This document shows, in pieces, positions 1 through 64,000 of a stretch of DNA of 64,000 nt. The stretch's first letter is position 1; every line of letters starts with the position of its first letter. A program made the translations under genes and the position numbers. Below the pieces are notes generated by a model. That model saw only the letters and a list, made by a program, of their open reading frames with translations. It was not told the DNA's origin and did no database searches. Location: the NCBI RefSeq assembly GCF_019599265.1, contig NZ_JAHZTC010000005.1, forward strand, positions 1 to 64,000, given 5' to 3'. The DNA comes from Pontibacter sp. HSC-14F20 (GTDB lineage: Bacteria > Bacteroidota > Bacteroidia > Cytophagales > Hymenobacteraceae).

Positions 1-54
1 TTTGTTGCTGTTGCGCTACCATCTGAATGCTCTCTGATTCCACCAGGAGATACG

Positions 55-86
55 AAAAAAGGAGCAGAAAACTTAATTCCTGCTCC
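55..86 (-). terminator. Rho-independent terminator, leftward
   Basis: A perfect 7-bp stem (61-67 with 80-86) encloses a 12-nt loop and is followed, reading leftward, by six T residues (55-60). The polarity fits termination of leftward transcription, consistent with the orientation of the transposase remnant to its right. Confidence 0.6.
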
Positions 87-102
87 TGTAATTCTCCAGT
101 TT

Positions 103-700
103 TCACGGAGACTTTTTCAGTGCCCTCGCCCTGTGGGGGGGCTTTTTCTTTTTCTGCACGTGGCTGCTGCTTCCGCCCAGCCCTTCGGCCGAGTCCCTGG
201 CCCTGCAGTCGTTGTGGCGGATGATCAGCGGCCGGCTCTCCATGTCAGAGGTGGAGAGCTGGTCCTCGCCCGAGTTCTGGAGTTCTTGCAAAAGCTGCAG
301 GTAATACTTGCGCCACAGCCTGTGGCGGGTCATGGCTGAGCCATCTTCACGCTGGCCCGGAAGACGCGGGTGATTGCCTTCGAGTTGTGCCTGCGGGAAT
401 TGGCGATCGTATTGTGGTCGGGGGCCAACTGGCTCAGCAGCCACTTCACCTCCAGGTTGCGGGGGCACTCTCGCTCCAGGCAGCGCGGGGAGCGGATGCG
501 GTTGAGGTAGCCGTAGACGAGCAGCTTCAGTAAAACAGTCGGGTGGTAGGCCGGGCAACCGTTCTCGGGAAGGTCGGTGCGGAACCCCAGCTTCTCCGGG
601 GGAAGCGAATTGACAAAGGCGTCGATCAGGCGTACCTCGTTGTCGGAGGAGATCAGCTCCTCTAGGCTAGCCCCGCCATCGGGCGGTGCGGCTGCAGGCG
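103..700 (-). pseudogene. Decayed IS1182-family transposase
   Basis: Read leftward from about 700, one frame gives a segment typical of the N-terminal DUF772 part of IS1182-type transposases: LEELISSDNEVRLIDAFV, then PAYHPTVLLKLLVYGYLNRI and SPRCLERECPRNLEVKWL. It ends at a TGA at 330-332. The adjacent frame continues with LQELQNSGEDQLSTSDMESR, which resembles the later transposase segment before the catalytic core. The N-terminal and later pieces are therefore joined with most of the DDE core missing, so I read this as an internal deletion plus frameshift. No complete open frame exists. The family assignment rests on recognised motifs and the deletion is inferred. Confidence 0.6.
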
Positions 701-899
701 GAATTGAATTTCATAGCTAAGCAGATAAGTCTATCATCACTTAGACGTTTTGTTCGATAAATTTGCAGGAAGAAGGATGTTATTAGACAGTCTGACGGGC
801 TGGTGCATGAGGTGCGTGAGGCTTTCAGCCTGAAGCTAGGCTTATGTGCCTGGTTGCACTGTCGAGTAGGCAAGGACAATTCAGTCCAAGCCTCTCACA

Positions 900-933
900 C
901 ATTCGTGCGTAAAGATCTCCCTTTACACGGCTG
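900..933 (-). ncRNA. Group II intron domain V
   Basis: A 34-nt leftward-read hairpin has the AGC triad, an upper stem closed by a GAGA (GNRA) tetraloop and the two-base bulge expected of domain V. The last bases of the lower stem read AATG where GTTC is usual, leaving mismatches opposite the catalytic triad. The TAA of the maturase frame (923-925) lies inside this hairpin. Confidence 0.55.
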
Positions 934-2183
934 TTATTATCCAACCGTTGGCTTTATTCCCACAGCCCAATGCGCAAACAGCTCGGGTGATCACTTTGCA
1001 ACCTCCCCTAACCATTTCCTTGCCTTGGCTGCGACCACTCAGCCTTTTATATTTCCGGGTTGCCCACTTGGCCAGGATCAGATTTAGATGTCCCAGCACT
1101 CGGTAAAGTTCCGATCTGAAGAAGGCACCGTAGTAGTTGATCCATCCTCTCACTGCCGGGTTGGCTACCGCTGCAACTTTGAAAAGATCACTTCCCTCCT
1201 TCCGATGCAACTTCCATGATCGGATCTTTTCCCAAATGGACACTTTGGCTCTCCCACTTATTGCTGGTGAGAAACTGGTAAAGTACCGCCCATACCTGTC
1301 CTTTGATTTCCGACCTCTGAAGGTGTAGCCAAGAAAGTCAAATTGTTGAGCAGGGTAAGGGCCTTTCCTGTTGCTATCCCTGCAATAGACTACCTTGGTC
1401 TTTTCAGGATGCAGCTCCAGGCCGCATGCCTTTAGCCTCTCTCCCAGCGCCTCTCTCAACTGCACGGCCTGCTCTTCTGTCTGGCAGTGGATCACACTAT
1501 CATCCTCGTAACGCTCGAACGGGCAGCCCGGATAGTGAATCCGAAGCCATTCATCCATACAGTAGTGCAGAAAGAGATTAGCCAGCAAGGGACTTACAAC
1601 AGCGCCTTGAGGTGTTCCTTTTCCTCTTTCCATGAGCGTGCCGTCCCGTTGCTGCACAGGCGCTGTGAGCCACCGCTCGATGTAGAGCAGTACCCATTTG
1701 CAGTCTGTGTGCTTGCGCACGGCCTTCAGCAGCAACTCATGCGGCATGTTGTCGAAGAAGTCTTTGATGTCTAGATCCAGCACCCAATCGTACCGCCAGC
1801 ATCGTTGCCTGGCTGTTTTCACTGCCTCTATGGCGCTTTTGCCGGGACGGTAGCCATAGGAGTCCTCATGGAACACGGACTCCAGCACCGGTGACAGCGT
1901 CAGGGTGACCACCATTTGGGCGATCCGGTCGGTGACAGTGGGAATGCCCAGCGGACGGGTACCCCCGCCGCTTTTGGGAATCTCCACCAGCAGTACGGGT
2001 GAAGGCATGTAGCTCCCTGAGCTCATCCGGTTCCATAGTCGGTACAGGTGAGTTCTGCTGTCCTTGTCGAATTCCTCCAGGCTCAGCTAGTCCACCCCGG
2101 CAGTGCCCCGGTTCCTTTTAACCTGCAGGTAGGCTTTCTGTACAGTAGCCCTGGAAATGTTAAACGGTTTTGTCTTAATCATG
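923..2183 (-). pseudogene. ltrA: Group II intron reverse transcriptase/maturase (nonsense mutation)
   Basis: The full frame starts at ATG 2183 after a strong TAGGAGG ribosome site and would encode about 419 residues. An in-frame TAG at 2087-2089 interrupts it where family members normally read GVDG/GVDR before the SLEEF segment. The remainder (from 2026) is intact: PKSGGGTRPLGIPTV, DIKDFFDNM, GTPQGAVVSPLLANL, a polymerase box written YEDDS rather than the usual YADD, then FDFLGYTF and the maturase region WINYYGAFFRSELYRVL. There is no C-terminal endonuclease domain. The Ala-to-Glu change in the YADD box plus the stop suggest a non-functional enzyme, unless the TAG is suppressed or translation restarts downstream. 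Confidence 0.85.
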
Positions 2184-2765
2184 TTGGTACCTCCTACAGG
2201 CCTGAGCCGGTAGTTTTCCTAGTGATGAAAACTGGATAATACGCTCCCTTCGCTCCCTCCCCATTACAGGGACTTCATCACTACTACGAGGCGTTCCGCC
2301 CGCGTGCCCTGCATCGGTACTCTGGCTCTTGTGGGGCTGCCACTTGAGCTTCTCTCTTGCCATCAGGACGACACGTTATCACGTTCCATAAGGATGCCTG
2401 CGCTAAGGTCACACCATCTATACGCCGGATGTCACAGAAGCCGTAATCAGGCACCCCTTCTGCTTATCCCAAGACAAGGTTTAGGCCTTGGTTTTGACAT
2501 CGTTTAACTACCTTTCGACGCTTCTTCGATGGTTCACTTGCCTTCGTCTCCTTTGCACACACCTGACATCTTCAATGATGCCTTTTGCTTTATCGCTCAC
2601 CACCCGGCCTTTTAAGCCAAGCAGCATAAAGTGGTTTGGAACCCGCGCCTGAACGCCGATCCCGAGGGGCCCACCCTCATCATCCTTACAGCACCAGGGT
2701 ACTTTCCAGTACACTGTTCGTGACACACAAACCTTCGGTAGCTGGTTTTAAAAAGCAGCGGATAA

Positions 2766-2802
2766 GGGCTATCTTTTGGAATCACACGTAACCAGATAGC
2801 CC
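2766..2802 (-). other. Hairpin upstream of the group II intron
   Basis: A 9-bp perfect inverted repeat (2766-2774 with 2794-2802) with a 19-nt loop lies 38 bp upstream (intron sense) of the proposed 5' splice site. It could be an old terminator or a target hairpin for intron insertion. Confidence 0.4.
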
Positions 2803-2860
2803 AAAGAAGTAGTTCAGCGGCAAGCCTCTTCCGACTTAAAACCCATAATGCGTCGCCCGG

Positions 2861-2923
2861 TTCCGTGCAACTAAGGCTTCATTGTGGGCACTCCGTACCC
2901 AACGAAGCCTTAGTTGTTAGCGG
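2861..2923 (-). other. attC-like recombination site (candidate)
   Basis: Two 13-nt arms (2868-2880 and 2904-2916) are perfectly complementary around a 23-nt centre that itself holds a pairable GTTGGG and CCCACAA. Reading leftward, the arms are flanked by CGCTAAC, which overlaps the stop codon of the preceding gene as in many integron cassettes, and by GTTGCAC, which matches the GTTRRRY core at six of seven positions. The size (about 63 nt) and the paired inner boxes fit a short attC site. No integron integrase gene is in the window, so this is an inference from architecture. Confidence 0.35.
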
Positions 2924-3897
2924 CTGTTATTTTTTATAAATTCGGCAAAGTCGTCGAATAGATCTAACCAATGGTCTCTGGTTTCTCCATTAGGCAAAGT
3001 TTCGACATAGCTGTGGTTGCTGTTGGGGTATACCTTGTAAGTCAGGTTATCCTTTTGCAGGCGAATAAACTCAGATTTAATGTAGTCTGAGGCTTCGATA
3101 GGCACGGCATTATCATTACTTCCTATCGTCAAGAAGATGGGAATTTTCAATTTCAAAAGATTCTCTATTGGGGGTTGGTTGATAGCGTAGTGCCATTTAT
3201 AGGTGTCGCCTCTAAAGGTATCGGTGACTGAGCCAGGACGTTTAAAAACGCTTTCCATACCTGTAAAGTAAGTGTCGAGCTGGGCCTGTGCCTCCTCTGC
3301 ATCTATTTCCCCGCTGTGCATCTTCCGCCTGATGAACAGAACGTCATTAAACATCTGCGGGGCACCGTTTCCGGAAGCAAAGCCTAGGTGCGTTACTTTT
3401 TTGTTAATAACTGCCAAGCGTGCAGCCACGTCGCTTCCTTCTGAGTGCCCCAAGACTGCGACAACATTCGCCTTAGGGTAAAGTTTGTCAACTACATAAG
3501 TTAGCACCTTACTCGCCACTTCCGCCCTGTCCAATACATTGTTCCTTTCATTGAACTTAGCACTAGCCGTAAAGTGGTCTGTGTTGGCGTAATAAGGAAC
3601 CCCAACTTTCTGGATATAAACAAAAGCATAATCCTTCGGGAAGCGCCTCATCACAGACCTTGGAAAATTGTTAAAACAGCACTCCACACTGTCGGTACTG
3701 CTTATCATAGGGGTTGGTTTAGACCCCTGCAGGAACAGGAAGACCTTTGTTTTTTTTAACCTATCTGGGTTATAAATATAAAAATTAACACTATCTCCTT
3801 TAGCTAGAAGATAGTGCTCTTCAAGTCCCTGCTTATTTAACTTTTGTCCATGCGATAGAAGCGGAAATAGGAACAATAGTAGTAAAGCTTTCTTCAT
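2917..3897 (-). CDS. Secreted alpha/beta-hydrolase
   Basis: The 326-residue protein begins with a Sec signal peptide (MKKALLLLFLFPLLSHGQ). It carries a nucleophile elbow GHSEG near the middle, a probable acid in GSNDNAVP and a C-terminal histidine in SNHSY, the serine-aspartate-histidine arrangement of alpha/beta-hydrolases such as peptidases and esterases. The substrate cannot be told. The stop codon lies in a candidate attC site and a GTTAGTC core lies 27 bp upstream of the start, so the gene has the shape of a single mobile cassette. It stands between an intron and an IS remnant, has no operon partner, and lacks the CTATACCT octamer common elsewhere in the window, consistent with acquisition. 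Confidence 0.75.
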   Translation of the reverse strand: MKKALLLLFLFPLLSHGQKLNKQGLEEHYLLAKGDSVNFYIYNPDRLKKTKVFLFLQGSKPTPMISSTDSVECCFNNFPRSVMRRFPKDYAFVYIQKVGVPYYANTDHFTASAKFNERNNVLDRAEVASKVLTYVVDKLYPKANVVAVLGHSEGSDVAARLAVINKKVTHLGFASGNGAPQMFNDVLFIRRKMHSGEIDAEEAQAQLDTYFTGMESVFKRPGSVTDTFRGDTYKWHYAINQPPIENLLKLKIPIFLTIGSNDNAVPIEASDYIKSEFIRLQKDNLTYKVYPNSNHSYVETLPNGETRDHWLDLFDDFAEFIKNNSR

Positions 3898-3913
3898 TTC
3901 CTAATAATGTATT

Positions 3914-3927
3914 AATCCTGACTAACG
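3914..3927. repeat. 14-bp direct repeat, copy 1
   Basis: AATCCTGACTAACG is identical to 4275-4288, 361 bp away. On the minus strand it contains GTTAGTC, which matches the integron core GTTRRRY at six of seven positions. It lies just upstream of the hydrolase start. The roughly 345 bp between the two copies holds no recognisable gene. Confidence 0.55.
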
Positions 3928-4274
3928 CCTTTGTTGGTAAAAGCCTACTAAAGGGTAATTTACAGTATTTTCCTTCAGAGAGGTCAAAGCAATACCAGTA
4001 ATTGATTTCTCAATTTTAAAAAAGTGCTTCATAAACTGCTCTAAGGGAATGCCTTTCAAATGCTATAAATATCCTGAACGGGGTCTCCAATGAGCCACCA
4101 ATGAAATTATCATATCTTTTCTTTTGGAGGAGCCTGCATTCCGAACCAGAATACTGAGCGGGCTGTCTTGCGCCAGTTAAAATACGGTCTTAACAAAGAG
4201 CATCAGTTTAAAGTACGGTTTACCTAAATAATCAGCTCTCGTTTGCTACCGAAATTAATAGTTAATATGTCGGG

Positions 4275-4288
4275 AATCCTGACTAACG
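4275..4288. repeat. 14-bp direct repeat, copy 2
   Basis: This is an identical copy of 3914-3927. It lies 8 bp from the end of the IS110-type remnant. The pair could delimit an ORF-less cassette or be traces of an insertion element. Confidence 0.55.
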
Positions 4289-4296
4289 TTTATTTT

Positions 4297-4572
4297 TCAG
4301 GCTGTTGCGAAGCCTAATTCTTCAGGTTTCAGGTCTAATTTAGCGATGTTTTTGCGAATCCGCTGCACGAGCTTAAGCTTTCTTTTCTCATCGAGGAACA
4401 GGTACTGAGTGGGCGGGTTGTAGGGTATGCGGTAGGTGAGCATATGCCAGATGATGACGGCCAGCTTTCGGGCCGTGGCGCTTACGGCCGCCTGCCGTCC
4501 CTTTCGGAAGGCTATACATCGGAAAGTAAATTTTAAACCAAAAATAACCGCAAACGCCTGATTATACTCCAT
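4297..4572 (-). pseudogene. IS110-family transposase, C-terminal remnant
   Basis: Only the C-terminal end survives: the segment GRQAAVSATARKLAVIIWHM is typical of the Transposase_20 tail of IS110/IS1111 enzymes, followed by a basic, helical end. The N-terminal catalytic domain is missing, and the first 20 or so residues of this open frame do not resemble the family. The frame ends about 10 bp from a GTTAGTC core. Members of the IS1111 subgroup are known to insert at attC sites, which would suit the neighbouring attC-like hairpin, but the subgroup cannot be decided from this fragment. Confidence 0.6.
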
Positions 4573-4782
4573 AGTCAGGCGTTTTTGCTGTGAAGACCTT
4601 CTATTAACCTCACCACCAGGAAGTACCGCTACCCAAATCTAAAATCCTCTAGGCTTACCCCCTTCTCTACTCATCCAGTACTTTATTCCGGGATTTCAGT
4701 ATATTAGATGTCACTATCGCCTCATAAGCAGCCAGGTACAGTGAAATAGGTTGCCGGGAGCTTATAAAAGCATCGCATCTAC

Positions 4783-7101
4783 ATGAATAAACAACTACGC
4801 TCTATCGTTCTCGCTACCCTGCTGCTGGTACCTGTCTCTTTACTCGCACAAAAAAATGAGGTGCATTTTGAGCCGGAGGAACTGGCCAATCCGCTGATGG
4901 GCACTGATTCCAAAGTAAGTTTGTCCAATGGCAACACCTACCCGGCTGTGGCTGTGCCCTGGGGCATGAACCTGTGGACGGCGCAAACCGGCAAGATGGG
5001 CAATGGCTGGGCCTATACCTATAATGCGGACAAGATCAGAGGCTTTAAGCAGACGCACCAGCCTTCGCCCTGGATGAATGACTACGGTCAGTTTGTAATC
5101 ATGCCGGTGACGGGAAAACTCCGCTTCGACCAGGATGCCCGGGCCAGCTGGTTCTCCCACAAATCGGAAGTAGCCAAGCCCTATTACTACAGCGTATACC
5201 TGGCCGACCACGACGTCACTACTGAGTTCACACCTACAGAACGAGCTGCCCAGTTTCGCTTCACCTACCCCGCTACCGACAGCGCGTTTATCGTGATTGA
5301 TGCACTTGACAAAGGCTCTTTTGTGAAAGTTATACCTGGCGAGAATAAGATTGTAGGCTATACCACCAAAAATGCCCGTAGCAACCCCAAGGACTTCAAA
5401 AACCACTTTGTCATCTATGCAGACAAGCCTTTTACTATAGCCTATATCTGGCACGATTCCACGCTGGTAAAGGATAAGCTGGAAATGAACGCAAATCATG
5501 CGGGCGCCATTGTGGGATTCAAAACAGCGAAGGGTGAACAGGTGAAACTGCGCGTGGCATCGTCTTTTATCAGTCTGGATCAGGCCGAGCTCAACCTGAA
5601 GCGTGAACTGGCCAACGATGATTTTGAAACTACGAAGCGAAAAGCCAAATCTCTTTGGAACGAAGCCATGAGCCGCATTACCGTGGAGGGTGGTACCGAC
5701 GAGCAAATGCGTACCTTTTACAGCTGCCTTTACCGCACCCTGTTTTTCCCGCACAAAATGTACGAGCTCGATGCCAGCGGCAACCCGGTACATTACAGTC
5801 CTTATGACGGCAAGGTATATCCCGGCTACCGCTTTGCCGGCACGGGTTTCTGGGACACGTTCCGGGCCTTATACCCTTTTCTGAACCTGGCTTACCCGAG
5901 CATCAACACAGAAATGCAGGCTGGTCTGGTGAACGACTACAAAGAAGGCGGCTGGCTGCCGGAGTGGTCCAGTCCGGGCTATGCCAACATCATGATTGGC
6001 AACAACTCCGCTTCGGTGGTAGCCGACGCTTTCATGAAAGGCCTGCGTGGCTACGACATCAACACCTTGTATGAAGCGCTACTGCACGGTGCCAACAACG
6101 AGGGTCCGATCACGGCTATCGGTCGGGCTGGAGCAGACTACTATAATAAACTCGGGTATGTGCCTTATGATGTAAAGATAAACGAGAATGCAGCCCGCAC
6201 GCTGGAGTATGCCTACGACGATTTTGCCATCTACCAGCTGGCCAAAGCGCTGAACAGGCCGCAGGAGGAAATTAACCTCTATGCCAGACGCAGCCAGAAC
6301 TACCGGAATTTGTTTGACCCTGCTACAGGCCTGATGCGCGGCAAAAACCAGAATGGTACCTTCCAGTCACCCTTCAACCCGTTTAAATGGGGGGATGCCT
6401 TTACTGAGGGCAACAGTTGGCACTACAGCTGGTCCGTGTTCCATGATGTGCAGGGATTGATTGACTTGATGGGTGGCAGACAAAACTTTGTGGCGAAGCT
6501 GGATTCGGTTTTCAAGTTGCCCCCGCTCTACGACGAGAGCTACTATGGCAGTGTAATCCACGAAATACGCGAAATGCAGATTGCCAACATGGGCCAGTAC
6601 GCGCACGGCAACCAACCCATTCAGCATATGATCTACCTTTACAACTACGCCGGAGTACCTTGGAAAGCACAATACTGGTTGCGGGAAACCATGAACCGCA
6701 TGTACCAACCTACTCCCGACGGCTATTGCGGCGACGAAGACAACGGACAAACCTCTGCCTGGTATGTATTCTCAGCCCTTGGTTTTTATCCGGTTACGCC
6801 AGCCGTGAACCAGTATGTGCTGGGAGCACCCTTATTCAAAAAAACAACCATCCAGCTCGAAAATGGCAAAACGTTCGTGATCGAGGCCCCATCTAACAGC
6901 AAGGAAAATCTGTATGTACAGAAAGTGAGCCTCAACGGAAAAAAGCACGCGCAGAACTGGATCTCACACGAGGATATTCTGAAAGGCGGAAAACTAACAT
7001 TCGAAATGGGGCCTGTGCCTGACAAGAGCCGGGGCACGAACGAGCAGTCAGCGCCTTATTCTTTCTCTAACGACAAGACTGCCACACAGCACCTAAAATA
7101 G
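4783..7101 (+). CDS. GH92 family alpha-mannosidase-like glycosidase (Gln variant)
   Basis: The 772-residue protein opens with a signal peptide (about residues 1-22), so it acts in the periplasm or at the surface. GH92 landmarks are present: NGNTYPAVAVPWGM near the N-terminus, EGNSW with Glu542, and GDEDNGQTSAWYVF with ALGFYPV around 647-668. The conserved HGNEP motif reads HGNQP here (Gln611), whereas the second GH92 enzyme (10280-12598) keeps Glu. GH92 enzymes are calcium-dependent exo-alpha-mannosidases, and Glu-to-Gln variants exist with altered specificity, so the substrate may differ from that of its neighbour. A sugar permease gene follows after 27 bp, suggesting an operon for mannoside uptake. 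No strong ribosome site is visible. Confidence 0.9.
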   Translation: MNKQLRSIVLATLLLVPVSLLAQKNEVHFEPEELANPLMGTDSKVSLSNGNTYPAVAVPWGMNLWTAQTGKMGNGWAYTYNADKIRGFKQTHQPSPWMNDYGQFVIMPVTGKLRFDQDARASWFSHKSEVAKPYYYSVYLADHDVTTEFTPTERAAQFRFTYPATDSAFIVIDALDKGSFVKVIPGENKIVGYTTKNARSNPKDFKNHFVIYADKPFTIAYIWHDSTLVKDKLEMNANHAGAIVGFKTAKGEQVKLRVASSFISLDQAELNLKRELANDDFETTKRKAKSLWNEAMSRITVEGGTDEQMRTFYSCLYRTLFFPHKMYELDASGNPVHYSPYDGKVYPGYRFAGTGFWDTFRALYPFLNLAYPSINTEMQAGLVNDYKEGGWLPEWSSPGYANIMIGNNSASVVADAFMKGLRGYDINTLYEALLHGANNEGPITAIGRAGADYYNKLGYVPYDVKINENAARTLEYAYDDFAIYQLAKALNRPQEEINLYARRSQNYRNLFDPATGLMRGKNQNGTFQSPFNPFKWGDAFTEGNSWHYSWSVFHDVQGLIDLMGGRQNFVAKLDSVFKLPPLYDESYYGSVIHEIREMQIANMGQYAHGNQPIQHMIYLYNYAGVPWKAQYWLRETMNRMYQPTPDGYCGDEDNGQTSAWYVFSALGFYPVTPAVNQYVLGAPLFKKTTIQLENGKTFVIEAPSNSKENLYVQKVSLNGKKHAQNWISHEDILKGGKLTFEMGPVPDKSRGTNEQSAPYSFSNDKTATQHLK

Positions 7102-7128
7102 ATCTTCTAAAGCCTAACCTATACCTCC

Positions 7129-8547
7129 ATGCCACCGATCACGCCTGTTACGACTGAAGAAGCTGGTTCACAGCCTAAAGAAATTGCGCTGGATTATAAA
7201 AACTATACCTCTCCGCTGATTGTCGTTACGCTCCTGTTTTTTATGTGGGGCTTCATCACCTGCATGAACGACATCCTGATCCCGAAGCTGCAGGAGGTGT
7301 TTACGTTACAGCTCTGGCAGGCCATGCTCATCCAAACAGCCTTTTTCGGAGCCTACTTTATTGTGTCTTTTCTTTACTTCTTGTTGTCCATCACCAAAGG
7401 CGATCCCATCCAGAAAATCGGGTATAAGAATGGCATCATCATTGGGTTGATCGTGGCGGCACTTGGCTGCACCCTGTTTTACCCGGCGGCTTTGTTTCAT
7501 AGCTACAGCTTCTTTCTTATGGCCTTGTTTGTGCTGGCATCCGGCATTACGGTGCTGCAAATCACGGCCAACCCCTACGTGGCTATACTCGGTCCGCCTG
7601 AAACTTCCTCCAGCCGCATGAACCTGTCGCAGGCGCTTAACTCCTTTGGCACCACTATCGCGCCCATCATCGGCGGTTACCTGATTTTCGACCAGGTGGC
7701 ATCTGCCCAGATAGATACGGCCGAATCTGTGAAACTCCCCTATCTGGGACTTGCGGCGCTGCTGTTACTGTTGGCTTTGTTAATTAAATTGGCGAAACTC
7801 CCCCGGCTGGAGGGCAGCGGTATGATTGAGACCGGTGCTGTGGCTGTGAAACACCCGCATCTGGTGCTGGGCATCATCTGTATTTTCATGTATGTGGGTG
7901 GTGAAGTAAGCATTGGCAGTGCGCTGATCAATTACATTAAACTACCGCAGATTACGGGTTTGTCAGAGTCGGAGGCGAAGCATTACCTGGCCTTCTACTG
8001 GGGCGGTGCCATGATTGGTCGCTTTTTCGGGGCTGTAGCGCTGAGCACTTTGAGGCGCAGCGGAAAGTTTGTAGTTATGGCCCTCATCGCGCTTGTCACT
8101 TTCCTGACGGTATATCTGCTGTATGATCTCCAGCAGGCGCTGATCATACTTAGTCTGATCGCTCTGAATGTGTTCGTCTTGCTACTGGCCCGATTTATAC
8201 CTAACCGAACTGTGGGTTTATTTGCCATGGCCGTGATCGGGTTGCTGCTCATTGGCGTGCTGTCGGAAGGCTCGCTGGCTATGTGGGCGATCATCGCCAT
8301 CGGCCTGTTCAACTCCATCATGTTCCCCACCATTTTTGACCTGGCCATCAAAGGGCTCGGCCGGCATACCAGCCAGGGCTCTTCGCTGCTGGTCATGGCT
8401 ATTGTAGGTGGTGCCATTGTGCCGCCGCTGCAAGGTCTGTTCGCCGACCTGACTGGGAACCTGCAGCTTTCCTTTATCATCCCGATGATTTGCTATGCTT
8501 ATATTGTATATTATGGGTTTGTAGGATATAGAGTGAGGGAGGTGTAG
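7129..8547 (+). CDS. FucP/GluP-type sugar MFS transporter
   Basis: The 472-residue integral membrane protein has about twelve hydrophobic segments and motifs of the fucose/glucose-galactose permease subfamily: FFMWGFITCMNDILIPKLQ in the first helix, LQITANPYVAILG, and SRMNLSQALNSFGTTIAPIIGG. Family members import monosaccharides by proton symport across the inner membrane. It follows the GH92 gene by 27 bp, and a CTATACCT octamer ends 2 bp before its ATG. Free mannose or a related sugar released by the two GH92 enzymes is the likely cargo; that substrate is inferred from context. The stretch 8548-8648 downstream holds only repeat-like sequence. Confidence 0.88.
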   Translation: MPPITPVTTEEAGSQPKEIALDYKNYTSPLIVVTLLFFMWGFITCMNDILIPKLQEVFTLQLWQAMLIQTAFFGAYFIVSFLYFLLSITKGDPIQKIGYKNGIIIGLIVAALGCTLFYPAALFHSYSFFLMALFVLASGITVLQITANPYVAILGPPETSSSRMNLSQALNSFGTTIAPIIGGYLIFDQVASAQIDTAESVKLPYLGLAALLLLLALLIKLAKLPRLEGSGMIETGAVAVKHPHLVLGIICIFMYVGGEVSIGSALINYIKLPQITGLSESEAKHYLAFYWGGAMIGRFFGAVALSTLRRSGKFVVMALIALVTFLTVYLLYDLQQALIILSLIALNVFVLLLARFIPNRTVGLFAMAVIGLLLIGVLSEGSLAMWAIIAIGLFNSIMFPTIFDLAIKGLGRHTSQGSSLLVMAIVGGAIVPPLQGLFADLTGNLQLSFIIPMICYAYIVYYGFVGYRVREV

Positions 8548-8648
8548 GTGACGAATAAAAGCTCACCGGATGAGGACGAAATACCTTATCAAAACCTGCT
8601 GTCTTTTTTTGTCTGATACAGGATTATGAAGAATACACAGGATTCTCG

Positions 8649-8879
8649 TGTACGATGAAAATCCCTCTGCCCCTTTCAAAGGGGGACTTTCCGCCATTAC
8701 CAGAATCAGGTATAGGCGTTGTAGCTTCAGTAAAAATTCACACCACTGGCAGGTATAACAAGACTAACCTGCACGCTAGCTACGAAGGTATAGCTCAACC
8801 AGGTGCACCTTTTGACACTCCACTGTTGGGGGTGAAGGGGTCCCCCTGTCAAGAGCGTTCAGCGAGTGGGGGTAGGGGC
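8649..8879 (+). repeat. Dispersed intergenic repeat, copy A, left part
   Basis: This is the left part of a composite intergenic repeat also found at 26378-26720 and 28761-29215 and, inverted, at 37286-37550. Shared blocks include GTGTACGAT at the start, CCAGGTGCAC, a GGGGGTGAAGGGGTCCCCC hairpin and GAGCGTTCAGCGAGTGGGGG. The repeat is split by the IS4-family element that follows. Confidence 0.75.
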
Positions 8880-10115
8880 CACTACTGTTCGAAACCTTTT
8901 AAGGTACGTATTCTATGATAGGAATTTTATCGGGAAGGAGGTTGAGATGAAGGCAAAGGACTTATTGGCATTTATCCCTGAAGCGGATCTTTCGCAGCTG
9001 GCAGCCCAGACCCGGGTGGACCACCAGGTCAAGAAGCTCAGCGGGCGGGTGATGTTCCAGCTGCTGCTGCTCTCGCTGCTGGAAGGAGGCCGGGCGAGCC
9101 TTCGGGTGATGGAGGAGCTCTACTGCTCTATGCAGTTCCGGACCCTGGCCGATGTGGGGCAAGGGCAGACCACACGCCACAATTCCATCCGCGACCGGAT
9201 CGTGACCATGCGGCCCGACTTCTTCCGGGCCATCTTCGAGCTGCTCTTCAAGCGCTTCAACCGCCTGCTGGGCCAAGAGGGGGCGCTGGTGCGCTACGAC
9301 TCTACCCTGATCGCCGTCTCGGCCCGGCTGGTGGCCTGGAGCATGCGCACGCGTGCGGGCAGCAAGGACAGTGGCCAGCTCAAGTGCACGTTGGCCATGA
9401 AAGGCAGCCTGCCCTGCCAGGTGCGCGTGTTCACCAACCGCCAGGCCCTGAGCGAGGACTGCGCCCTGCCTGAGACGATCCTCTCGGAGGAGATCTCCCG
9501 CTCGGGCATCGTCGTCTTCGACCGGGGCGTGCAGTCGCGCAAAGCCCTCAAGGAGCTCGACGAGCGGGGCCGCCTCTTTGTCACGCGCTGCAAGGTGGGC
9601 TCCCACTGCATCGAGCAGGAGCTGCTGGCCGTGGGGCAGCGGCCCGAGGGGATGCCCCTCACCGTGCTGAGCGATGCCTGGGTGAGCTTCCGGGAAAAGC
9701 CCGGAAGCTACCTCGAAAAGCCCCTGCGCCTGGTCAAGGCCACCCTGGAATCGGGGGAGCCGATCTGGTTTGTCACCAACATCGCCTGGCTGGATGCCTA
9801 CCAGGTGGCTGCCCTCTACAAGGAGCGCTGGCAGATCGAGGTGCTCATCAAGTTCTTAAAACAGCACCTGCAGCTCGAGCACCTGGTCACCCGCAACGAG
9901 AACGGCATTCAGGTCATGCTCTACATGACCCTGATCGTGGCCCTGCTGCTCATCGTCTACCGCAAGCTCAACAAGCTCGACAGCGACCGTCGCGCCAAAC
10001 TGCGCTTTGCACAGGAGCTGGACGTGGAAATAGTCAGGCAAATCGTGCTGCTCTGCGGGGGAGACCCCGCTAAAATGGAGAAATTCGTCACCTGAACACG
10101 TTTCGAACAGTAGTG
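8880..10115 (+). mobile_element. IS4-family insertion sequence
   Basis: The element is 1236 bp with 16-bp perfect terminal inverted repeats (8880-8895 and 10100-10115). It is flanked by a perfect 9-bp target duplication GGTAGGGGC (8871-8879 and 10116-10124). Removing it and one duplication restores the uninterrupted intergenic repeat seen elsewhere in the window. It holds one intact transposase gene, and the clean ends and duplication indicate a recent insertion. Confidence 0.93.
8947..10095 (+). CDS. IS4-family DDE transposase
   Basis: The 382-residue transposase is intact. The ATG at 8947 is chosen because AAGGAGGT lies just upstream and because the longer reading frame would start outside the left terminal repeat. 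DDE features are a first aspartate in VRYDSTLIA, a second in VFDRGVQS, and the IS4 signature Y-x2-R-x3-E-x6-K within YKERWQIEVLIKFLK. The N-terminus (DLLAFIPEADLSQLA) is the short helical domain of this subgroup. Base composition is more GC-rich than the neighbours and the gene lacks the CTATACCT octamer. It is probably active, having no visible lesion. Confidence 0.93.
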   Translation: MKAKDLLAFIPEADLSQLAAQTRVDHQVKKLSGRVMFQLLLLSLLEGGRASLRVMEELYCSMQFRTLADVGQGQTTRHNSIRDRIVTMRPDFFRAIFELLFKRFNRLLGQEGALVRYDSTLIAVSARLVAWSMRTRAGSKDSGQLKCTLAMKGSLPCQVRVFTNRQALSEDCALPETILSEEISRSGIVVFDRGVQSRKALKELDERGRLFVTRCKVGSHCIEQELLAVGQRPEGMPLTVLSDAWVSFREKPGSYLEKPLRLVKATLESGEPIWFVTNIAWLDAYQVAALYKERWQIEVLIKFLKQHLQLEHLVTRNENGIQVMLYMTLIVALLLIVYRKLNKLDSDRRAKLRFAQELDVEIVRQIVLLCGGDPAKMEKFVT

Positions 10116-10250
10116 GGTAGGGGCCCTCGATTTGGAGGGTCTTGACTTTTTTGCCTACTGGGGCTAGGGGCCTCGATTTTTTTCTCAAGAAAAAAATAGG
10201 TGCCCGCCGCACAGGCGAAGCTATAAAACAATACTAGTTGCTATACCTGC
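10116..10250 (+). repeat. Dispersed intergenic repeat, copy A, right part
   Basis: This is the right part of the interrupted repeat: CCTCGATTTGGAGGGTCTTG, CTACTGGGGCTAGGGGCC, GCCCGCCGCACAGGCGAAGC and a terminal GCTATACCTGC. It matches the other copies block for block. Confidence 0.75.
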
Positions 10251-10279
10251 AACAGCACACCTACAAAGTCTATACCTGA

Positions 10280-12598
10280 TCAGGGAGCCATCGAAAAAAG
10301 CTTCTTATTCGGCTTGCTTCCCATATAAAAAGTAATTTTCCCACCATTCATAATCTCATCGTGCGTCAGGTAAGTACGGTTAACGAGCTTTCCGTTCAGC
10401 TCCATTTTCTGCACATAAACGTTCTTGTCACTCTGGTTTTTCACGTCGATCGTAAAGGTCTTGCCGTTTTCCAGGTTGATGCTCGCTGACTTGATGGCCG
10501 GACTGGTGATGGCGTACTGGTCGGAGCCAGGAGCTACCGGGTAAAAGCCCAGGGCGCTGAAGATGTACCAGGCACTCATTTGCCCGAAGTCATCGTTGCC
10601 ACCCAGGCCATCTACAGTGGGTTTGTACATGGCTTTGAGTACCATGCGGGTGCGCTGCTGGGTTTTCCAGGGCTGATCGGTCCAGTTGTAGAGGAAAGGC
10701 ACGTGGTGCGAGGGCTCGTTGCCGTGCACGTAGTTGCCGATGATGCCTTCGCGGGTAATGTCCTCTGTGTTCTCAAAGTATTTATCCGGCAGCTCCATCG
10801 TGAAGAGCGAGTCCAGATGTTGGGCAAAGCGCGTCTTCCCTCCCATCATGGCAATCATCTGGGTCGGATCATGTGGCACGTAGAGGCTGTAGTTCCAGGA
10901 ATTGCCCTCGATGAAGCCCTGTCCGTGTGTGTCCAGCGGGTCGAACTCTTTCTTCCAGGTACCGTCGCTGAGTTTGGGACGCATAAAGCCGGATTTGGCG
11001 TCATACACGTTCTTGTAGTTCTGTGCACGCTTGCTGAATTCCTCGTAAATGTCCTGTCGGTTTAGCTTATTCGCCATTTGCGCAATACACCAGTCATCGT
11101 AGGCGTACTCCAGTGTCTTCGATACGGAAGAGCCATTCTTGTCCTCCGGCACGTAGCCCATTTCCATGTAATATTCCAAGCCATCGTAGTAGCGGGTGCG
11201 GGCGGTCTGCACGCAGGCATCCAGAGCACGGTTGGCATCAAAATCTCCATTCCCTTTCATCACGGCATCAGCAATCACCGGCACGGAATGGTAACCGATC
11301 ATACACCAATTTTCGTTGGCGTAGTGCGACCACACTGGCAGCATTTTATGCACGCTCTGGTCGTAGTGCGCCAGCATCGATTTGATCATGTCGTTGTTGC
11401 GGGCGGGCTGCAGGATGTTGAACAGCGGGTGCAGCGCCCGATAAGTATCCCAAAGTGAGAAGCTGGTGTAGTTAGTAAAACCATTGGCCTGGTGCACATT
11501 CATGTCGAGGCCTCTATACTTGCCGTCCACATCCATATAAGTAGTCGGCCCCAGGAAGGCGTGGTACATGGCGGTATAGAAATTCACGAGGTCGTCTTTG
11601 CCGGCATCCACCACCACTTTGCTGAGCTCCTTGTTCCAGGCGGCCTGTCCTTCACGCTTCACCCGCTCAAAATCCCAGTGCGGAATTTCGGCTTTCATGT
11701 TGGCCAAAGCCCCTTCGGTACTCACCGGCGAGAGCGCAAATTTTATCTTGATCTTCTCTCCTTCTTCAGTCTTAAAATCGAAAAAGGCCCGAATCTTTTT
11801 GCCAGAGAATTCCGGGAAGTTTTTAGTCTGGTCGAACTTGCGCCAGAAGCCTTTGTATACCTGTGCCTCTGAGTAGTCTTTGTTACCATACTGGTAGAAA
11901 GGTTTGCTGAAGGACATGGCAAAGTATACCGTGCGGGTACGGGCCCAACCGCTAGTCTGGCGGTAACCCGTGATCAGGGTGTCGTTCTCCGCGCGCACAA
12001 AGGTCCAGGTGGTTTTGCCGTCGTAGTTGTAAATGCCCGACATCAGATCGAGGATAATGTGTGCCTCATCCGACTTCGGGAAAGTATACTGGTGCATGCC
12101 TACACGGTTGCTCGCCGTGAGTTCAGCCAGGATGTTGTGGTCGTCGAGTTTTACTTTGTAATATGCTGGCTCGGCTACTTCATTCTGATGCGAAAAAGCA
12201 GAGCGGTAACCACTCTCCGGCTTGTCGGCCGTGCCCGGGTTCAGTTGCAGTTTGCCGGTGGTTGGGGCAATCAGGAAGTCGCCCAGATCGGAGTGGCCGG
12301 TGCCGCTGAAGTGCGTGTGGCTGAAGCCAACAATCGTTTTATCGTCGTACTGGTAGCCGGCGCAGTACTTATACACGTCCTTGTTATACTTGCCATTTAC
12401 TTCATAAGGTATAGTGTCAGTATCCGGGCTAAGTTGCACCATCCCAAAAGGAACCGTAGCACCGGGATAGGTATGGCCCATTTTGGCAGTACCGATCATG
12501 GGGTTCACGTACTTTACCAGATCAGGGATTGCTGGCTTTTTTTGTGCAAAGACCAGGAGTGGTAGCAGCAGCACAATGGAAAGGGCTATACTTCTCAT
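10280..12598 (-). CDS. GH92 family alpha-mannosidase
   Basis: This 772-residue second GH92 protein has a signal peptide (about residues 1-19, ending LLVFAQ). Family motifs are DLVKYVNPMIGT, GHTYPGATVPFGMVQLSPDT, FSHTHFSGTG, EGNSWNYSLYVPHD (Glu564), HGNEPSHH (Glu628) and GGNDDFGQMSAWYIF (Asp669/Asp670). It has the full residue set of classical exo-alpha-mannosidases, in contrast to the HGNQP version at 4783-7101. It is transcribed away from the IS4 element, toward the first GH92/permease pair. Its products would be mannose units from host or fungal glycans; the exact linkage cannot be predicted. The start follows no strong ribosome site, as is usual here. Confidence 0.92.
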   Translation of the reverse strand: MRSIALSIVLLLPLLVFAQKKPAIPDLVKYVNPMIGTAKMGHTYPGATVPFGMVQLSPDTDTIPYEVNGKYNKDVYKYCAGYQYDDKTIVGFSHTHFSGTGHSDLGDFLIAPTTGKLQLNPGTADKPESGYRSAFSHQNEVAEPAYYKVKLDDHNILAELTASNRVGMHQYTFPKSDEAHIILDLMSGIYNYDGKTTWTFVRAENDTLITGYRQTSGWARTRTVYFAMSFSKPFYQYGNKDYSEAQVYKGFWRKFDQTKNFPEFSGKKIRAFFDFKTEEGEKIKIKFALSPVSTEGALANMKAEIPHWDFERVKREGQAAWNKELSKVVVDAGKDDLVNFYTAMYHAFLGPTTYMDVDGKYRGLDMNVHQANGFTNYTSFSLWDTYRALHPLFNILQPARNNDMIKSMLAHYDQSVHKMLPVWSHYANENWCMIGYHSVPVIADAVMKGNGDFDANRALDACVQTARTRYYDGLEYYMEMGYVPEDKNGSSVSKTLEYAYDDWCIAQMANKLNRQDIYEEFSKRAQNYKNVYDAKSGFMRPKLSDGTWKKEFDPLDTHGQGFIEGNSWNYSLYVPHDPTQMIAMMGGKTRFAQHLDSLFTMELPDKYFENTEDITREGIIGNYVHGNEPSHHVPFLYNWTDQPWKTQQRTRMVLKAMYKPTVDGLGGNDDFGQMSAWYIFSALGFYPVAPGSDQYAITSPAIKSASINLENGKTFTIDVKNQSDKNVYVQKMELNGKLVNRTYLTHDEIMNGGKITFYMGSKPNKKLFSMAP

Positions 12599-13149
12599 AG
12601 AATGGACAATAGGTTCGGAATCAGGTTAGAAAGACGTGTTTAAAGTTAAAGTTTATTTTTAAATATAGCCCCTTGCTTCACTAGAATAGCTGATGTGTAT
12701 TTCTCAATCCGAATCCCTATAGAGGTCCCCCTACCACCAACTGCTGCGGGTCTCCAGATCCGCGCGAACCGGAGTTGACTGATAAACGCTCTTTCGGACA
12801 TCCCTGTCCTAAGGTATTTCTGCCGAGAACATCCTTGTCTCCGTATACCTGCAACTGAAACCCACATACGGGGATGTGGATATCCCCAACAGCTTTCTCC
12901 GGGTCATGGATGTCCCGAAGTGCGTTTGAGCAGTGAGTAGTTGCGACACATTCCATCAACTCATAGAATTCTTCTGTCATTTCGACCAACCGAAGAAATC
13001 TGAAGCATCGTACAGGCATATCAATAATCCATAATTCTCCTATCGTCGGGATGACAAAAGTGCCTTAGGGCTTAAAGAATAGTACTGGCAAATTGACTAA
13101 ATTGCACCCTCGCTTTTCTATACCTTATATTTTTAAACTTACCCGCCAG
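12599..13149. other. Intergenic region with palindromic repeat
   Basis: There is no convincing gene. At about 12975-13010 the sequence TGTCATTTCGACC...GAAGAAATCTG is an imperfect palindrome of a kind that recurs in intergenic DNA of many Bacteroidota. The rest may hold divergent promoters for the GH92 gene and the exonuclease gene, but I cannot place them. Confidence 0.4.
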
Positions 13150-13704
13150 ATGGATTTTATTGCGCTTGATTTCGAAACGGCCACCCCACAACGTGACAGC
13201 CCCTGTGAGATAGGTATAACTGTGGTACGCGATAGGCAGATCGTTGAAACGCGGTCCTGGCTGATCAAGCCTTTGTACTACCCCAATTTTAATTCATTTA
13301 ACATTGCTGTACATGGCATCCGTCCGGCTGATGTGAAGGACCAGCCGGATTTTGAAGCGCTCTGGCCGGAGTTAAAACCTTACCTGGAAGGCCAGTTGCT
13401 GATCGCCCACAATGCGAGTTTCGACATGAGCGTACTACGCAAAACACTGACCACCTATGGCATTGCGCTGCCGGAAGCGCGCTATACCTGCAGCCTCAAA
13501 TTTTCGAAGAACATCTGGAAAGGGATGCACAAGTACGACCTCAAAACGCTTTGCAACATGCACCGCATCGATTTTCTGCATCACCGTGCCGCTTCCGACG
13601 CCGACGCATGCGCCCGGCTTTCGCTCAAGGCGCTTGACCTGACAGGTACCCGCTCAGAAGCAGAATTTGTTACGCGCATGGGAAGCAAAATTGCCAGCGT
13701 ATAG
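13150..13704 (+). CDS. DEDDh 3'-5' exonuclease (PolIII epsilon-like)
   Basis: The start at 13150 (MDFIALDFETATPQ) puts the ExoI motif at the N-terminus; an upstream start in the same frame would add unrelated residues. The roughly 184-residue protein has the DEDDh residues: Asp and Glu in LDFET, Asp in HNASFDMSVL, and His and Asp in HHRAASDADACA. This is the stand-alone exonuclease fold used in DNA proofreading or RNA trimming (DnaQ/RNase T superfamily). No polymerase or partner gene is adjacent, so the substrate cannot be narrowed. Confidence 0.85.
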   Translation: MDFIALDFETATPQRDSPCEIGITVVRDRQIVETRSWLIKPLYYPNFNSFNIAVHGIRPADVKDQPDFEALWPELKPYLEGQLLIAHNASFDMSVLRKTLTTYGIALPEARYTCSLKFSKNIWKGMHKYDLKTLCNMHRIDFLHHRAASDADACARLSLKALDLTGTRSEAEFVTRMGSKIASV

Positions 13705-13839
13705 CAGCACCTTCAGGCTATATTTTTGTGCGTAAAAGAAAGCCGGAATGTGACGGATCAAAATAATTTTTGTGTAAATCAGGTAATGCGTATACTTGTG
13801 AAAGCATAAACATAATTATCTCTCACTAAATACCTTACT

Positions 13840-14727
13840 ATGGAAAACACTTCAAAAACCGCGACTGTCACCATCAGCGCAAACGTACAGGCTCCGGTCG
13901 CAAAGGTCTGGCAATGCTGGACCAAACCGCAACACATCACCAGGTGGAACAATGCTTCCGATGACTGGCATACCACACGGGCAGAAAACGACCTTCGGAT
14001 GGGCGGCACATTCCTCTCCAGAATGGAGGCTAAAGACGGCAGCACAGGCTTTGACTTCAACGGCACTTACACTGATGTGCAGGAGCATGCGCGCATTGCC
14101 TACACCTTGGAGGACGGCCGTAAAGTAGAGATCAGATTTGAGCCAAACGGTACTGAAACCCATATGACAGAGGTTTTTGAAGCGGATCAAAGTCATCCGG
14201 TGGAGATGCAACAGGCAGGCTGGCAGGCCATTCTGGATAATTTCAAAAAGTATGTGGAAGCCGCCGCAAAGTCACGCACGCTGCACTACGAAATAAACAT
14301 ACAGGCGCCTGCCGAAAAGGTATACCGCACCATGCTCGACGAGGAAAAGTACAAAACCTGGACCGCCGTGTTTCACCCGACCTCACATTACAAAGGCTCC
14401 TGGGAAAAAGGCGCTAAAATACTATTCCTTGGTCTGGATGAGCAGGGCGTTGCAGGTGGTATGGTCAGCCGGATAAAAGAGAACATACCGAACCAGTTTA
14501 TCAGCATCGAGCATCTGGGCCTGGTGCAGGGCGATACCGAAATTACGAGCGGACCGGAAGTAACCGAATGGGCGGGTGCGCTGGAGAACTATACCTTTAC
14601 CGAGGCGCAGGGCGAAACGGTGCTTGCCATAGACGTGGACACAAACGAGGAATATGAAGCCCACTTTTCAGAAACCTGGCCCAAGGCGCTGCAGAAAATA
14701 AAGGAAATGAGCGAAGCCGGATCTTAA
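13840..14727 (+). CDS. Tandem AHSA1/SRPBCC-domain protein
   Basis: The 295-residue soluble protein is built from two START/AHSA1-type domains. The first (about 1-145) shows VTISANVQAPVAKVWQCWTKPQHITRWN, listed here in its two halves VTISANVQAPVAKVW and TKPQHITRWN. The second (about 146-290) shows INIQAPAEKVYRTMLDE and YKTWTAVFHPTSHYKGSW. Such domains bind hydrophobic ligands or assist Hsp90-like partners; the ligand is unknown. The two halves are clearly different copies, so this is an old fusion or duplication. A near-consensus -7 box TATACTTG lies at 13792-13799. The VOC gene follows after 24 bp, forming a likely two-gene operon. Confidence 0.82.
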   Translation: MENTSKTATVTISANVQAPVAKVWQCWTKPQHITRWNNASDDWHTTRAENDLRMGGTFLSRMEAKDGSTGFDFNGTYTDVQEHARIAYTLEDGRKVEIRFEPNGTETHMTEVFEADQSHPVEMQQAGWQAILDNFKKYVEAAAKSRTLHYEINIQAPAEKVYRTMLDEEKYKTWTAVFHPTSHYKGSWEKGAKILFLGLDEQGVAGGMVSRIKENIPNQFISIEHLGLVQGDTEITSGPEVTEWAGALENYTFTEAQGETVLAIDVDTNEEYEAHFSETWPKALQKIKEMSEAGS

Positions 14728-14751
14728 CTTTCTTACCTACAAAATAAAATT

Positions 14752-15186
14752 ATGGCAACAGTAAGCACTTATCTCAACTTCACGAACCAGACCGAGGAAG
14801 CTTTTCTTTTCTACAAATCTGTTTTCGGAACCGAGTTCATCGGCAGCATCGCCCGCTTCGGCGACATCCCTCCTTCCGAGGACATGCCTCCTATACCTGA
14901 AGCCGACAAAAACCTGATCATGAACATTGGTTTGCCAATACTGGGCGGGCACCTGCTCATGCGAACGGACGCGCCTGAATCGATGGGTTTCCGGCTAACA
15001 AAGGGCAATAACGTGTACATTACCCTGCACCCTGACTCCCGCGAAGAAACACAGCGCTTGTTCAAGACGCTTTCGGAAGGCGGCAAGGTAGAACAGGAAT
15101 TGCAGGATATGTTTTGGGGCGACTACTACGGTAGTTGCGAAGACAAATTCGGCGTCCACTGGATGTTCAATTGCGATCAGAAGTAA
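14752..15186 (+). CDS. VOC/PhnB-like protein
   Basis: The 144-residue protein of the vicinal oxygen chelate superfamily, PhnB/3-demethylubiquinone-methyltransferase-like branch, has YLNFTNQTEEAFLFYKSVFG at the N-terminus and the C-terminal WGDYYGSCEDKFGVHWMFN. The paired beta-alpha-beta repeats suit a small metal-binding or binding-only fold; the substrate is unknown. It lies 24 bp downstream of the tandem AHSA1 gene and ahead of a strong terminator, so the two are probably cotranscribed. VOC and AHSA1 proteins often neighbour each other in stress-type clusters of soil bacteria. Confidence 0.85.
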   Translation: MATVSTYLNFTNQTEEAFLFYKSVFGTEFIGSIARFGDIPPSEDMPPIPEADKNLIMNIGLPILGGHLLMRTDAPESMGFRLTKGNNVYITLHPDSREETQRLFKTLSEGGKVEQELQDMFWGDYYGSCEDKFGVHWMFNCDQK

Positions 15187-15209
15187 TTTCGAACAGAGAT
15201 CATACAAGC

Positions 15210-15248
15210 AAAAGAGCCGCTCTTTCAATTATGGAAGGCGGCTCTTTT
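15210..15248 (+). terminator. Terminator after the AHSA1-VOC operon
   Basis: Arms 15210-15220 and 15238-15248 are perfectly complementary (AAAAGAGCCGC) with a 17-nt loop, and the right arm ends in a T-run. It sits 23 bp after the VOC stop codon. Confidence 0.75.
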
Positions 15249-15303
15249 GGTTTAAGGCTTTTAATAAAATATAAGGCAATCCTGAAATTGCTATATTGTC
15301 AGC

Positions 15304-16269
15304 ATGAAACAGACAAGCTCCGCTGCCACTCCCACGGCACTCAGTAACTATCTGAAAAAGTTTAGCAAGTTGCGACAGGGCGTGACCAGGTATGGGAAGG
15401 CTCCACACAAGCCTGTGCTGCTGCTTACTTTTATTGAATTGTTTGAGAAGGCTGAGTTATCAGAAAACAAGGTATACATTTCACCAGAACTGGTAGCGAG
15501 GTTTAAAGAAATCTTTGCGTTACTCGTAAGAACAGCGCATACCTCTGATTTTTCATTGCCTTTTTATCACCTGGCAACTGAAGGTTTTTGGAATGTCAAA
15601 ACTAAGCTCGGCCCGACTCTTCATGTACACATTAAAAGCATCCATACCCTCAGCGAAGTAGTAGACTTCGGCTATTTTGCTGAAGACCTCTACACCCTAC
15701 TTCTGGATACAGAAGCTCGGAGTATTCTGAAAACTGCTATTCTTGACCATTATTTTCCGGTTACAAAAGCCGAATATCTCAATACTAAACAAGGTGGGTA
15801 TATCCAGAATCTTCAAAGCTATTTGCTCAACGAGAGTCCAGCAGGCTATACCCTGGAGTTGAACGAAACTGATGAAGAGGAAGCTTTTATACGAGGCGGT
15901 ATGTTCAAAAAACTAGTTCCTCAGGTATACAACCATACCTGCTGCATTTCAGGTATGCGGCTGGTTTCAAATCACGGATTTTCAATGATTGATGCCTGCC
16001 ATATCGTTCCTTTCAGCCTGAGCAAGGACGACAAAATCAACAATGGTTTGGCGCTCTGCCCTAACCTGCATCGTGCCTTTGACCGTGGCTTAATATCAGT
16101 TAATGAGAAGCTAAAAGTTCTGGTATCTGATGCGATAGCAGAAGATTTAACGAATGCCTATGCGCTTCTACACTTAAAAGGTAAGGGCCTAGCTCTACCT
16201 TTTGGAGCAAAACATTATCCAACTGCTTCTAATCTTGCCTGGCATCGCGAACATATTTTTAAAGGCTAA
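15304..16269 (+). CDS. HNH endonuclease with possible DNA-sulfur-binding N-domain
   Basis: The 321-residue protein has two parts. The C-terminal part (about 205-300) is an HNH_2-type nuclease: CCISG, DACHIVPFSLSKDD, NNGLALCPNLHRAFDRG. The N-terminal part (about 30-110) has GKAPHKPVLLLTFIELF and SDFSLPFYHLATEGFW, a pattern I associate with the sulfur-binding or recognition domain of restriction nucleases that cut phosphorothioate-modified DNA (ScoMcrA-like). That link is inference from memory. No methyltransferase, Dnd or SRA-domain gene is adjacent, so it would be a solitary modification-dependent nuclease. It stands alone after the VOC operon terminator. Confidence 0.72.
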   Translation: MKQTSSAATPTALSNYLKKFSKLRQGVTRYGKAPHKPVLLLTFIELFEKAELSENKVYISPELVARFKEIFALLVRTAHTSDFSLPFYHLATEGFWNVKTKLGPTLHVHIKSIHTLSEVVDFGYFAEDLYTLLLDTEARSILKTAILDHYFPVTKAEYLNTKQGGYIQNLQSYLLNESPAGYTLELNETDEEEAFIRGGMFKKLVPQVYNHTCCISGMRLVSNHGFSMIDACHIVPFSLSKDDKINNGLALCPNLHRAFDRGLISVNEKLKVLVSDAIAEDLTNAYALLHLKGKGLALPFGAKHYPTASNLAWHREHIFKG

Positions 16270-16478
16270 GAGTAAAAATTAGGAGTTACAAGAACCTATC
16301 CCTGCATTCTTATGGAAGGGTGCCGCTAAAATGGCTATGGGATAATCAATATTAATTCCATACAAATTCTGCTTTACTTCTACATCATTTTCTGCCATAC
16401 CCAATTACTAACATCCGACTGATGATTGAGAAACAAACACAAAAGAGAACTGAATTTATTCTTACCATCCGTACATAA

Positions 16479-16510
16479 GCCGCGAATACATTATTTAATG
16501 TATTCGCGGC
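16479..16510. other. 14-bp hairpin without T-run
   Basis: Perfect arms (16479-16492 and 16497-16510) with a 4-nt ATTT loop lie about 210 bp after the HNH gene. No T-run follows on either strand, so it may be a protein site or RNA-stabilising element rather than an intrinsic terminator. I see no gene in the rest of 16270-16816. Confidence 0.5.
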
Positions 16511-16816
16511 ACCACTCCCAAAAACTCCACTCTCCAGAGAATGCTTTGCGCCAGCACCTCCTACACAATAGCAATATGATGCAAATTTGTATAGAGTAGA
16601 CGACACACAATTCCACCTATAGCCTGCTTTCTAAGTCGTGAGCCTTTCAAAAATAACCTCTCCTATACCTGCAAAACTACTCCTGCATAATTCTAAGCTG
16701 ACTTTCCAAAACATTAGGATCAGCCAATACATTATATTAAAACATTTCTATACATAAATGCGTTTATTCGTCTATCCTTAAACCATTCACGCATAAAAAC
16801 TTAAAGAAATGTGCTT

Positions 16817-19555
16817 ATGAAAACACCTTTACTCTCAATGTTCCTGTCGCTGGCGCTGTTCCTGAATGGAATGGCCCAAAGTGCGCCCAAGCGGGAGTTC
16901 CGTGGCGCCTGGATTGCGACTTATGCCAACATCGATTGGCCCAACCGAAACCAGACGCCGGCCCAGCAGCAAGCCGCTCTTCTCTCGATTCTGGATCACC
17001 ACAAAGCCACCGGCATCAACGCCGTTTTTGTGCAGGTGCGCAGCCAGTGCGATGCCCTCTACTCAAGTCAACTCGAGCCCTGGTCGGCCGACCTGACGGG
17101 CCTGCAGGGAAGAGCGCCCGCCACGCCCTGGGACCCGATGGCTTTCGCGATTGAGGAGTGCCGCAAGCGGGGCATGGAATTTCATGCCTGGATCAACCCC
17201 TACCGGGCCATTGCCAACTACAACAATATCAACACTTTCGACCCAAGCCATGTGGCCCGTCGCAAGCCGGAGTGGTTGCTGGCAGCCGGTAACCAGCGTA
17301 TCCTCAACCCTGCCCTGCAGGAAGTGCGCGACTACGTAACTTCTGTGATCGAGGACATCGTGACGCGCTACGATGTGGATGGCATTCACTTTGACGACTA
17401 CTTTTACCCGAACGCAGTTTTCAACGACGATGCCAGCTACCTGGCTGACCCAAGGGGCTTCATTGACCGTGGCGACTGGAGAAGAGATAACGTGAACATG
17501 CTCGTGCAACAGGTAAGCGAAACCATCAGGGCAGCTAAGCCCTGGGTGAAGTTCGGCATTTCACCTTCCGGCATCTATCGCAACAGCACCAACCCAGCCA
17601 TTGGCTCGGCTACCAGCGGCCTGCAGCACTACGTATCGCTTTATGCCGATTCCCGCAAATGGCTGCAGGAAGGCTGGATCGATTACCTGGCCCCGCAGGT
17701 ATACTGGTACATCGACCAGCCCGGTGCCAATTACGGCGTACTCATCCCCTGGTGGAACAACAATGCCTATGGCCGCCACATTTACATCGGTATGGCCGGT
17801 TACAAAGTGAACGATCCGGCACAGGGTGCAAACTGGGCAAATCCTTCCCAGATTCCGGACCAGATACGCCTCAACCGCGATGCAGCACACAGCAACATCC
17901 AGGGCCAGGCCATTTACAACACCAGCAGCATGCGCAACGCCACTAAACTGGGTTTCCGCGACTCGCTGCGCTATGACTTCTACAGCAAGCCCGCCCTGCT
18001 ACCTAACATGCCCTGGCGCGACAATGTCTCCCCCACAGCCCCGGCAGACCTGATCGCAGAACGCCACGGCAACGACTCGGTGGTCATTACCTGGACCAAG
18101 CCTACAGACAACGGCAATGAGTTTGATAAGGTGAGGCAGTTTGCCGTATACCGCTCCCTGAGCCCGATGATCAATCCGGAAAATACCGATAACCTACTGG
18201 CTATCACCAACACCGCAACCGGCAGGTATACCGACAATACACTGGCTTCGGACGCGCCTTACTACTATTTCGTGACGGCACTGGACCGCTTCCACAACGA
18301 GAGTGCACCTTCTAACGTGAGCGACTACCAGGCACCGATCATAGCCGGTGTGAGTAACCAGGAAATTGACTTGTACGACGCCAATTGCTCCGTTACCCTG
18401 CCTGACTACACTGCTATGCTGACCGTGAGCGACGACGTTTCCTTCCCGGATCAGATCATGCTCACGCAGTCACCGGCAGCCGGTACAGAGATCAGCGGGG
18501 CAGGCACCATGCAGATCACCTTTACTGCAACGGATGCCTCCGGCAAGTCTACTTCCAGTAGCATGACCCTTACTAAGAAAGATGTTACGGCTCCGGTTAT
18601 CCTGGTTCAGGATATAACACGCTCGCTCAGCAACGGCATCGTGAACACCTCAGCAGCTGACTTTGACCTGGGCACCTGGGATAACTGCGGTCTGGATGCA
18701 AGTTCACTTCAGATCTCCCAAAGCAGCTTCGACTGCAGCCACATCGGCGAGAACACCGTAACCTTTACTGCCCGCGATCTGAGCGGAAATGAGGCCTCAG
18801 CTACAGCCGTGGTAACGATTGAAGGCGTGCTGCCACAGGCCGCTATCAGCCTAAGCAGAACGGACAACACCTTTACCGGTCTGCCAGATAATACCATAAC
18901 CCTGGGTTACGGTGCCCAATCGCTGACACTAACGGCAGCAGATGCTACTGCTGATAACGCAAATACAACCTATACCTGGACACCGGCTGCTGGCCTGAGC
19001 ACCACCACTGGCGCAGTTACTGAGTTCGCGCCGCAGGCAGCAGGAACGTATACCTTTATGGTAGAAGCGACCAATGCTTACGGCTGTACTTCCACTGCCA
19101 CGGTTACAGTAGAGGTGCTGGATGTACGTTGTGGCGAGAACAATGAGAAGGTGCTCGTATGCCACAAAACAGGCAGCGCCACGAATCCGAGCAACGGCAT
19201 CTGTGTAGCACCAGAAGCAGTAGCAGTGCACCTGAGCAAAGGTGGCACGCTAGGCAGATGTGCTCCTGCTGCAGTTGCCAGCAAAGGAATTGCCACTGTC
19301 CTGAACGCTTATCCGAACCCATTCACGAGCGAGACAACGGTGCAGTTCACACTGGGTCAGGAGGAAGGATATGTAGTGCTGGAGGTATACGACCTGAACG
19401 GCAACAGCGTAGCACGTCTGTTTGAGGGCAGCGCCGACGCCGACAGAACCTATACCTTCACGCTGAACGGTAGCACCCTGCGAAACAACGTCTACATCGT
19501 TCGCCTGGTAACTGCCGGTGAGGTTAAAACTTTCCGACTGATGAAAAACAGATAA
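16817..19555 (+). CDS. T9SS-secreted GHL10/DUF187 protein with FN3 and HYR-like modules
   Basis: The ATG at 16817 is preferred over the GTG two codons upstream. The protein is about 912 residues: signal peptide (1-20, ending NGMAQ), a glycosyl hydrolase-like GHL10 barrel (about 27-345; REFRGAWIATYANIDWP, DGIHFDDYFYP, WIDYLAPQVYWYID), an FN3 module (about 405-495), HYR/immunoglobulin-like modules (510-755), a short Cys module (CGENNEKVLVCHKTGSATNP) and a C-terminal type A sorting tail (YPNPFTSETTVQF ... VYIVRLVTAGEVKTFRLMK). The tail predicts export by type IX secretion and anchoring or release at the surface. GHL10 relatives are thought to act on cell-wall or polysaccharide material. A terminator follows. 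Confidence 0.88.
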   Translation: MKTPLLSMFLSLALFLNGMAQSAPKREFRGAWIATYANIDWPNRNQTPAQQQAALLSILDHHKATGINAVFVQVRSQCDALYSSQLEPWSADLTGLQGRAPATPWDPMAFAIEECRKRGMEFHAWINPYRAIANYNNINTFDPSHVARRKPEWLLAAGNQRILNPALQEVRDYVTSVIEDIVTRYDVDGIHFDDYFYPNAVFNDDASYLADPRGFIDRGDWRRDNVNMLVQQVSETIRAAKPWVKFGISPSGIYRNSTNPAIGSATSGLQHYVSLYADSRKWLQEGWIDYLAPQVYWYIDQPGANYGVLIPWWNNNAYGRHIYIGMAGYKVNDPAQGANWANPSQIPDQIRLNRDAAHSNIQGQAIYNTSSMRNATKLGFRDSLRYDFYSKPALLPNMPWRDNVSPTAPADLIAERHGNDSVVITWTKPTDNGNEFDKVRQFAVYRSLSPMINPENTDNLLAITNTATGRYTDNTLASDAPYYYFVTALDRFHNESAPSNVSDYQAPIIAGVSNQEIDLYDANCSVTLPDYTAMLTVSDDVSFPDQIMLTQSPAAGTEISGAGTMQITFTATDASGKSTSSSMTLTKKDVTAPVILVQDITRSLSNGIVNTSAADFDLGTWDNCGLDASSLQISQSSFDCSHIGENTVTFTARDLSGNEASATAVVTIEGVLPQAAISLSRTDNTFTGLPDNTITLGYGAQSLTLTAADATADNANTTYTWTPAAGLSTTTGAVTEFAPQAAGTYTFMVEATNAYGCTSTATVTVEVLDVRCGENNEKVLVCHKTGSATNPSNGICVAPEAVAVHLSKGGTLGRCAPAAVASKGIATVLNAYPNPFTSETTVQFTLGQEEGYVVLEVYDLNGNSVARLFEGSADADRTYTFTLNGSTLRNNVYIVRLVTAGEVKTFRLMKNR

Positions 19556-19581
19556 TTGCCAGCTGTTTACTTATGAAAAAG

Positions 19582-19619
19582 CACCTGTCGGGAAACCGGC
19601 AGGTGTTTTTTTTTTTTTT
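19582..19619 (+). terminator. Rho-independent terminator
   Basis: A 10-bp stem (19582-19591 with 19596-19605, one G-T pair) is closed by a GAAA tetraloop and followed by a run of T residues (19606-19619). It terminates the GHL10 gene. Confidence 0.9.
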
Positions 19620-19756
19620 GCTGATTGGGATTCGGGTTAGGGTAACTCCCCGCGGAAGTCAGGCCATTGCTATACTTCCAGGTATAGCCGGCTCAAAAAT
19701 CTGCCTGAATTAAAATTGTTCCCCCTCCCGACACAGCTTCTCCCCGGCACTTCCCG

Positions 19757-19764
19757 TACATTTG
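19757..19764 (+). promoter_or_regulatory. -7 box TACATTTG
   Basis: TACATTTG matches the Bacteroidota -7 consensus TAnnTTTG and ends only 4 bp before the ATG at 19769. Transcription would start at or next to the start codon, giving a leaderless or near-leaderless message. No clear -33 TTG is seen. Confidence 0.4.
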
Positions 19765-19768
19765 CGTT

Positions 19769-21994
19769 ATGTTGCAGGAGCTGAAACATTTTTTAAAAAG
19801 TACTGATTTTGTAAAGGCGCTGGTGATCACGTTTGGTGCCGCTGTGCCTGTTTCGCTGGGGATATGGCTGGAGCAGGTACCCTACTTTCTGAGCATTGCC
19901 ATGGGTGTTGTGCTGGCTTCAGGTAGCGCTGTGCCGGGCAGCAGAAAGCATAAAAACGTTGGTATAATCGCTTCGGCTGCCATTGCCATGCTCGCCAGCA
20001 TAGCCATTGACCTGGCATCCGAGAGTCTATACCTGTTGCTTCCGGTACTGGGGGTGCTCGTATTCTGCATTTCTTTTATCTCCGTTTATGGCTTCCGGGC
20101 TTCGTTGGTCTCTTTTGCGGGACTGATGGCCATGGTGCTAAGCTTTGTACACGCCCATACAGGTGCCGATATTTTTATACATGGCCTGTTGATGGGGGCT
20201 GGCGGCTTGTGGGCGCTGCTGCTTTCACTCGTTTTCCATTCGTTGCTGCAAAGACGCCAGACCGAAAACCTACTGACAGAGTGCCTCCGTCAGACTGCCC
20301 GCTACATACAGTTGCGCGGCAAACTGGTCACAGAGAGCCAGGACCGCGATGCACTTCAGAAAGAATTCTACAACCTGCAGGTAAAACTAAACGAGACGCA
20401 CGAAGCCCTGCGCGAGGTGCTCCTGCACGAAAGACAAAGCTCCGGCACTTCCAACTACCACCGAAAACAGCTCCTGATCTTTATCGACCTGATCGACATC
20501 CTGGAACTATCGCTGGCCAACCCGGCCAACTATGAGCGTGCCAGAGAACTATTTGGTAACTCCGTCAGGGTATTGCTACCCTTCATTAAACTGGTTTTTG
20601 AGCTGTCTGCAAAGCTGGAAAACCTCGCATTTAGTATGCAGCAGGAGCGCGCCCTTACGTCCGAAAATGACATAGAACCTTTGCTGGAAAAGTGCCGCGA
20701 CAGCATTCGGCAGTATGTGGAAGAGCTCAAATTACCCCAGGCCCGGGAAGGTGCCCTCCTGCTCCACAACTTGCTGGACTACGAAGAAAAGCTGCTGCAA
20801 AAAATAACTTCCATCGAGCGGGTATACCTGGACCTGGAGGAACAGCAGAGTATAGGTATGCAAAGCAGAGAGAGCCGGCAGTTCATCACGCAGCAGGATT
20901 ATGATGTGCGGATCTTGCGGGATAACTTCTCTGCAGATTCGCCCATCTTTAAACATGCCGGCCGGCTGACGATCGCAATGTTGCTGGGCTACGTGCTGGG
21001 CATCATCTTCCCGATACAGAACGCTTACTGGATTCTGCTCACGATTGTGGTGATCCTGAGGCCCGGCTATACCCTGACCAAAGAGCGGTCGAAACACAGG
21101 CTCTATGGCACTTTACTGGGAGCTGCTATAGCAGGCCTGGTGGTGCTCCTGGTGCAAAACGTATACCTGTATGGCGTGCTTGCGCTTGTTTCGCTGATAC
21201 TTTCCTTCGCTTTTATCCAGCGCAACTACCGCACCTCCTCTATTTTCGTGACCACAGGCGTCATTTTTATCTATGCCCTCATCACCCCGGATGCCTTCGA
21301 CGCGATCCAGTTCAGGGTGATCGATACCCTGACAGGTGCTGTTATTTCCATCGTGGCAATCTCCTTTTTGTGGCCCTCGTGGGAATCGTCGAGTATAAAA
21401 AAGAATATTGTGAATACCCTGAACGCCAACCGCAGCTACCTGGCCGAAATTGACCGATACAATCAGCAAAAATCGCAGAATGCCACAGCCTACAAACTTG
21501 CCAGGAAAGAAGCCTTTCTGCAAATGGGCAACCTGAATGCAGCGTTCCAACGGATGAGCCAGGAGCCGAAAACCGCGCAACAGAAACTGATGGAATTCTA
21601 CGAAATAGTTGGCCTGAACCATACCTTTCTGGCTGCTGCCGCTGCGCTGGGTACCTTTATCCGCGACAATCAGACGGAGGCCGCACCGGAAGACTTTCAC
21701 CTGGTCATACAATCGATAGACACCAACCTGGCGCACGCCCTGCATACTCTGGAACAGGAAGCCCCGGAAGTAAGTGTTTCGAGAGAAGAGCTGGTAGCGG
21801 CTTACGGGCACCTGGAAGGCAGGTATAACGAGCTGGTGGCTATACGCACCCAGGAACTGGCAGGAGCAGCCTACAAACCCATCGCCCCTGACTTTCTGAA
21901 AAACCTGAAGGAGGCACGCCTTATTTCTGAACAGCTCAAATGGCTACACACAATTTCGGGCAACCTGAAGCAGGCAGTGAAGGAACTAGCCTGA
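19769..21994 (+). CDS. FUSC/YccS-like inner-membrane protein
   Basis: The 741-residue membrane protein has the YccS/FUSC layout: about six N-terminal membrane segments (about 15-150), a long soluble helical region (about 160-370), a second membrane block (about 390-540; HAGRLTIAMLLGYVLGIIFP, YWILLTIVVILRPGYTLTKE) and a soluble C-terminal tail. Relatives include fusaric-acid-resistance and aromatic-acid exporters, so efflux of an aromatic or amphipathic compound is possible, but there is no adaptor (HlyD-like) partner nearby. PGYTLTKERSKHRLYGTLLG is the conserved FUSC signature. A -7 box directly abuts the start. Confidence 0.85.
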   Translation: MLQELKHFLKSTDFVKALVITFGAAVPVSLGIWLEQVPYFLSIAMGVVLASGSAVPGSRKHKNVGIIASAAIAMLASIAIDLASESLYLLLPVLGVLVFCISFISVYGFRASLVSFAGLMAMVLSFVHAHTGADIFIHGLLMGAGGLWALLLSLVFHSLLQRRQTENLLTECLRQTARYIQLRGKLVTESQDRDALQKEFYNLQVKLNETHEALREVLLHERQSSGTSNYHRKQLLIFIDLIDILELSLANPANYERARELFGNSVRVLLPFIKLVFELSAKLENLAFSMQQERALTSENDIEPLLEKCRDSIRQYVEELKLPQAREGALLLHNLLDYEEKLLQKITSIERVYLDLEEQQSIGMQSRESRQFITQQDYDVRILRDNFSADSPIFKHAGRLTIAMLLGYVLGIIFPIQNAYWILLTIVVILRPGYTLTKERSKHRLYGTLLGAAIAGLVVLLVQNVYLYGVLALVSLILSFAFIQRNYRTSSIFVTTGVIFIYALITPDAFDAIQFRVIDTLTGAVISIVAISFLWPSWESSSIKKNIVNTLNANRSYLAEIDRYNQQKSQNATAYKLARKEAFLQMGNLNAAFQRMSQEPKTAQQKLMEFYEIVGLNHTFLAAAAALGTFIRDNQTEAAPEDFHLVIQSIDTNLAHALHTLEQEAPEVSVSREELVAAYGHLEGRYNELVAIRTQELAGAAYKPIAPDFLKNLKEARLISEQLKWLHTISGNLKQAVKELA

Positions 21995-22081
21995 AGGCGG
22001 TGCGCTATCGGGCAGTCTTCCGCCTATAAATACGTCATTTGATGAACAATTCCCTTATCTTGCGTTTCATCAGCACAGTAA

Positions 22082-22417
22082 ATGTCCATGCCCCATCAAC
22101 CCCATTACTCCCCCATGGCCCGGCAGTTGTTCGGCCAGTTCCTGGATCAGGAAATAGACCGCGATACCCTGATCGGGCGTCTGCAGGAAATGGAGCTGCA
22201 GCTACAGGCAGATGCCGACGATGAACATGAGGACGAAGACGAAGTTGAAAACACACGATCGCTGCGCATCCGCATTTTCGGAGGCGATACGCTGGGCATG
22301 AGCATCGGGGAGATTGAGCAGGACCTGCAGGATCCCTCCCACCCCAACGCCCAGATCCTGATGCGTGGCATTGCCTTTGGTTTGGTGGAAGATGAGCTGG
22401 AGGTGCATTACGAATAG
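22082..22417 (+). CDS. Small acidic protein, unknown function
   Basis: The 111-residue protein is not recognised. It has a short helical N-terminus (ARQLFGQFLDQEIDRDTLIG), a strongly acidic central linker (DADDEHEDEDEVENTR) and a C-terminal segment (RIRIFGGDTLGMSIGEIEQD) that looks like a small alpha/beta unit. No signal peptide or membrane segment is visible. It follows the FUSC gene by 87 bp on the same strand and precedes the lysine-rich small protein by 41 bp; codon use matches neighbouring genes. It is probably real because of its length and composition, but could be specific to the group. Confidence 0.6.
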   Translation: MSMPHQPHYSPMARQLFGQFLDQEIDRDTLIGRLQEMELQLQADADDEHEDEDEVENTRSLRIRIFGGDTLGMSIGEIEQDLQDPSHPNAQILMRGIAFGLVEDELEVHYE

Positions 22418-22458
22418 AAAAATTACGTACCTTTATTCTATACCTTAAATCTATACCT

Positions 22459-22566
22459 ATGGCAAAGTCACAAGACGCAAAAAAGGATGTAAAGAAAAAG
22501 CCAGCCAAAACTCCAAAGGAAAAGCAGGCGGCTAAACTCGAAAAGAAAAAGAAAAGCTACGATTAA
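22459..22566 (+). CDS. 35-residue lysine-rich small protein
   Basis: The frame runs from ATG 22459 to TAA 22564-22566 and encodes 35 residues: MAKSQDAKKDVKKKPAKT, then a Lys/Ala/Glu-rich end finishing KKSYD. Fourteen of 35 residues are lysine, and the KKPAKTPKEKQAAK pattern is one I recognise from short conserved proteins annotated in several Bacteroidota. It might bind nucleic acid, by charge alone. A CTATACCT octamer (22451-22458) directly abuts the ATG, TACCTTTA (22428-22435) is a plausible -7 box, and a clean terminator follows at 22613-22646. That arrangement supports a real independent transcript. Confidence 0.65.
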   Translation: MAKSQDAKKDVKKKPAKTPKEKQAAKLEKKKKSYD

Positions 22567-22612
22567 CGTATACGCCCTGCTTCAATGCGCAGGTATAGCA
22601 TACAGCATTTTG

Positions 22613-22646
22613 AAAAGCAGCAGACTGAAGCGTTTGCTGCTTTTTT
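22613..22646 (+). terminator. Rho-independent terminator
   Basis: The stem TGCTGC/GCAGCA, extended by A-T pairs (22613-22622 with 22635-22644), has a 12-nt loop and a T-run through 22646. It terminates the small lysine-rich gene. Confidence 0.8.
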
Positions 22647-22748
22647 GTTTCATTGAGTGACGGGCAGCCCTAAGGCGGGTAATTTCTATTGCTATAACAA
22701 CAGGTATATAATTATCCCGATTTATACCTGCAAACAGCAGACAACCTG

Positions 22749-22756
22749 TATATTTG
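22749..22756 (+). promoter_or_regulatory. -7 box TATATTTG
   Basis: TATATTTG is a perfect TAnnTTTG match, 43 bp upstream of the lipoprotein ATG at 22799. A -33 element is not obvious. Confidence 0.4.
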
Positions 22757-22798
22757 CGTTTTTCTATACCTAGCTGAAACTTATTGACCTACCAGCCT

Positions 22799-24607
22799 AT
22801 GAAGCAACTTTTACGCCTCATGACCGGATTGCTTCCGTTCTTTCTCTTTTCCTGTGAATATAACCTATCCGGTAGTCATTTTGAGGAGGTGAGTCCTACG
22901 ACTACGGTTGAGGGAGGAATTTACCTGCATGAGCAAGGTGACACGATTTATGTACAAGGTGACAAGCAACTGTATTTCACTATTTCGCTGCCAGGCCGGG
23001 AATTGTATGGCTATCAGCTCAAATTCAATAACTCGGTTGTCAAACAAGGAAGGGATATTTCCAGTGATTATTTCCTGCAGACAAAAAATTATAGAGACGG
23101 CTATTACAAATTGCAGCTGTCTGCTATTACTAACTCTGCTTCTGGCAGTCTGGCAGATAAAAAAGGAGTCGAGGGTTTGGAGGTATACCGCACCTGGATA
23201 GTACATATCGACAACTCGTTGCCAAGTCCTGCCCGCATTGTCAGTATAGCACCGGAAGATGGGCAACTACGCATTACCTGGGAACCGACGACCCACAAAG
23301 GATTTGCATTCTATATGCTGATAAGAACAATAGGTAGTTCCGAAGAAGTTATTGCTCGGTCCAGCGACAGGAACCTTACTTCATTCTTGGACCAATCTTA
23401 TATAGGAGGAAATTCGTTCTATCATGTTATTACCTATACCAGAACAAGCAGTCAGCACACCGTCGGCCTAAAAGAAGATTACAACTACCCACTGCCAAAG
23501 ATTCTTTCTGCTACCTATGACAAGGATTATAACCTAACCATCACCCATACTTCCACGCCATTTTACAGGAACTTCAGACAGTACGCGCTAACCTCTTTCA
23601 GTAGCATCATACACAAAACGACCGAAGTGGCAGACACGGTAGTCACGTATGGTGAACTAGCATTCGGAGGAAACGGTTATCCCGTTTCGCTTTATACTTA
23701 CCCGAAAGGAATCAATGATTTGCAGTACCTCTCTCCTTCCACGTTTACCGTACCAGCTTTCGGCACACCATGGGGGCCATTCCCAATTGAAGGACTTCAG
23801 CGCCGCCCGGCCATAAACCATTTTTATACCATCGAAGATGGCCGTATCAAGGTGATAGATGCCAGCACGCTTCAGGTAAAGCAGGTGCGGGACATCAATA
23901 ACCAGCAGATTTGGCAGGAGCATCTCCAGAAGAACGTGATATCTGAGAATGCGCAGCACATGTATACAATACTGGATGATGTTATCCATAAACTGGACCC
24001 AACATCGCTGCAAACTTTGGAGATGAGCCCTTTACGTAGCCTGCTGCCTTTTTCTGATTATGAGAACATCAGCTTAAGCGTTAGCAACACAAACAGGCTG
24101 TTGATTGAAGCGAACAGTTACTCTACTGGCAGAGACACGGTCTACCTGGTGGATATGAATCGCAAGAAGGTAGTAACCAAGCGAATGGCCGGCTTCTTCC
24201 CGAACTTTTCATCCATCAGCCCTGACGGCAAAACCATAAAGGTGGACGAAAGCCTGTTTATTGAGCAGAGCAACGGCAGTTGGAAACAGCAGACGCAGCT
24301 GACAGTCGATGTAAACAAACTCGTTTATCACCCCACTAAGCCGTTGTTCTCAGTGCAGAGTGGCCGGCAACTGCTTTTCTATTCCACTTTGACAGGTGCC
24401 TGGGTAAAAACAATTACGATAGAGGAAGAAGAACTGGTTGATTATTATATAGATGGGGCGTCCGGATACCTGTGCGTAAATGGTTTAGGTACATTGTTTA
24501 TTTATAACTTCGATACGGGACAGCTCATCCGCAAACTGAGAGTCGCGGGTCCGGCATTTATTTACAAAGACAAGATTTTTTCTCAGTTCAGCTACATCCC
24601 CCTTTAA
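22799..24607 (+). CDS. Lipoprotein with FN3-like and beta-propeller-like regions
   Basis: Start 22799 gives a hydrophobic signal followed by a lipobox (PFFLFSC, Cys19), so the mature protein is a lipoprotein. Residues of about 130-230 (SPARIVSIAPEDGQLRITWE) resemble a fibronectin type III module. The second half (INHFYTIEDGRIKVIDAST, FSSISPDGKTIKVDE, YLCVNGLGTLFIYNFDTGQL) resembles repeated blades of a beta-propeller. I do not recognise a named family. Only 3 bp separate its stop from the beta-barrel gene, so the two form an operon, suggesting an envelope complex of a lipoprotein on an outer-membrane barrel. Confidence 0.7.
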   Translation: MKQLLRLMTGLLPFFLFSCEYNLSGSHFEEVSPTTTVEGGIYLHEQGDTIYVQGDKQLYFTISLPGRELYGYQLKFNNSVVKQGRDISSDYFLQTKNYRDGYYKLQLSAITNSASGSLADKKGVEGLEVYRTWIVHIDNSLPSPARIVSIAPEDGQLRITWEPTTHKGFAFYMLIRTIGSSEEVIARSSDRNLTSFLDQSYIGGNSFYHVITYTRTSSQHTVGLKEDYNYPLPKILSATYDKDYNLTITHTSTPFYRNFRQYALTSFSSIIHKTTEVADTVVTYGELAFGGNGYPVSLYTYPKGINDLQYLSPSTFTVPAFGTPWGPFPIEGLQRRPAINHFYTIEDGRIKVIDASTLQVKQVRDINNQQIWQEHLQKNVISENAQHMYTILDDVIHKLDPTSLQTLEMSPLRSLLPFSDYENISLSVSNTNRLLIEANSYSTGRDTVYLVDMNRKKVVTKRMAGFFPNFSSISPDGKTIKVDESLFIEQSNGSWKQQTQLTVDVNKLVYHPTKPLFSVQSGRQLLFYSTLTGAWVKTITIEEEELVDYYIDGASGYLCVNGLGTLFIYNFDTGQLIRKLRVAGPAFIYKDKIFSQFSYIPL

Positions 24608-24610
24608 GCC

Positions 24611-25342
24611 ATGCGACACATGAAATTGATAATATCTATAAGCATTTTCCTGCTGTTGTCTGGCAGTGCCATGGCACAGGCCAAGCTATCCCTGGAGCCG
24701 AGAGCAGGATACGGCACTTTCCGGATGGAAGCCATGAAAGAGTATCAGCAAACACTTAGCTATGCGTCGGATGTCAATGCACAGGCTGTGAACTCCTTTA
24801 ATCCTCACTATCATTTTGGCTTGGGTGTTGTTTATGCCCTGAGTGAGCGAATCCATACGGGAGTTTTTGGGGAATTAGGCGAAACCGGCGGCCGCGTACA
24901 CTATGAGGATTATTCCGGTGAGTTACGCCATGACCTGAGAGTGAAATACAAATCAGTGGGTATACTGGTATCTTCTCAGTTTCCCATAGGAGCCACACGT
25001 TTCGGCTTTGTGACTGGTTTGGAAGCAAGTGTGATTTTAAGCAAGCTTCATGCAGAAGAATACACCCGCCTATATGAACGGACAGATGAAAACGAAAAGC
25101 AATACAACGCCACCGGATTTGGCATCAAACCTTATGCAGGGCTTCTATGCCGTATAGGAAATATCCCTGTTCAATTGACAACCGGCTACATGGCCAGTGC
25201 CAGTGGACCATTTCATACATCTGGAAATCCTAATTTCAAACTGGACCGCAACAGCAAAAACGACAAGCTGGAGCCGGGTTGGAGTGGCCTGCGCCTGAAC
25301 CTTAGCATCTCTGTTCCTATTATCAAATATAAAAAACAGTAA
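24611..25342 (+). CDS. Outer-membrane beta-barrel protein
   Basis: The protein has 243 residues, or 240 from the internal ATG at 24620, which gives the cleaner signal peptide MKLIISISIFLLLSGSAMAQ. The mature part alternates hydrophobic and polar residues in short strands (YHFGLGVVYALSERIHTGVF, GATRFGFVTGLEASVIL, LNLSISVPIIKYK), typical of PorT-like or OmpW-like 8-10-strand barrels in Bacteroidota. It is the second gene of the lipoprotein operon and its end lies 2 bp from the convergent aldo/keto reductase gene. The transported or bound molecule is unknown. Confidence 0.75.
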   Translation: MRHMKLIISISIFLLLSGSAMAQAKLSLEPRAGYGTFRMEAMKEYQQTLSYASDVNAQAVNSFNPHYHFGLGVVYALSERIHTGVFGELGETGGRVHYEDYSGELRHDLRVKYKSVGILVSSQFPIGATRFGFVTGLEASVILSKLHAEEYTRLYERTDENEKQYNATGFGIKPYAGLLCRIGNIPVQLTTGYMASASGPFHTSGNPNFKLDRNSKNDKLEPGWSGLRLNLSISVPIIKYKKQ

Positions 25343-25344
25343 TT

Positions 25345-26241
25345 TCAGCGGTGCTGCTCATACTTCTTTGGTGTGAGCAGCGCCTGCAGAATCTTTACTT
25401 CATTATCTGATAGCGGCACGCTTTCACAAACCAGCAACGCATCTTCCAATTGCTCTTCGGTGCGCATACCCAACACGGCCGCAGTCACCGCCGGATGGTG
25501 CAAGGTATAGCGCACCGTAACCTCAACTGACTTGCGTTCATTGCCTGCTACATGCTGTAGAGCAGTCGCCGCTTTCTGCACTTCCTCTAAGGTATAGCCG
25601 AGGTATGGCTTGGCAGTTTTTCCGGCCAGCAGCCCCTGTGCCAGACTCCCTCGGACCAACACGCCTATACCTTTTTCCTGCAACAACTCCAGCACCTCTT
25701 CCTCAGGTCTGCGGTCGAGCAAACTATACTGCAACATCACGCTTACAATATTGGAGCGCTTCACATACTCCCGAATCACGTTGGGTCGGATAGACGAGAT
25801 ACCGTAATTTCGGATTTTACCCTGTTGCTTGAGCAGTTCAAATGCTTCGATAGTTTCATCTATCGGGTCGTCGATGGTGCCGCCGTGCAATTGGTACAAG
25901 TCGATGTAGTCGGTTTGCAGTCGCCGGAGACTATTTTCCACAGCCTGCAGGATGTAACTTTTTGTGGGGTTCCAGTCCCAGCCGCTACCGTCGGGCCGCC
26001 ACTGGTTTCCGACTTTGGTTGAGATGATCACTTTGTCTCGCATTCCATCGAACGCTTTCCCGACTGTTTCTTCGTTCGCTCCTTTGTCATACAGATCAGC
26101 CGTATCAAAGAAATTTATTCCCTGATCCAGCGCCCGGCGCAGTAGCCTGGCATTGGCCGCATAGTCGCCGCTCAACGACATACACCCAAAGGCGATTTCA
26201 CTTACCAGAAGGTCTGATTTTCCCAATTGTTTGTAATTCAT
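25345..26241 (-). CDS. Aldo/keto reductase
   Basis: The 298-residue NADPH-dependent oxidoreductase has a TIM-barrel fold. The catalytic tetrad is visible: Asp and Tyr in FDTADLYDKG, Lys in IISTKVGNQW, His in LYQLHGG. The start MNYKQLGKSDLLVSEIAFGC is the usual family opening. GSLAQGLLAGK and the C-terminal HHPAVTAAVLGMRT match the YhdN/general-stress branch (aldo/keto reductase family 11/12). It is expected to reduce aldehydes or ketoses in the cytoplasm; the substrate is unknown. It converges on the beta-barrel gene with 2 bp between stops and no dedicated terminator. Confidence 0.92.
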   Translation of the reverse strand: MNYKQLGKSDLLVSEIAFGCMSLSGDYAANARLLRRALDQGINFFDTADLYDKGANEETVGKAFDGMRDKVIISTKVGNQWRPDGSGWDWNPTKSYILQAVENSLRRLQTDYIDLYQLHGGTIDDPIDETIEAFELLKQQGKIRNYGISSIRPNVIREYVKRSNIVSVMLQYSLLDRRPEEEVLELLQEKGIGVLVRGSLAQGLLAGKTAKPYLGYTLEEVQKAATALQHVAGNERKSVEVTVRYTLHHPAVTAAVLGMRTEEQLEDALLVCESVPLSDNEVKILQALLTPKKYEQHR

Positions 26242-26377
26242 GGCAGATGTTTTGCGTGGATTTTAACAATAGCGTACTTGAAGTGAGAAAGTTAAATGTG
26301 CTCGGTTTGGGTTAAAGCGGCGAAATTCTCTAAATCTATTTATAGGACTTCCATCCCTAAAGATTTACGGGATTTTC

Positions 26378-26720
26378 TATGCACGATTAACATTTCCCTG
26401 CCCCCCGAGAGGGGAATCTCTGTAACTGCCAGTTGTTAGGTATAGCTTTATAGCAAATAGCTCTGGCAAGTATAGCAAAACTAACTTGTACGCTTACTAC
26501 GAAGTAAATAGCGGTTCCAGGTGCACTAAATGACGCTCCACTGTTGGGGGTGAAGGGGTCCCCCTGTCAAGAGCGTTCAGCGAGTGGGGGTAAGGGCTCT
26601 CGATTTGGAGGGTCTTGATTTTTTTGCTTACTGGGGCTAGGGGCCCTACCCCCATCAAGGAAAAAAGTAAGGCCCGCTGCACAGGCGATGCTACAAAGCA
26701 ATGCAAGTTGCTATACCTGC
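26378..26720 (+). repeat. Dispersed intergenic repeat, copy B
   Basis: This is an uninterrupted copy: GCACGATTAACAT, CCCGAGAGGGGAATCTCTG, CCAGGTGCAC, GGGGGTGAAGGGGTCCCCC, GAGCGTTCAGCGAGTGGGGG, CTCGATTTGGAGGGTCTTG, GCCCGCTGCACAGGCGATGC and a terminal GCTATACCTGC. It contains no gene. The surrounding 26242-26377 and 26721-26930 hold nothing else I can identify. Confidence 0.8.
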
Positions 26721-26930
26721 AAAAGGCGCCGCTACACCAGTTACAAACCGTCCTCATGCAAAACAACCTTTGCACTCCCCAAAACTTACGATATACCAAA
26801 AACCTATCACATAACCTCCATCAACATCCTTAAAAACACCAGTATTAGCATATTCTTAAACATAGGAAACAACTAATTTTCCAGAATAAAACGTAAGTTT
26901 ATACCACAAACACAAACAACTAAACCTAAC

Positions 26931-27398
26931 ATGAGCCAAATCACCATCAATAGCCTGGAAGAACTGGAGTCTTACCAGGGGAAAGAACTGGGTGTTTCCG
27001 AGTATCACACCATCACGCAGGAGCAGATCAAAAAATTTGCAGACGCCACCCTCGATCACCAATGGATTCACCTGGACGAGAACCGTGCTACCATCGAAAC
27101 TCCTTTCCGGTCAACAATCGCACACGGCTACCTTACTGTGTCGCTGCTGCCATACCTGTGGGGCCAGATCGTGAAGATCGGGAATGTGAAGATGCAGGTG
27201 AATTACGAGATAGAAAGTCTGCGCTTCAACCAGGCCGTGACGGTGAACAGCCGGGTACGACTGCGCGCCAAAATGCTTTCTGTCAAAAACCTGCGCGGCA
27301 TCGCTAAAACTCAGATTGAAGTTACCCTTGAAATCGAAAACAGCCGTAAACCCGCTTATACCGGCGTGGTCACGTTCCTGTATCATTTTAACGATTAA
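26931..27398 (+). CDS. MaoC-like (R)-hydratase
   Basis: The 155-residue hotdog-fold enoyl hydratase-like protein carries the hydratase 2 motif FADATLDHQWIHLDE ... TIAHGYLTVSLLP, with the catalytic Asp/His pair in DHQWIH and AHGY. Proteins of this kind hydrate trans-2-enoyl-CoA to (R)-3-hydroxyacyl-CoA in fatty-acid breakdown or polyhydroxyalkanoate precursor supply. The gene precedes the aminotransferase gene by 35 bp on the same strand, and no other beta-oxidation gene is nearby. No strong ribosome site is seen. Confidence 0.87.
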   Translation: MSQITINSLEELESYQGKELGVSEYHTITQEQIKKFADATLDHQWIHLDENRATIETPFRSTIAHGYLTVSLLPYLWGQIVKIGNVKMQVNYEIESLRFNQAVTVNSRVRLRAKMLSVKNLRGIAKTQIEVTLEIENSRKPAYTGVVTFLYHFND

Positions 27399-27433
27399 CC
27401 TGCCTTATGGCGGGCCATCCAGCAATACATTTT

Positions 27434-28675
27434 ATGAGTTCTTTAGCAGTAGCAAACCTCCGTGCGGCCTTCCCGGCCCTGCAGGAGTCAGGTGATAGAA
27501 AACCCTTCATTTATTTCGACGGACCCGGCGGCACCCAAATGGCGCAACAGGCTATTGACGGTATGCTGGCTTACATCACAGGCGGCATGGCCAACCTGCA
27601 CGGCGCTTTCCCGACCAGCGTGGGTACCGACAACCTGCTGCTCGAAGGTCGTAAAGCGGTGGCGGACCTGCTGCACTGCGCTCCCGAGGAAGTAGCTTTC
27701 GGGCAGAACATGACCACGCTGGCTTTCAGCATTGCCCGCAGCCTGGGTAGCTTTTTATCTGCTGAAGATGAAGTGGTAGTGACCGAAATGGACCATCGCG
27801 CCAACGTGGATCCCTGGGTGACGTTGGCCAATGACAAAGGCGCTCAAGTCAGATTTCTGGAGTTGGACCCCAACACCTATACCCTGAACCTAGACAAGCT
27901 CGACGAACTAATCACAGAAAAGACAAGGCTGGTCGCTATCGGGATGTCGTCGAATGTGACAGGAACGGTGACAGATGTCAGGCGGGTGATTGCGCGGGCT
28001 AAGGAAGTGAACGCGATCGTGGTGTTAGATGCTGTGCACGCGGTGCCACACCTGTCCTTCGATTTTAAGGAACTGGGCAGCGATATACTGCTGTGTTCTG
28101 CCTACAAGTTTTTTGGTCCGCACATCGGTATAGCTGTGATCGCGACCTCACTTTTCGAGAAGTTGCAGGTATACAAACTGGCACCTGCCCCACAGCAGAT
28201 TCCTGACAAACTCGAAACGGGAACGCAGAACCACGAAGCCATAGCCGGTTTGATTGGAGCCATCACGTTTATGGAGCAACTGGGCGAGGGAAAAAACCGT
28301 AGAGAACGGCTGGTTTCAGGTATGCAGCGCATCGAAGCACACGAGCAACAACTCACAGCCCGCCTGGACAGTTTCCTGCGCCAAGTGCCCGGCCTGAAAC
28401 TCTACCGTGCAGCAGAAAGTGTATACAAAACCCCGACCTTCGCTTTCACGATCCCGGGTATAAAAGCCCGTGAGGTGACAAGCTGGTTTGCCGAAAACTA
28501 CCACATGTGTATCGCCGACGGCCACTTCTACGCCTCCACCATGGCTGAAAAGTTAGGAGTAAATCCCATGGGCGGCTGGGTACGCATCGGCCTTGCACCT
28601 TACAATACTATGGAGGAGGTAGCGCTGTTTGAGCAGGGGTTAAAGGAGTTTATGAAGACGAAGGGGAAGTATTAG
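27434..28675 (+). CDS. Class V aminotransferase (cysteine-desulfurase-like)
   Basis: Start 27434 (MSSLAVANLRAAFPALQ) is preferred to an ATG nine codons upstream because it opens with the family pattern. The roughly 413-residue PLP enzyme has the binding lysine in SAYKFFGPH, the DAVHAVPHLSFDF strand with the PLP-pyridine Asp, and an IYFDGPGGTQ start typical of the TIGR01976-type cysteine-desulfurase-like family. True IscS/SufS proteins carry a catalytic cysteine loop, which I do not see in the C-terminal half. It could be a desulfurase-like or selenocysteine lyase-like enzyme, or a different class V transaminase. It likely shares a transcript with the MaoC gene. Confidence 0.85.
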   Translation: MSSLAVANLRAAFPALQESGDRKPFIYFDGPGGTQMAQQAIDGMLAYITGGMANLHGAFPTSVGTDNLLLEGRKAVADLLHCAPEEVAFGQNMTTLAFSIARSLGSFLSAEDEVVVTEMDHRANVDPWVTLANDKGAQVRFLELDPNTYTLNLDKLDELITEKTRLVAIGMSSNVTGTVTDVRRVIARAKEVNAIVVLDAVHAVPHLSFDFKELGSDILLCSAYKFFGPHIGIAVIATSLFEKLQVYKLAPAPQQIPDKLETGTQNHEAIAGLIGAITFMEQLGEGKNRRERLVSGMQRIEAHEQQLTARLDSFLRQVPGLKLYRAAESVYKTPTFAFTIPGIKAREVTSWFAENYHMCIADGHFYASTMAEKLGVNPMGGWVRIGLAPYNTMEEVALFEQGLKEFMKTKGKY

Positions 28676-28722
28676 TCTGAATCAAGATTTACAGGATCAG
28701 AAAGGCTTTTCAGGAATGAGTT
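28676..28722 (+). repeat. Post-gene repeat (TCTGAATC...GGATTTACA...TTTTCAGGA)
   Basis: The start of this intergenic stretch resembles 30837-30883 (TCTGAATCCGGATTTACAAG and TTTTCAGGAT), and more loosely 8610-8645. All three lie close to gene ends. They are short intergenic repeats of unknown role. Confidence 0.45.
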
Positions 28723-28760
28723 ACCTCCTTCAAGCATTCCTCAAAATAGAGGAAGGAACA

Positions 28761-29215
28761 GTGTACGATTAACATCCCCCCTGCCTCCTTCGAAGGGGGA
28801 GTTTCCTCCCAATCTCCCAAAACAGGAGGTGGACATAATACTACGACGAATTTAGGTATAGCTTTGTAACTGCGGTTTCGTGTGCACGGTTAACCTGCCC
28901 CTCCCGAGAGGGGAATCTCTGTAACTGCCAGTTATTATGTATAGCTCCGTGGCAAACATCAGTGATAGGTATAGCAAGACTTACTTGCACCTTAGCTACA
29001 AAGCGGATCACCTGTGCCAGGTGCACAAATTGACTACCCACTGTTTGAGCGTTCAGCGAGTGGGGGTAGGGGGCCCCTCGATTTGGGGAGTCTTGACTTT
29101 TTTGCCTACTGGGGGTAGGGGCCCTCGATTTTTTTGTGGCAAGACAAAAAGTAAGGCCCGCCGCACAGGCGAAGCAATGAAACAAGTCAGGTTGCTATAC
29201 CTGCTAACAGCAGTA
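28761..29215 (+). repeat. Dispersed intergenic repeat, copy C
   Basis: This is the longest copy. Its 5' block is present twice (28761 and about 28885: GTGTACGATTAAC and GTGTGCACGGTTAAC). About 24 bp (the GGGGGTGAAGGGGTCCCCC segment) is missing between ACTGTT and GAGCGTTCAGCG. The rest of the core matches copies A and B. Confidence 0.75.
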
Positions 29216-29308
29216 GCTATAAAGTATAGTAAGCTATACCTACCTATACCTTGGACCAGTGGCCCCACTCTACCAGACACGAGCGAGGACACTCACGCCA
29301 TAGCACAC

Positions 29309-30823
29309 TCACTTTATTTCAAAAGAACTCTCATTAATCCCCAGCTTATTCTTAGAGTGCAGTTCCACCGGGAAACCCCATAAATACCGCAGGTGCGCCA
29401 TTGTCTGGCGGGCACTCTTGGTTTCAAGCTTGCGATCCTTCTGCATGTAATGCGTCAGGTATAGCTTGCTGGTCTGGTGCCGGTCTACACGGGTAACCTG
29501 TATGTTCGGGATAATACTGGCACGATCGTACTGCGCCGCCAACTGCTCCCGCACCCGGCGGTAACCCCGCTCGTTGTGGATGGCACCGATTTCAAACTCC
29601 GTCTCTCCTTCGTTGTCTATGATCGTAAACAGTTTCATGTCGCGGATCACTTTTGGGGAAAGGTACTGCAGGATAAAACTGTCGTCGCGGAAATTCTCCA
29701 TCACATAAAGTACCTGTTCCAGCCAGTCCTTGCCGATCAGGTCGGGAAACCAGGCCTTGTCCTCCTCGGTCGGCTCCTGACAAATGCGCTTGAGGTCCAT
29801 GAAAATATTGAAGCCCAGGGTATAAGGGTTGAGTCCGGAGTAGAACTTGCTGTTGTATTCCGGCTGAAAAAGCACGCTGCTATGGCTCTTGATAAACTCC
29901 AGCATGAAGCCGTCGTTGAGGTAGCCTTCCTCAAACATCTTGTTGATGATATGGTAATGCACAAAAGTGGCAAAACCCTCATTCATCACCTTGGTAGCGC
30001 CCTGCGGATAAAAGTACTGCGACACCTTGCGGACAATGCGGATGAGTTCACGCTTCCAGGCTGGCATCGTCGGGGCGTATTTTTCGATGAAGTACAGGAT
30101 GTTATCTTCCGGCTCTTTCGGGAAGCGAGTTTCGTCTAAGGCACCATTTTCGAACTCGGAAGGACTTTGCGGCAGGGTGCGCCAAAGCTCGTTATAGTTC
30201 TCGTGTCGGATCAGGGTAAGCTTCTTCAGACGCTCATTCTCTTCCACTGCCGACAACTTAGTAGGTTTTCTGTACTTATCTACGCCGTAATTCATGAGCG
30301 CATGCGCAGCATCCAGCACCTTCTCTACCTCTTCTTCCCCGTGTTCCTCTTCGCAGCGCAGCACATATTCCCGCGCAAAAGCCATGTAATCGACAATGGA
30401 GTCAGCGGAAGTCCAGTCGAGGAACATGTAGTTGTTGGCAAAAAAGGCATTGTGACCCTGGCAGGCGTGGGCAATCACGAGCAGCATCATACAGGTGGAG
30501 TTGTTCTCCATATTGTAGCTGATGCATGGGTTGGAGTTGATCACCAGTTCGTACGAAAGCCCCATGCGGCCTTTGGTGTAATTGTTCTGGTTAAGCACAA
30601 AGTCCTTCCCGAACTTCCAGTGCGGATACGAAGTCGGCAAACCCGTGAGCGCATAGGCATCCAGCATCTGCTCTGAGGTTACTACCTCGATCTGGTTTGG
30701 GTAGATCTTCAATTTCAGATACTCCTGCCCGATTCGGCTGATCACCTCATCTGCCGCCTTTAGCGTTTCATAATCCCAGTTCGGATCACAAAACATCGCC
30801 CGGTATTTTTCTATGTCTGTCAT
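29309..30823 (-). CDS. SpoVR family protein
   Basis: The protein has 504 residues, typical of SpoVR/YcgB proteins. Recognisable stretches are MTDIEKYRAMFCDPNWDYET at the start, LLVIAHACQGHNAFFANNYM and VMNEGFATFVHYHIINKMF in the middle. The conserved HACQGHNAF and NEGFATFVHYH hint at a metal-hydrolase-like centre, but no biochemical activity is established. It is the last gene of a leftward cluster with DUF444 and PrkA, the arrangement known as yeaG-yeaH-ycgB in Escherichia coli, linked there to starvation and stress. A 321-bp repeat-rich spacer separates it from the DUF444 gene, so it may have its own promoter. Confidence 0.92.
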   Translation of the reverse strand: MTDIEKYRAMFCDPNWDYETLKAADEVISRIGQEYLKLKIYPNQIEVVTSEQMLDAYALTGLPTSYPHWKFGKDFVLNQNNYTKGRMGLSYELVINSNPCISYNMENNSTCMMLLVIAHACQGHNAFFANNYMFLDWTSADSIVDYMAFAREYVLRCEEEHGEEEVEKVLDAAHALMNYGVDKYRKPTKLSAVEENERLKKLTLIRHENYNELWRTLPQSPSEFENGALDETRFPKEPEDNILYFIEKYAPTMPAWKRELIRIVRKVSQYFYPQGATKVMNEGFATFVHYHIINKMFEEGYLNDGFMLEFIKSHSSVLFQPEYNSKFYSGLNPYTLGFNIFMDLKRICQEPTEEDKAWFPDLIGKDWLEQVLYVMENFRDDSFILQYLSPKVIRDMKLFTIIDNEGETEFEIGAIHNERGYRRVREQLAAQYDRASIIPNIQVTRVDRHQTSKLYLTHYMQKDRKLETKSARQTMAHLRYLWGFPVELHSKNKLGINESSFEIK

Positions 30824-30836
30824 GGTGGTCTGCTGT

Positions 30837-31119
30837 ATGTTTGTCTGAATCCGGATTTACAAGATTTTAAGATTTTCAGGATGATCTCCTTGTGGACTTC
30901 ATAAGACCCATGAATTTAAAAATTTCATATGCTGAATTCATGGCTGTTTCGGATTTGTAATCCGGATCAATCTTTCATGCAGATTTGCAATTCGCCTCTT
31001 TGTCGGTAGCCACCGCCTTTGCCTTGCGGATTACAAATCCGCTGGTTACCAACTTTCGGATTGCAAATCCGAAAGAGCAGAATTTTGAGATCTACAGAGC
31101 GGACAGGTCGCTACCTGTC
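30837..31119. repeat. Cluster of short palindromic intergenic repeats
   Basis: Four palindromic units stand in 170 bp: CGGATTTGTAATCCG (30950-30964), GCGGATTACAAATCCGC (31026-31042), a 23-bp unit around CGGATTGCAAATCCG (31053-31075), and GACAGGT-CGCT-ACCTGTC (31102-31119). They resemble REP-like repeats scattered between genes in Bacteroidota. They lie between the spoVR and DUF444 genes and no gene is seen in the spacer. Confidence 0.6.
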
Positions 31120-31144
31120 TCTACAAGTTCAAACATAAGATTAA

Positions 31145-32404
31145 CTAAACAGTACTCCTCTTCCTGAACAAACCTTGGAAAACAGGCCAGATCTCGTAGG
31201 GTTCGTATACCTGCCGGATCGAAAAAGAGTCGTCGTCGCTGATGCGGTTGTAGGCTTGCCACAGGTCACTCTCACGCGGACTATTACTGATCTCGATATA
31301 GGCCATGTACTGAATAGCGGGCAGGATATCCTCGAGCAAAATCCGCTTGCATTCGGTCGCGTCCTGTTTCGACCACACGTCGCCGTCAGAGGCCTGGCAG
31401 CAATACACATTCCAGCTATCGTCGTAGCGGGTGCGCCTAATCTGCTCCATCAGTTTGAGCGAGGGCGCTACTACGGTGCCGCCACTTTCACGGGAGTTAA
31501 AAAACTCTTCTTCGCTCACCTCTTTGGCCTCTGTATGGTGCCGGATAAAGACCAGCTCCACATTTTTGTACTGGCGTGTCAGGAAGATGTAGAGTAGCGT
31601 GAAGAAGCGTTTGGCAATGTCTTTCTCGTGCTGCCCCATCGAAGCGGACACGTCCATGATGCAGAAAATTACAGCCGACGTAACAGGTATAGGCACCCGT
31701 TCAAAATTGTTGTAGCGTAAGTCGATGTCCTCGAAAAAAGGCAGGGTGTTCGCTTGTCGCCGCACTCTCTCTACCTCTTCGGCGAGTTCGATTTTCAGTT
31801 GCGGGTCGGTCGCCAGCGACAGCTGCTCCTCCAGCAACACCAACTTCTTGTCCAGTACGCCCTTTAGGGCCAGTCGACGCCCAAGCGACTGTTGGTAGCT
31901 GGATTTAATGTTGAGGCGCGAAGGAACGCTGTCGCGGGTATAACCGGCTCGTCGCATTTCAAAATTCTCGGTGCTGTCCATCAGTTTTTTCACCATGTTG
32001 GGCAGCGCAAGGTCATCAAAAAAATACTTCAGAAACTCCTCCCGCGACAGCACCACGGTAAACTCATCCTCGGTCACTTCCGGACTATTGGAGCCCTTCC
32101 CCCGTCCGCTGCCCCCGCCGCCCCCTTTGGGTTTAGCTATGCGGTCGCCTTCGCTATACTTGTCGTTGCCGGGACGCACCGTTTGTTTCTTACCAGTTTT
32201 AGGATCGTGGTGAAAAGTGGGCTCCTCAAGTCCGCGCACGGGTACCTTCACACTACCACCGGTACTGCTGTCCTTGATGCTCTCCTGCGAGATGATGTCA
32301 GGTATAGCCTTTTTGATCTGGTTCTCGACCCGCTTCAAAAACTTCTGCCGGTTACCAGTAGACTTCCCTTTGTCGTTCTTCCGTCTGTCGATGATGTGGG
32401 ACAT
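31145..32404 (-). CDS. yeaH: DUF444 (YeaH-like) VWA-type protein
   Basis: The 419-residue protein opens with MSHIIDRRKNDKGKSTGNRQ, a hallmark of DUF444/YeaH. A glycine-rich, basic segment (about residues 90-110; KPKGGGGGSGRGKG) links the N-terminal region to the rest. The second half has an integrin-like MIDAS motif, DVSASMG, a von Willebrand type A-like feature suggesting metal-dependent protein binding. It sits between prkA (91-bp spacer) and spoVR, the conserved stress-kinase cluster; partner proteins are probably the PrkA kinase and SpoVR. A 24-bp inverted repeat fills the spacer to prkA. Confidence 0.92.
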   Translation of the reverse strand: MSHIIDRRKNDKGKSTGNRQKFLKRVENQIKKAIPDIISQESIKDSSTGGSVKVPVRGLEEPTFHHDPKTGKKQTVRPGNDKYSEGDRIAKPKGGGGGSGRGKGSNSPEVTEDEFTVVLSREEFLKYFFDDLALPNMVKKLMDSTENFEMRRAGYTRDSVPSRLNIKSSYQQSLGRRLALKGVLDKKLVLLEEQLSLATDPQLKIELAEEVERVRRQANTLPFFEDIDLRYNNFERVPIPVTSAVIFCIMDVSASMGQHEKDIAKRFFTLLYIFLTRQYKNVELVFIRHHTEAKEVSEEEFFNSRESGGTVVAPSLKLMEQIRRTRYDDSWNVYCCQASDGDVWSKQDATECKRILLEDILPAIQYMAYIEISNSPRESDLWQAYNRISDDDSFSIRQVYEPYEIWPVFQGLFRKRSTV

Positions 32405-32412
32405 ATTTTATT

Positions 32413-32486
32413 GAGTTCTGAGTCACGAGTTCTGAGGCTCGAGTCCCTTTTACTGAGAACAACTCAGAACTCGTGACTCAGAACTC
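32413..32486 (-). other. Long inverted repeat in the prkA-DUF444 spacer
   Basis: Two 24-nt arms (32413-32436 and 32463-32486) are perfectly complementary with a 26-nt loop. Each arm is itself two tandem copies of GAGTTCTGAG separated by TCAC. No T-run follows, so it is more likely an RNA-processing or stability hairpin than a terminator. It could set differential expression of prkA relative to downstream genes. Confidence 0.75.
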
Positions 32487-32495
32487 GTGACTTGT

Positions 32496-34424
32496 TTAAG
32501 CCATCGTCTTGCGTACGCGCATGAACCAGTCGACCAGGATGCGGATCTGCTTGTCGGTATAGCCGCGGTCTCGCATGCGGCGGGTGAAGTCGCGGTGCTT
32601 CTTCTCGTCTTCTTCATTCGTTTTCACGTTGAAGGAAACAACTGGTAGCAAGTCTTCGGTGTTAGTGAAGATCTTCTTCTCAATCACGTTCTTGATCTTT
32701 TCATAGGAATCCCATCGCGGACTCTTACCGCCGTGGTTTGCTTTGTGACGCAAAAAGAAGTTTGTTACCTCAGAGCGAAAATCTTTTGGATTGGCTATAC
32801 CTGCCGGCTTCTCAATTTTTTCCAGTTCATCGTTCAGAATGCTGCGGTCAAAGATCTCACCTGAGTCCGGGTCGCGGTAATCATTGTTCTGCATCCAGTG
32901 GTCGGCGTATACCACATACTTTTCGAAAATATTCTGACCGTAGGAGCTGTAGGATTCAATGTAAGCCTTTTGAATCTCGTCTGAAATGAACTCGGCATAC
33001 TTACTGGCCAGCACCGATTTGATAAGGTGCAGGTACTTGGTTTCTGTTTCGGGCGGCAGCATCATCTTGATCACTTCCTGCTCCAGCACATACAAAAGGT
33101 GCACTGGGTTAGCGGCAATTTCTTCGCTGTCAAAATTGAAGACTTTGGAAAGGATCTTGAACGCAAAGCGAGTCGATATACCTTGCATACCCTCGTTTAT
33201 ACCTGCATCGTCGCGGTACTCCTGTATGGATTTTGCATTGGGGTCTGTCTCGCGCAACGTCTCGCCGTTGTATACTCGCATTTTAGAATAGATGCTGGAG
33301 TTCTCCGGCTCCTTCAACCGCGACATCACCGAAAACTCAGCCAGCAGCTCAATGGTCTTCGGCGCGCAAGGTGCTTCTTTGAGGGAGCTTTCCCGAATCA
33401 GTTTTTCGTAGATCTTGATCTCTTCGCTTACACGCAGGCAATACGGCACCTGAACTTTGTAGATACGGTCAAGGAAGGCTTCATTCTTTTTGTCGTTGAG
33501 GAATTTGGCCCATTCTGACTCATTGGAGTGTGCCAGAATGATACCGTCGAAAGGTATAGCGCCGATTGGCTCGGTACCTTTGTAGTTCTTTTCCTGGGTG
33601 GCGGTGAGCAATGGGTTGAGCACCTTGATCGGCGCCTTGAACATCTCCACAAACTCTAGCAAACCCTGGTTAGCGAGGCAGAGCCCACCGGTATAGGAAT
33701 AAGCATCCGGGTCGCTTTGCTGAAAATCAGCCAACTTGCGGATGTCAACTTTACCTACCAGCGTTGAGATGTCTTGGTTATTTTCGTCGCCCGGCTCAGT
33801 TTTGGAAATAGCGATCTGCTCCTGTATGGACGGGAAGAGCCGCACCACCTGGAAGCGATTAATATCACCGTCAAACTCTCGCAGACGCTTGGAGGCCCAG
33901 GGACTCATGCAACCCGGAATGTAGCGGGCAGGTATAGCATACTCCTCTTCCAGTTCTTCAGCATAGTCGGCAAATAGCCCCAACGGACTTTCAAAAACCG
34001 GACTGATCTGATCGTCTGCTTTGAGCACATAAATCGGGTTCTGCTGCATCAGGTGCTTCAGCTTTTCAGCCAGAGAGCTTTTGCCGCCTCCCACGGGACC
34101 CATCAGGTATAGGATCTGCTTTTTTTCCTCCAGGCCCTGCGCCGAGTGCCGGAAGTACGATACGATCTGCTCAATGGTCGTTTCCATCCCGTAAAAGTCG
34201 CGGAAGGCAGGGTAGATCTTTATTTTCTTGTTGGAAAAGATGCGGCTAAGTTTAGGATCCTGGCGCGTGTCGAGCATTTCCGGCTCACCGATGGCGTCGA
34301 GGATACGCTCAGCTGGCTTGGCATACATTTTCGGGTCTTTCCGGCACTCCTCAAGATAGGCAGCTACTGTCATCTCGTTCATGGAGGCACTGTAATTGGT
34401 CTTGATCTTTTCTAAAATGTTCAT
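32496..34424 (-). CDS. prkA: PrkA-type serine protein kinase (AAA+ fold)
   Basis: The 642-residue protein has the PrkA layout: an N-terminal AAA-like P-loop (LMGPVGGGKSSLAEKLK, about residues 109-125), a central AAA region and a C-terminal kinase-like half. Conserved blocks include RFQVVRLFPSIQEQIAISKT, GIILAHSNESEWAKF and GISTRFAFKILSKVFNFD. PrkA phosphorylates proteins in stress and starvation responses in Bacillus (sporulation) and E. coli (YeaG); substrates here are unknown. It is the first gene of the leftward prkA-DUF444-spoVR cluster. The promoter region is within the long upstream intergenic stretch (34425-35298). Confidence 0.93.
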   Translation of the reverse strand: MNILEKIKTNYSASMNEMTVAAYLEECRKDPKMYAKPAERILDAIGEPEMLDTRQDPKLSRIFSNKKIKIYPAFRDFYGMETTIEQIVSYFRHSAQGLEEKKQILYLMGPVGGGKSSLAEKLKHLMQQNPIYVLKADDQISPVFESPLGLFADYAEELEEEYAIPARYIPGCMSPWASKRLREFDGDINRFQVVRLFPSIQEQIAISKTEPGDENNQDISTLVGKVDIRKLADFQQSDPDAYSYTGGLCLANQGLLEFVEMFKAPIKVLNPLLTATQEKNYKGTEPIGAIPFDGIILAHSNESEWAKFLNDKKNEAFLDRIYKVQVPYCLRVSEEIKIYEKLIRESSLKEAPCAPKTIELLAEFSVMSRLKEPENSSIYSKMRVYNGETLRETDPNAKSIQEYRDDAGINEGMQGISTRFAFKILSKVFNFDSEEIAANPVHLLYVLEQEVIKMMLPPETETKYLHLIKSVLASKYAEFISDEIQKAYIESYSSYGQNIFEKYVVYADHWMQNNDYRDPDSGEIFDRSILNDELEKIEKPAGIANPKDFRSEVTNFFLRHKANHGGKSPRWDSYEKIKNVIEKKIFTNTEDLLPVVSFNVKTNEEDEKKHRDFTRRMRDRGYTDKQIRILVDWFMRVRKTMA

Positions 34425-35298
34425 AGGGCGTATTTTTAGAGAATCATTTTGAACCTGAGCGCAATAAACAGTAGCCCGAAAAGAAGAGCCCGTTTACTGC
34501 CTATCAGTTGAATGTGTCATCATATTGAGTATAGTATGATCTGCACGCCTTATCGTTTAAGGAATGCCGCTTTGCTTGTTTATCTGGAACCTGCGCTAAG
34601 GCCAGGCCTTTGGTAAGTACTGAGGCTGTGTGCTCATGCACAGGTTTGCGGGCAGGAAATGTGTACGCGTACACATGAAGCAGGGCGCCGCTTTCCATTG
34701 CCCGGAACAGGGGAAGAGTGGCTTGGCGACAAAATGGGCTGTCCCCTGTGCCCTATGTTATGCTATACGTAGATTTTAACTTTTGTATGGTCGGGTGCGG
34801 CCCCTCTTTATTTGCAGAACAGTGCACCTGCATTTTAAATTCAAAATTGGTAATATATTATAACTTCACATCTATACGTATTCTAAATAGGATTGTCTAT
34901 ACCTATACCTTTTGTTGTAGGCAAGGTATCTCTGACATGATTTTCAAAAATGCACAAGAAATAACTAAACTTAGGACAGATACCGCTTTTAAGAGGAGGC
35001 CTCGATATCTACGAAATCATCATCAAGTTCACGTAGCCTATACCTGAAGAACGCCGGCTCTTCAGTTGCAGAACTTTAATGCGCTGAATTGCGACGGTGC
35101 TGAGGCTCGAACGTTTACGAAAGGCGCTACAGGAGTAACGTTTATAGTCTGCGGACAGGTTACGTTTGGAATCACACTGTTTACCGTCGGGGTCTTTTAA
35201 TCATGCCGGTGTTTAGATTGCGGAGCTAAAATCCGGGATTGGGTGGTTTAGAGTAATAGAATGTAGCCTTCTGGCCAGGGAATGAGTATAGATGATAA
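34425..35298. other. Long intergenic region, no clear gene
   Basis: About 870 bp lie between divergent prkA and a small rightward gene. A 64-codon leftward frame (34504-34698) has biased composition and no recognisable motif, so I do not call it. Overlapping CTATACCT octamers occur at 34895-34908, written as a tandem CTATACCTATACCT, and another at 35037. Promoters for prkA and the small gene should lie here but no clear consensus was found. Confidence 0.4.
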
Positions 35299-35634
35299 AT
35301 GCAGCGGATTATGATGCAAGAAATGGAACACTGGGATGAAGACAGGTATATGGAACTGAATACCTACTTCAGAGTAAAGATACAGGGCATGATCGACTCG
35401 GACCCTTACATCCAGGATCTTCAGAAATCGGAAGGTGGCTTGCAGCTAACTGACTTGATCAGCCGGATGTCGGCAACTGATCAGGAGCGCTGGGAGGAGT
35501 TCATCCAACTGGATCGCATCAAGCTATACCTGGATATGCAGAATCACCTGGAAGGCAAAGGCACACCTTATACCCCGCGCCATGGCTTCGGGAACTCTTC
35601 TGCCGATAGTGATGAGAGTCCCTCTCCCTGGTGA
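35299..35634 (+). CDS. Small hypothetical protein
   Basis: The 111-residue protein is not recognised. The start could be 35299 or one of the ATG codons a few residues inside. It is acidic and predicted helical in its first 90 residues (DRYMELNTYFRVKIQGMIDS, DQERWEEFIQLDRIKLYLDM) with a disordered Gly/Ser/Asp tail (FGNSSADSDESPSPW). There is no signal peptide or membrane segment. It precedes citrate synthase by 205 bp with its own spacing, so cotranscription is uncertain. Codon use and the coding-strand CTATACCT at 35522 are typical of the window's native genes. Confidence 0.5.
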   Translation: MQRIMMQEMEHWDEDRYMELNTYFRVKIQGMIDSDPYIQDLQKSEGGLQLTDLISRMSATDQERWEEFIQLDRIKLYLDMQNHLEGKGTPYTPRHGFGNSSADSDESPSPW

Positions 35635-35839
35635 GAATCTGGACCGGATAAGTACAAGACACTGCATAATATTCCGAAACATTTTGACAGAATGTCGTTT
35701 ATACAAATGGCGGACAGAAAAGTAGGTTAAAACATTGTTAATTCACCATATATCGCATCATTCCATTTCATTTTAAATACATTTTTCCATAATTTCGCTT
35801 CGTTAAGAGACTATTCACGGACATATAAAAAATACAGGC

Positions 35840-37126
35840 ATGTCAGAACACGCTGAAATAATTTTAGAGGGGAAGTCCTACAAGTTCCCGGTTGTAACTG
35901 GTACCGAGAATGAAAAAGCAATCGATATAGCTGCTTTGCGTTCAGAGTCAGGCTACATCACCCTGGACTCAGGTTATAAAAATACGGGTGCCACTAAAAG
36001 TGCCATCACTTTCCTGGATGGAGAGCAAGGCATTCTACATTACAGAGGTTATCCGATTGAGCAACTGGCTGAAAAGTCAAATTTCATTGAGGTAGCCTAC
36101 CTGCTGATCTACGGTGCACTGCCAACTGCGCAGGAACTAGAGGACTTCAGTGGCAAAATTAAAATGCATACCCTTGTGAATGAGGACATGCGCAAGATTT
36201 TGGATGGCTTCCCGTCAACGGCACACCCGATGGGCATCCTTTCTGCCATGATCAGCTCCTTGACTGCTTTTTATCCGGAGTCGCTTAATCCAAACCAGTC
36301 AAAAGAGGAGATGGACCTGTCTATCATTCGTTTGATGGCCAAGATCTCCACCATAGCTGCCTGGTCTTACAAAAACTCAGTTGGGCATCCGGTAAACTAC
36401 CCTAAAAACAAGCTGGACTACTGCTCTAACTTCCTCCACATGATGTTCGCCTTCCCAACGGAAGATTACGAAATCAATCCGGTAGTAGTAGATGCCATAA
36501 ACAAACTGCTGATCCTGCACGCCGACCACGAGCAAAACTGCTCTACGTCTACCGTACGTCTGGTAGGTTCTGCTAACGCCAGCCTCTACTCTTCTGTATC
36601 TGCCGGTATTAGCGCCCTGTGGGGACCGCTGCACGGTGGTGCAAACCAGGCTGTAATTGAAATGCTTGAGCAGATCAAAGCAGATGGTGGCGACTCTAAG
36701 AAATTCATTGCGAAAGCAAAAGACAAAAACGATCCGTTCCGTCTGATGGGCTTCGGTCACCGTGTTTACAAGAACTTCGACCCACGTGCCCGCATCATCA
36801 AGAAAGCTGCTGACGAAGTACTGACTGCTCTTGGCATCAACGACCCGATCCTAACCATTGCAATGGAACTCGAAGAAGCTGCCCTGAACGATCCGTATTT
36901 CGTAGAGCGTAAGCTATACCCTAACGTAGACTTCTACTCAGGTATCATCTACCGTGCGCTTGGTATCCCAACCGACATGTTTACGGTAATGTTCGCCCTG
37001 GGCCGTCTGCCAGGCTGGATCGCACAGTGGAAAGAAATGCGCGAGCAGAAAGAGCCGATCGGCCGTCCGCGTCAGATCTACACTGGTGAAACAGAGCGTA
37101 ACTATGTGGATATCGAGAATAGATAA
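35840..37126 (+). CDS. gltA: Citrate synthase
   Basis: The 428-residue enzyme condenses acetyl-CoA with oxaloacetate to citrate at the entry of the TCA cycle. Hallmarks: GPLHGGANQAVIEMLEQI and MGFGHRVYKNFDPRA, with the two catalytic histidines, and RLPGWIAQWKEM near the C-terminus. The length is that of a type II hexameric bacterial enzyme. The gene is isolated, with an upstream AT-rich segment that may hold the promoter (TAATTTCG near 35806 is only a partial -7 match) and a strong terminator after it. Confidence 0.96.
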   Translation: MSEHAEIILEGKSYKFPVVTGTENEKAIDIAALRSESGYITLDSGYKNTGATKSAITFLDGEQGILHYRGYPIEQLAEKSNFIEVAYLLIYGALPTAQELEDFSGKIKMHTLVNEDMRKILDGFPSTAHPMGILSAMISSLTAFYPESLNPNQSKEEMDLSIIRLMAKISTIAAWSYKNSVGHPVNYPKNKLDYCSNFLHMMFAFPTEDYEINPVVVDAINKLLILHADHEQNCSTSTVRLVGSANASLYSSVSAGISALWGPLHGGANQAVIEMLEQIKADGGDSKKFIAKAKDKNDPFRLMGFGHRVYKNFDPRARIIKKAADEVLTALGINDPILTIAMELEEAALNDPYFVERKLYPNVDFYSGIIYRALGIPTDMFTVMFALGRLPGWIAQWKEMREQKEPIGRPRQIYTGETERNYVDIENR

Positions 37127-37148
37127 TATTGTAATGCTATTTAAGGGA

Positions 37149-37184
37149 ACGGCCCGTTGTTTTAGAGCAGCGGGCCGTTTTGTT
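37149..37184 (+). terminator. Rho-independent terminator after gltA
   Basis: The 8-bp GC-rich stem ACGGCCCG (37149-37156) pairs with CGGGCCGT (37171-37178) with a 14-nt loop and an interrupted T-run. It lies 22 bp after the gltA stop. Confidence 0.8.
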
Positions 37185-37285
37185 TTACTGCTTTTGTAGG
37201 TATAGCGGAAATGTGGTAATGCCTTGGCCAAGTTTTCAACTGGCGTAGTAACTGATTATCAATACCTTAACTTATTTACTTTCAT

Positions 37286-37550
37286 AGCTTCGCCTGTGCG
37301 GCGGGCCCTACTTTTTGTCTTGATAAAAAAATCGAGGGCCCCTACCCCCACTCGCTGAACGCTCTTGACAGGGGGACCCCTTCACCCCCAACAGTGGAGT
37401 GTCGTAATGGTGCACCTGGTTAAGGCTCTTTGTTTCATCGCTTCCGGGGCAAGTTAGTCTTGCTATGATTCCCAGAGATATTTGCTATGATGCTGTAACT
37501 GGAGAATTGTTAGTAGCAAAAACTCCCCCTTTGAAGGGGACAGGGGTATA
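37286..37550 (-). repeat. Dispersed intergenic repeat, copy D (inverted)
   Basis: This is the same element as copies A-C in the opposite orientation: GCTTCGCCTGTGCGGCGGGC, CTACCCCCACTCGCTGAACG, GGGGGACCCCTTCACCCCC and GGTGCACCTGG. The 5' block ends in a CCCCCTTTGAAGGGG hairpin-like run. The spacer to the next gene holds nothing else recognised. Confidence 0.8.
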
Positions 37551-37658
37551 TAAAACCCACTTGAGATAGGATAAAGGTGTATTAAATTAGCTGAAGAAGT
37601 AAGAATATGCAAACTACGAAACTATACCTGATCAGTGGTAGTGATACAAGCTCCTCTC

Positions 37659-39584
37659 CTACAGCACCCGCATTTCGATGCGGCGGTTTTGACTGCGGTT
37701 TTCGTCTGAAGTGTTTGGTTTAACCGGGCGGTTCTCGCCGTGACCTACGGAGGTGATACGTTCCTTCGGTACTTTGTTGCTGCGCAGGTAGTCGGCTACG
37801 GAACGGGCGCGTCGCTCAGAGAGTACTTTGTTATCAGCATCGGAACCAATGTCATCGGTGTGGCCTGATATTTCGATCTTAATAGAAGGATTTTGCTGCA
37901 TGAAAGTGATGAGCTTATCGAGCTCTGTTTTTGACTCACGCTCCAGCTTGTATTGTCCAGTGTCGAAGAACAGGTTGTTGAGCACTATGGCTGCGCCGGA
38001 TTTGATCGGCTTCAGGTATACGTCGAGCACTACCGGGTCTAGTGACTTGTGTGAGGTATAGTCAAAGCTCAAGCTGTTCATCAGGAAACCAGGTGCTGAT
38101 ACGTAGAGACCATACTGTCGCCCTTCAGATAACACAATGGTATACTCTCCTGATACTTTGTCGGAGTTTACCTGCTGCACCAACGAGTCGGCGCTTACAT
38201 CGTATAGCTGCACCACCGCAGCAATAGGCTTCTTGGTATCAGCATGGTAAACGCGACCCTGGGCGTAAGTGCTTTTCACTTTGCTGCGCCAGTTTTCAGG
38301 CACGTCCAGTTCGTAGAGTTGTATGGTAGAGGCGCCGGCTTCGGTCATTTCCTGGCGGGAGTAATAGCCTTTTTTGTTATCGGCAGTAATGAATAGCGAA
38401 CCTTCGTCGGCGTGTGTGTTCAATGGGTAGCCCATGTTCTCGGGCGTACTCCACTTACTTCTGTTGTCCTGCGTGGTCATAAACACGTCGAGGCCACCCA
38501 TACCTAAGTGCCCGTCGCTCACAAAGTAAAGTGTGCTCCCACTCACGTGGATGAAAGGGGCCATGTCACGGCCTTTAGAATTCACAGTTTCGCCCATATT
38601 CTCGGGCTTTTGCCACGACCCGTCTTCATTTAACCGTGTTACCCAAATATCTTCTTTGCCAATACCTCCCGGCCTGGTAGATGTGAAGTATAAGGTGCGC
38701 CCGTCAGCAGACAGGCTGGGCTGTGAGTCCCAGGCTTTGGAGTTTACGATGGTGCCCATGTTCTTGGGTTTGCTCCACTCGTCACCGCTCCTGAAAGAGA
38801 TGTAAAGATCACAGTCGCCCTGGCTGTCGGAACGGTTGCAGGAAGTGAACACAATAGTTTTGCCGTCACCGGAAATAGTAGCGGCTCCTTCGTTGGCGGT
38901 CGTGTTGATGGAAGGTGATATAGAAGTCGGCGGGCTCCATTGGTTATCGCGGTACTGACTCACAAATATGTTCTCGTCTTGGTCAGGGCGATGGCCGGCA
39001 CGTGCTGTAAAGATTAGGTGACGCTGGTCGGCAGTGGTGGAAGGAAAGTACTGCAGCTCGAAGCGATTGACGTTTTCGGGAAGTCTGACCGGATTAAAAC
39101 TCACCGGTTTCTTCATCGCTTCCGCAGCAAAATCAGCGGACTGAATCTGCTGACGGGCGAAGTCTGTCATGCGGCCATTTCGAGGCTTGCCACGCAGGAA
39201 AAACTCGAAGTTTTTGCGGGCGTTCTCGTAATCGCCCCGCTCAAAGTACAGGTCGGCCAGGTCGAAGTAGCTGTTCATCAAACCAGCATGAAAGGGTTTG
39301 AGGGCCAAGCCTTTCTGCAGGTTTTCAAATACCTCCGGTTTATTGCCCATGGCCCGGTGCAGGTGCGCTATTTTGAGGTAGGCGTCGGCATACTTTGGAT
39401 CGCGCTCTATCGCCTCGTCGAGGTAAGTGAGTGCCTTGTTAAAGTCGCGGGCCTGTGCGGCTTCTTCAGCTTTGTAGTAGAGTGTAACTGCTTTTCTGGA
39501 ATTGGAGGCTGGTCGAACCTGTGCCAGGCAAGTGGTCGCTATACTTAGGGTGATCAGAGTCAGAAGAAGCAGTGGCTTAAGCAT
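37659..39584 (-). CDS. PorE-like OmpA-family protein (TPR, PD40, CRD, OmpA)
   Basis: The ATG at 39584 is chosen because the longer frame overlaps queE and this one starts with a signal peptide (MLKPLLLLTLITLSIATTCL). The roughly 641-residue protein has four parts: TPR (about 35-135; YADAYLKIAHLHRAMGN), a PD40 beta-propeller (about 190-440; DSQPSLSADGRTLYFTSTRP), a carboxypeptidase-regulatory domain (about 465-535) and a C-terminal OmpA peptidoglycan-binding domain (LSERRARSVADYL, SVGHGENRP). This is the order of PorE, which links the type IX secretion machine to peptidoglycan, though several paralogues exist per genome. The start lies 5 bp after the queE stop, indicating an operon. Confidence 0.87.
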   Translation of the reverse strand: MLKPLLLLTLITLSIATTCLAQVRPASNSRKAVTLYYKAEEAAQARDFNKALTYLDEAIERDPKYADAYLKIAHLHRAMGNKPEVFENLQKGLALKPFHAGLMNSYFDLADLYFERGDYENARKNFEFFLRGKPRNGRMTDFARQQIQSADFAAEAMKKPVSFNPVRLPENVNRFELQYFPSTTADQRHLIFTARAGHRPDQDENIFVSQYRDNQWSPPTSISPSINTTANEGAATISGDGKTIVFTSCNRSDSQGDCDLYISFRSGDEWSKPKNMGTIVNSKAWDSQPSLSADGRTLYFTSTRPGGIGKEDIWVTRLNEDGSWQKPENMGETVNSKGRDMAPFIHVSGSTLYFVSDGHLGMGGLDVFMTTQDNRSKWSTPENMGYPLNTHADEGSLFITADNKKGYYSRQEMTEAGASTIQLYELDVPENWRSKVKSTYAQGRVYHADTKKPIAAVVQLYDVSADSLVQQVNSDKVSGEYTIVLSEGRQYGLYVSAPGFLMNSLSFDYTSHKSLDPVVLDVYLKPIKSGAAIVLNNLFFDTGQYKLERESKTELDKLITFMQQNPSIKIEISGHTDDIGSDADNKVLSERRARSVADYLRSNKVPKERITSVGHGENRPVKPNTSDENRSQNRRIEMRVL

Positions 39585-39589
39585 AGCTT

Positions 39590-40243
39590 TTACGGAATAT
39601 CCATGTACTTGTGTGTCTGCAAGGACACACGCCATTGGGGGTTGTTTTTAACGTATTCGACAATAAGTGGCATCAATTGCCCGGCTTTGCTCCACTCCGG
39701 CTGCAGGTATAGCTTACAGTCAGCTCCCACTTTTGCCGCATGCGCTTCTGCCCACGCAAAATCCGATTTGTTAAATATAATGACTTTTAGCTCATCTGCA
39801 AAAGGATAGACTGAAGCATCTGGTGCCTTGAACTTCTTTGGAGACAAACACACCCAATCCCAGTGACCGCTCAAAGGATAAGCCCCGGAGGTTTCGATCA
39901 TGGTGCGTATACCTGCCTCCTGCAATCCGGCTGTCAGCGGGTTGAGGTTGTAGAGCAAAGGTTCGCCACCTGTCACTACGACAGTTTTGCCGGGAAAGGT
40001 TGTGGCCGTATTAACAATTTCATATATAGGCGTGAGCGGATGCTGTTCAGCGTCCCAACTCTCTTTTACGTCGCACCAGTGGCAGCCCACATCGCAGCCG
40101 CCAAGCCTGATAAAATAAGCCGCTGTGCCGGTGTTACCACCCTCTCCCTGAATGGTATAAAATGCCTCCATCAACGGAAGTTCGCTGCCATCTTTAGGCA
40201 CTGTATGAATCGAGGCGGTTTTGTATGCTTTTGTCGTTTCCAA
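39590..40243 (-). CDS. queE: 7-carboxy-7-deazaguanine synthase
   Basis: The 217-residue radical SAM enzyme makes CDG, the ring-contraction step of queuosine/7-deazapurine biosynthesis. The radical SAM cluster motif CDVGCHWCDV (C-x3-C-x2-C) is present, with FYTIQGEGGNTGTAAYFIRL and VVVTGGEPLLY. Family members are short and dimeric. It heads a two-gene leftward operon with the PorE-like gene 5 bp downstream. No other queuosine gene (queC, queD, queF) lies in the window. I saw no preQ1 riboswitch-like motif upstream. Confidence 0.94.
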   Translation of the reverse strand: METTKAYKTASIHTVPKDGSELPLMEAFYTIQGEGGNTGTAAYFIRLGGCDVGCHWCDVKESWDAEQHPLTPIYEIVNTATTFPGKTVVVTGGEPLLYNLNPLTAGLQEAGIRTMIETSGAYPLSGHWDWVCLSPKKFKAPDASVYPFADELKVIIFNKSDFAWAEAHAAKVGADCKLYLQPEWSKAGQLMPLIVEYVKNNPQWRVSLQTHKYMDIP

Positions 40244-40557
40244 TTCTGTATTCCATCGGCTATACCTATAAGCACAGGTAAAGACCTTAATTAAATAATA
40301 GTTCGGCTATACCTGTACAAGGTATAAATCTCAGCCAACTTGCAAAGTTAGTTAAAAAAGCAACAAGGTATACAGGGCGTTCCGTTCCGGAACAGGGATT
40401 AGAGCATTAAAACAAGGTACATTCCTGCAAATTTACAGCATTGCGCAAACGACACAATCAAGCGGATTGGTAAACCTTGCTCAGGATATACCTAGAGCAA
40501 TCGATCTGAAATGTATACATCAAAAAGAGGGGCAGCAAGAAATAGGGTAAAAACAGA

Positions 40558-40601
40558 AATGGGTAGGGAAATGCCGAGGCCTCGGCATTTCCCTACCCAT
40601 T
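40558..40601 (-). terminator. 44-bp perfect palindrome after folD
   Basis: Positions 40558-40601 are a perfect palindrome of 44 bp with no central spacer (arms of 22, centre GAGGCCTC). It starts 27 bp beyond the folD stop, and reading leftward the following bases are T-rich (ATTTCTGTTTTT), so it can act as a folD terminator. Its perfect symmetry is unusual for a terminator and a protein-binding role is equally possible. Confidence 0.6.
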
Positions 40602-40627
40602 ATAATAATTCAAGCTCTGACTCCGGA

Positions 40628-41509
40628 CTACGCGTATACCTCTTTCCTGGCGGCTCGCAGTGTATTTTTCAGCAACATGGCAATAGTGAGCGGACCAACC
40701 CCGCCTGGGACCGGCGTGATGTAGCTGCACTTAGGTGCCACGTTGTCAAAATCCACGTCGCCACGCAATCTGTAACCTGACTTGCGAGATGCGTCTGGTA
40801 CGCGGGTTGTGCCAACGTCAATTACCACAGCACCTTCTTTTACCATGTCGGCAGTTATCAAGCCGGGCAAACCAACTGCTGCAATGATGATATCGGCCTG
40901 GCGGGTATGGTAGCCCAGATCGAAGGTGTTGCGGTGGCAAAGGGTAACTGTAGCGTTGCCCGGGTATGCCGCTTTGGCCATCAGGATGCTCATAGGAGAG
41001 CCCACAATGTTGCTCCTTCCGATCACTACACAGTGTTTGCCATTTGTTTCAATGCCGTAACGCTCAATGAGCTGCAGGATTCCGTAAGGAGTAGCTGGCA
41101 GAAAAGAGGTCAGACCGGCTACCATGCGACCTACGTTCGCCGGGTGGAAACCATCCACATCTTTCTTAGGATCTACCGCCTCCAGCACTTTCTGGGTGTT
41201 AATGTGCCTGGGCAGCGGCAACTGCACGATAAAGCCATCCACCTCTTCACTCTCGTTGAGTTCCAGTATCTTGCTGAGCAGTTCTTGTTCGGTCACATCG
41301 TCTTCGTAGCGTACCAGCGTAGAGCCAAAACCCACACGATCGCAGGCCAGTACTTTGTTGTTCACGTACGTGACAGAACCCCCGTCATTGCCTACCAGTA
41401 TCGCCGCAAGGTGCGGCACCTTGCCTCCATTGGCTTTAATTTCGGCAACTTCAGCAGCAATCTCTTGCTGAATGGCTTCAGATGTTTTTTTACCGTCGAG
41501 CAGAATCAT
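40628..41509 (-). CDS. folD: Bifunctional methylenetetrahydrofolate dehydrogenase/cyclohydrolase
   Basis: The 293-residue cytoplasmic enzyme converts 5,10-methylene-THF to 10-formyl-THF via the methenyl intermediate. FolD signatures: [16 protein letters not shown] with the catalytic Lys of the YxxxK motif, [32 protein letters not shown] and [17 protein letters not shown] for NADP binding. The C-terminus [15 protein letters not shown] is also conserved. The gene is monocistronic by spacing: a palindromic terminator follows and about 180 bp separate it from lepA upstream. Confidence 0.97.
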
Positions 41510-41645
41510 GTTTATAGTTAAAAGTTATGAATTAAGCGTTCTGAGTTTTTTGAGAGGAAATTTGACTAAAGACAAAAAATCAATTTGTCATCATGAAGTC
41601 TTTTTGTTCTTTTCAATATGTATTTGGACTAAGCATTTTAAGCGA

Positions 41646-41679
41646 CAAGCCCCGGCGCGGGGAGGCACGTCGGGGCTTG
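41646..41679 (-). terminator. Hairpin downstream of lepA
   Basis: An 8-bp G+C-rich stem (CAAGCCCCG at 41646-41654 with CGGGGCTTG at 41671-41679) encloses 16 nt. Read leftward it is followed by only a few T residues, so it is a plausible but weak terminator for lepA. Confidence 0.5.
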
Positions 41680-41685
41680 CTAATG

Positions 41686-43470
41686 TTAGTCGAGTTTAAG
41701 CACAGCTAAGAAGGCTTCTTGCGGAATTTCCACGTTGCCTACCTGGCGCATGCGCTTCTTACCTTTTTTCTGTTTTTCGAGGAGCTTGCGTTTACGCGAA
41801 ATGTCACCGCCGTAGCACTTGGCCAATACGTTTTTGCGCAGGGCCTTCACTGTTTCGCGGGCGATGATCTTCTGTCCGATTGCTGCCTGAATGGCAATCT
41901 CAAACATCTGGCGTGGTAGCAGCTCACGCAGCTTTTCGCACAGGCGCTTGCCCCAGTCGTAGGCTTTGTCGCGGTGCACGATAGCACTCAGCGCATCCAC
42001 TTTCTCGCCGTTCAGCATCACGTCCAGCTTCACCATGTTCGACTGGCGGAAACCGATCAGCTCGTAGTCAAGCGAGGCGTAACCTCTGGAAATGGTCTTC
42101 AGTTTATCAAAAAAGTCGAATACGATCTCTGCAAGCGGCATCTCAAAAGAAAGCTCCACGCGGTCGCTGGTCAGGTATGTCTGGTTTTTAAGGATACCGC
42201 GCTTGTCCATACAAAGCGAAATGATCGGGCCCACGTACTCTGCCTTTGAGATGATCTGCGCCTTGATAAAAGGCTCCTCGATGTGGTCGATGTAATTGGG
42301 TTCCGGCATTTCGGAAGGCGCATTTACCTTCACCATGTCGTTTTTGGTAGTATAGGCATGGAACTGTACCGACGGCACGGTTGTGATCACCGTCATGTCA
42401 AATTCACGCTCCAGACGCTCCTGCACGATCTCCATGTGCAGCATTCCCAGGAAGCCGCAACGGAAACCGAAGCCAAGTGCTGCTGACGTTTCAGGCTCCC
42501 ATACCAGCGAGGCATCGTTCAACTGCAGCTTCTCCATGGAAGCGCGCAGCTCTTCGTACTCGCTTGTTTCTACCGGGTATATACCGGCAAATACCATTGG
42601 CTTCACGTCTTCGAAACCCTGTATACCTGCAGCAGGACGGTCGACATGTGTAATGGTATCGCCTACTTTTACTTCTTTGGCGTTCTTTATACCGGAAATC
42701 AGGTAGCCCACATTACCGGCAGCCATCTCCTGGCGTGGTTCCTGGTTCAGTTTCAGTACCCCGATCTCGTCTGCTTCGTAGGTTTTGCCGGTGTTGATGA
42801 ACTTTACCTTCTCCCCTTTCCTGAGTGTACCATTATAAATCCGGAAATAGACCTCAATGCCTCTGTAAGAGTTAAACACCGAGTCGAAAATCAAAGCCTG
42901 TAGCGGAGCGGCAGGATCGCCTTTGGGAGCAGGTATACGCTCGCAAATGGCGCTCAGAATATCTTCTATACCTATACCTGACTTTCCGGAGGCATGGATA
43001 ATATCTTCTTTATCACAGCCGATCAGATCGATGATCTGGTCACTTACCTCTTCGGGCATGGCGTGCGGCAGGTCAATCTTGTTCAATACCGGGATAATCT
43101 CCAGGTCAGAGCCAATAGCCAGGTATAGGTTCGAAATAGTCTGGGCCTCTATACCTTGCGAAGAGTCAACGATGAGCAGCGCACCCTCGCAGGCGGCGAT
43201 GGAACGGGATACTTCATAAGAGAAGTCGACGTGGCCTGGCGTATCGATCAGGTTCAGTACGTAATCCTCTCCTTTATAATGGTAATTCATCTGGATAGCG
43301 TGGCTCTTGATGGTAATGCCGCGCTCACGCTCCAGATCCATGTTGTCGAGCAGCTGGTTTTGCATTTCACGCTCAGCCACTGTAGACGTAAACTCCAGCA
43401 GGCGATCGGCCAGGGTGCTTTTACCGTGGTCGATGTGGGCGATGATGCAGAAATTGCGAATGTTCTTCAT
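41686..43470 (-). CDS. lepA: Elongation factor 4 (LepA)
   Basis: The 594-residue translational GTPase has G1 [11 protein letters not shown]2 RGITIKSH, G3 DTPGHVDF and G4 NKIDLP, followed by EF-G-like domains and the LepA-specific C-terminal domain ([40 protein letters not shown]). LepA acts on stalled ribosomes and initiation. The start [18 protein letters not shown] is standard. It has its own transcriptional unit, leftward, between folD and the PAS-LuxR gene. CTATACCT octamers fall inside it (42966, 42972, 43120, 43149), a sign it is native. Confidence 0.98.
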
Positions 43471-43658
43471 AAATAGTTATTACGAAAAACAAAGTTAAGA
43501 AGAAAGTGGGTTTGTTGCTGTATTCCGGCTTAAATCATTTTTTGTTTGCCCCTTTTGCCTTATCAGTTCGACTAATTTAGACAGGCATACTGTTGAGTTT
43601 CCCGTGTAGTTCTTATACCTTTAAAATCCATTTAGCTAAAACGCACAACCCCTGCATT

Positions 43659-44360
43659 ATGCCCGACCCGTCCTGCGATGCCGATAAGTTTGCCGACATG
43701 GACCGTGAGATCCAAAATCTGCGCGCGAAATGTGAGTTCCTGGAAAAAGTCATCCACGAGGTGCCGGCCAACGTCTACGTCTCCAATCTTGACCAGGGCC
43801 TGGTCTGGTGCAATAGAACCAACGAAGAAACCCTCGGCTATACCTTGTCAGAGATTCTGGAGATGGGCGGTATGGCCTATTTGCAGGCTATCGTTCATCC
43901 GGAGGACCAGCACATACCTGAAGACAGCATCAACCATTACCAGCAATTTAACGGGGCTGAGTACGGAGGCTTGTTCCGGGCCAGACACAAGCACGAAAGT
44001 CAGTACAAATGGTTCCTGGGCTGGGCCAAAGCATTCAGTAAAAACCAGCAGGGTGAGGTAAAAGAGGTGATTTGTGTGGATGTGGACATGAGTCCCCACA
44101 TGAATACTGAGAAACAGCTGATACAGGCGCTCAAAGAAAATCTGAAGCAAAAGAACAGGCTCCTTCTGAAAAGTCTGCGTAAACGCGAAATTGAAATACT
44201 GGAATTGATCTGCCAGGGCTGCAGCACCAAGGAAATAGCCAAGCGCCTCTACATCAGCCCCAACACTGTAAGCACACACCGCAAAAGCATTCAGCGCAAG
44301 CTGGGCACCAACAACGTGGCCGACCTGGTATCGCTTGGCAAAGAAGCAGGTATAGGGTAA
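43659..44360 (+). CDS. PAS-domain LuxR-type transcriptional regulator
   Basis: Start 43659 (MPDPSCDADKFADMD) is chosen as the first plausible ATG; the frame is open further upstream but reads through non-coding sequence. The protein has about 233 residues. The N-terminal part has a coiled segment then a PAS-type sensor (VPANVYVSNLDQGLVWCNRT, LGYTLSEILEMGGMAYLQAI). The C-terminal part (about 175-230) is a LuxR/GerE helix-turn-helix (KREIEILELICQGCSTKEIA, LYISPNTVSTHRKSIQRKL). This is a one-component, DNA-binding sensor; the ligand or signal is unknown. It is divergent from lepA, with about 190 bp between starts. Confidence 0.88.
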   Translation: MPDPSCDADKFADMDREIQNLRAKCEFLEKVIHEVPANVYVSNLDQGLVWCNRTNEETLGYTLSEILEMGGMAYLQAIVHPEDQHIPEDSINHYQQFNGAEYGGLFRARHKHESQYKWFLGWAKAFSKNQQGEVKEVICVDVDMSPHMNTEKQLIQALKENLKQKNRLLLKSLRKREIEILELICQGCSTKEIAKRLYISPNTVSTHRKSIQRKLGTNNVADLVSLGKEAGIG

Positions 44361-44522
44361 GGCAATTGTTTTATTTGCAGTACAAGTACAGCCTGATGCC
44401 AGACCGCTTCGGGCTATTTTTTTGCAGGTATATCACGTAAAGCAAGGTATAGCCTGCGCTGTCAATCCTGCGCAAAAATGACTATATTCGCATCATATTT
44501 GAAAAATCCTTGTTAGTAAATT

Positions 44523-47500
44523 ATGCAAATTACTAAAATAGAGCCATATAAGCCCGTTAACCATATTCGTATCGTAACGGCAGCCTCCCTGTTCGACGGG
44601 CATGATGCATCCATTAACATCATGCGCCGCATCATTCAGGCCTCCGGCGCCGAGGTGATTCACCTGGGCCACAACCGCTCCGTACAGGAGATCGTGGACT
44701 GCGCCGTGCAGGAAGATGCCCAGGCCATTGCCATTACCTCGTACCAGGGTGGTCACCTGGAGTACTTCAAATACATGTACGACCTGCTAAAAGAGCGCGG
44801 CTGCGGCCATATCCGTATTTTCGGCGGCGGCGGCGGGGTAATTCTACCCACTGAGATCGAGGAACTGCACGAATACGGGGTTGCCCGCATCTACTCCCCT
44901 GACGACGGCCGCGCCATGGGCTTGCAGGGTATGATCAACGACATGCTGGAGAAATGCGACTTCCCGACGGGCAAAGACCTGAATGGCGAGGCCAGTCACC
45001 TGCGCGATAAAGATCCAAAAGCTATTGCCCGCCTGATCTCGGCAGCAGAAAACTTCCCGGAAGAAGCCCGCAGTATTCTGAATGAAGTAAGAGAACAGGC
45101 CAAAGAAGTAAAAACGCCGGTGCTAGGTATAACAGGTACAGGGGGTGCAGGTAAATCATCTTTGGTAGATGAATTGGTGCGCCGCTTCCTGATAGACTTC
45201 CCTCAAAAGAAAATCGCCATCATTTCGGTAGATCCGTCGAAGCGTAAAACAGGTGGCGCTTTGCTTGGTGACCGTATACGCATGAACTCGATCTCGAACG
45301 AGCGGGTATACATGCGCTCGCTGGCCACGCGCCAAAGCAACCTCGCCCTGAGCAAGTATGTGCAGGACGCGGTGGATATCGTGAAGGCCGCAGATTTTGA
45401 CATGATCATCCTCGAAACATCCGGTATAGGCCAGTCAGATACCGAAATCATTGAGCACTCGGACATGAGTTTGTATGTGATGACGCCGGAGTACGGTGCC
45501 GCCACGCAGCTCGAGAAGATCGACATGCTCGACTTTGCTGATGTAATCGCCCTGAACAAATTTGACAAGCGCGGTGCCCTCGACGCCCTGCGTGACGTGA
45601 AAAAACAATACAAACGCAACCACCAGCTGTGGGATGTGAGCGACGAAGAGATTCCGGTTTTCGGCACCATTGCATCGCAGTTCAACGACCCGGGCATGAA
45701 CCAACTCTACCGTGCCGTGATGGCCAAGCTGAGCGAGAAAACCGGCGTGGAATTTAACTCCAACCTGCAGACTTCCAAAGAGATGTCGGAAAAGGTGTTC
45801 ATCATCCCTCCTGCCCGTACCCGCTACCTGTCTGAAATCTCCGAAACCATCCGCAGCTACGACAAGTGGACGAAGGATCAGGGCGAGATTGCTCAAAAAC
45901 TCTACGGCATCAAGAAGTCGATTGAGGCGGTGCAAGGTATAGAGGTCGAAGACAAAGACCGCCTGATCAAGCAACTCGAGCAGGCTTATGCCGAAGTAGA
46001 GCTGAGTCTGGACGGGCAGAACAAAAAAATTCTTGAGAACTGGAAAGAGAAAGTACAGGCTTACAAGAATGAGTTCTATATCTTCAAGGTGCGCGATAAA
46101 GAGCTGAAAATCAAGACACATACCGAGTCGCTTTCTCACCTGAAAATTCCGAAAGTTTCTACGCCACGCTACGAAGCATGGGGTGATTTACTGAAGTGGA
46201 ACCTGCAGGAGAATGTGCCGGGCGAGTTCCCATACACAGCGGGTGTGTTCCCGTTCAAGCGCGAAGGCGAAGACCCGACCCGTATGTTTGCCGGCGAAGG
46301 CGGACCGGAGCGTACCAACCGTCGCTTCCACTATGTGAGTTTGGGGATGCCAGCCAAGCGTCTGTCTACCGCCTTTGACTCGGTAACATTGTACGGCGAA
46401 GACCCCGATTTCAGACCAGATATTTATGGTAAGATTGGTAACTCCGGCGTGAGCATTTGCTGCCTCGACGATGCCAAGAAGCTGTACTCCGGCTTTAACC
46501 TGGCTGATCCGATGACTTCGGTTTCCATGACCATCAATGGTCCGGCTGCGATCCTGACCGGCTTCTTTATGAACGCTGCCATTGATCAGCAGTGTGAGCT
46601 TTACATTAAAGAGCACGGCCTGGAAGATGAGATCAACCAGAAAATTGAGGCTATTTACAAAGAGAAAGGTACAGCACGTCCGCAGTACCAGGGCGAGTTG
46701 CCGAAAGGCAACGATGGCTTAGGCCTGATGCTCCTCGGCGTAACCGGCGACCAGGTGTTGCCGGCTGAGGTATACGAGCCGATCAAAACGCGTACATTGG
46801 CAGCAGTGCGCGGTACTGTGCAGGCCGATATCCTGAAAGAAGACCAGGCGCAGAATACGTGTATTTTCTCCACAGAATTCTCGCTGCGTTTGATGGGTGA
46901 CGTGCAGGCTTACTTCATCGACAAGAACGTGCGTAACTTCTACTCGGTTTCCATCTCGGGCTACCACATTGCAGAGGCGGGTGCCAACCCTATTTCGCAG
47001 TTGGCCTTCACACTGGCAAACGGCTTTACGTTTGTAGAGTATTATGTGAGCCGCGGCATGGACATCAATAAGTTTGCGCCGAACCTGAGCTTCTTCTTCT
47101 CCAACGGTATCGACCCGGAATACGCGGTGATTGGTCGCGTGGCGCGTAGAATCTGGGCGAAAGCGATGAAGCACAAGTATAACGCCGATGCCCGTTCGCA
47201 GATGCTGAAGTACCACATCCAGACGTCCGGTCGTTCGCTGCACGCGCAGGAAATCGACTTCAACGATATCCGCACCACACTGCAGGCACTGTATGCAATT
47301 TATGACAACTGTAACTCACTGCATACCAATGCTTATGATGAGGCGATCACGACGCCAACCGAAGCATCTGTACGCCGTGCCATGGCGATTCAGCTGATCA
47401 TCAACCGGGAGTTAGGACTAGCGAAAAATGAGAACCCGCTGCAAGGCTCGTTCATCATCGAAGAACTGACCGACCTGGTGGAAGAAGCTGTATTAACGGA

Positions 47501-47909
47501 ATTTGACCGCATCACAGAACGTGGTGGCGTGTTGGGTGCTATGGAAACCATGTACCAGCGTGGTAAGATACAGGAGGAAAGTCTGTATTACGAAACACTG
47601 AAGCACACGGGCGAATATCCGATTATCGGCGTGAATACGTTCCTTTCGTCAACTGGCTCCCCTACGGTGTTGCCAACAGAAGTAATCCGTGCTACCGAAG
47701 AAGAAAAGCAGTACCAGATCTCAATGTTACAATCGCTGCAACAGCGCAATGCGGATAGATCTGCCGAAATGCTAAAGCGCATCCAGCAGGTGGCCATCAA
47801 CAACGGTAACATCTTTGAGGAGATGATGGAAACAGTGAAATTCTGCTCGCTGGGCCAGATCACCAATGCCTTGTTTGAGGTAGGCGGACAGTACCGCAGA
47901 AATATGTAA
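44523..47909 (+). CDS. icmF: Fused isobutyryl-CoA mutase (IcmF)
   Basis: The 1128-residue fusion has the IcmF domain order: N-terminal B12-binding domain (1-150; [11 protein letters not shown] with lower-ligand His27, and SYQGGHLEY), a MeaI-type G-protein chaperone (about 200-420; [21 protein letters not shown]-loop) and the C-terminal acyl-CoA mutase barrel (about 550-1128; [20 protein letters not shown]). It interconverts isobutyryl-CoA and n-butyryl-CoA in valine or branched-chain fatty-acid breakdown; some family members also handle other short acyl-CoAs. It stands alone and ends in a strong terminator; a TATATTCG-like -7 box is near 44490. Confidence 0.93.
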
Positions 47910-47947
47910 TTAAATTTACATAATGCCAGTGATGCTGGCGTTAGTAG

Positions 47948-47976
47948 AAAGGCCGGGCAATAGTCCGGCCTTTTTT
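47948..47976 (+). terminator. Rho-independent terminator after icmF
   Basis: The perfect stem AAAGGCCGG/CCGGCCTTT (47948-47956 with 47965-47973) has an 8-nt loop followed by T residues. Confidence 0.92.
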
Positions 47977-48053
47977 ATACCTGCTGACAAACAGCAGCCT
48001 GACAACAAATTGCAACCTAGGAAGGTATACAGCAAGATATTAGCATCGCGTTT

Positions 48054-48215
48054 ATGAAAACAAAAAACACAGACTCAGAAGATTTTCCATTTGTGCTCAT
48101 TGGCTCCGCCCTCCTATTTCTAGGCCTGGCCACTTACGTATACCTCAGCACGAGAATAGTCGAAGATGACATTGATTTTGACCTATGGGACGAAGACGTG
48201 AACGATTATGTCTGA
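48054..48215 (+). CDS. 53-residue single-pass membrane protein with acidic tail
   Basis: The small frame starts at ATG 48054 and ends with TGA at 48213-48215. Residues 12-31 (PFVLIGSALLFLGLATYVYL) form one membrane segment, and the C-terminal tail is very acidic (VEDDIDFDLWDEDVNDYV). There is no homologue I can name. It lies in its own unit between the icmF terminator and a bidirectional terminator at 48251-48296. Another small protein at 50758 has the same plan of a hydrophobic N-terminal segment and a short acidic tail. Confidence 0.5.
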   Translation: MKTKNTDSEDFPFVLIGSALLFLGLATYVYLSTRIVEDDIDFDLWDEDVNDYV

Positions 48216-48250
48216 TAAAACAGGTATAGATCGTCACCGATTTCAAAAAC

Positions 48251-48296
48251 AAAAAGCCAGTTCGCTATACCTTTTCAGGTTGCGAACCGGCTTTTT
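48251..48296. terminator. Bidirectional terminator
   Basis: Arms AAAAAGCCAGTTCGC (48251-48265) and GCGAACCGGCTTTTT (48282-48296) pair with one mismatch; A- and T-runs at both ends give termination either way. It separates the rightward small protein from the leftward Rnk-like gene. A CTATACCT octamer spans the stem-loop junction. Confidence 0.8.
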
Positions 48297-48315
48297 GCCA
48301 GGTATATACTAAACC

Positions 48316-48726
48316 TTATAATGCGAAATTGCCGGATGCCTCCGGTTGGAAAGTTACTTTCTCTATCTTGTAGTTAATGGTGCCGGATGGCACAGGCCAT
48401 TCCACCTCATCTCCTTCTCTGCAGCCTATAATTGCCGTGCCGACTGGTGCTAAAATCGAGATCCTGCGGGCATTTACATCGGCATCTTTCGGGTATACCA
48501 ATGTAATTTCCATTTTATTGCCACTTTTCAGGTCCCGCAACAACACACTGGAGTTCATGGTCACGACCTCAGCCGGAATCTCTTCAGAAGCAACCCGTTT
48601 GGAACGCTTCAGTTCCTCCCCAAGTTTGGCGATGTTGGCTTGCATGCCCGGCCCTTTTCTTTGCTGTTGCACCAGGTCAATCAGGCGCTTATAGTCCTTC
48701 TCCGTCAGATAGATCACATTTTCCAT
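48316..48726 (-). CDS. Rnk/GreA-like nucleoside diphosphate kinase regulator
   Basis: The start at 48726 (MENVIYLTEKDYKRLIDLVQ) is chosen; the longer frame overlaps the upstream gene. The 136-residue protein has a short helical N-terminus and a C-terminal Gre-factor FKBP-like domain (SVLLRDLKSGNKMEITLVYP, AIIGCREGDEVEWPVPSGTI). This is the Rnk type, whose relatives act on RNA polymerase or on nucleoside diphosphate kinase. The coiled-coil finger of full GreA/GreB is missing. It lies 1 bp after the stop of the FMN glutamate-synthase-like gene, so the two are cotranscribed. Confidence 0.82.
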   Translation of the reverse strand: MENVIYLTEKDYKRLIDLVQQQRKGPGMQANIAKLGEELKRSKRVASEEIPAEVVTMNSSVLLRDLKSGNKMEITLVYPKDADVNARRISILAPVGTAIIGCREGDEVEWPVPSGTINYKIEKVTFQPEASGNFAL

Positions 48727-48727
48727 A

Positions 48728-50284
48728 TCAATTAAGTACGTAATTTTTGCTGATAGGACTGGATGAAGGCTTCTTTGGGAAATAAATATCCCGGAAGCTT
48801 TTCGTTTGCCCCTGCTCCACACGTCTGAAAATTTTGTCCGGAGTAATACCTTCCAGCGAAGCAAAACCACAAGCTTCCATCACCTCGATGGTAGATTTAA
48901 TGGTATTGCCATGGAAGTTGGCTACACGCACCCGTTTATCAGCTACGTCCAGCCCCTTGTACAGGTTCTTATCCTGTGTGGCTATACCTACAGGGCAGCG
49001 ACCGGAGTCACACTGCAGTGCCTGAATACAACCCAGCGCGAACATCATACCGCGGGCGCTGTAGCAACTGTCGGCACCCAACGAAATGGCTTTGATAATG
49101 TCTACTCCCGTGATAATCTTACCGGCTGCAATCAGTTTGATTTGATCGCGCAGTCCGTACAGCTCCAGCATGTGCTGCACGTAAGCCAGCGCATCGTAAA
49201 GCGGCATACCCAAGCTATCTGTAAATTCCAGTGGCGCTGCACCAGTTCCTCCTTCAGCTCCATCAATTGTAATAAAATCCGGATAGAGACGGTTGTGCTT
49301 CATTTCCTGGCACAGGAGTTCAAACTCCTGCTTGTTGCCAATACAAAGTTTTATACCGATAGGTTTGCCCTCGGACAATACACGCAGCTGCTCAATGAAC
49401 AGCAACATAGTGAACTGGTCTTTAAAAGCAGAGTGCGCTGGCGGAGAAGCCACTGTGGTATAAGGTTCTACCTTACGTATAGCTGCAATCTCGGGCGTGT
49501 TTTTAGCCGCGGGAAGTATACCGCCGTGGCCTGGCTTGGCTCCCTGCGACAACTTAATTTCCACCATCTTGATGTTCGGGTGCTTTACCTGCTCCTGAAA
49601 CAGTTTTTCGGAGAAGTTGCCGTCTTTGTCACGGCAGCCAAAGTAGCCCGTACCAATTTGCCAGATCAGATCGCCGCCTCCCTCAATATGGAAAGGGCTC
49701 ACACCACCCTCGCCGGTATTGTGCGCAAAGCCACCTAGTTTGGCACCAGAACTAAGTGCGGTAATAGCGGTTTTGCTCAATGAGCCGTAGCTCATGGCCG
49801 AGATGTTGTAAATGCTGGCGCTATAAGGTTGCCTGCAGCGGCTGCCCCCTATCGTTACGCGCAGGTCCTGGGCCTGCACATGCACCGGGAACATGGTATG
49901 CGCAATCCACTCAAAGCCGGGATCCTGGCTATTGGCCTGCATACCAAAAGGAACTGTCTGGCGAACGTTTTTGGCGCGTTGATACACAATAGAACGCTGG
50001 CGGCGGCTAAAGGGCTTGCCATCTAGATCTGACTCGAAAAAGTACTGCCGTAATTCCGGGCGGATGCTCTCAAAGAAATAGCGCAGATAGCCTACTAATG
50101 GGTAGTTGCGCAAAATCGAATGCCTGCCCTGCCGGACGTTGCCCAGGTATAGCAGGTGCAACGGTATAATGGCTACAAGTAGCCACAGATACTGCCGCTC
50201 GAACACCGATAAAAACAAGGTAATCAGATAAGCTGATAAGAAGGCATATCCCATGGATTGCCTCACACTGACCTTACTTGCCAT
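48728..50284 (-). CDS. FMN-binding glutamate synthase-like protein
   Basis: The 518-residue protein has the FMN-binding/synthase domain of glutamate synthase (GltB central region). Key segments: GGFAHNTGEGGVSPFHIEGG, EIKLSQGAKPGHGGILPAAK, TIDGAEGGTGAAPLEFTDSL and the cysteine cluster region ALQCDSGRCPVGIATQDKNL. An N-terminal pair of membrane-like segments (residues about 12-45) distinguishes it from the soluble enzyme. Relatives lack the amidotransferase domain, so ammonia-dependent or another FMN-linked reaction is possible. It is the upstream gene of a two-gene leftward operon with the Rnk-like gene. Confidence 0.87.
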   Translation of the reverse strand: MASKVSVRQSMGYAFLSAYLITLFLSVFERQYLWLLVAIIPLHLLYLGNVRQGRHSILRNYPLVGYLRYFFESIRPELRQYFFESDLDGKPFSRRQRSIVYQRAKNVRQTVPFGMQANSQDPGFEWIAHTMFPVHVQAQDLRVTIGGSRCRQPYSASIYNISAMSYGSLSKTAITALSSGAKLGGFAHNTGEGGVSPFHIEGGGDLIWQIGTGYFGCRDKDGNFSEKLFQEQVKHPNIKMVEIKLSQGAKPGHGGILPAAKNTPEIAAIRKVEPYTTVASPPAHSAFKDQFTMLLFIEQLRVLSEGKPIGIKLCIGNKQEFELLCQEMKHNRLYPDFITIDGAEGGTGAAPLEFTDSLGMPLYDALAYVQHMLELYGLRDQIKLIAAGKIITGVDIIKAISLGADSCYSARGMMFALGCIQALQCDSGRCPVGIATQDKNLYKGLDVADKRVRVANFHGNTIKSTIEVMEACGFASLEGITPDKIFRRVEQGQTKSFRDIYFPKKPSSSPISKNYVLN

Positions 50285-50757
50285 GATGAAAAACCAATGA
50301 AAATGAATTAGATAAGTAAAATTGCTAAACCAGCATTGAGTAATTGCCAGTCTTGTTTGTGGGATGCCAGAGTCTAGAGCTCCGGCTTACTTGCAAAAGG
50401 CCTTGGGAGAGGAAAAAAAGTCAAGGCAATAACCGTTCAGCTCATCACACATGGCTACATGGTGAGATGTCGCTACCAGACCCGAAGCAGGTATAGCAAG
50501 CCAGGAAGAATAGTATATGCCGGATGGCCTCATAATCTATAGGATTAATACTGCAAAGTTAGCGGAAAGAAAAGGAGAAAACACAAAAATTGGTCACTAA
50601 TAATTATAAAGCAGGCAGTATCTTGACCCAAAAGGCAGGATAATTCTCCATTATCTCGCTTTAGTACTAAAATGCAATAAATGAAGCGATAAAGATAGTA
50701 ACCTAAACCACTATATAGCGTTAAAAAATGCAAGTTTAACTCTTCAGGCAAAAAAAC
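50285..50757. other. Intergenic region, no gene called
   Basis: About 470 bp lie between the divergent glutamate-synthase-like gene and a small rightward gene. A CAGGTATAGC motif lies at about 50488. A leftward 110-codon frame (50545-50877) overlaps the small protein and has no recognisable motif. I see no promoter I can defend. Confidence 0.35.
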
Positions 50758-50889
50758 ATGATGCGCTTTACGACAATCTCCTCTCTCCTGCTTATCGGCA
50801 CCACATTTGGCTACTTCATGAAGAGCTGGATAGCGCCGGAGCAACTCCAAATGGATCTCCACGAAGAAGATATACACTTGTATCTCTAG
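50758..50889 (+). CDS. 43-residue small membrane or secreted protein
   Basis: The frame starts ATG ATG at 50758 and stops with TAG at 50887-50889: a hydrophobic N-terminal segment (MRFTTISSLLLIGTTFGYFM) and a short acidic C-terminus (QMDLHEEDIHLYL). I do not recognise it. It is followed 24 bp later by a clean terminator and sits alone between two transcription units, so it is probably a real small gene. The build matches the 53-residue protein at 48054. Confidence 0.45.
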   Translation: MMRFTTISSLLLIGTTFGYFMKSWIAPEQLQMDLHEEDIHLYL

Positions 50890-50913
50890 ACTTGCGACTG
50901 TTGTTTATATACG

Positions 50914-50941
50914 AAAAAGCAGGTATAGCACCTGCTTTTTT
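50914..50941 (+). terminator. Rho-independent terminator made from the octamer
   Basis: The 11-bp stem AAAAAGCAGGT/ACCTGCTTTTT (50914-50924 and 50930-50940) with a 5-nt loop ends in a T-run. The stem-loop contains CAGGTATAGC, the window's over-represented motif. Confidence 0.88.
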
Positions 50942-51029
50942 CTCTTGATTGAGCCTCACTTAGGTTAATAGGTCCATTACCCGTACCTTTATCTCCCGAA
51001 AATCAATCCTATCATCCATATCATTATAC

Positions 51030-51629
51030 ATGACACTACAGGAAAAAATAAGCTACATTATTGGCCGCGACATGGCTGCCAACCTCCAAAAACAAGGTAT
51101 AGAAATCGAAGCAGCGTCTTTTATGAATGGCTTGCAAGAGGTCATTGCTGGTGAGCCTTCCTCTTTATCCCAGCAGGAAATCCAGATGGCCATGATGGCG
51201 CTGCAGCAGGAAATGCAGGAGAAACAAGGTGCCAAAGGTGGTGAGAATCAGAAAGCCGGCGAAGCCTTTTTAGCTGAAAACAAAAACAAGGAAGGTATAA
51301 AAACACTGCCAAGCGGTCTGCAGTACCAGGTACTGGAAGAAGGTACGGGCAAATCACCTGCTGCTTCCGATAAAGTAACAACCCACTACCACGGCACTCT
51401 GATCGACGGTACTGTATTCGACTCAAGCTATGAGCGCGGACAGCCGGCAACTTTTCCGGTGAACGGTGTCATTGCGGGCTGGACAGAGGCGCTTCAGTTA
51501 ATGAAAGAAGGTGCCAAATGGAGATTGTTCATTCCTTCGGATCTGGCCTATGGCTCGCAGGGCGCCGGTGACGTGATCGGACCAAACACAACTCTGATTT
51601 TTGATGTAGAACTGATCTCGGTACATTAA
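51030..51629 (+). CDS. FKBP-type peptidyl-prolyl isomerase
   Basis: The 199-residue protein has an N-terminal FKBP_N-like helical dimerisation part (1-70; YIIGRDMAANLQKQGIEIEA) and a C-terminal FKBP domain (about 95-199; VTTHYHGTLIDGTVFDSSYE, FPVNGVIAGWTEALQLMKEG, LAYGSQGAGDVIGPNTTLIF). No signal peptide is visible, so it is probably cytoplasmic, unlike Mip-type secreted relatives. It assists protein folding by cis-trans isomerisation of prolyl bonds. It has its own transcription unit ending in an 18-bp terminator. Confidence 0.94.
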   Translation: MTLQEKISYIIGRDMAANLQKQGIEIEAASFMNGLQEVIAGEPSSLSQQEIQMAMMALQQEMQEKQGAKGGENQKAGEAFLAENKNKEGIKTLPSGLQYQVLEEGTGKSPAASDKVTTHYHGTLIDGTVFDSSYERGQPATFPVNGVIAGWTEALQLMKEGAKWRLFIPSDLAYGSQGAGDVIGPNTTLIFDVELISVH

Positions 51630-51649
51630 GCTATACCTGCTCATATATA

Positions 51650-51692
51650 AAAAGGTCCGGCTGACGTAATCATAACGTCAGCCGGACCTTTT
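51650..51692. terminator. Strong bidirectional terminator
   Basis: A perfect 18-bp stem (51650-51667 with 51675-51692) with a 7-nt loop is flanked by A- and T-runs. It separates the FKBP gene from the convergent STAS-like gene. Confidence 0.9.
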
Positions 51693-51712
51693 CTTTTAAG
51701 ACGGAGCTATAC

Positions 51713-52204
51713 CTAAGCTATCTTCAAATCGGTTTCAACCATTTCGTGCAGCCAGCGACGGCTTTCTTCCTGGTATAGGAAATGATTTATGATCATAAAA
51801 TTATCTCCATCCATCAGCTCATCCCCATTTATTTCATTTACCAGGCTGTTGTAAGCAAATACCGGCACCACGATCGCCACAAACACATTTTTGTTTACAG
51901 CCCGCAGCACTTCCGGGAAAATATACTTAAAGACCCACTGCTGATCCACTTTTTCGATCGCTAACCTACTTTGCAGATCCATAACCCACTTTTGGGGTTT
52001 GTAAGTAAGCACCATATTCATAATATGGGCATACCCCTGACGCAGCTCACTGGAGCTTACCTCTCCCTCCCATTTAATAAAAAGTGTTTCCTCTTCATGC
52101 TGATACTTCAGTATCAGTTGCTCCTTGAGCACACTCCGGTGCTGGTCTTTTGCCGAAAAATGCATACCAAAAGCATTGGCACCCATTAAATTATCTGTGT
52201 ACAT
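51713..52204 (-). CDS. STAS/SpoIIAA-like protein, paralogue 1
   Basis: The 163-residue protein has the layout of small STAS-like or SpoIIAA-like proteins common in Cytophagales: an early strand (EETLFIKWEGEVSSSELRQG), a central DLQSR turn after WVMD, FPEVLRAVNKNVFVAIVVPV, and a C-terminal NHFLYQEESRRWLHEM. Two related proteins lie at 53975-54418 and 56677-57090. Such proteins may be sensor-like switches, but the partner is unknown. Sequence identity among the three is low, so they are divergent. It is leftward, between the FKBP and glutamate dehydrogenase genes. Confidence 0.65.
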   Translation of the reverse strand: MYTDNLMGANAFGMHFSAKDQHRSVLKEQLILKYQHEEETLFIKWEGEVSSSELRQGYAHIMNMVLTYKPQKWVMDLQSRLAIEKVDQQWVFKYIFPEVLRAVNKNVFVAIVVPVFAYNSLVNEINGDELMDGDNFMIINHFLYQEESRRWLHEMVETDLKIA

Positions 52205-52521
52205 GGTATGTGGCAGATTAAGCGGCGCTAGGCCATAAAGTAGAATACATGGATGAAGTTTTTAAACAAAATCAATACAATTATGATAATGTCATAAACA
52301 AAGATGTAATAATTATATATATAAAACAAAAAATAATTAAATAATTTATTGGTATCATATATTAAGTTTCTCTAACTAGCTTACTGACAAGTTACTACTG
52401 CATGGATTTATTTTCGGTCTTAGCAGGCCCGTTTTTGAAACCAAAGCCGATAATTAAACAAATTAACCCGGGTGACGTTCTAAACTCAATTAATGCATTC
52501 ACCAAAAAAAGAAATATTCCC
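52205..52521. other. AT-rich intergenic region upstream of gdhA
   Basis: This is a strongly A+T-rich spacer. A 40-codon in-frame extension of the glutamate dehydrogenase (from ATG 52402) has unrelated composition and is not part of the conserved enzyme, so I treat it as leader sequence. No clear promoter consensus is visible. Confidence 0.4.
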
Positions 52522-53946
52522 ATGGCAAACACCCAAAATGAAGGCAAAAAATTTCTGGATAGTGTGCACCAGTTCTTCGACCACGCTGCCAGTTATTCAA
52601 AGCTTGACTCTGGTATTCTGGCCCAGATAAAGACCTGCAACAGTGTTTACAAAGTATCGTTTCCGGTTGAGATTGACGGTCGTGTAGAAGTGATCGAAGG
52701 CATTCGGGTACAGCACAGCCATCACAAACTTCCATCTAAGGGAGGTATACGATTTAGCATGCAGGTAGATGAGGATGAGGTGAAGGCACTTGCAACGCTG
52801 ATGACATTTAAGTGCGCTGTGGTGGATGTTCCGTTTGGAGGTGCCAAGGGAGGCGTAAAGATCAATCCGCGTACAAGTTCTGTAAAAACGCTTGAGAAAG
52901 TAACCCGACGATATGCAGCTGAGCTGATTAAGAAAAACCTGATCGGGCCAGGTATGGACGTGCCGGCACCAGACTACGGAACGGGTAGCCGCGAAATGGC
53001 CTGGATTGCTGATACCTACCAGGCACTTAAGTATGGCGAAACCAATGCGCTGGGCTGCGTAACCGGTAAGCCTGTCGGGCAGGGCGGTATACGAGGCCGT
53101 GCGGAAGCCACTGGTTTGGGTGTTTTTTATGGTATACGTGAAGCCTTGGGCGACACCGACCTCATGAAAAAAGCAGGTATAGACGGCAATACCATGGAGG
53201 GCAAGCGCATCATCGTGCAGGGTCTGGGTAATGTGGGCTACAATGCCGCGCACTTCTGCCAGCAGGACGGTGCCATTATCATAGGTATAGCCGAGCGCGA
53301 AGGCGGCATTTATAATACCAACGGCATCGATGTGGCCGAGGCCTTTAAGCATCGTAGCGAAACAGGGTCTATTCTGAATTTTGGCCAGTGCAAGAATTTT
53401 GAAAACTCAGCCGACCTGCTGGAGGAAGAATGTGATGTTCTGCTTCCGGCTGCGCTCGAAAACCAGATTAATGCTGACAATGCAGCCCGCATTAAAGCCA
53501 AAATAGTGGCGGAAGGCGCCAATGGTCCCGTTACCCGTGATGCTGAAAAGATATTGCTGGCTAAAGGCATTATCATTATACCTGACCTGTACATCAACGC
53601 TGGTGGCGTAACGGTTTCCTACTTCGAGTGGCTAAAAAACCTGTCTAATGTGCGTTTTGGGCGTATGGGAAAACGGGCAGAAGAAGCCAGTCACCGCCGG
53701 CTTGTAAACGCGATAGAAACTGCGTCCGGTAAGAGCATGACAACGCACGAACGCAATTTACTTATACAGGGCTCGGATGAGATCAGTCTGGTACGTTCCG
53801 GATTAGAAGATACCATGATTAATGCCTATCACGAGATCAGGGGGGTGATGAACAGAAAAGATATAGAAGATATGCGTACAGCGGCTTTCCTTTCGGCTAT
53901 TGAAAAGATAGGCGTAAGCTACGAGGCGCTTGGTATCTTTCCTTGA
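52522..53946 (+). CDS. Glutamate dehydrogenase (Glu/Leu/Phe/Val family)
   Basis: Start 52522 (MANTQNEGKKFLDSVHQFFD) is chosen over an in-frame ATG 40 codons upstream. The roughly 474-residue enzyme carries LPSKGGIRFSMQVDEDEVKA, FKCAVVDVPFGGAKGGVKIN with the catalytic Lys, MDVPAPDYGTGSREM with the catalytic Asp, and the NAD(P)-binding VQGLGNVGYNAAHF. It interconverts glutamate and 2-oxoglutarate plus ammonia. Hexameric enzymes of this kind are usually 410-450 residues. It is flanked by two STAS-like genes on the opposite strand. A CTATACCT/AGGTATAG octamer occurs twice in the gene. Confidence 0.93.
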   Translation: MANTQNEGKKFLDSVHQFFDHAASYSKLDSGILAQIKTCNSVYKVSFPVEIDGRVEVIEGIRVQHSHHKLPSKGGIRFSMQVDEDEVKALATLMTFKCAVVDVPFGGAKGGVKINPRTSSVKTLEKVTRRYAAELIKKNLIGPGMDVPAPDYGTGSREMAWIADTYQALKYGETNALGCVTGKPVGQGGIRGRAEATGLGVFYGIREALGDTDLMKKAGIDGNTMEGKRIIVQGLGNVGYNAAHFCQQDGAIIIGIAEREGGIYNTNGIDVAEAFKHRSETGSILNFGQCKNFENSADLLEEECDVLLPAALENQINADNAARIKAKIVAEGANGPVTRDAEKILLAKGIIIIPDLYINAGGVTVSYFEWLKNLSNVRFGRMGKRAEEASHRRLVNAIETASGKSMTTHERNLLIQGSDEISLVRSGLEDTMINAYHEIRGVMNRKDIEDMRTAAFLSAIEKIGVSYEALGIFP

Positions 53947-53974
53947 TCGGCAAGTGAATCTATTGCAACAGAGG

Positions 53975-54418
53975 TCAGGATTTTGCTAAAATGGCGGAAT
54001 CCCGGCCTTTTTGCATGTACAGGAGCCAATCCATCGCTTCTTCCTTTTCTGTAAAATAATTGAAGTGGATAAAATCATGCACCGGAAGCAGGCGGGACGC
54101 AATGTAGTTGTTGACCAAGGCTTTAAAATGCCCTTCAGAGAAAATGACGGCTGCATAAATGTCCTGGCCAAGTATGTCTGATACCTGCGGGTAATACTCG
54201 CGGCTTAACCAAGCCTCTTGCTCCGGATCAAGGGGGCCAATGCGTGAAATGTCAGTACTATAATAACAGATACTGGGATTGATCTTAACAAATTGCAGCG
54301 CCTGCCAGTAGATATTCCTGAATTGCTCGGTGTCTGGCTTCAATTTCCAGCTAATGCATAGCACACCTGCTTCCTTTAAAAAGGCAACAAAAGCATAGGA
54401 CGAGTCACTTATCACCAT
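53975..54418 (-). CDS. STAS/SpoIIAA-like protein, paralogue 2
   Basis: The 147-residue protein has the same layout as 51713-52204 and 56677-57090: a first beta-strand (GVLCISWKLKPDTEQFRNIY), a central DISRIGPLDPEQEAWLSREY, YPQVSDILGQDIYAAVIFSE and a C-terminal EKEEAMDWLLYM. Its N-terminus differs from the others, and it is the shortest of the three as annotated. It converges on glutamate dehydrogenase. The shared W...D...L...W pattern is what I use to group them; function unknown. Confidence 0.6.
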   Translation of the reverse strand: MVISDSSYAFVAFLKEAGVLCISWKLKPDTEQFRNIYWQALQFVKINPSICYYSTDISRIGPLDPEQEAWLSREYYPQVSDILGQDIYAAVIFSEGHFKALVNNYIASRLLPVHDFIHFNYFTEKEEAMDWLLYMQKGRDSAILAKS

Positions 54419-54716
54419 ATAGCAAACCGCTTGTTTTCTGGTATTTATACTCGAAATATAAGTTCAATTTTATTTTCCCGCAAATACTGCATTACAAATG
54501 TTACTAAAATCGGTACAACTACTGATTCGCTTAGCATGACGAATTCAGTGCTATTCTGAATATTTAAAGCAATGTAAGTAAAGTTATATTTCAAATACAT
54601 TGTTTCAACTTAGAGTTTTTGTACTTCTCTAACAAAGTAAACGATCCTGCTTCCTACTCTGACCTCCCGAAAGTACGCACACCAGAATAATCCCTCCTTA
54701 AGGTATAGACTAATGA
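54419..54716. other. Intergenic region
   Basis: About 300 A+T-rich bases with no gene called. AGGTATAG lies at 54700. The terminator of the M61 gene lies at the right end. Confidence 0.4.
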
Positions 54717-54749
54717 AAAAGGCGACGCTTTTTTGAAGCGTCGCCTTTT
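54717..54749 (-). terminator. Terminator after the M61 peptidase gene
   Basis: A perfect 14-bp stem (54717-54730 with 54736-54749) with a 5-nt loop and flanking T-run on the leftward strand lies 24 bp after the peptidase stop. Confidence 0.88.
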
Positions 54750-54772
54750 GGGTCAATGACTATGAGTGCAGT

Positions 54773-56575
54773 TTAGTTCTGCTTCAGCCACTTGTTGTAA
54801 ATTTTCTGTTGTACTGCAGTTGGCTTCTCCACCCGCTCAAACTGATAGCGAACACTCTTATCGGCCACTATCGGAATTTGTAACTCCATCAGTTTACCGT
54901 CGCGCGCAACTGTTACCGTTACATTATCCCCGATCGCACGTCCACTGATCAAAGCGGAAATATCGCTTTCTACCCTGTACCCGTCTATCGCTATAAGTTC
55001 GTCGTTTACGTTCAGGCCGCCCTCCCAGGTGCTGCTGCCACGAGCTACGCTCTTGACAATGGTGCGGCCATTTTCTACAGCTGTTCCTGCACCCCAATTT
55101 AGGTTCAACACATCCTTATTCTGGTTTATCAAGCGGAGACCAGCAGCCTCAAAATAGCGATTGTAGTCTGGTGTTTGGGTACCGTGCACATAATTCTGGA
55201 AGAAATCATCCAGTTTACGGCCGGCGAATCGCTCCAAAGCTTCTTTGAACTCCTGCTCCGTAAAACCACGGTTAAGCTTGGTGTAGTAACGGTCATACAT
55301 GTAGCGCATCACATCATCCAGGCTCTTATCTCCTTTCGTGTTCTTCATGATTTCCATATTCAGCAGATGACCCAATACACCGCCTTTGGTATAATAAGAA
55401 ACCTCGGCATTGTTAGAGTTCTCGTTGCGGCGGTAGTACTTGATCCAGGCATCGAAGCTTGACTCAGCTATTGTCTGTATCTGGTTGCCTGGCGTATTCT
55501 CTACTGAGTTGATGCTGCCCGCCACCACGTCCAGGTAGCGCTGTGTATTCATCAGCCCGGCCCGCTGGGTTAGCAAATCGTCGTAATAGCTGGTAATGCC
55601 TTCAGATACCCACAACAGGCGGGTATAGTTCTCTTTATCATAATCAAAGGGACCAAGCGGTGCCGGGCGCAGACGCTTCACGTTCCAGAGGTGGAAGTAC
55701 TCATGGGCTACCAGCGCCATAAAGCCGGAATAGCCCCGCTCTGTGCCGTAGTTCCATCGGCTCGTCTGAAGTGTGGTGGAGTTCAGGTGTTCCAGTCCGC
55801 CGCCACCGCGGTGCAGATTGTGTACAATGAATACGTAGCGGTCAACCGGCAGCTTTCCCATCAGGCTGATGCACTCCTCCACTACCTTTTTCATATCGGC
55901 CATCAGTTGCTTAGGCTCGTAGTTGCCTTCGCCGTACATGGCTACTTCGTGGGGTACGCCGCCCGCCTCAAAACGCAGTACCTCGTGGTTTCCAATCTCC
56001 AGCGGAGAGTCGGCCAGCACGTCATAGTCAGGAAAAGTATAGGTATAGCTTCCGGTGCTTTTCAGGCCGGTAGATACTGTTTTCCAGTCTCCATAAGGTT
56101 GCACCACGAGCGTGCCTTGCTGCTTTTGGTAGCCCTCCGGGTACATGAACATGCTCGTACCGTTTACATAGCCATGTGATGCATCCAGAAAGCTGGTGCG
56201 CACACTCATCTCGTAAGCGTATACCTTGTAGCTCACTTTCACGGCATCAGCCTTGTTGCTATACACACGCCAGGTGTTTTTACTGATTTTCTCGTGACGC
56301 AGCGCCTTGCCCGATTTGTCGGTTGCGTTGAAACCTTCCACATTTTTGGCGAATTCGCGCACCAGGTATGAGCCCGGAGCCCATACTGGTATTTTATAGT
56401 CAATGTAATTCTGCCGGGCACCACTCAGCTCTACCTCCACTTCAAAATAATGGGTATGTGGCTCGGGCATTGACAAGGTATAGCGCAGGTCAGCGGCGTA
56501 TGCCGAGAGAGCGGTCAGGAAAAATAAACAACAGGATAAGAAAAAGTATAGAGTAGATTGCCTTGGTTGAAACAT
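54773..56575 (-). CDS. M61-family glycyl aminopeptidase-like protein
   Basis: The 600-residue secreted protein has a signal peptide (MFQPRQSTLYFFLSCCLFFL, ending AYAA). The zinc site is HEYFH (HExxH) followed by SEGIT with the third ligand Glu, the M61 pattern. A C-terminal PDZ-like domain (about 480-570; SSTWEGGLNVNDELIAIDGY) is also present. M61 enzymes release N-terminal glycine or act as broad aminopeptidases in the periplasm. It is a single gene with its own terminator, leftward. A CTATACCT lies in the coding strand at 56039. Confidence 0.92.
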   Translation of the reverse strand: MFQPRQSTLYFFLSCCLFFLTALSAYAADLRYTLSMPEPHTHYFEVEVELSGARQNYIDYKIPVWAPGSYLVREFAKNVEGFNATDKSGKALRHEKISKNTWRVYSNKADAVKVSYKVYAYEMSVRTSFLDASHGYVNGTSMFMYPEGYQKQQGTLVVQPYGDWKTVSTGLKSTGSYTYTFPDYDVLADSPLEIGNHEVLRFEAGGVPHEVAMYGEGNYEPKQLMADMKKVVEECISLMGKLPVDRYVFIVHNLHRGGGGLEHLNSTTLQTSRWNYGTERGYSGFMALVAHEYFHLWNVKRLRPAPLGPFDYDKENYTRLLWVSEGITSYYDDLLTQRAGLMNTQRYLDVVAGSINSVENTPGNQIQTIAESSFDAWIKYYRRNENSNNAEVSYYTKGGVLGHLLNMEIMKNTKGDKSLDDVMRYMYDRYYTKLNRGFTEQEFKEALERFAGRKLDDFFQNYVHGTQTPDYNRYFEAAGLRLINQNKDVLNLNWGAGTAVENGRTIVKSVARGSSTWEGGLNVNDELIAIDGYRVESDISALISGRAIGDNVTVTVARDGKLMELQIPIVADKSVRYQFERVEKPTAVQQKIYNKWLKQN

Positions 56576-56676
56576 GCCGTTTAAATGGGTTGATGATTAA
56601 AAGCTTTCCGGCATTTTACGATAAAAAGCCTGCTTTTCAAAATCCGCATTGGTAAGATATAGGCAGGTATACCTGC

Positions 56677-57090
56677 TTAGGCGCACTCCGAATGGCGGTG
56701 GTTGAGCCACTGGATGGCATTCTGCAGGTCGCAAAATGTATTCATGATGATAAAGGAATTATAGCTTTGAAGCCCTAGCAAGCCCGATTCTTTGACCATG
56801 TCGTCGTAGCAGCGCTCGTCCACCACAAGGGCAACATGATTTCCGATACCCAGGTGCATCATGATCTGCGGGAAAAGCTGTACCTGCAACCAGGTTTCCT
56901 CTTCTTCACTCAGTCTACCGATGTTACGAAGGTCAAACAGCCATAACTTGACCTGATGCTCCCGGGCAAACCGAAGTGCCGCAAGCAAGCCCTGCCTAAA
57001 ATCCTCTGTCTGCATGTTTCGGTTGAAGTGCAGCTCCAACCGATCTGCTACATAGCCAACTTCGCAAGTATCTGACTTAAACAGTTTCAT
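56677..57090 (-). CDS. STAS/SpoIIAA-like protein, paralogue 3
   Basis: Start 57090 (MKLFKSDTCEVGYVADRLEL) is preferred; the longer frame has a hydrophobic lead not shared with the paralogues. The 137-residue protein has the pattern LELHFNRNMQTEDFRQGLLA, a central DLRNIGRLSEEEETWLQVQL, FPQIMMHLGIGNHVALVVDE, and a C-terminal FCDLQNAIQWLNH. Together with 51713-52204 and 53975-54418 it makes three related genes within 5.4 kb, all leftward. The central D-x-R-x-x-G-x-L-x-x-E...W block is shared most clearly by paralogues 2 and 3. Confidence 0.62.
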   Translation of the reverse strand: MKLFKSDTCEVGYVADRLELHFNRNMQTEDFRQGLLAALRFAREHQVKLWLFDLRNIGRLSEEEETWLQVQLFPQIMMHLGIGNHVALVVDERCYDDMVKESGLLGLQSYNSFIIMNTFCDLQNAIQWLNHRHSECA

Positions 57091-57356
57091 TGTTTTACAT
57101 TTTAAACCCAGTAACAAACATATAGATTTTATACTAATAATTAACATTATTATACCATAATAAATTCATTTTGGGCGTCTTTTATATGAACAGCTCAAAA
57201 ACACAGATAAACGGTTGCAAAATGCCTGTCAAAATCGCCACGACTGATTAGGCGATTCCTCATTATCCCCAGCATACTAGGCAGTTGCACACATCCTATA
57301 GGGAATCTTGGCACGATATTTCCATAGGTATTGTTACTAAACCTAAACCCAACGCT

Positions 57357-58004
57357 ATGAAAAAGATATTTGCTTTGATGCTTGCTCCTGTTGTGTTGCT
57401 GATGCTTATTATATCAGCAGACAGCGATCAGACAACTTCTCCTTCCAGAGAAACGAATGCAGTACACTTTGCCAGCTTGAAAACTGATAAATCAGAGGCC
57501 CTGCCAAAATCAGCCATTATAAAAAAGCACAACTTGAAAACCGAGTCTGAAATAAGGAAGGCTATACCTTCCAGGTCAAACGACGCTGATATGGGATGGA
57601 TTAATGCCAGCGGCACCACTCCTACGGACTCATTAATTGCATATGCCCTGACGCTGATGGGAACACCTTATAGGTATGGTGGTACAAGCAACAGTGGTTT
57701 TGACTGCTCCGGCTTCACATCGCATGTATTCCAGGAATTTGGTGTACCAGTAACGCGCTCCTCCACTACCCAGTCAGAGGATGGTATACCGGTAGACCGC
57801 GATGAGGCACGGCCAGGAGATCTTGTTATATTTACAGGAACAAATCCACAGGTGCGTGAGCCGGGTCATGTCGGTATCGTTATTTCTGAGCCAGGTGATA
57901 CCATCAGTTTTGTACACTCCTCTTCCAACGGCGGTGTTAAGATCAGTCAGGTGGAAGGTAGCGGCTACGACACCCGCTTTCTGGGTGTGAGACGCGTACT
58001 TTAA
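57357..58004 (+). CDS. Secreted NlpC/P60 cysteine peptidase
   Basis: Start 57357 (MKKIFALMLAPVVLLMLIIS) gives a signal peptide; the upstream extension is not hydrophobic. The roughly 215-residue protein has the NlpC/P60 domain (about 95-215): catalytic Cys in FDCSGFTSHV, the histidine in GHVGIVIS and FVHSSSNGGV as the third polar site. These enzymes cut gamma-glutamyl-diaminopimelic acid bonds in peptidoglycan. It is probably monocistronic. A GC-rich hairpin lies at 58055-58080, after the gene. Confidence 0.9.
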   Translation: MKKIFALMLAPVVLLMLIISADSDQTTSPSRETNAVHFASLKTDKSEALPKSAIIKKHNLKTESEIRKAIPSRSNDADMGWINASGTTPTDSLIAYALTLMGTPYRYGGTSNSGFDCSGFTSHVFQEFGVPVTRSSTTQSEDGIPVDRDEARPGDLVIFTGTNPQVREPGHVGIVISEPGDTISFVHSSSNGGVKISQVEGSGYDTRFLGVRRVL

Positions 58005-58054
58005 GGTATAGGCCTAACTAAAATCCACGATAATTACGTAAGACACACTATATA

Positions 58055-58080
58055 GCCCGACTGGCATTTGCTGGTCGGGC
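58055..58080 (+). terminator. Weak hairpin after the NlpC gene
   Basis: GCCCGAC (58055-58061) pairs with GTCGGGC (58074-58080) with a 12-nt loop, followed by AAATTT rather than a T-run. It is a possible weak terminator before the membrane-protein gene. Confidence 0.45.
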
Positions 58081-58098
58081 AAATTTCCGCTAAAAGAA

Positions 58099-58479
58099 AT
58101 GATTATGGTGCATCCTTACGTAGCCAATTCCATCAACGCCCTGGTGTTGATTCTCGCCGGGCTGGCAGTCTATTTCCTCTCTCCTTCTCGCCCACTACCT
58201 GCTTTAGTGGCTCCTATGTTTGGTATATTGCTACTAGCGACTACCTATCACCTGAAACGGCATAATCAGTTTGTTTTTCACACCGTAACGGCCCTCACTC
58301 TGTTGGCGGGCTTCCTGCTGATCCTGAGCATTGATTTGGAAAATTTTGTTTGGGATGGCAAGCATATCCTTGTACTGCTGATGGGTATAAGCTGCTTTTT
58401 AGCGGTGTTATCTTTTGTAGCCTCTTTTTTGAAGGAACGCAGGCTGCGCAATAATACAATTTACAAAGAGGATCTGTAG
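58099..58479 (+). CDS. Small four-helix membrane protein
   Basis: The 126-residue protein (124 from an ATG two codons in) is not recognised. It has about four membrane segments: INALVLILAGLAVYFLS, ALVAPMFGILLLATTY, VTALTLLAGFLLILSI and HILVLLMGISCFLAVLSFVA, plus a basic C-terminus (LKERRLRNNTIYKEDL). The fold is like TMEM14-type or other small uncharacterised membrane proteins, but this is weak. It is the last rightward gene before a convergent candidate RNA unit at 58521-58830. Confidence 0.55.
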   Translation: MIMVHPYVANSINALVLILAGLAVYFLSPSRPLPALVAPMFGILLLATTYHLKRHNQFVFHTVTALTLLAGFLLILSIDLENFVWDGKHILVLLMGISCFLAVLSFVASFLKERRLRNNTIYKEDL

Positions 58480-58520
58480 GGATTAGGAGCTTACTATCCG
58501 GGTTATAGGTATGGGCAAAG

Positions 58521-58564
58521 GAAAAAGCGCCTGATGTAGCCCGTCAAGTTACACCAAGCGCTTT
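58521..58564 (-). terminator. Terminator of the candidate RNA
   Basis: The outer stem AAAGCGC/GCGCTTT and the inner GGTGTA/TACATC (one G-U) are followed leftward by TTTTTCC. The hairpin suits intrinsic termination of a leftward transcript; the rightward gene at 58099 ends 41 bp away and could also use it in reverse. Confidence 0.6.
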
Positions 58565-58669
58565 AAGAATCCTTCAAATCTTAACAAGCGGCACCCTGTT
58601 TTGCAGCAGCACCATCACTCAAGACCAAAGGTAATATTTACTGCGTAAGCAGTAGATAATCACTGCTTA

Positions 58670-58738
58670 CTAAGCCAGTTCACTGTTAAGGTGAACACTA
58701 TTACCAAGGCTTACTAAGACGACTGATGGATTAGACAT
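58670..58738 (-). CDS. 22-residue leader-like or small peptide
   Basis: ATG 58738 to TAG 58670-58672 encodes MSNPSVVLVSLGNSVHLNSE plus LA. The ribosome site AAAGGAGG is consensus-perfect, which is rare in this window, with only about 4 nt to the ATG. The frame ends exactly at the base of a 9-bp hairpin. It may be a leader peptide, a toxin-like small peptide, or an incidental frame in a structured RNA; no homologue known to me. Confidence 0.35.
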   Translation of the reverse strand: MSNPSVVLVSLGNSVHLNSELA

Positions 58739-58830
58739 AGCACCTCCTTTCTCTTTAGTCCGACATAAACCTTGCGCCGCTACGTGTAGTAGTCTTGCGC
58801 AAAGCTGCAGCACTCGCCGCTTTCACTGAT

Positions 58831-59104
58831 TGTATAAAGTTAAAATAACGCTGATAAGTTCACAAGGTTTAGCACTTATTTTATCATCTTTTCTTTTTCA
58901 AGCATACGCAATGGCCCGTATATTGCACACTGTAATCTTAAGTTGCTCAAAGTAAGGTGAGTGCAAACTGATTACGGGCTACGATCAGGTATAAGAAAAC
59001 TTAACACATGCTGCCATTCTTATTTTTAGGTATACACTAAACCGCTTCGTTCATCAAAAAATCGACCAGCGGCGTATCTTAGTTGAAAAATGAATTATTT
59101 TTCC
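58831..59104. other. Intergenic region
   Basis: This spacer lies between the candidate RNA and the DUF2147 gene. It would hold the promoter of the leftward RNA and of the rightward gene; I see no gene in it. Pieces are A+T-rich. Confidence 0.35.
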
Positions 59105-59112
59105 TATATTTC
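59105..59112 (+). promoter_or_regulatory. -7-like box TATATTTC
   Basis: TATATTTC differs from TAnnTTTG at the last base and lies about 32 bp upstream of the DUF2147 start at 59144. Confidence 0.3.
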
Positions 59113-59143
59113 GTTACTAATCTTATCAAACATAAACTAAATC

Positions 59144-59575
59144 ATGAAAAAACACCTGCTAACCCTTGTAGCCCTAATGCTCTTTTCTACTGTGGCCTGG
59201 GCACAGAAACTCTCTCCTGTTGGCATATGGACCAATGAAGAAGGCAAAGCGCGTTTCGAGATTTACCAGTCAGGCGATAAACTGTATGGTAAGATCGTGC
59301 AATTGAAGGAACCACTCAGAAACGGCAAACCGAAATTGGACGAGAATAACCCTGACAAGAAGATGCGCAACCGTCCGTTACAAGGTATGGTGTTCATGAA
59401 AGACTTTAAATACGACAGTGGTAACAAGTGGGACGATGGCACGATCTACGACCCGGAGAGCGGCAAAACATACTCCTGCTACATGAAAATGACGGGCAAA
59501 GACAAGATGGAGGTGAAAGGCTATATCGGTATCTCCCTAATTGGCAGAACGCAAAACTGGACGCGGGTAGAATAA
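59144..59575 (+). CDS. DUF2147 secreted protein
   Basis: The 143-residue protein has a signal peptide (MKKHLLTLVALMLFSTVAWA) and a DUF2147 domain: PVGIWTNEEGKARFEIYQSG, LYGKIVQLKEP, GKTYSCYMKMTGKDKMEVKG, LIGRTQNWTRVE. This is a beta-barrel-like fold found in periplasmic proteins of unknown ligand. The gene is isolated and followed by an 18-bp perfect terminator. It converges on the Gre-like gene. Confidence 0.88.
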   Translation: MKKHLLTLVALMLFSTVAWAQKLSPVGIWTNEEGKARFEIYQSGDKLYGKIVQLKEPLRNGKPKLDENNPDKKMRNRPLQGMVFMKDFKYDSGNKWDDGTIYDPESGKTYSCYMKMTGKDKMEVKGYIGISLIGRTQNWTRVE

Positions 59576-59594
59576 GCGATACAACGCAATCTGT

Positions 59595-59636
59595 AAAACA
59601 GAAAAGGTTAGCCCTAAAGCTAACCTTTTCTGTTTT
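59595..59636. terminator. Strong bidirectional terminator
   Basis: A perfect 18-bp stem (59595-59612 with 59619-59636) has a 6-nt loop. A- and T-runs lie at its ends. It ends the DUF2147 gene and may end the convergent Gre-like gene. Confidence 0.92.
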
Positions 59637-59700
59637 CAACCCTTTACTGCTTTATTAAACTGTTTTTTTTGTAAAAGGTTTACTATACTGTCAGTCAGTA

Positions 59701-60168
59701 TTAAAATACCTGCAGCACTTTATAGGTTTTATCACGAAACACAAAGCTTTCACCACTGGTTTTGCCCTCCATCGCCTTGTAAAGCGGCGACAATCCGGAG
59801 ATCGCATAAAAGGACTCGCCATCGATTTTAATTTCGCCCAGGCTCACACCAATAAAGTAGTTTTGCAACTCCGTCATCACCACAGCCCCGAACGACACTT
59901 CCTTATTCTCCTTCGTTGAGTTCACTCTTTTCAGCACCCCCATGGTCGTGATCAGTTCGTCCAGCTGCCTTGCATACATGTCCCGTTGTATCTGGCATGC
60001 TTCCCTGAAGGATTCAAATTTATCCTCGATGGCGCCATGGTGTTCGTTGGCACTTTCCTGCGCCTCGTCCATAGCTTCTTTTGCTGCCTGTATCTGCATG
60101 TTCAGTAGTTTGGTAGACTCCTGCAGCAGTTTTTTCTTTAATTCAAGTTCTTGTGTTAGCGTCATCAT
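59701..60168 (-). CDS. Coiled-coil Gre-factor-like protein
   Basis: The 155-residue protein has a long N-terminal coiled coil (about 1-75; ELELKKKLLQESTKLLNMQI, MDEAQESANEHHGAIEDKFE) and a C-terminal Gre-like domain (about 90-155; FGAVVMTELQNYFIGVSLGE, FYAISGLSPLYKAMEGKTSG). That is the shape of a GreA/GreB elongation factor, with the acidic tip less clear. Such short genes in Bacteroidota are often mis-named 3-oxoacyl-ACP synthase; the fold here argues for a transcription-factor role. Start 60168 or one codon in. Confidence 0.7.
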   Translation of the reverse strand: MMTLTQELELKKKLLQESTKLLNMQIQAAKEAMDEAQESANEHHGAIEDKFESFREACQIQRDMYARQLDELITTMGVLKRVNSTKENKEVSFGAVVMTELQNYFIGVSLGEIKIDGESFYAISGLSPLYKAMEGKTSGESFVFRDKTYKVLQVF

Positions 60169-60467
60169 GGTCTATGCATTATCCGGTAAACGATCAATTT
60201 TGAAGGGCATTAAAAAATCTGTATCTGCTTAAACTACAATAGCCGTGGATTGTTTTAATTGCGTATAAAAAGTAACATTTTTACTCAATATTGCAATATC
60301 AAGCTGATTCCCAGATGCCATATAACGAATAACCAGTCTGAATGTTGGATGCATTCAGCATAATATTTTAGACTATATAGCGAAGTTTCGGGATTTCCTG
60401 TAACTTATACCCTTGTACCAGTGCCCTATCACAAGAATTTGAAGTAAATCTCAAACCGCCGCCTTAC
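60169..60467. other. Intergenic region
   Basis: This A+T-rich stretch lies between the divergent Gre-like and T9SS type B genes. No gene or clear promoter consensus; presumably the promoters of both lie here. Confidence 0.35.
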
Positions 60468-62657
60468 ATGAAACACGCTCTACTTCTTTTAATGTGCCTT
60501 CTATTCGTTTGTCTGCCTGCTGCAGCCTCACATATTGTTGGTGGCGAACTGGAGATAGAGCACCGCTCAGGCTATACCTACCGCATCACCATGAACTTGT
60601 ATTTTGATGATGTGAACGGTACCCCGGGCGCCCGGGACCCTTCTGCCAACATCCGGATTTTCGATAAGCAGACCAACCGCTTTATGATGGATGTGCAGCT
60701 GCCACTGCGTAGCGACACGTTTGTTAACTACACCGATATCGCCTGCACAACTGGAGAGCTTCGTACACGTCGCATTGTATACTCCCAGGATGTTATCTTG
60801 TCCCCTAATGCATTCAACAGTCCCCAGGGCTACTACATGGCCTGGGAGCGCTGCTGCCGTAACCGCACGATCAACAACATTATAATGCCGGATGCAGCAG
60901 GTCAGGTCTTTTACATGGAGTTTCCGCCTGTTACCAGAAACGGATCACAATTTGTCAACTCTTCCCCGCGCCTGTTTCCGCCGCTGAGTGACTATGCCTG
61001 CGCCAACGAGCTGTTTTACTACGATTTTAGCGGTACTGATGCCGACGGTGATTCGCTTGTGTATGACATGGTTAACCCGCTCAATGGCTATGCTACCGCC
61101 GATCCGACCAATGCAGCACCGATCCCGAGCCCTGCTCCTTACCCTGAGGTAAGGTGGTTACCCGGGTATAACCGCGATAACCAAATTCAAGGCTCCCCAC
61201 CCATCATTATTGGAAAGCAAACCGGTCGCCTGACGGTTCGCCCGGATCGCGTAGGCCTTTTTGTGTTTGCAGTGCGCGTGCAGGAGTACCGTGCCGGGGT
61301 AAAAATCGGGGAAGTAAGACGCGACTTTCAACTGCTTGTAAAAGACTGTCCACGTAACGACAGCCCGGTTGTTCAGGCAAGGGTAAATGGCCAGACCACG
61401 AATTACAAACAAGGTGAGATCATTCGGATCAGCCCAACGGACGCCCGCTGCCTGAATGTGGAGTTTACTGATCCGGACGCTAACTCGGCACTGACCCTCT
61501 ATGCCCGCCCCGTGAATTTCAGCAGTGATGTCTATACCTTCTCCGGCACAACAAACGGCGTAGTAAACGGACCTAATGGACAGAAATCCCTGAACGCTAA
61601 TGTATGCTTTGATGAGTGCTTCGACACGAAAGGGCAGGTGTTCAAGCTCAACCTGATTGTGAAAGACAATGGCTGCAGTCTGCCCCGGCAGGATACGCTG
61701 CAAGTAAGCTTTGTCATTGACCCCATCCCGAACGAACCGCCCTCTATTCAGCTCTCAGACCCAGACCGACTGTTTACGGTAATGGAAGGAGATGTAATTG
61801 ACTTCAACGTGCTGGGTTCTGACACCGATAATGATGAGGTAACCATTTCAGCCAGAGGACTGAACTTTGATATGAACTCCTTACCGATCAGCTTCCAGAG
61901 CAGCACCGGCATCGGGCAGGTACAGTCCCCTTTTAGTTGGCAGATAGACTGCGAAACGCTCAGGCAGGACTCTTATCAGATTGAATTTACGGCCACATCC
62001 ATGGTATGCGGCGAGGAACTGACACGAACAGAAGTTATTGAAGTAAGAACAGATTACCCAAATCAAGTGCCGGTGCTAACAACAGACAAACAGGTGCTGG
62101 TGTTTGAACTGGATCTGAACGAGCCTTTCGAGGCCAATTTTAGAGGTACTGACCTGGACAAGCACCTGCTAAGTATGCAGGCACGAGGTCAGAATTTCGA
62201 CCTGGCCAGCATGGGCATGAGCTTTACGGCTACGGGTGGTCAGGGTGCGGCGGCGGGCAAGTTTAACTGGGCAGCGAATTGTGAGGCCTTTCAGCAGGGT
62301 GTGCTGCGGGTAGACTTTATGCTGCTGGAAGATGCCTGTGCCCCTTCTCCAATGCAGCTGATCACGATGGAGTTTAAAGTTAAAGTACCGGACTATAAGG
62401 ATTTTACACCACCTAATATCTTCACGCCCAACGCTGATGGGCTGAATGATTTCTTTGAGATACCAGGTATGCCGGCTGATGCCTGCACCAGCTCATTTCA
62501 GCACATCAGCATTTACAACCGCTGGGGCAAGGAAGTTTTCTCGAGCACAGCACACAACTTTAAGTGGGACGGCAAGGATGTAAATGACGGAGTATATTAC
62601 TACGTGATTGACTATGGGGCAGATAAGTTCAGAGGTTCTGTTACACTGGTGCGGTAA
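60468..62657 (+). CDS. T9SS type B secreted protein with gliding-motility C-terminal domain
   Basis: The 729-residue protein has a signal peptide (MKHALLLLMCLLFVCLPAAA). The first part (SHIVGGELEIEHRSGYTYRI, YYMAWERCCRNRTINNIIMP) matches surface proteins common in gliding Bacteroidota. The middle holds cadherin/PKD-like repeats (LSDPDRLFTVMEGDVIDFNV), and the C-terminus is the CHU_C-type B sorting domain (PPNIFTPNADGLNDFFEIPG, ISIYNRWGKEVFSSTAHNFK). Export by type IX secretion and surface attachment are expected. The gene ends 5 bp from the convergent cytochrome oxidase gene. Confidence 0.9.
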   Translation: MKHALLLLMCLLFVCLPAAASHIVGGELEIEHRSGYTYRITMNLYFDDVNGTPGARDPSANIRIFDKQTNRFMMDVQLPLRSDTFVNYTDIACTTGELRTRRIVYSQDVILSPNAFNSPQGYYMAWERCCRNRTINNIIMPDAAGQVFYMEFPPVTRNGSQFVNSSPRLFPPLSDYACANELFYYDFSGTDADGDSLVYDMVNPLNGYATADPTNAAPIPSPAPYPEVRWLPGYNRDNQIQGSPPIIIGKQTGRLTVRPDRVGLFVFAVRVQEYRAGVKIGEVRRDFQLLVKDCPRNDSPVVQARVNGQTTNYKQGEIIRISPTDARCLNVEFTDPDANSALTLYARPVNFSSDVYTFSGTTNGVVNGPNGQKSLNANVCFDECFDTKGQVFKLNLIVKDNGCSLPRQDTLQVSFVIDPIPNEPPSIQLSDPDRLFTVMEGDVIDFNVLGSDTDNDEVTISARGLNFDMNSLPISFQSSTGIGQVQSPFSWQIDCETLRQDSYQIEFTATSMVCGEELTRTEVIEVRTDYPNQVPVLTTDKQVLVFELDLNEPFEANFRGTDLDKHLLSMQARGQNFDLASMGMSFTATGGQGAAAGKFNWAANCEAFQQGVLRVDFMLLEDACAPSPMQLITMEFKVKVPDYKDFTPPNIFTPNADGLNDFFEIPGMPADACTSSFQHISIYNRWGKEVFSSTAHNFKWDGKDVNDGVYYYVIDYGADKFRGSVTLVR

Positions 62658-62662
62658 CCCGA

Positions 62663-63289
62663 TCAGGCCATAAACAGAATGACCAGGTATAGCGAAAGCC
62701 AGAGTGCTCCCAGAAAGTGCCAGTACGTGTTGAGCATGGATAGCTGCAGTCGTCGGTAAGGGTCGCGGATAAAGATCAGGCTGCGGACGCCATCGCCTGC
62801 CATGTGCGCTGTTTTGATCAGCAGGAAAGCCAGAAAGATCATACCGCCCAACAGGTGCAGCAGGTGCAGTGCCGTGATCAGGTATAGGTAACTGCCCGAG
62901 GCTTTGCCGGTAAAGTAGGCACCGGATAAGGTCAGTTCACGCCAGCCCAGAATCTGGGCTCCGATAAAGGCAACTCCCAGCAGAAATGTCAAGGCCAGGT
63001 AGCGGGTCATTTTGCGGAGCTTGTCTTTTTTGTAAATGCGGGGGATCTTGCTGATCGTGTAGCTGCTAAAGAGCAGAATCAGCGTGCTTATACTGAAAAA
63101 CTTAGGAAGAGAGAACTGTTCGCTACCGAAACCGCCCGTCCGTACGAAAGCCACCACCAGCACAAAGAACAGCACGCCTATACCTACCATGCTCAGGTAT
63201 AGCAGCATCCGGATCGGGTGCAGATGCTCTATTTTGCCAAATGCTGAGCCCTGGCGTGCGTCTACCTTCTTCTTTCTGTCCTGGTTCAT
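62663..63289 (-). CDS. Cytochrome c oxidase subunit III-like protein
   Basis: The 208-residue membrane protein has about five hydrophobic segments. Subunit III motifs: FGKIEHLHPIRMLLYLSMVG at the start, and HLLHLLGGMIFLAFLLIKTA with MLNTYWHFLGALWLSLYLVI near the end, with conserved His and Trp-His. It is short for subunit III, as often in Bacteroidota, where the first helices are reduced. The rest of the oxidase operon is not adjacent within the window, so its complex is presumed. Leftward, convergent with the T9SS type B gene. Confidence 0.87.
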   Translation of the reverse strand: MNQDRKKKVDARQGSAFGKIEHLHPIRMLLYLSMVGIGVLFFVLVVAFVRTGGFGSEQFSLPKFFSISTLILLFSSYTISKIPRIYKKDKLRKMTRYLALTFLLGVAFIGAQILGWRELTLSGAYFTGKASGSYLYLITALHLLHLLGGMIFLAFLLIKTAHMAGDGVRSLIFIRDPYRRLQLSMLNTYWHFLGALWLSLYLVILFMA

Positions 63290-63584
63290 GTCGAGTCATC
63301 TCCCCGAGCATACCCGACTTATGGCTGCGGGCCTCCTCTGTTCAATTTGAAATTCAGGTAATTTATCCTATTCTATATACCAACTACAGGAGGTTATAGT
63401 TTTGAAAATACTTCACAAAAAATAAGATTTAGCGGTCTTATTTATTCTCCAAACAAAGTTATACCTGCTCAGGGCAGCATACTGCTAATTCCGGGGAAAT
63501 TTACCAGGATAAAAGCTTAGCCCCTGCTTTACCTTTCATGGCTGTTTTGCGTTAGCACAATTACATGCTACCATAAGCCCGGTT
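63290..63584. other. Intergenic region
   Basis: No gene seen between the divergent cytochrome oxidase gene and the last gene. Confidence 0.4.
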
Positions 63585-64000
63585 ATGACCAAATTTCTAC
63601 TGTCTGTACTTTGTTTTCTACTGATTGCTGCAGGCGCACAGGCACAGCAACCGCCTATACCTTACACGGCCAATAACACCATGCAAATCAGCCTGGAGGG
63701 AGAGCGCAGCACTTACGACTTTCAGTCGACCAAAATGCTGGTGCGCTACGACGAGAACACCCGCAAAATTGAGTGCCTCCTCCCCATCGAAAACCTGCTG
63801 CCAGCCAACGATTCCAGTCCGGTAGCCATGGTGCAGGACATCTTTTTTGCATCTCGTTATCCAGAGTTGTACATTGAGGTCGAAGCGCCGATCGAGCAGC
63901 TCAATGCCGGTAAACGAAACAGGCAGACACTGAACAGCAGAGTTTTCATCAACATCCAAGGCATTATCAAAGAAATGGTTATCCCGGTCACCTTCACGCC
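63585..64000 (+). CDS. Secreted YceI-like protein (truncated by window end)
   Basis: The frame starts at ATG 63585 with a signal peptide (MTKFLLSVLCFLLIAAGAQA) and runs open to the end of the window, giving about 138 codons. The visible part has alternating strands (NTMQISLEGERSTYDFQSTK, LYIEVEAPIEQLNAG, NIQGIIKEMVIPVTF), resembling the lipocalin-like YceI family, which binds isoprenoids in the periplasm. The family link is tentative because the C-terminus is missing. Confidence 0.5.
   Translation, partial: MTKFLLSVLCFLLIAAGAQAQQPPIPYTANNTMQISLEGERSTYDFQSTKMLVRYDENTRKIECLLPIENLLPANDSSPVAMVQDIFFASRYPELYIEVEAPIEQLNAGKRNRQTLNSRVFINIQGIIKEMVIPVTFT

Follow-up and report, generated by a model that had tools for sequence, protein, structure and literature searches.

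The question raised by this locus is why one short word saturates it. The comparisons below suggest that the word, CTATACCT, is probably one of the dialects of an uptake signal for self DNA, used in natural transformation by an environmental genus of the Hymenobacteraceae, where three dialect words were found: D1, CTATACCT; D2, TTATACTT; and D3, CTATAGTT.

Saturation of the window and genome

In the window, meaning the whole 64-kb stretch of DNA analysed, CTATACCT occurs 79 times on both strands between positions 5013 and 63662, and the decamer GCTATACCTG 19 times, which are the copy numbers estimated in the first-pass annotation. The 8-mer count is indeed far above chance, as 100 dinucleotide shuffles of the window gave a mean of 1.27 and a maximum of 4, ruling out dinucleotide use as the source of the excess. 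The copies lie in genes and in spacers, as had been claimed, and codon use was also ruled out, since 100 synonymous-codon shuffles of the 36 genes that hold 43 of them gave a mean of 2.62 and a maximum of 7. The features of the window referred to here are as follows.

5013..63662, both strands: 79 copies of CTATACCT (dialect D1), 43 in 36 listed genes and 36 outside
43121..43128, minus strand: D1 site spanning Leu-Tyr-Leu codons within lepA (gene 41686-43470, minus); orthologue comparison
45935..45942, minus strand: D1 site in the 1128-residue gene 44523-47909; orthologue comparison
38054..38061, minus strand: D1 site in gene 37659-39635 (minus); orthologue comparison
34897..34910, plus strand: overlapping direct pair CTATACCTATACCT; another at 42966-42979
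1..5012, no strand: motif-free left end containing a group II intron (word scan and Rfam)
861-935 and 2561-2678, minus strand: Rfam matches to the group II intron
923-2026, minus strand: reverse transcriptase/maturase gene of the group II intron
8866..10095, plus strand: DDE transposase gene with no site inside; nearest sites at 8708, 8786, 10241 and 10270

Saturation had been ascribed to native DNA in particular, and this fits both the transposase gene and the left end, where the intron and its neighbours (bases 1-5012) contain no CTATACCT. The best 10 of 566 plasmid records resembling that end matched group II intron maturases only, and no plasmid record resembling the transposase region was found.

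The enrichment extends to the whole of the window's own genome, with 5041 copies of the 8-mer versus 133 of the reversed string used as a control, and 1456 versus 7 for the decamer. In 604 kb, comprising the window and 27 stretches from other CTATACCT genomes, the word ranked first among 8-mers when scored with an order-3 Markov model (611 observed, 49.5 expected); a maximum-order model (611 versus 519) was uninformative because the motif itself saturates its sub-words. One-mismatch neighbours at positions 3-7 numbered only 2-38 against the 611, so the word is sharply defined, and little further information surrounds the dialect words. Biased mutation, or a short repeat that is mobile, with no reader at all, could account for a high count taken alone, but the rarity of near neighbours and the sparse information beyond the word, together with the ungapped orthologous sites and dialect-dependent spelling of identical codons described below, make this explanation scarcely credible.

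With gene positions taken here and in later analyses from a simple ORF caller, word density was 2.5 to 5 times higher in noncoding than in coding DNA, and for D1 and D2 it was highest in convergent gaps and lowest in divergent gaps, where promoters are located. The noncoding excess, and a TATA core with flanks that would suit a dimeric binder, could be explained if the words were binding sites for a regulatory or nucleoid protein that has drifted in specificity from lineage to lineage. The low density in divergent gaps argues against such sites, as do the thousands of copies found within genes and the scarcity of the D2 word in the second contigs sampled (three plasmid-like 15-kb stretches only; 6 copies found versus 32.6 expected), and we consider this origin very unlikely.

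Part of the copies of the established uptake signals DUS and USS are paired in transcription terminators. The terminator loops mentioned in the first-pass annotation do hold single sites, but enrichment there was not found: terminator-like hairpins contained 8 of 169 noncoding D1 sites versus 502 of 12253 (4.1%) noncoding 8-mers, and 6 of 258 noncoding D2 sites versus a background of 4.5%.

Among the roles offered earlier, an uptake signal is the best fit, and a chromosome-segregation role is disfavoured; strand counts were unbiased on the G020 chromosome (189 versus 220, p 0.14), although moderately biased on the large contig of G014 (166 versus 233, p 0.0009). The same counts bear on a Chi-like recombination signal, in which a RecBCD/AddAB-type enzyme would have changed specificity between lineages. 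Chi-like sites have an orientation bias along the chromosome, and a short, over-represented, lineage-specific word, asymmetric in D1 and D2 and biased in G014, would suit them; the unbiased G020 chromosome, the tendency of D3 to a palindrome and the link to a ComEA-like gene, which this idea does not predict, make it an improbable one. Whole counts of the dialect words were even between strands, and for this reason the placing of all individually listed matches on one strand is taken as an effect of the listing.

Dialects across the genus and the origin of sites

Comparison with related genomes, proposed earlier as a check, found CTATACCT shared by several relatives as one of the three dialects. 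Among 50 genomes of the genus, 12 were saturated with CTATACCT, 23 with TTATACTT (4 mixed genomes in which CTATAGTT is also present, and 19 D2 genomes besides) and 8 with CTATAGTT; 39 thus carry one or two of the words in 907 to 8208 copies, and 11 lack any. Across 154 genomes of other genera of the family CTATACCT counts were 12-212. Dialect labels were clustered on the lepA tree, requiring 11 changes versus 27.0 when shuffled, and none of 200 shuffles was as low. The dialects follow phylogeny with exceptions, such as G017; G217, mostly D2 with some D3, is a poor fit to the picture proposed here.

All three words have TATA as a common core. D1 and D2 are non-palindromic and D3 is partly palindromic, often being extended to AACTATAGTT (logo of 129 TATAGTT matches). 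This extension would favour a process like that proposed for the cyanobacterial HIP1, in which a DNA methyltransferase and biased mismatch repair make and keep the sites and the methyltransferase present sets the dialect. As described in PMC4390886, HIP1 shows similar saturation, alternate forms in some lineages, and genomes in which the word is absent or nearly so, with ties to methyltransferases. The HIPs described there are palindromic, unlike D1 and D2, and a methyltransferase origin does not predict the link to a competence-type, ComEA-like protein; we regard it as unlikely, if less so than the other alternatives.

Orthologous sites indicate how the words originate. At one place in lepA the amino acids are Leu-Tyr-Leu in 50 of 50 genomes, and their codons are spelt CTATACCTG or TTATACTT according to dialect, giving CTATACCT in 8 of 12 D1 genomes and TTATACTT in 8 of 19 D2 and all 4 mixed genomes. 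At the place equivalent to 45935..45942, 2 D3 genomes have CTATAGTT and 4 D2 genomes have CTATACTT, and at that equivalent to 38054..38061, 5 D2 genomes have TTATACTT. Gaps were seen in 0 of 344 orthologous D1-site comparisons, which rules out origin by insertion or as a mobile repeat; as read from these alignments, the origin of dialect sites is by substitution.

Conservation depended on dialect. Where amino acids were unchanged, D1 sites were intact in 40 of 71 comparisons within D1, versus 34% for other 8-mers, and so were better conserved at orthologous sites inside the dialect. Outside it the outcome was divided: sites were kept worse than other 8-mers in D2 genomes (8 of 78 versus 25%) and in those without a dialect word (5 of 55 versus 21%), and about as well in D3 and mixed genomes (4 of 19 and 5 of 18). 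These counts omit alignment edges, leaving 84 D1 pairs versus 91 in the earlier spelling comparison. D1 words at orthologous places were above codon-use expectation in every group of genomes, as ancestry or ascertainment would give.

Dialects by species group, origin by substitution and dialect-dependent conservation are what make an uptake signal the best fit, along with the scarcity of the word in three plasmid-like contigs and the tracking of dialect by the type of a ComEA-like protein.

Competence genes and a candidate reader

The ComEC, DprA and helix-hairpin-helix (HHH) families are present in 50 of 50 genomes. The 11 genomes without a dialect word keep these genes free of stops, so having them is not enough to produce the signal. 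The three are broken together in exactly two genomes, G000 and G021, the window's own genome being included. No decay of the word was detected in the window's own genome (near-miss/perfect ratio 0.53 versus 0.47, p 0.54), so, with three genes lost and the word undecayed, current use of the signal in that genome need not be assumed. In G021 the density of TTATACTT (2537 in 5.5 Mb) is lower than in G011 (3552 in 5.0) and G022 (5124 in 4.6), a difference only suggestive of decay after competence-gene loss. A search for a PilB/PilT-type ATPase (PF00437) in the 50 genomes gave only pieces of 38-66 residues, which scored barely above cut-off in 3 of them.

The HHH protein, of about 313 residues, has three helix-hairpin-helix repeats and a predicted membrane anchor, and resembles ComEA. 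It scored 169.5 bits against HHH_3 repeats and 94.4 bits against TIGR00426, the ComEA repeat region (cut-off 53.1), and ComEA structures (8dfk, 8dss, 2duy) are among its four structure matches. Unlike ComEA, it falls below the cut-off of TIGR01259 (comEA; 106.2, cut-off 152.35), has three repeats, and finds its best structure match in EEPD1 (9yi2).

The HHH tree, which covers 40 of the 50 genomes (absent are G007, G021, G024, G033, G036, G207, G208, G210, G214 and G216) and takes in just 5 of the 11 without a dialect word, places the 12 D1 rows in a single clade (100/99) and G017, G206, G030, G212, G026, G032 and G211 in another (100/100). G017 carries CTATAGTT and a D3-type HHH protein, yet adjoins the CTATACCT species by lepA. 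The lepA data reject both the seven-genome clade (p-AU 0.005) and a grouping of G017 with G030 and G212 (p-AU 0.0017), and the HHH data reject D1 with G017 and G006 (0.00026) and also D1 with G017. The lepA data are compatible with a single D1 clade (p 0.21), and D1 therefore gives no contrast between the genes. Of 780 pairs, G017-G030 and G017-G212 rank highest for HHH likeness beyond that of lepA, whereas two other genes of these pairs are only 74-80% identical.

A likely DNA-uptake gene thus seems to have moved between species along with the dialect spelling. The link between HHH protein and dialect comes mainly from one firm transfer, that of G017, the lepA place of G206 not being firm, and the HHH candidate was picked after the score ranking had been seen. 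The moved block may exceed the gene, because the 3' flank of the G017 gene likewise has matches in G212 (75.5% over 294 bases) and in G030 (68.4% over 509) and none in any D1 genome. On the 3' side, which was the side examined, the next gene was rejected as a candidate because it differs between many genomes, although one such gene is common to G017, G030 and G212, and also to G003. A reader gene linked to the HHH gene is possible.

Proposed mechanism and known signal systems

We infer the uptake preference, the identity of its reader and the direction of causation between gene and dialect from these patterns. A competence protein located beyond the inner membrane would prefer DNA bearing the word, and fragments from kin that carry it would be taken up and recombined more often. 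Copies born by point mutation would spread where they are cheap, in noncoding DNA and synonymous codons. If the reader were altered, or gave way to one acquired from another species, a different spelling would be favoured and sites would be slowly rewritten, which would account for dialects and mixed genomes. The strongest candidate for this reader, or for a component of it, is the membrane-anchored ComEA-like protein. More tentatively, and with odds somewhat against, it could itself be the sequence-specific reader of a Bacteroidota system without a type IV pilus, its transfer alone switching the dialect and re-routing gene flow, with G026, G032 and G211 caught in mid-switch.

In the excerpts of the literature surveyed, the uptake-signal systems named come from the Neisseriaceae and the Pasteurellaceae, in both cases with a link to type IV minor pilins. 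The DUS of Neisseriaceae, which has dialects (PMC3630211) and is read in those excerpts by the minor pilin ComP, resembles the present case in its thousands of short-word copies, in dialects built on a common core (TATA in the present words) and in a distribution following phylogeny. It differs in phylum and in terminator enrichment, absent here, and here no PilB/PilT-type ATPase was found, the reader proposed is an HHH protein resembling ComEA rather than a pilin, and the uptake role is read from sequence. The Pasteurellaceae USS, for which excerpts of PMC12616744 propose the minor pilin PpdA/ComN as reader, likewise has divergent signal types and a coevolution argument for its reader; it differs in its word, in its phylum and in the type of reader proposed, and its argument drew on many orthogroups, whereas ours compares two genes by tree. 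In the description given by PMC3879209, HHH motifs bind DNA irrespective of its sequence, from which a sequence preference, if real, would depart.

No uptake signal of Bacteroidota was described among the matches listed in open-licence PubMed Central titles and abstract openings, the open-licence papers listed there as containing the letters CTATACCT were seemingly unrelated, and a term search of PMC2843746 gave no mention of uptake or dialect words. If true, this would be a third uptake-signal system, in another phylum and apparently pilus-free, whose three dialects and mixed and word-free genomes would allow testing of the origin, spread and switching of such signals. Having a candidate gene for the reader would open signal-receptor coevolution to direct test, and the dialects yield predictions of gene exchange among species of the genus.

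A further close case is the natural transformation of Riemerella anatipestifer, also of the Bacteroidota, in which ComEC, DprA and an HHH protein are reported as essential in excerpts of PMC8459023; proteins of all three families occur here, the HHH protein being matched at family level. The term "uptake sequence" is absent from the main text of that paper. One further protein reported there as essential has a DUF5689 domain; as a dialect-linked candidate it was rejected, being present in 22 of 50 genomes in a pattern not matching the dialects. The shorter DUF5689 proteins examined adjoin SusD-like or other genes.

Abundance and dialects of the word

The first-pass annotation's claim that CTATACCT saturates the window was confirmed by 79 copies, against 1.27 in shuffled sequence, as was its count of 19 for the extended decamer form GCTATACCTG. 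Throughout the genome of the window (G000; 4.64 Mb in 97 contigs) there were 5041 copies of CTATACCT and 1456 of GCTATACCTG, compared with 133 and 7 copies of their reversed forms. Codon use, named in that annotation as a possible cause, left the excess standing (43 copies in 36 window genes vs. 2.62 after synonymous shuffling), and the expected-count check on 8-mers that it proposed ranked CTATACCT strongest in 604 kb comprising the window and 27 stretches from other CTATACCT genomes (611 copies vs. 49.5 expected). In the same 604 kb, neighbors of CTATACCT altered in the core were scarce, with more tolerance at positions 1, 2 and 8. The favored frame around the word was G-C-TATACC-T-G, and flanks beyond it added little information.

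The family search covered 204 genomes, 50 from the window's genus (G000 among them) and 154 from other genera. Within the genus, CTATACCT reached 2823-5222 copies in 12 genomes and 173-833 in the remaining 38; counts in the other genera were 12-212, never above roughly 3.4 times the control of the same genome. A citrate synthase scan supplied 80 named loci (1.47 Mb; nearly all Bacteroidota by title), in which CTATACCT occurred 32 times, versus 69 for the reversed control. The closest named citrate synthase was that of Hymenobacter (80%), which together with G+C and genome size makes Pontibacter the probable genus. Single 20-kb samples from three genomes of other genera over-represented GGGTAGG (L126, G070; 27 vs. 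2.9), AATATTT (L123, G064; 64 vs. 14.2) and GGTGTAG (L135, G219; 19 vs. 2.0), which are perhaps further genome-wide signals.

Saturated alternative words were first found in samples of CTATACCT-poor species and then confirmed by genome-wide counts: TTATACTT at 2125-7030 copies in 23 of the 50 genus genomes, CTATAGTT at 907-8208 in eight, and both together in G026, G032, G211 and G217. We refer to the dialects with CTATACCT, TTATACTT and CTATAGTT as D1, D2 and D3, and to genomes with the latter two words as mixed. Eleven of the 50 carried none of the three at a saturating level ("none" genomes: G002, G007, G023, G024, G025, G027, G033, G036, G210, G214 and G215), a label that includes mild excesses of the D2 word in G007 (1201 vs. 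252) and the D1 word in G036 (751 vs. 158). On a tree of all 50 genomes built from lepA, our comparison gene for kinship (1782 aligned bases in each), the dialect labels required 11 changes, compared with 27.0 when shuffled, and 0 of 200 shuffles was as low.

Some smaller observations concern other spellings. Two samples of G036 (L114 and L225; 40 kb) were enriched in TTATACCC (14 vs. 1.1) and TTTATACC (16 vs. 1.8), perhaps a fourth dialect. In each of the 12 D1 genomes CTATAGTT was less frequent than the reversed string (for instance 91 vs. 171 copies in G000), a pattern that avoidance of the other spelling would give; it also fell short of this control in some D2 genomes. About 24 TACTATACT-like words within the 20 kb of sample L092 (G012:C1:1-20000) are probably a local repeat array.

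How sites arise and are kept

One lepA site encoded Leu-Tyr-Leu in all 50 genomes. It was spelled CTATACCT in 8/12 D1, 1/4 D3 and 1/11 "none" genomes, TTATACTT in 8/19 D2 and 4/4 mixed genomes, and CTGTACCT in 5/11 "none" genomes. At the positions of window D1 sites across 14 window genes, with expectations from codon use, D1 genomes had the D1 word in 45/91 comparisons (1.17 expected), D2 genomes the D2 word in 15/112 (0.57) and D3 genomes the D3 word in 3/35 (0.03), while "none" genomes had the D1 word in 6/102 and the D2 word in 1/102. The D1 word also exceeded expectation in D2 (8/112 vs. 1.49), D3 (4/35 vs. 0.59) and mixed genomes (6/24 vs. 0.59), as expected from shared ancestry and the window-based choice of sites. 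The proposed conservation check, restricted to unchanged amino acids, found D1 sites intact in 40/71 comparisons within D1, against 34% for other 8-mers; they were less conserved than other 8-mers in D2 (8/78 vs. 25%) and "none" genomes (5/55 vs. 21%), and similar to them in D3 (4/19 vs. 24%) and mixed genomes (5/18 vs. 24%). Gaps fell at D1 sites in 0 of 344 comparisons.

From these sequence comparisons we infer that the word is maintained by some DNA reader that varies from dialect to dialect. By analogy it seems to work like an uptake signal: in genomic properties the genus words are like those of both Neisseriaceae and Pasteurellaceae, but the pilus part of those systems was not seen in a search for its ATPase, where PilB/PilT-type matches in the genus genomes were only pieces of 38-66 residues. 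The strongest rival to an uptake signal is a putative HIP-like methylation mechanism behind the words.

A candidate reader and its phylogeny

A ComEA-like helix-hairpin-helix (HHH) protein was suggested as reader by a match list, in which seven D3-rich genomes stood on top for this protein. It has an N-terminal anchor followed by three HHH_3 repeats, scores above the cut-off of the ComEA repeat model and under that of the full comEA model, and has EEPD1 and three ComEA-type chains as relatives of solved structure. In 39 of 40 rows the N-terminal leader is basic and is followed by G/A-F-S-Q-x-E and then by hydrophobic residues; in G000 the stop falls in this region. This N-terminus may be prepilin-like. 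HHH motifs reportedly bind DNA irrespective of sequence (PMC3879209), so word specificity in the candidate reader would be new, or due to a partner.

In a study of Riemerella anatipestifer, transformation required ComEC, DprA, ComF, RecA, an HHH protein and three further proteins (PMC8459023). The ComEC, DprA and HHH families each occurred in 50/50 genus genomes, and all three were broken in exactly two, G021 and G000, which suggests that they act together. G021 has stops within both comEC and dprA, and its HHH gene is fragmented into short pieces. G000 has two stops and a frame change in comEC, which matches over just some 516 of 709 residues; its dprA is split in two and carries stops, and a stop lies within its HHH leader. 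The broken competence genes of G000 lie at:

G000:C76 (sampled stretch L273)
G000:C13:17460-18072
sampled stretch L297

Beyond the comEC remnant is a transposase gene with 92.6% DNA identity to the window element at about 8799-10117. The open comEC frame of G017 measures 561, versus 702-736 in other unbroken genomes. Among the matches listed, none of the comEC, dprA or HHH genes of the 11 "none" genomes had stops.

In the HHH tree of 40 genomes, all 12 D1 rows formed a single clade (100/99), as did G017, G030, G206, G212, G026, G032 and G211 (100/100), whereas lepA grouped G017 with the 12 D1 rows and G006 (100/99). lepA rejected both the seven-genome D3-type grouping (p-AU 0.005) and G017 + G030 + G212 (p-AU 0.0017), and HHH rejected D1 + G017 + G006 (p-AU 0.00026). 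With both trees limited to these 40 genomes, the D3 label changed three times on lepA and once on HHH, and all five labels 10 and 6 times. G017-G030 and G017-G212, the top two among 780 pairs, were 93% and 92% identical in HHH versus 85.4% in lepA and 74-80% in two other genes; the 3' flank of the G017 HHH gene was likewise similar to those of G212 and G030. Because the HHH likeness of G017 conflicts with its lepA placement and other genes reach 74-80%, the D3-type HHH gene, perhaps with neighbors, was most likely transferred between lineages, with the dialect accompanying it. The order might be the reverse, a species switched otherwise taking up D3-marked DNA and thereby gaining the gene. G026, G032 and G211 combine the D3-type protein with the two words and appear to be switches under way. 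G217, mostly D2 with 907 D3 words, fits the link poorly, its HHH protein being long-branched and outside the D3 clade. D1 provides no contrast, since lepA is compatible with a single D1 clade (p 0.21).

Layout along genomes

Words were denser in noncoding DNA (2.06, 2.78 and 5.44 per kb in D1, D2 and D3, the last from 60 kb only) than in coding DNA (0.83, 0.61 and 1.05). Terminator-like hairpins were not enriched in words. Convergent gaps were richest (D1 4.31, D2 4.52 per kb) and divergent gaps poorest (1.53, 2.37). Within genes the D1 word ran along the gene 279 times and opposite 149 times; strand checks by GC skew gave 189/220 in G020 (p 0.14) and 166/233 in G014 (p 0.0009), where the skew itself is weak. 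Close pairs were over-represented, with 44 of 583 D1 gaps at 30 bases or less (19.4 expected), and many are overlapping core arrangements. Second contigs of three near-complete assemblies, inferred to be plasmids and sampled over their first 15 kb, gave D2 word counts of 2, 1 and 3, against expectations of 10.4, 6.7 and 15.5. A gene at window 15304-16269 encodes an HNH_2 endonuclease domain.
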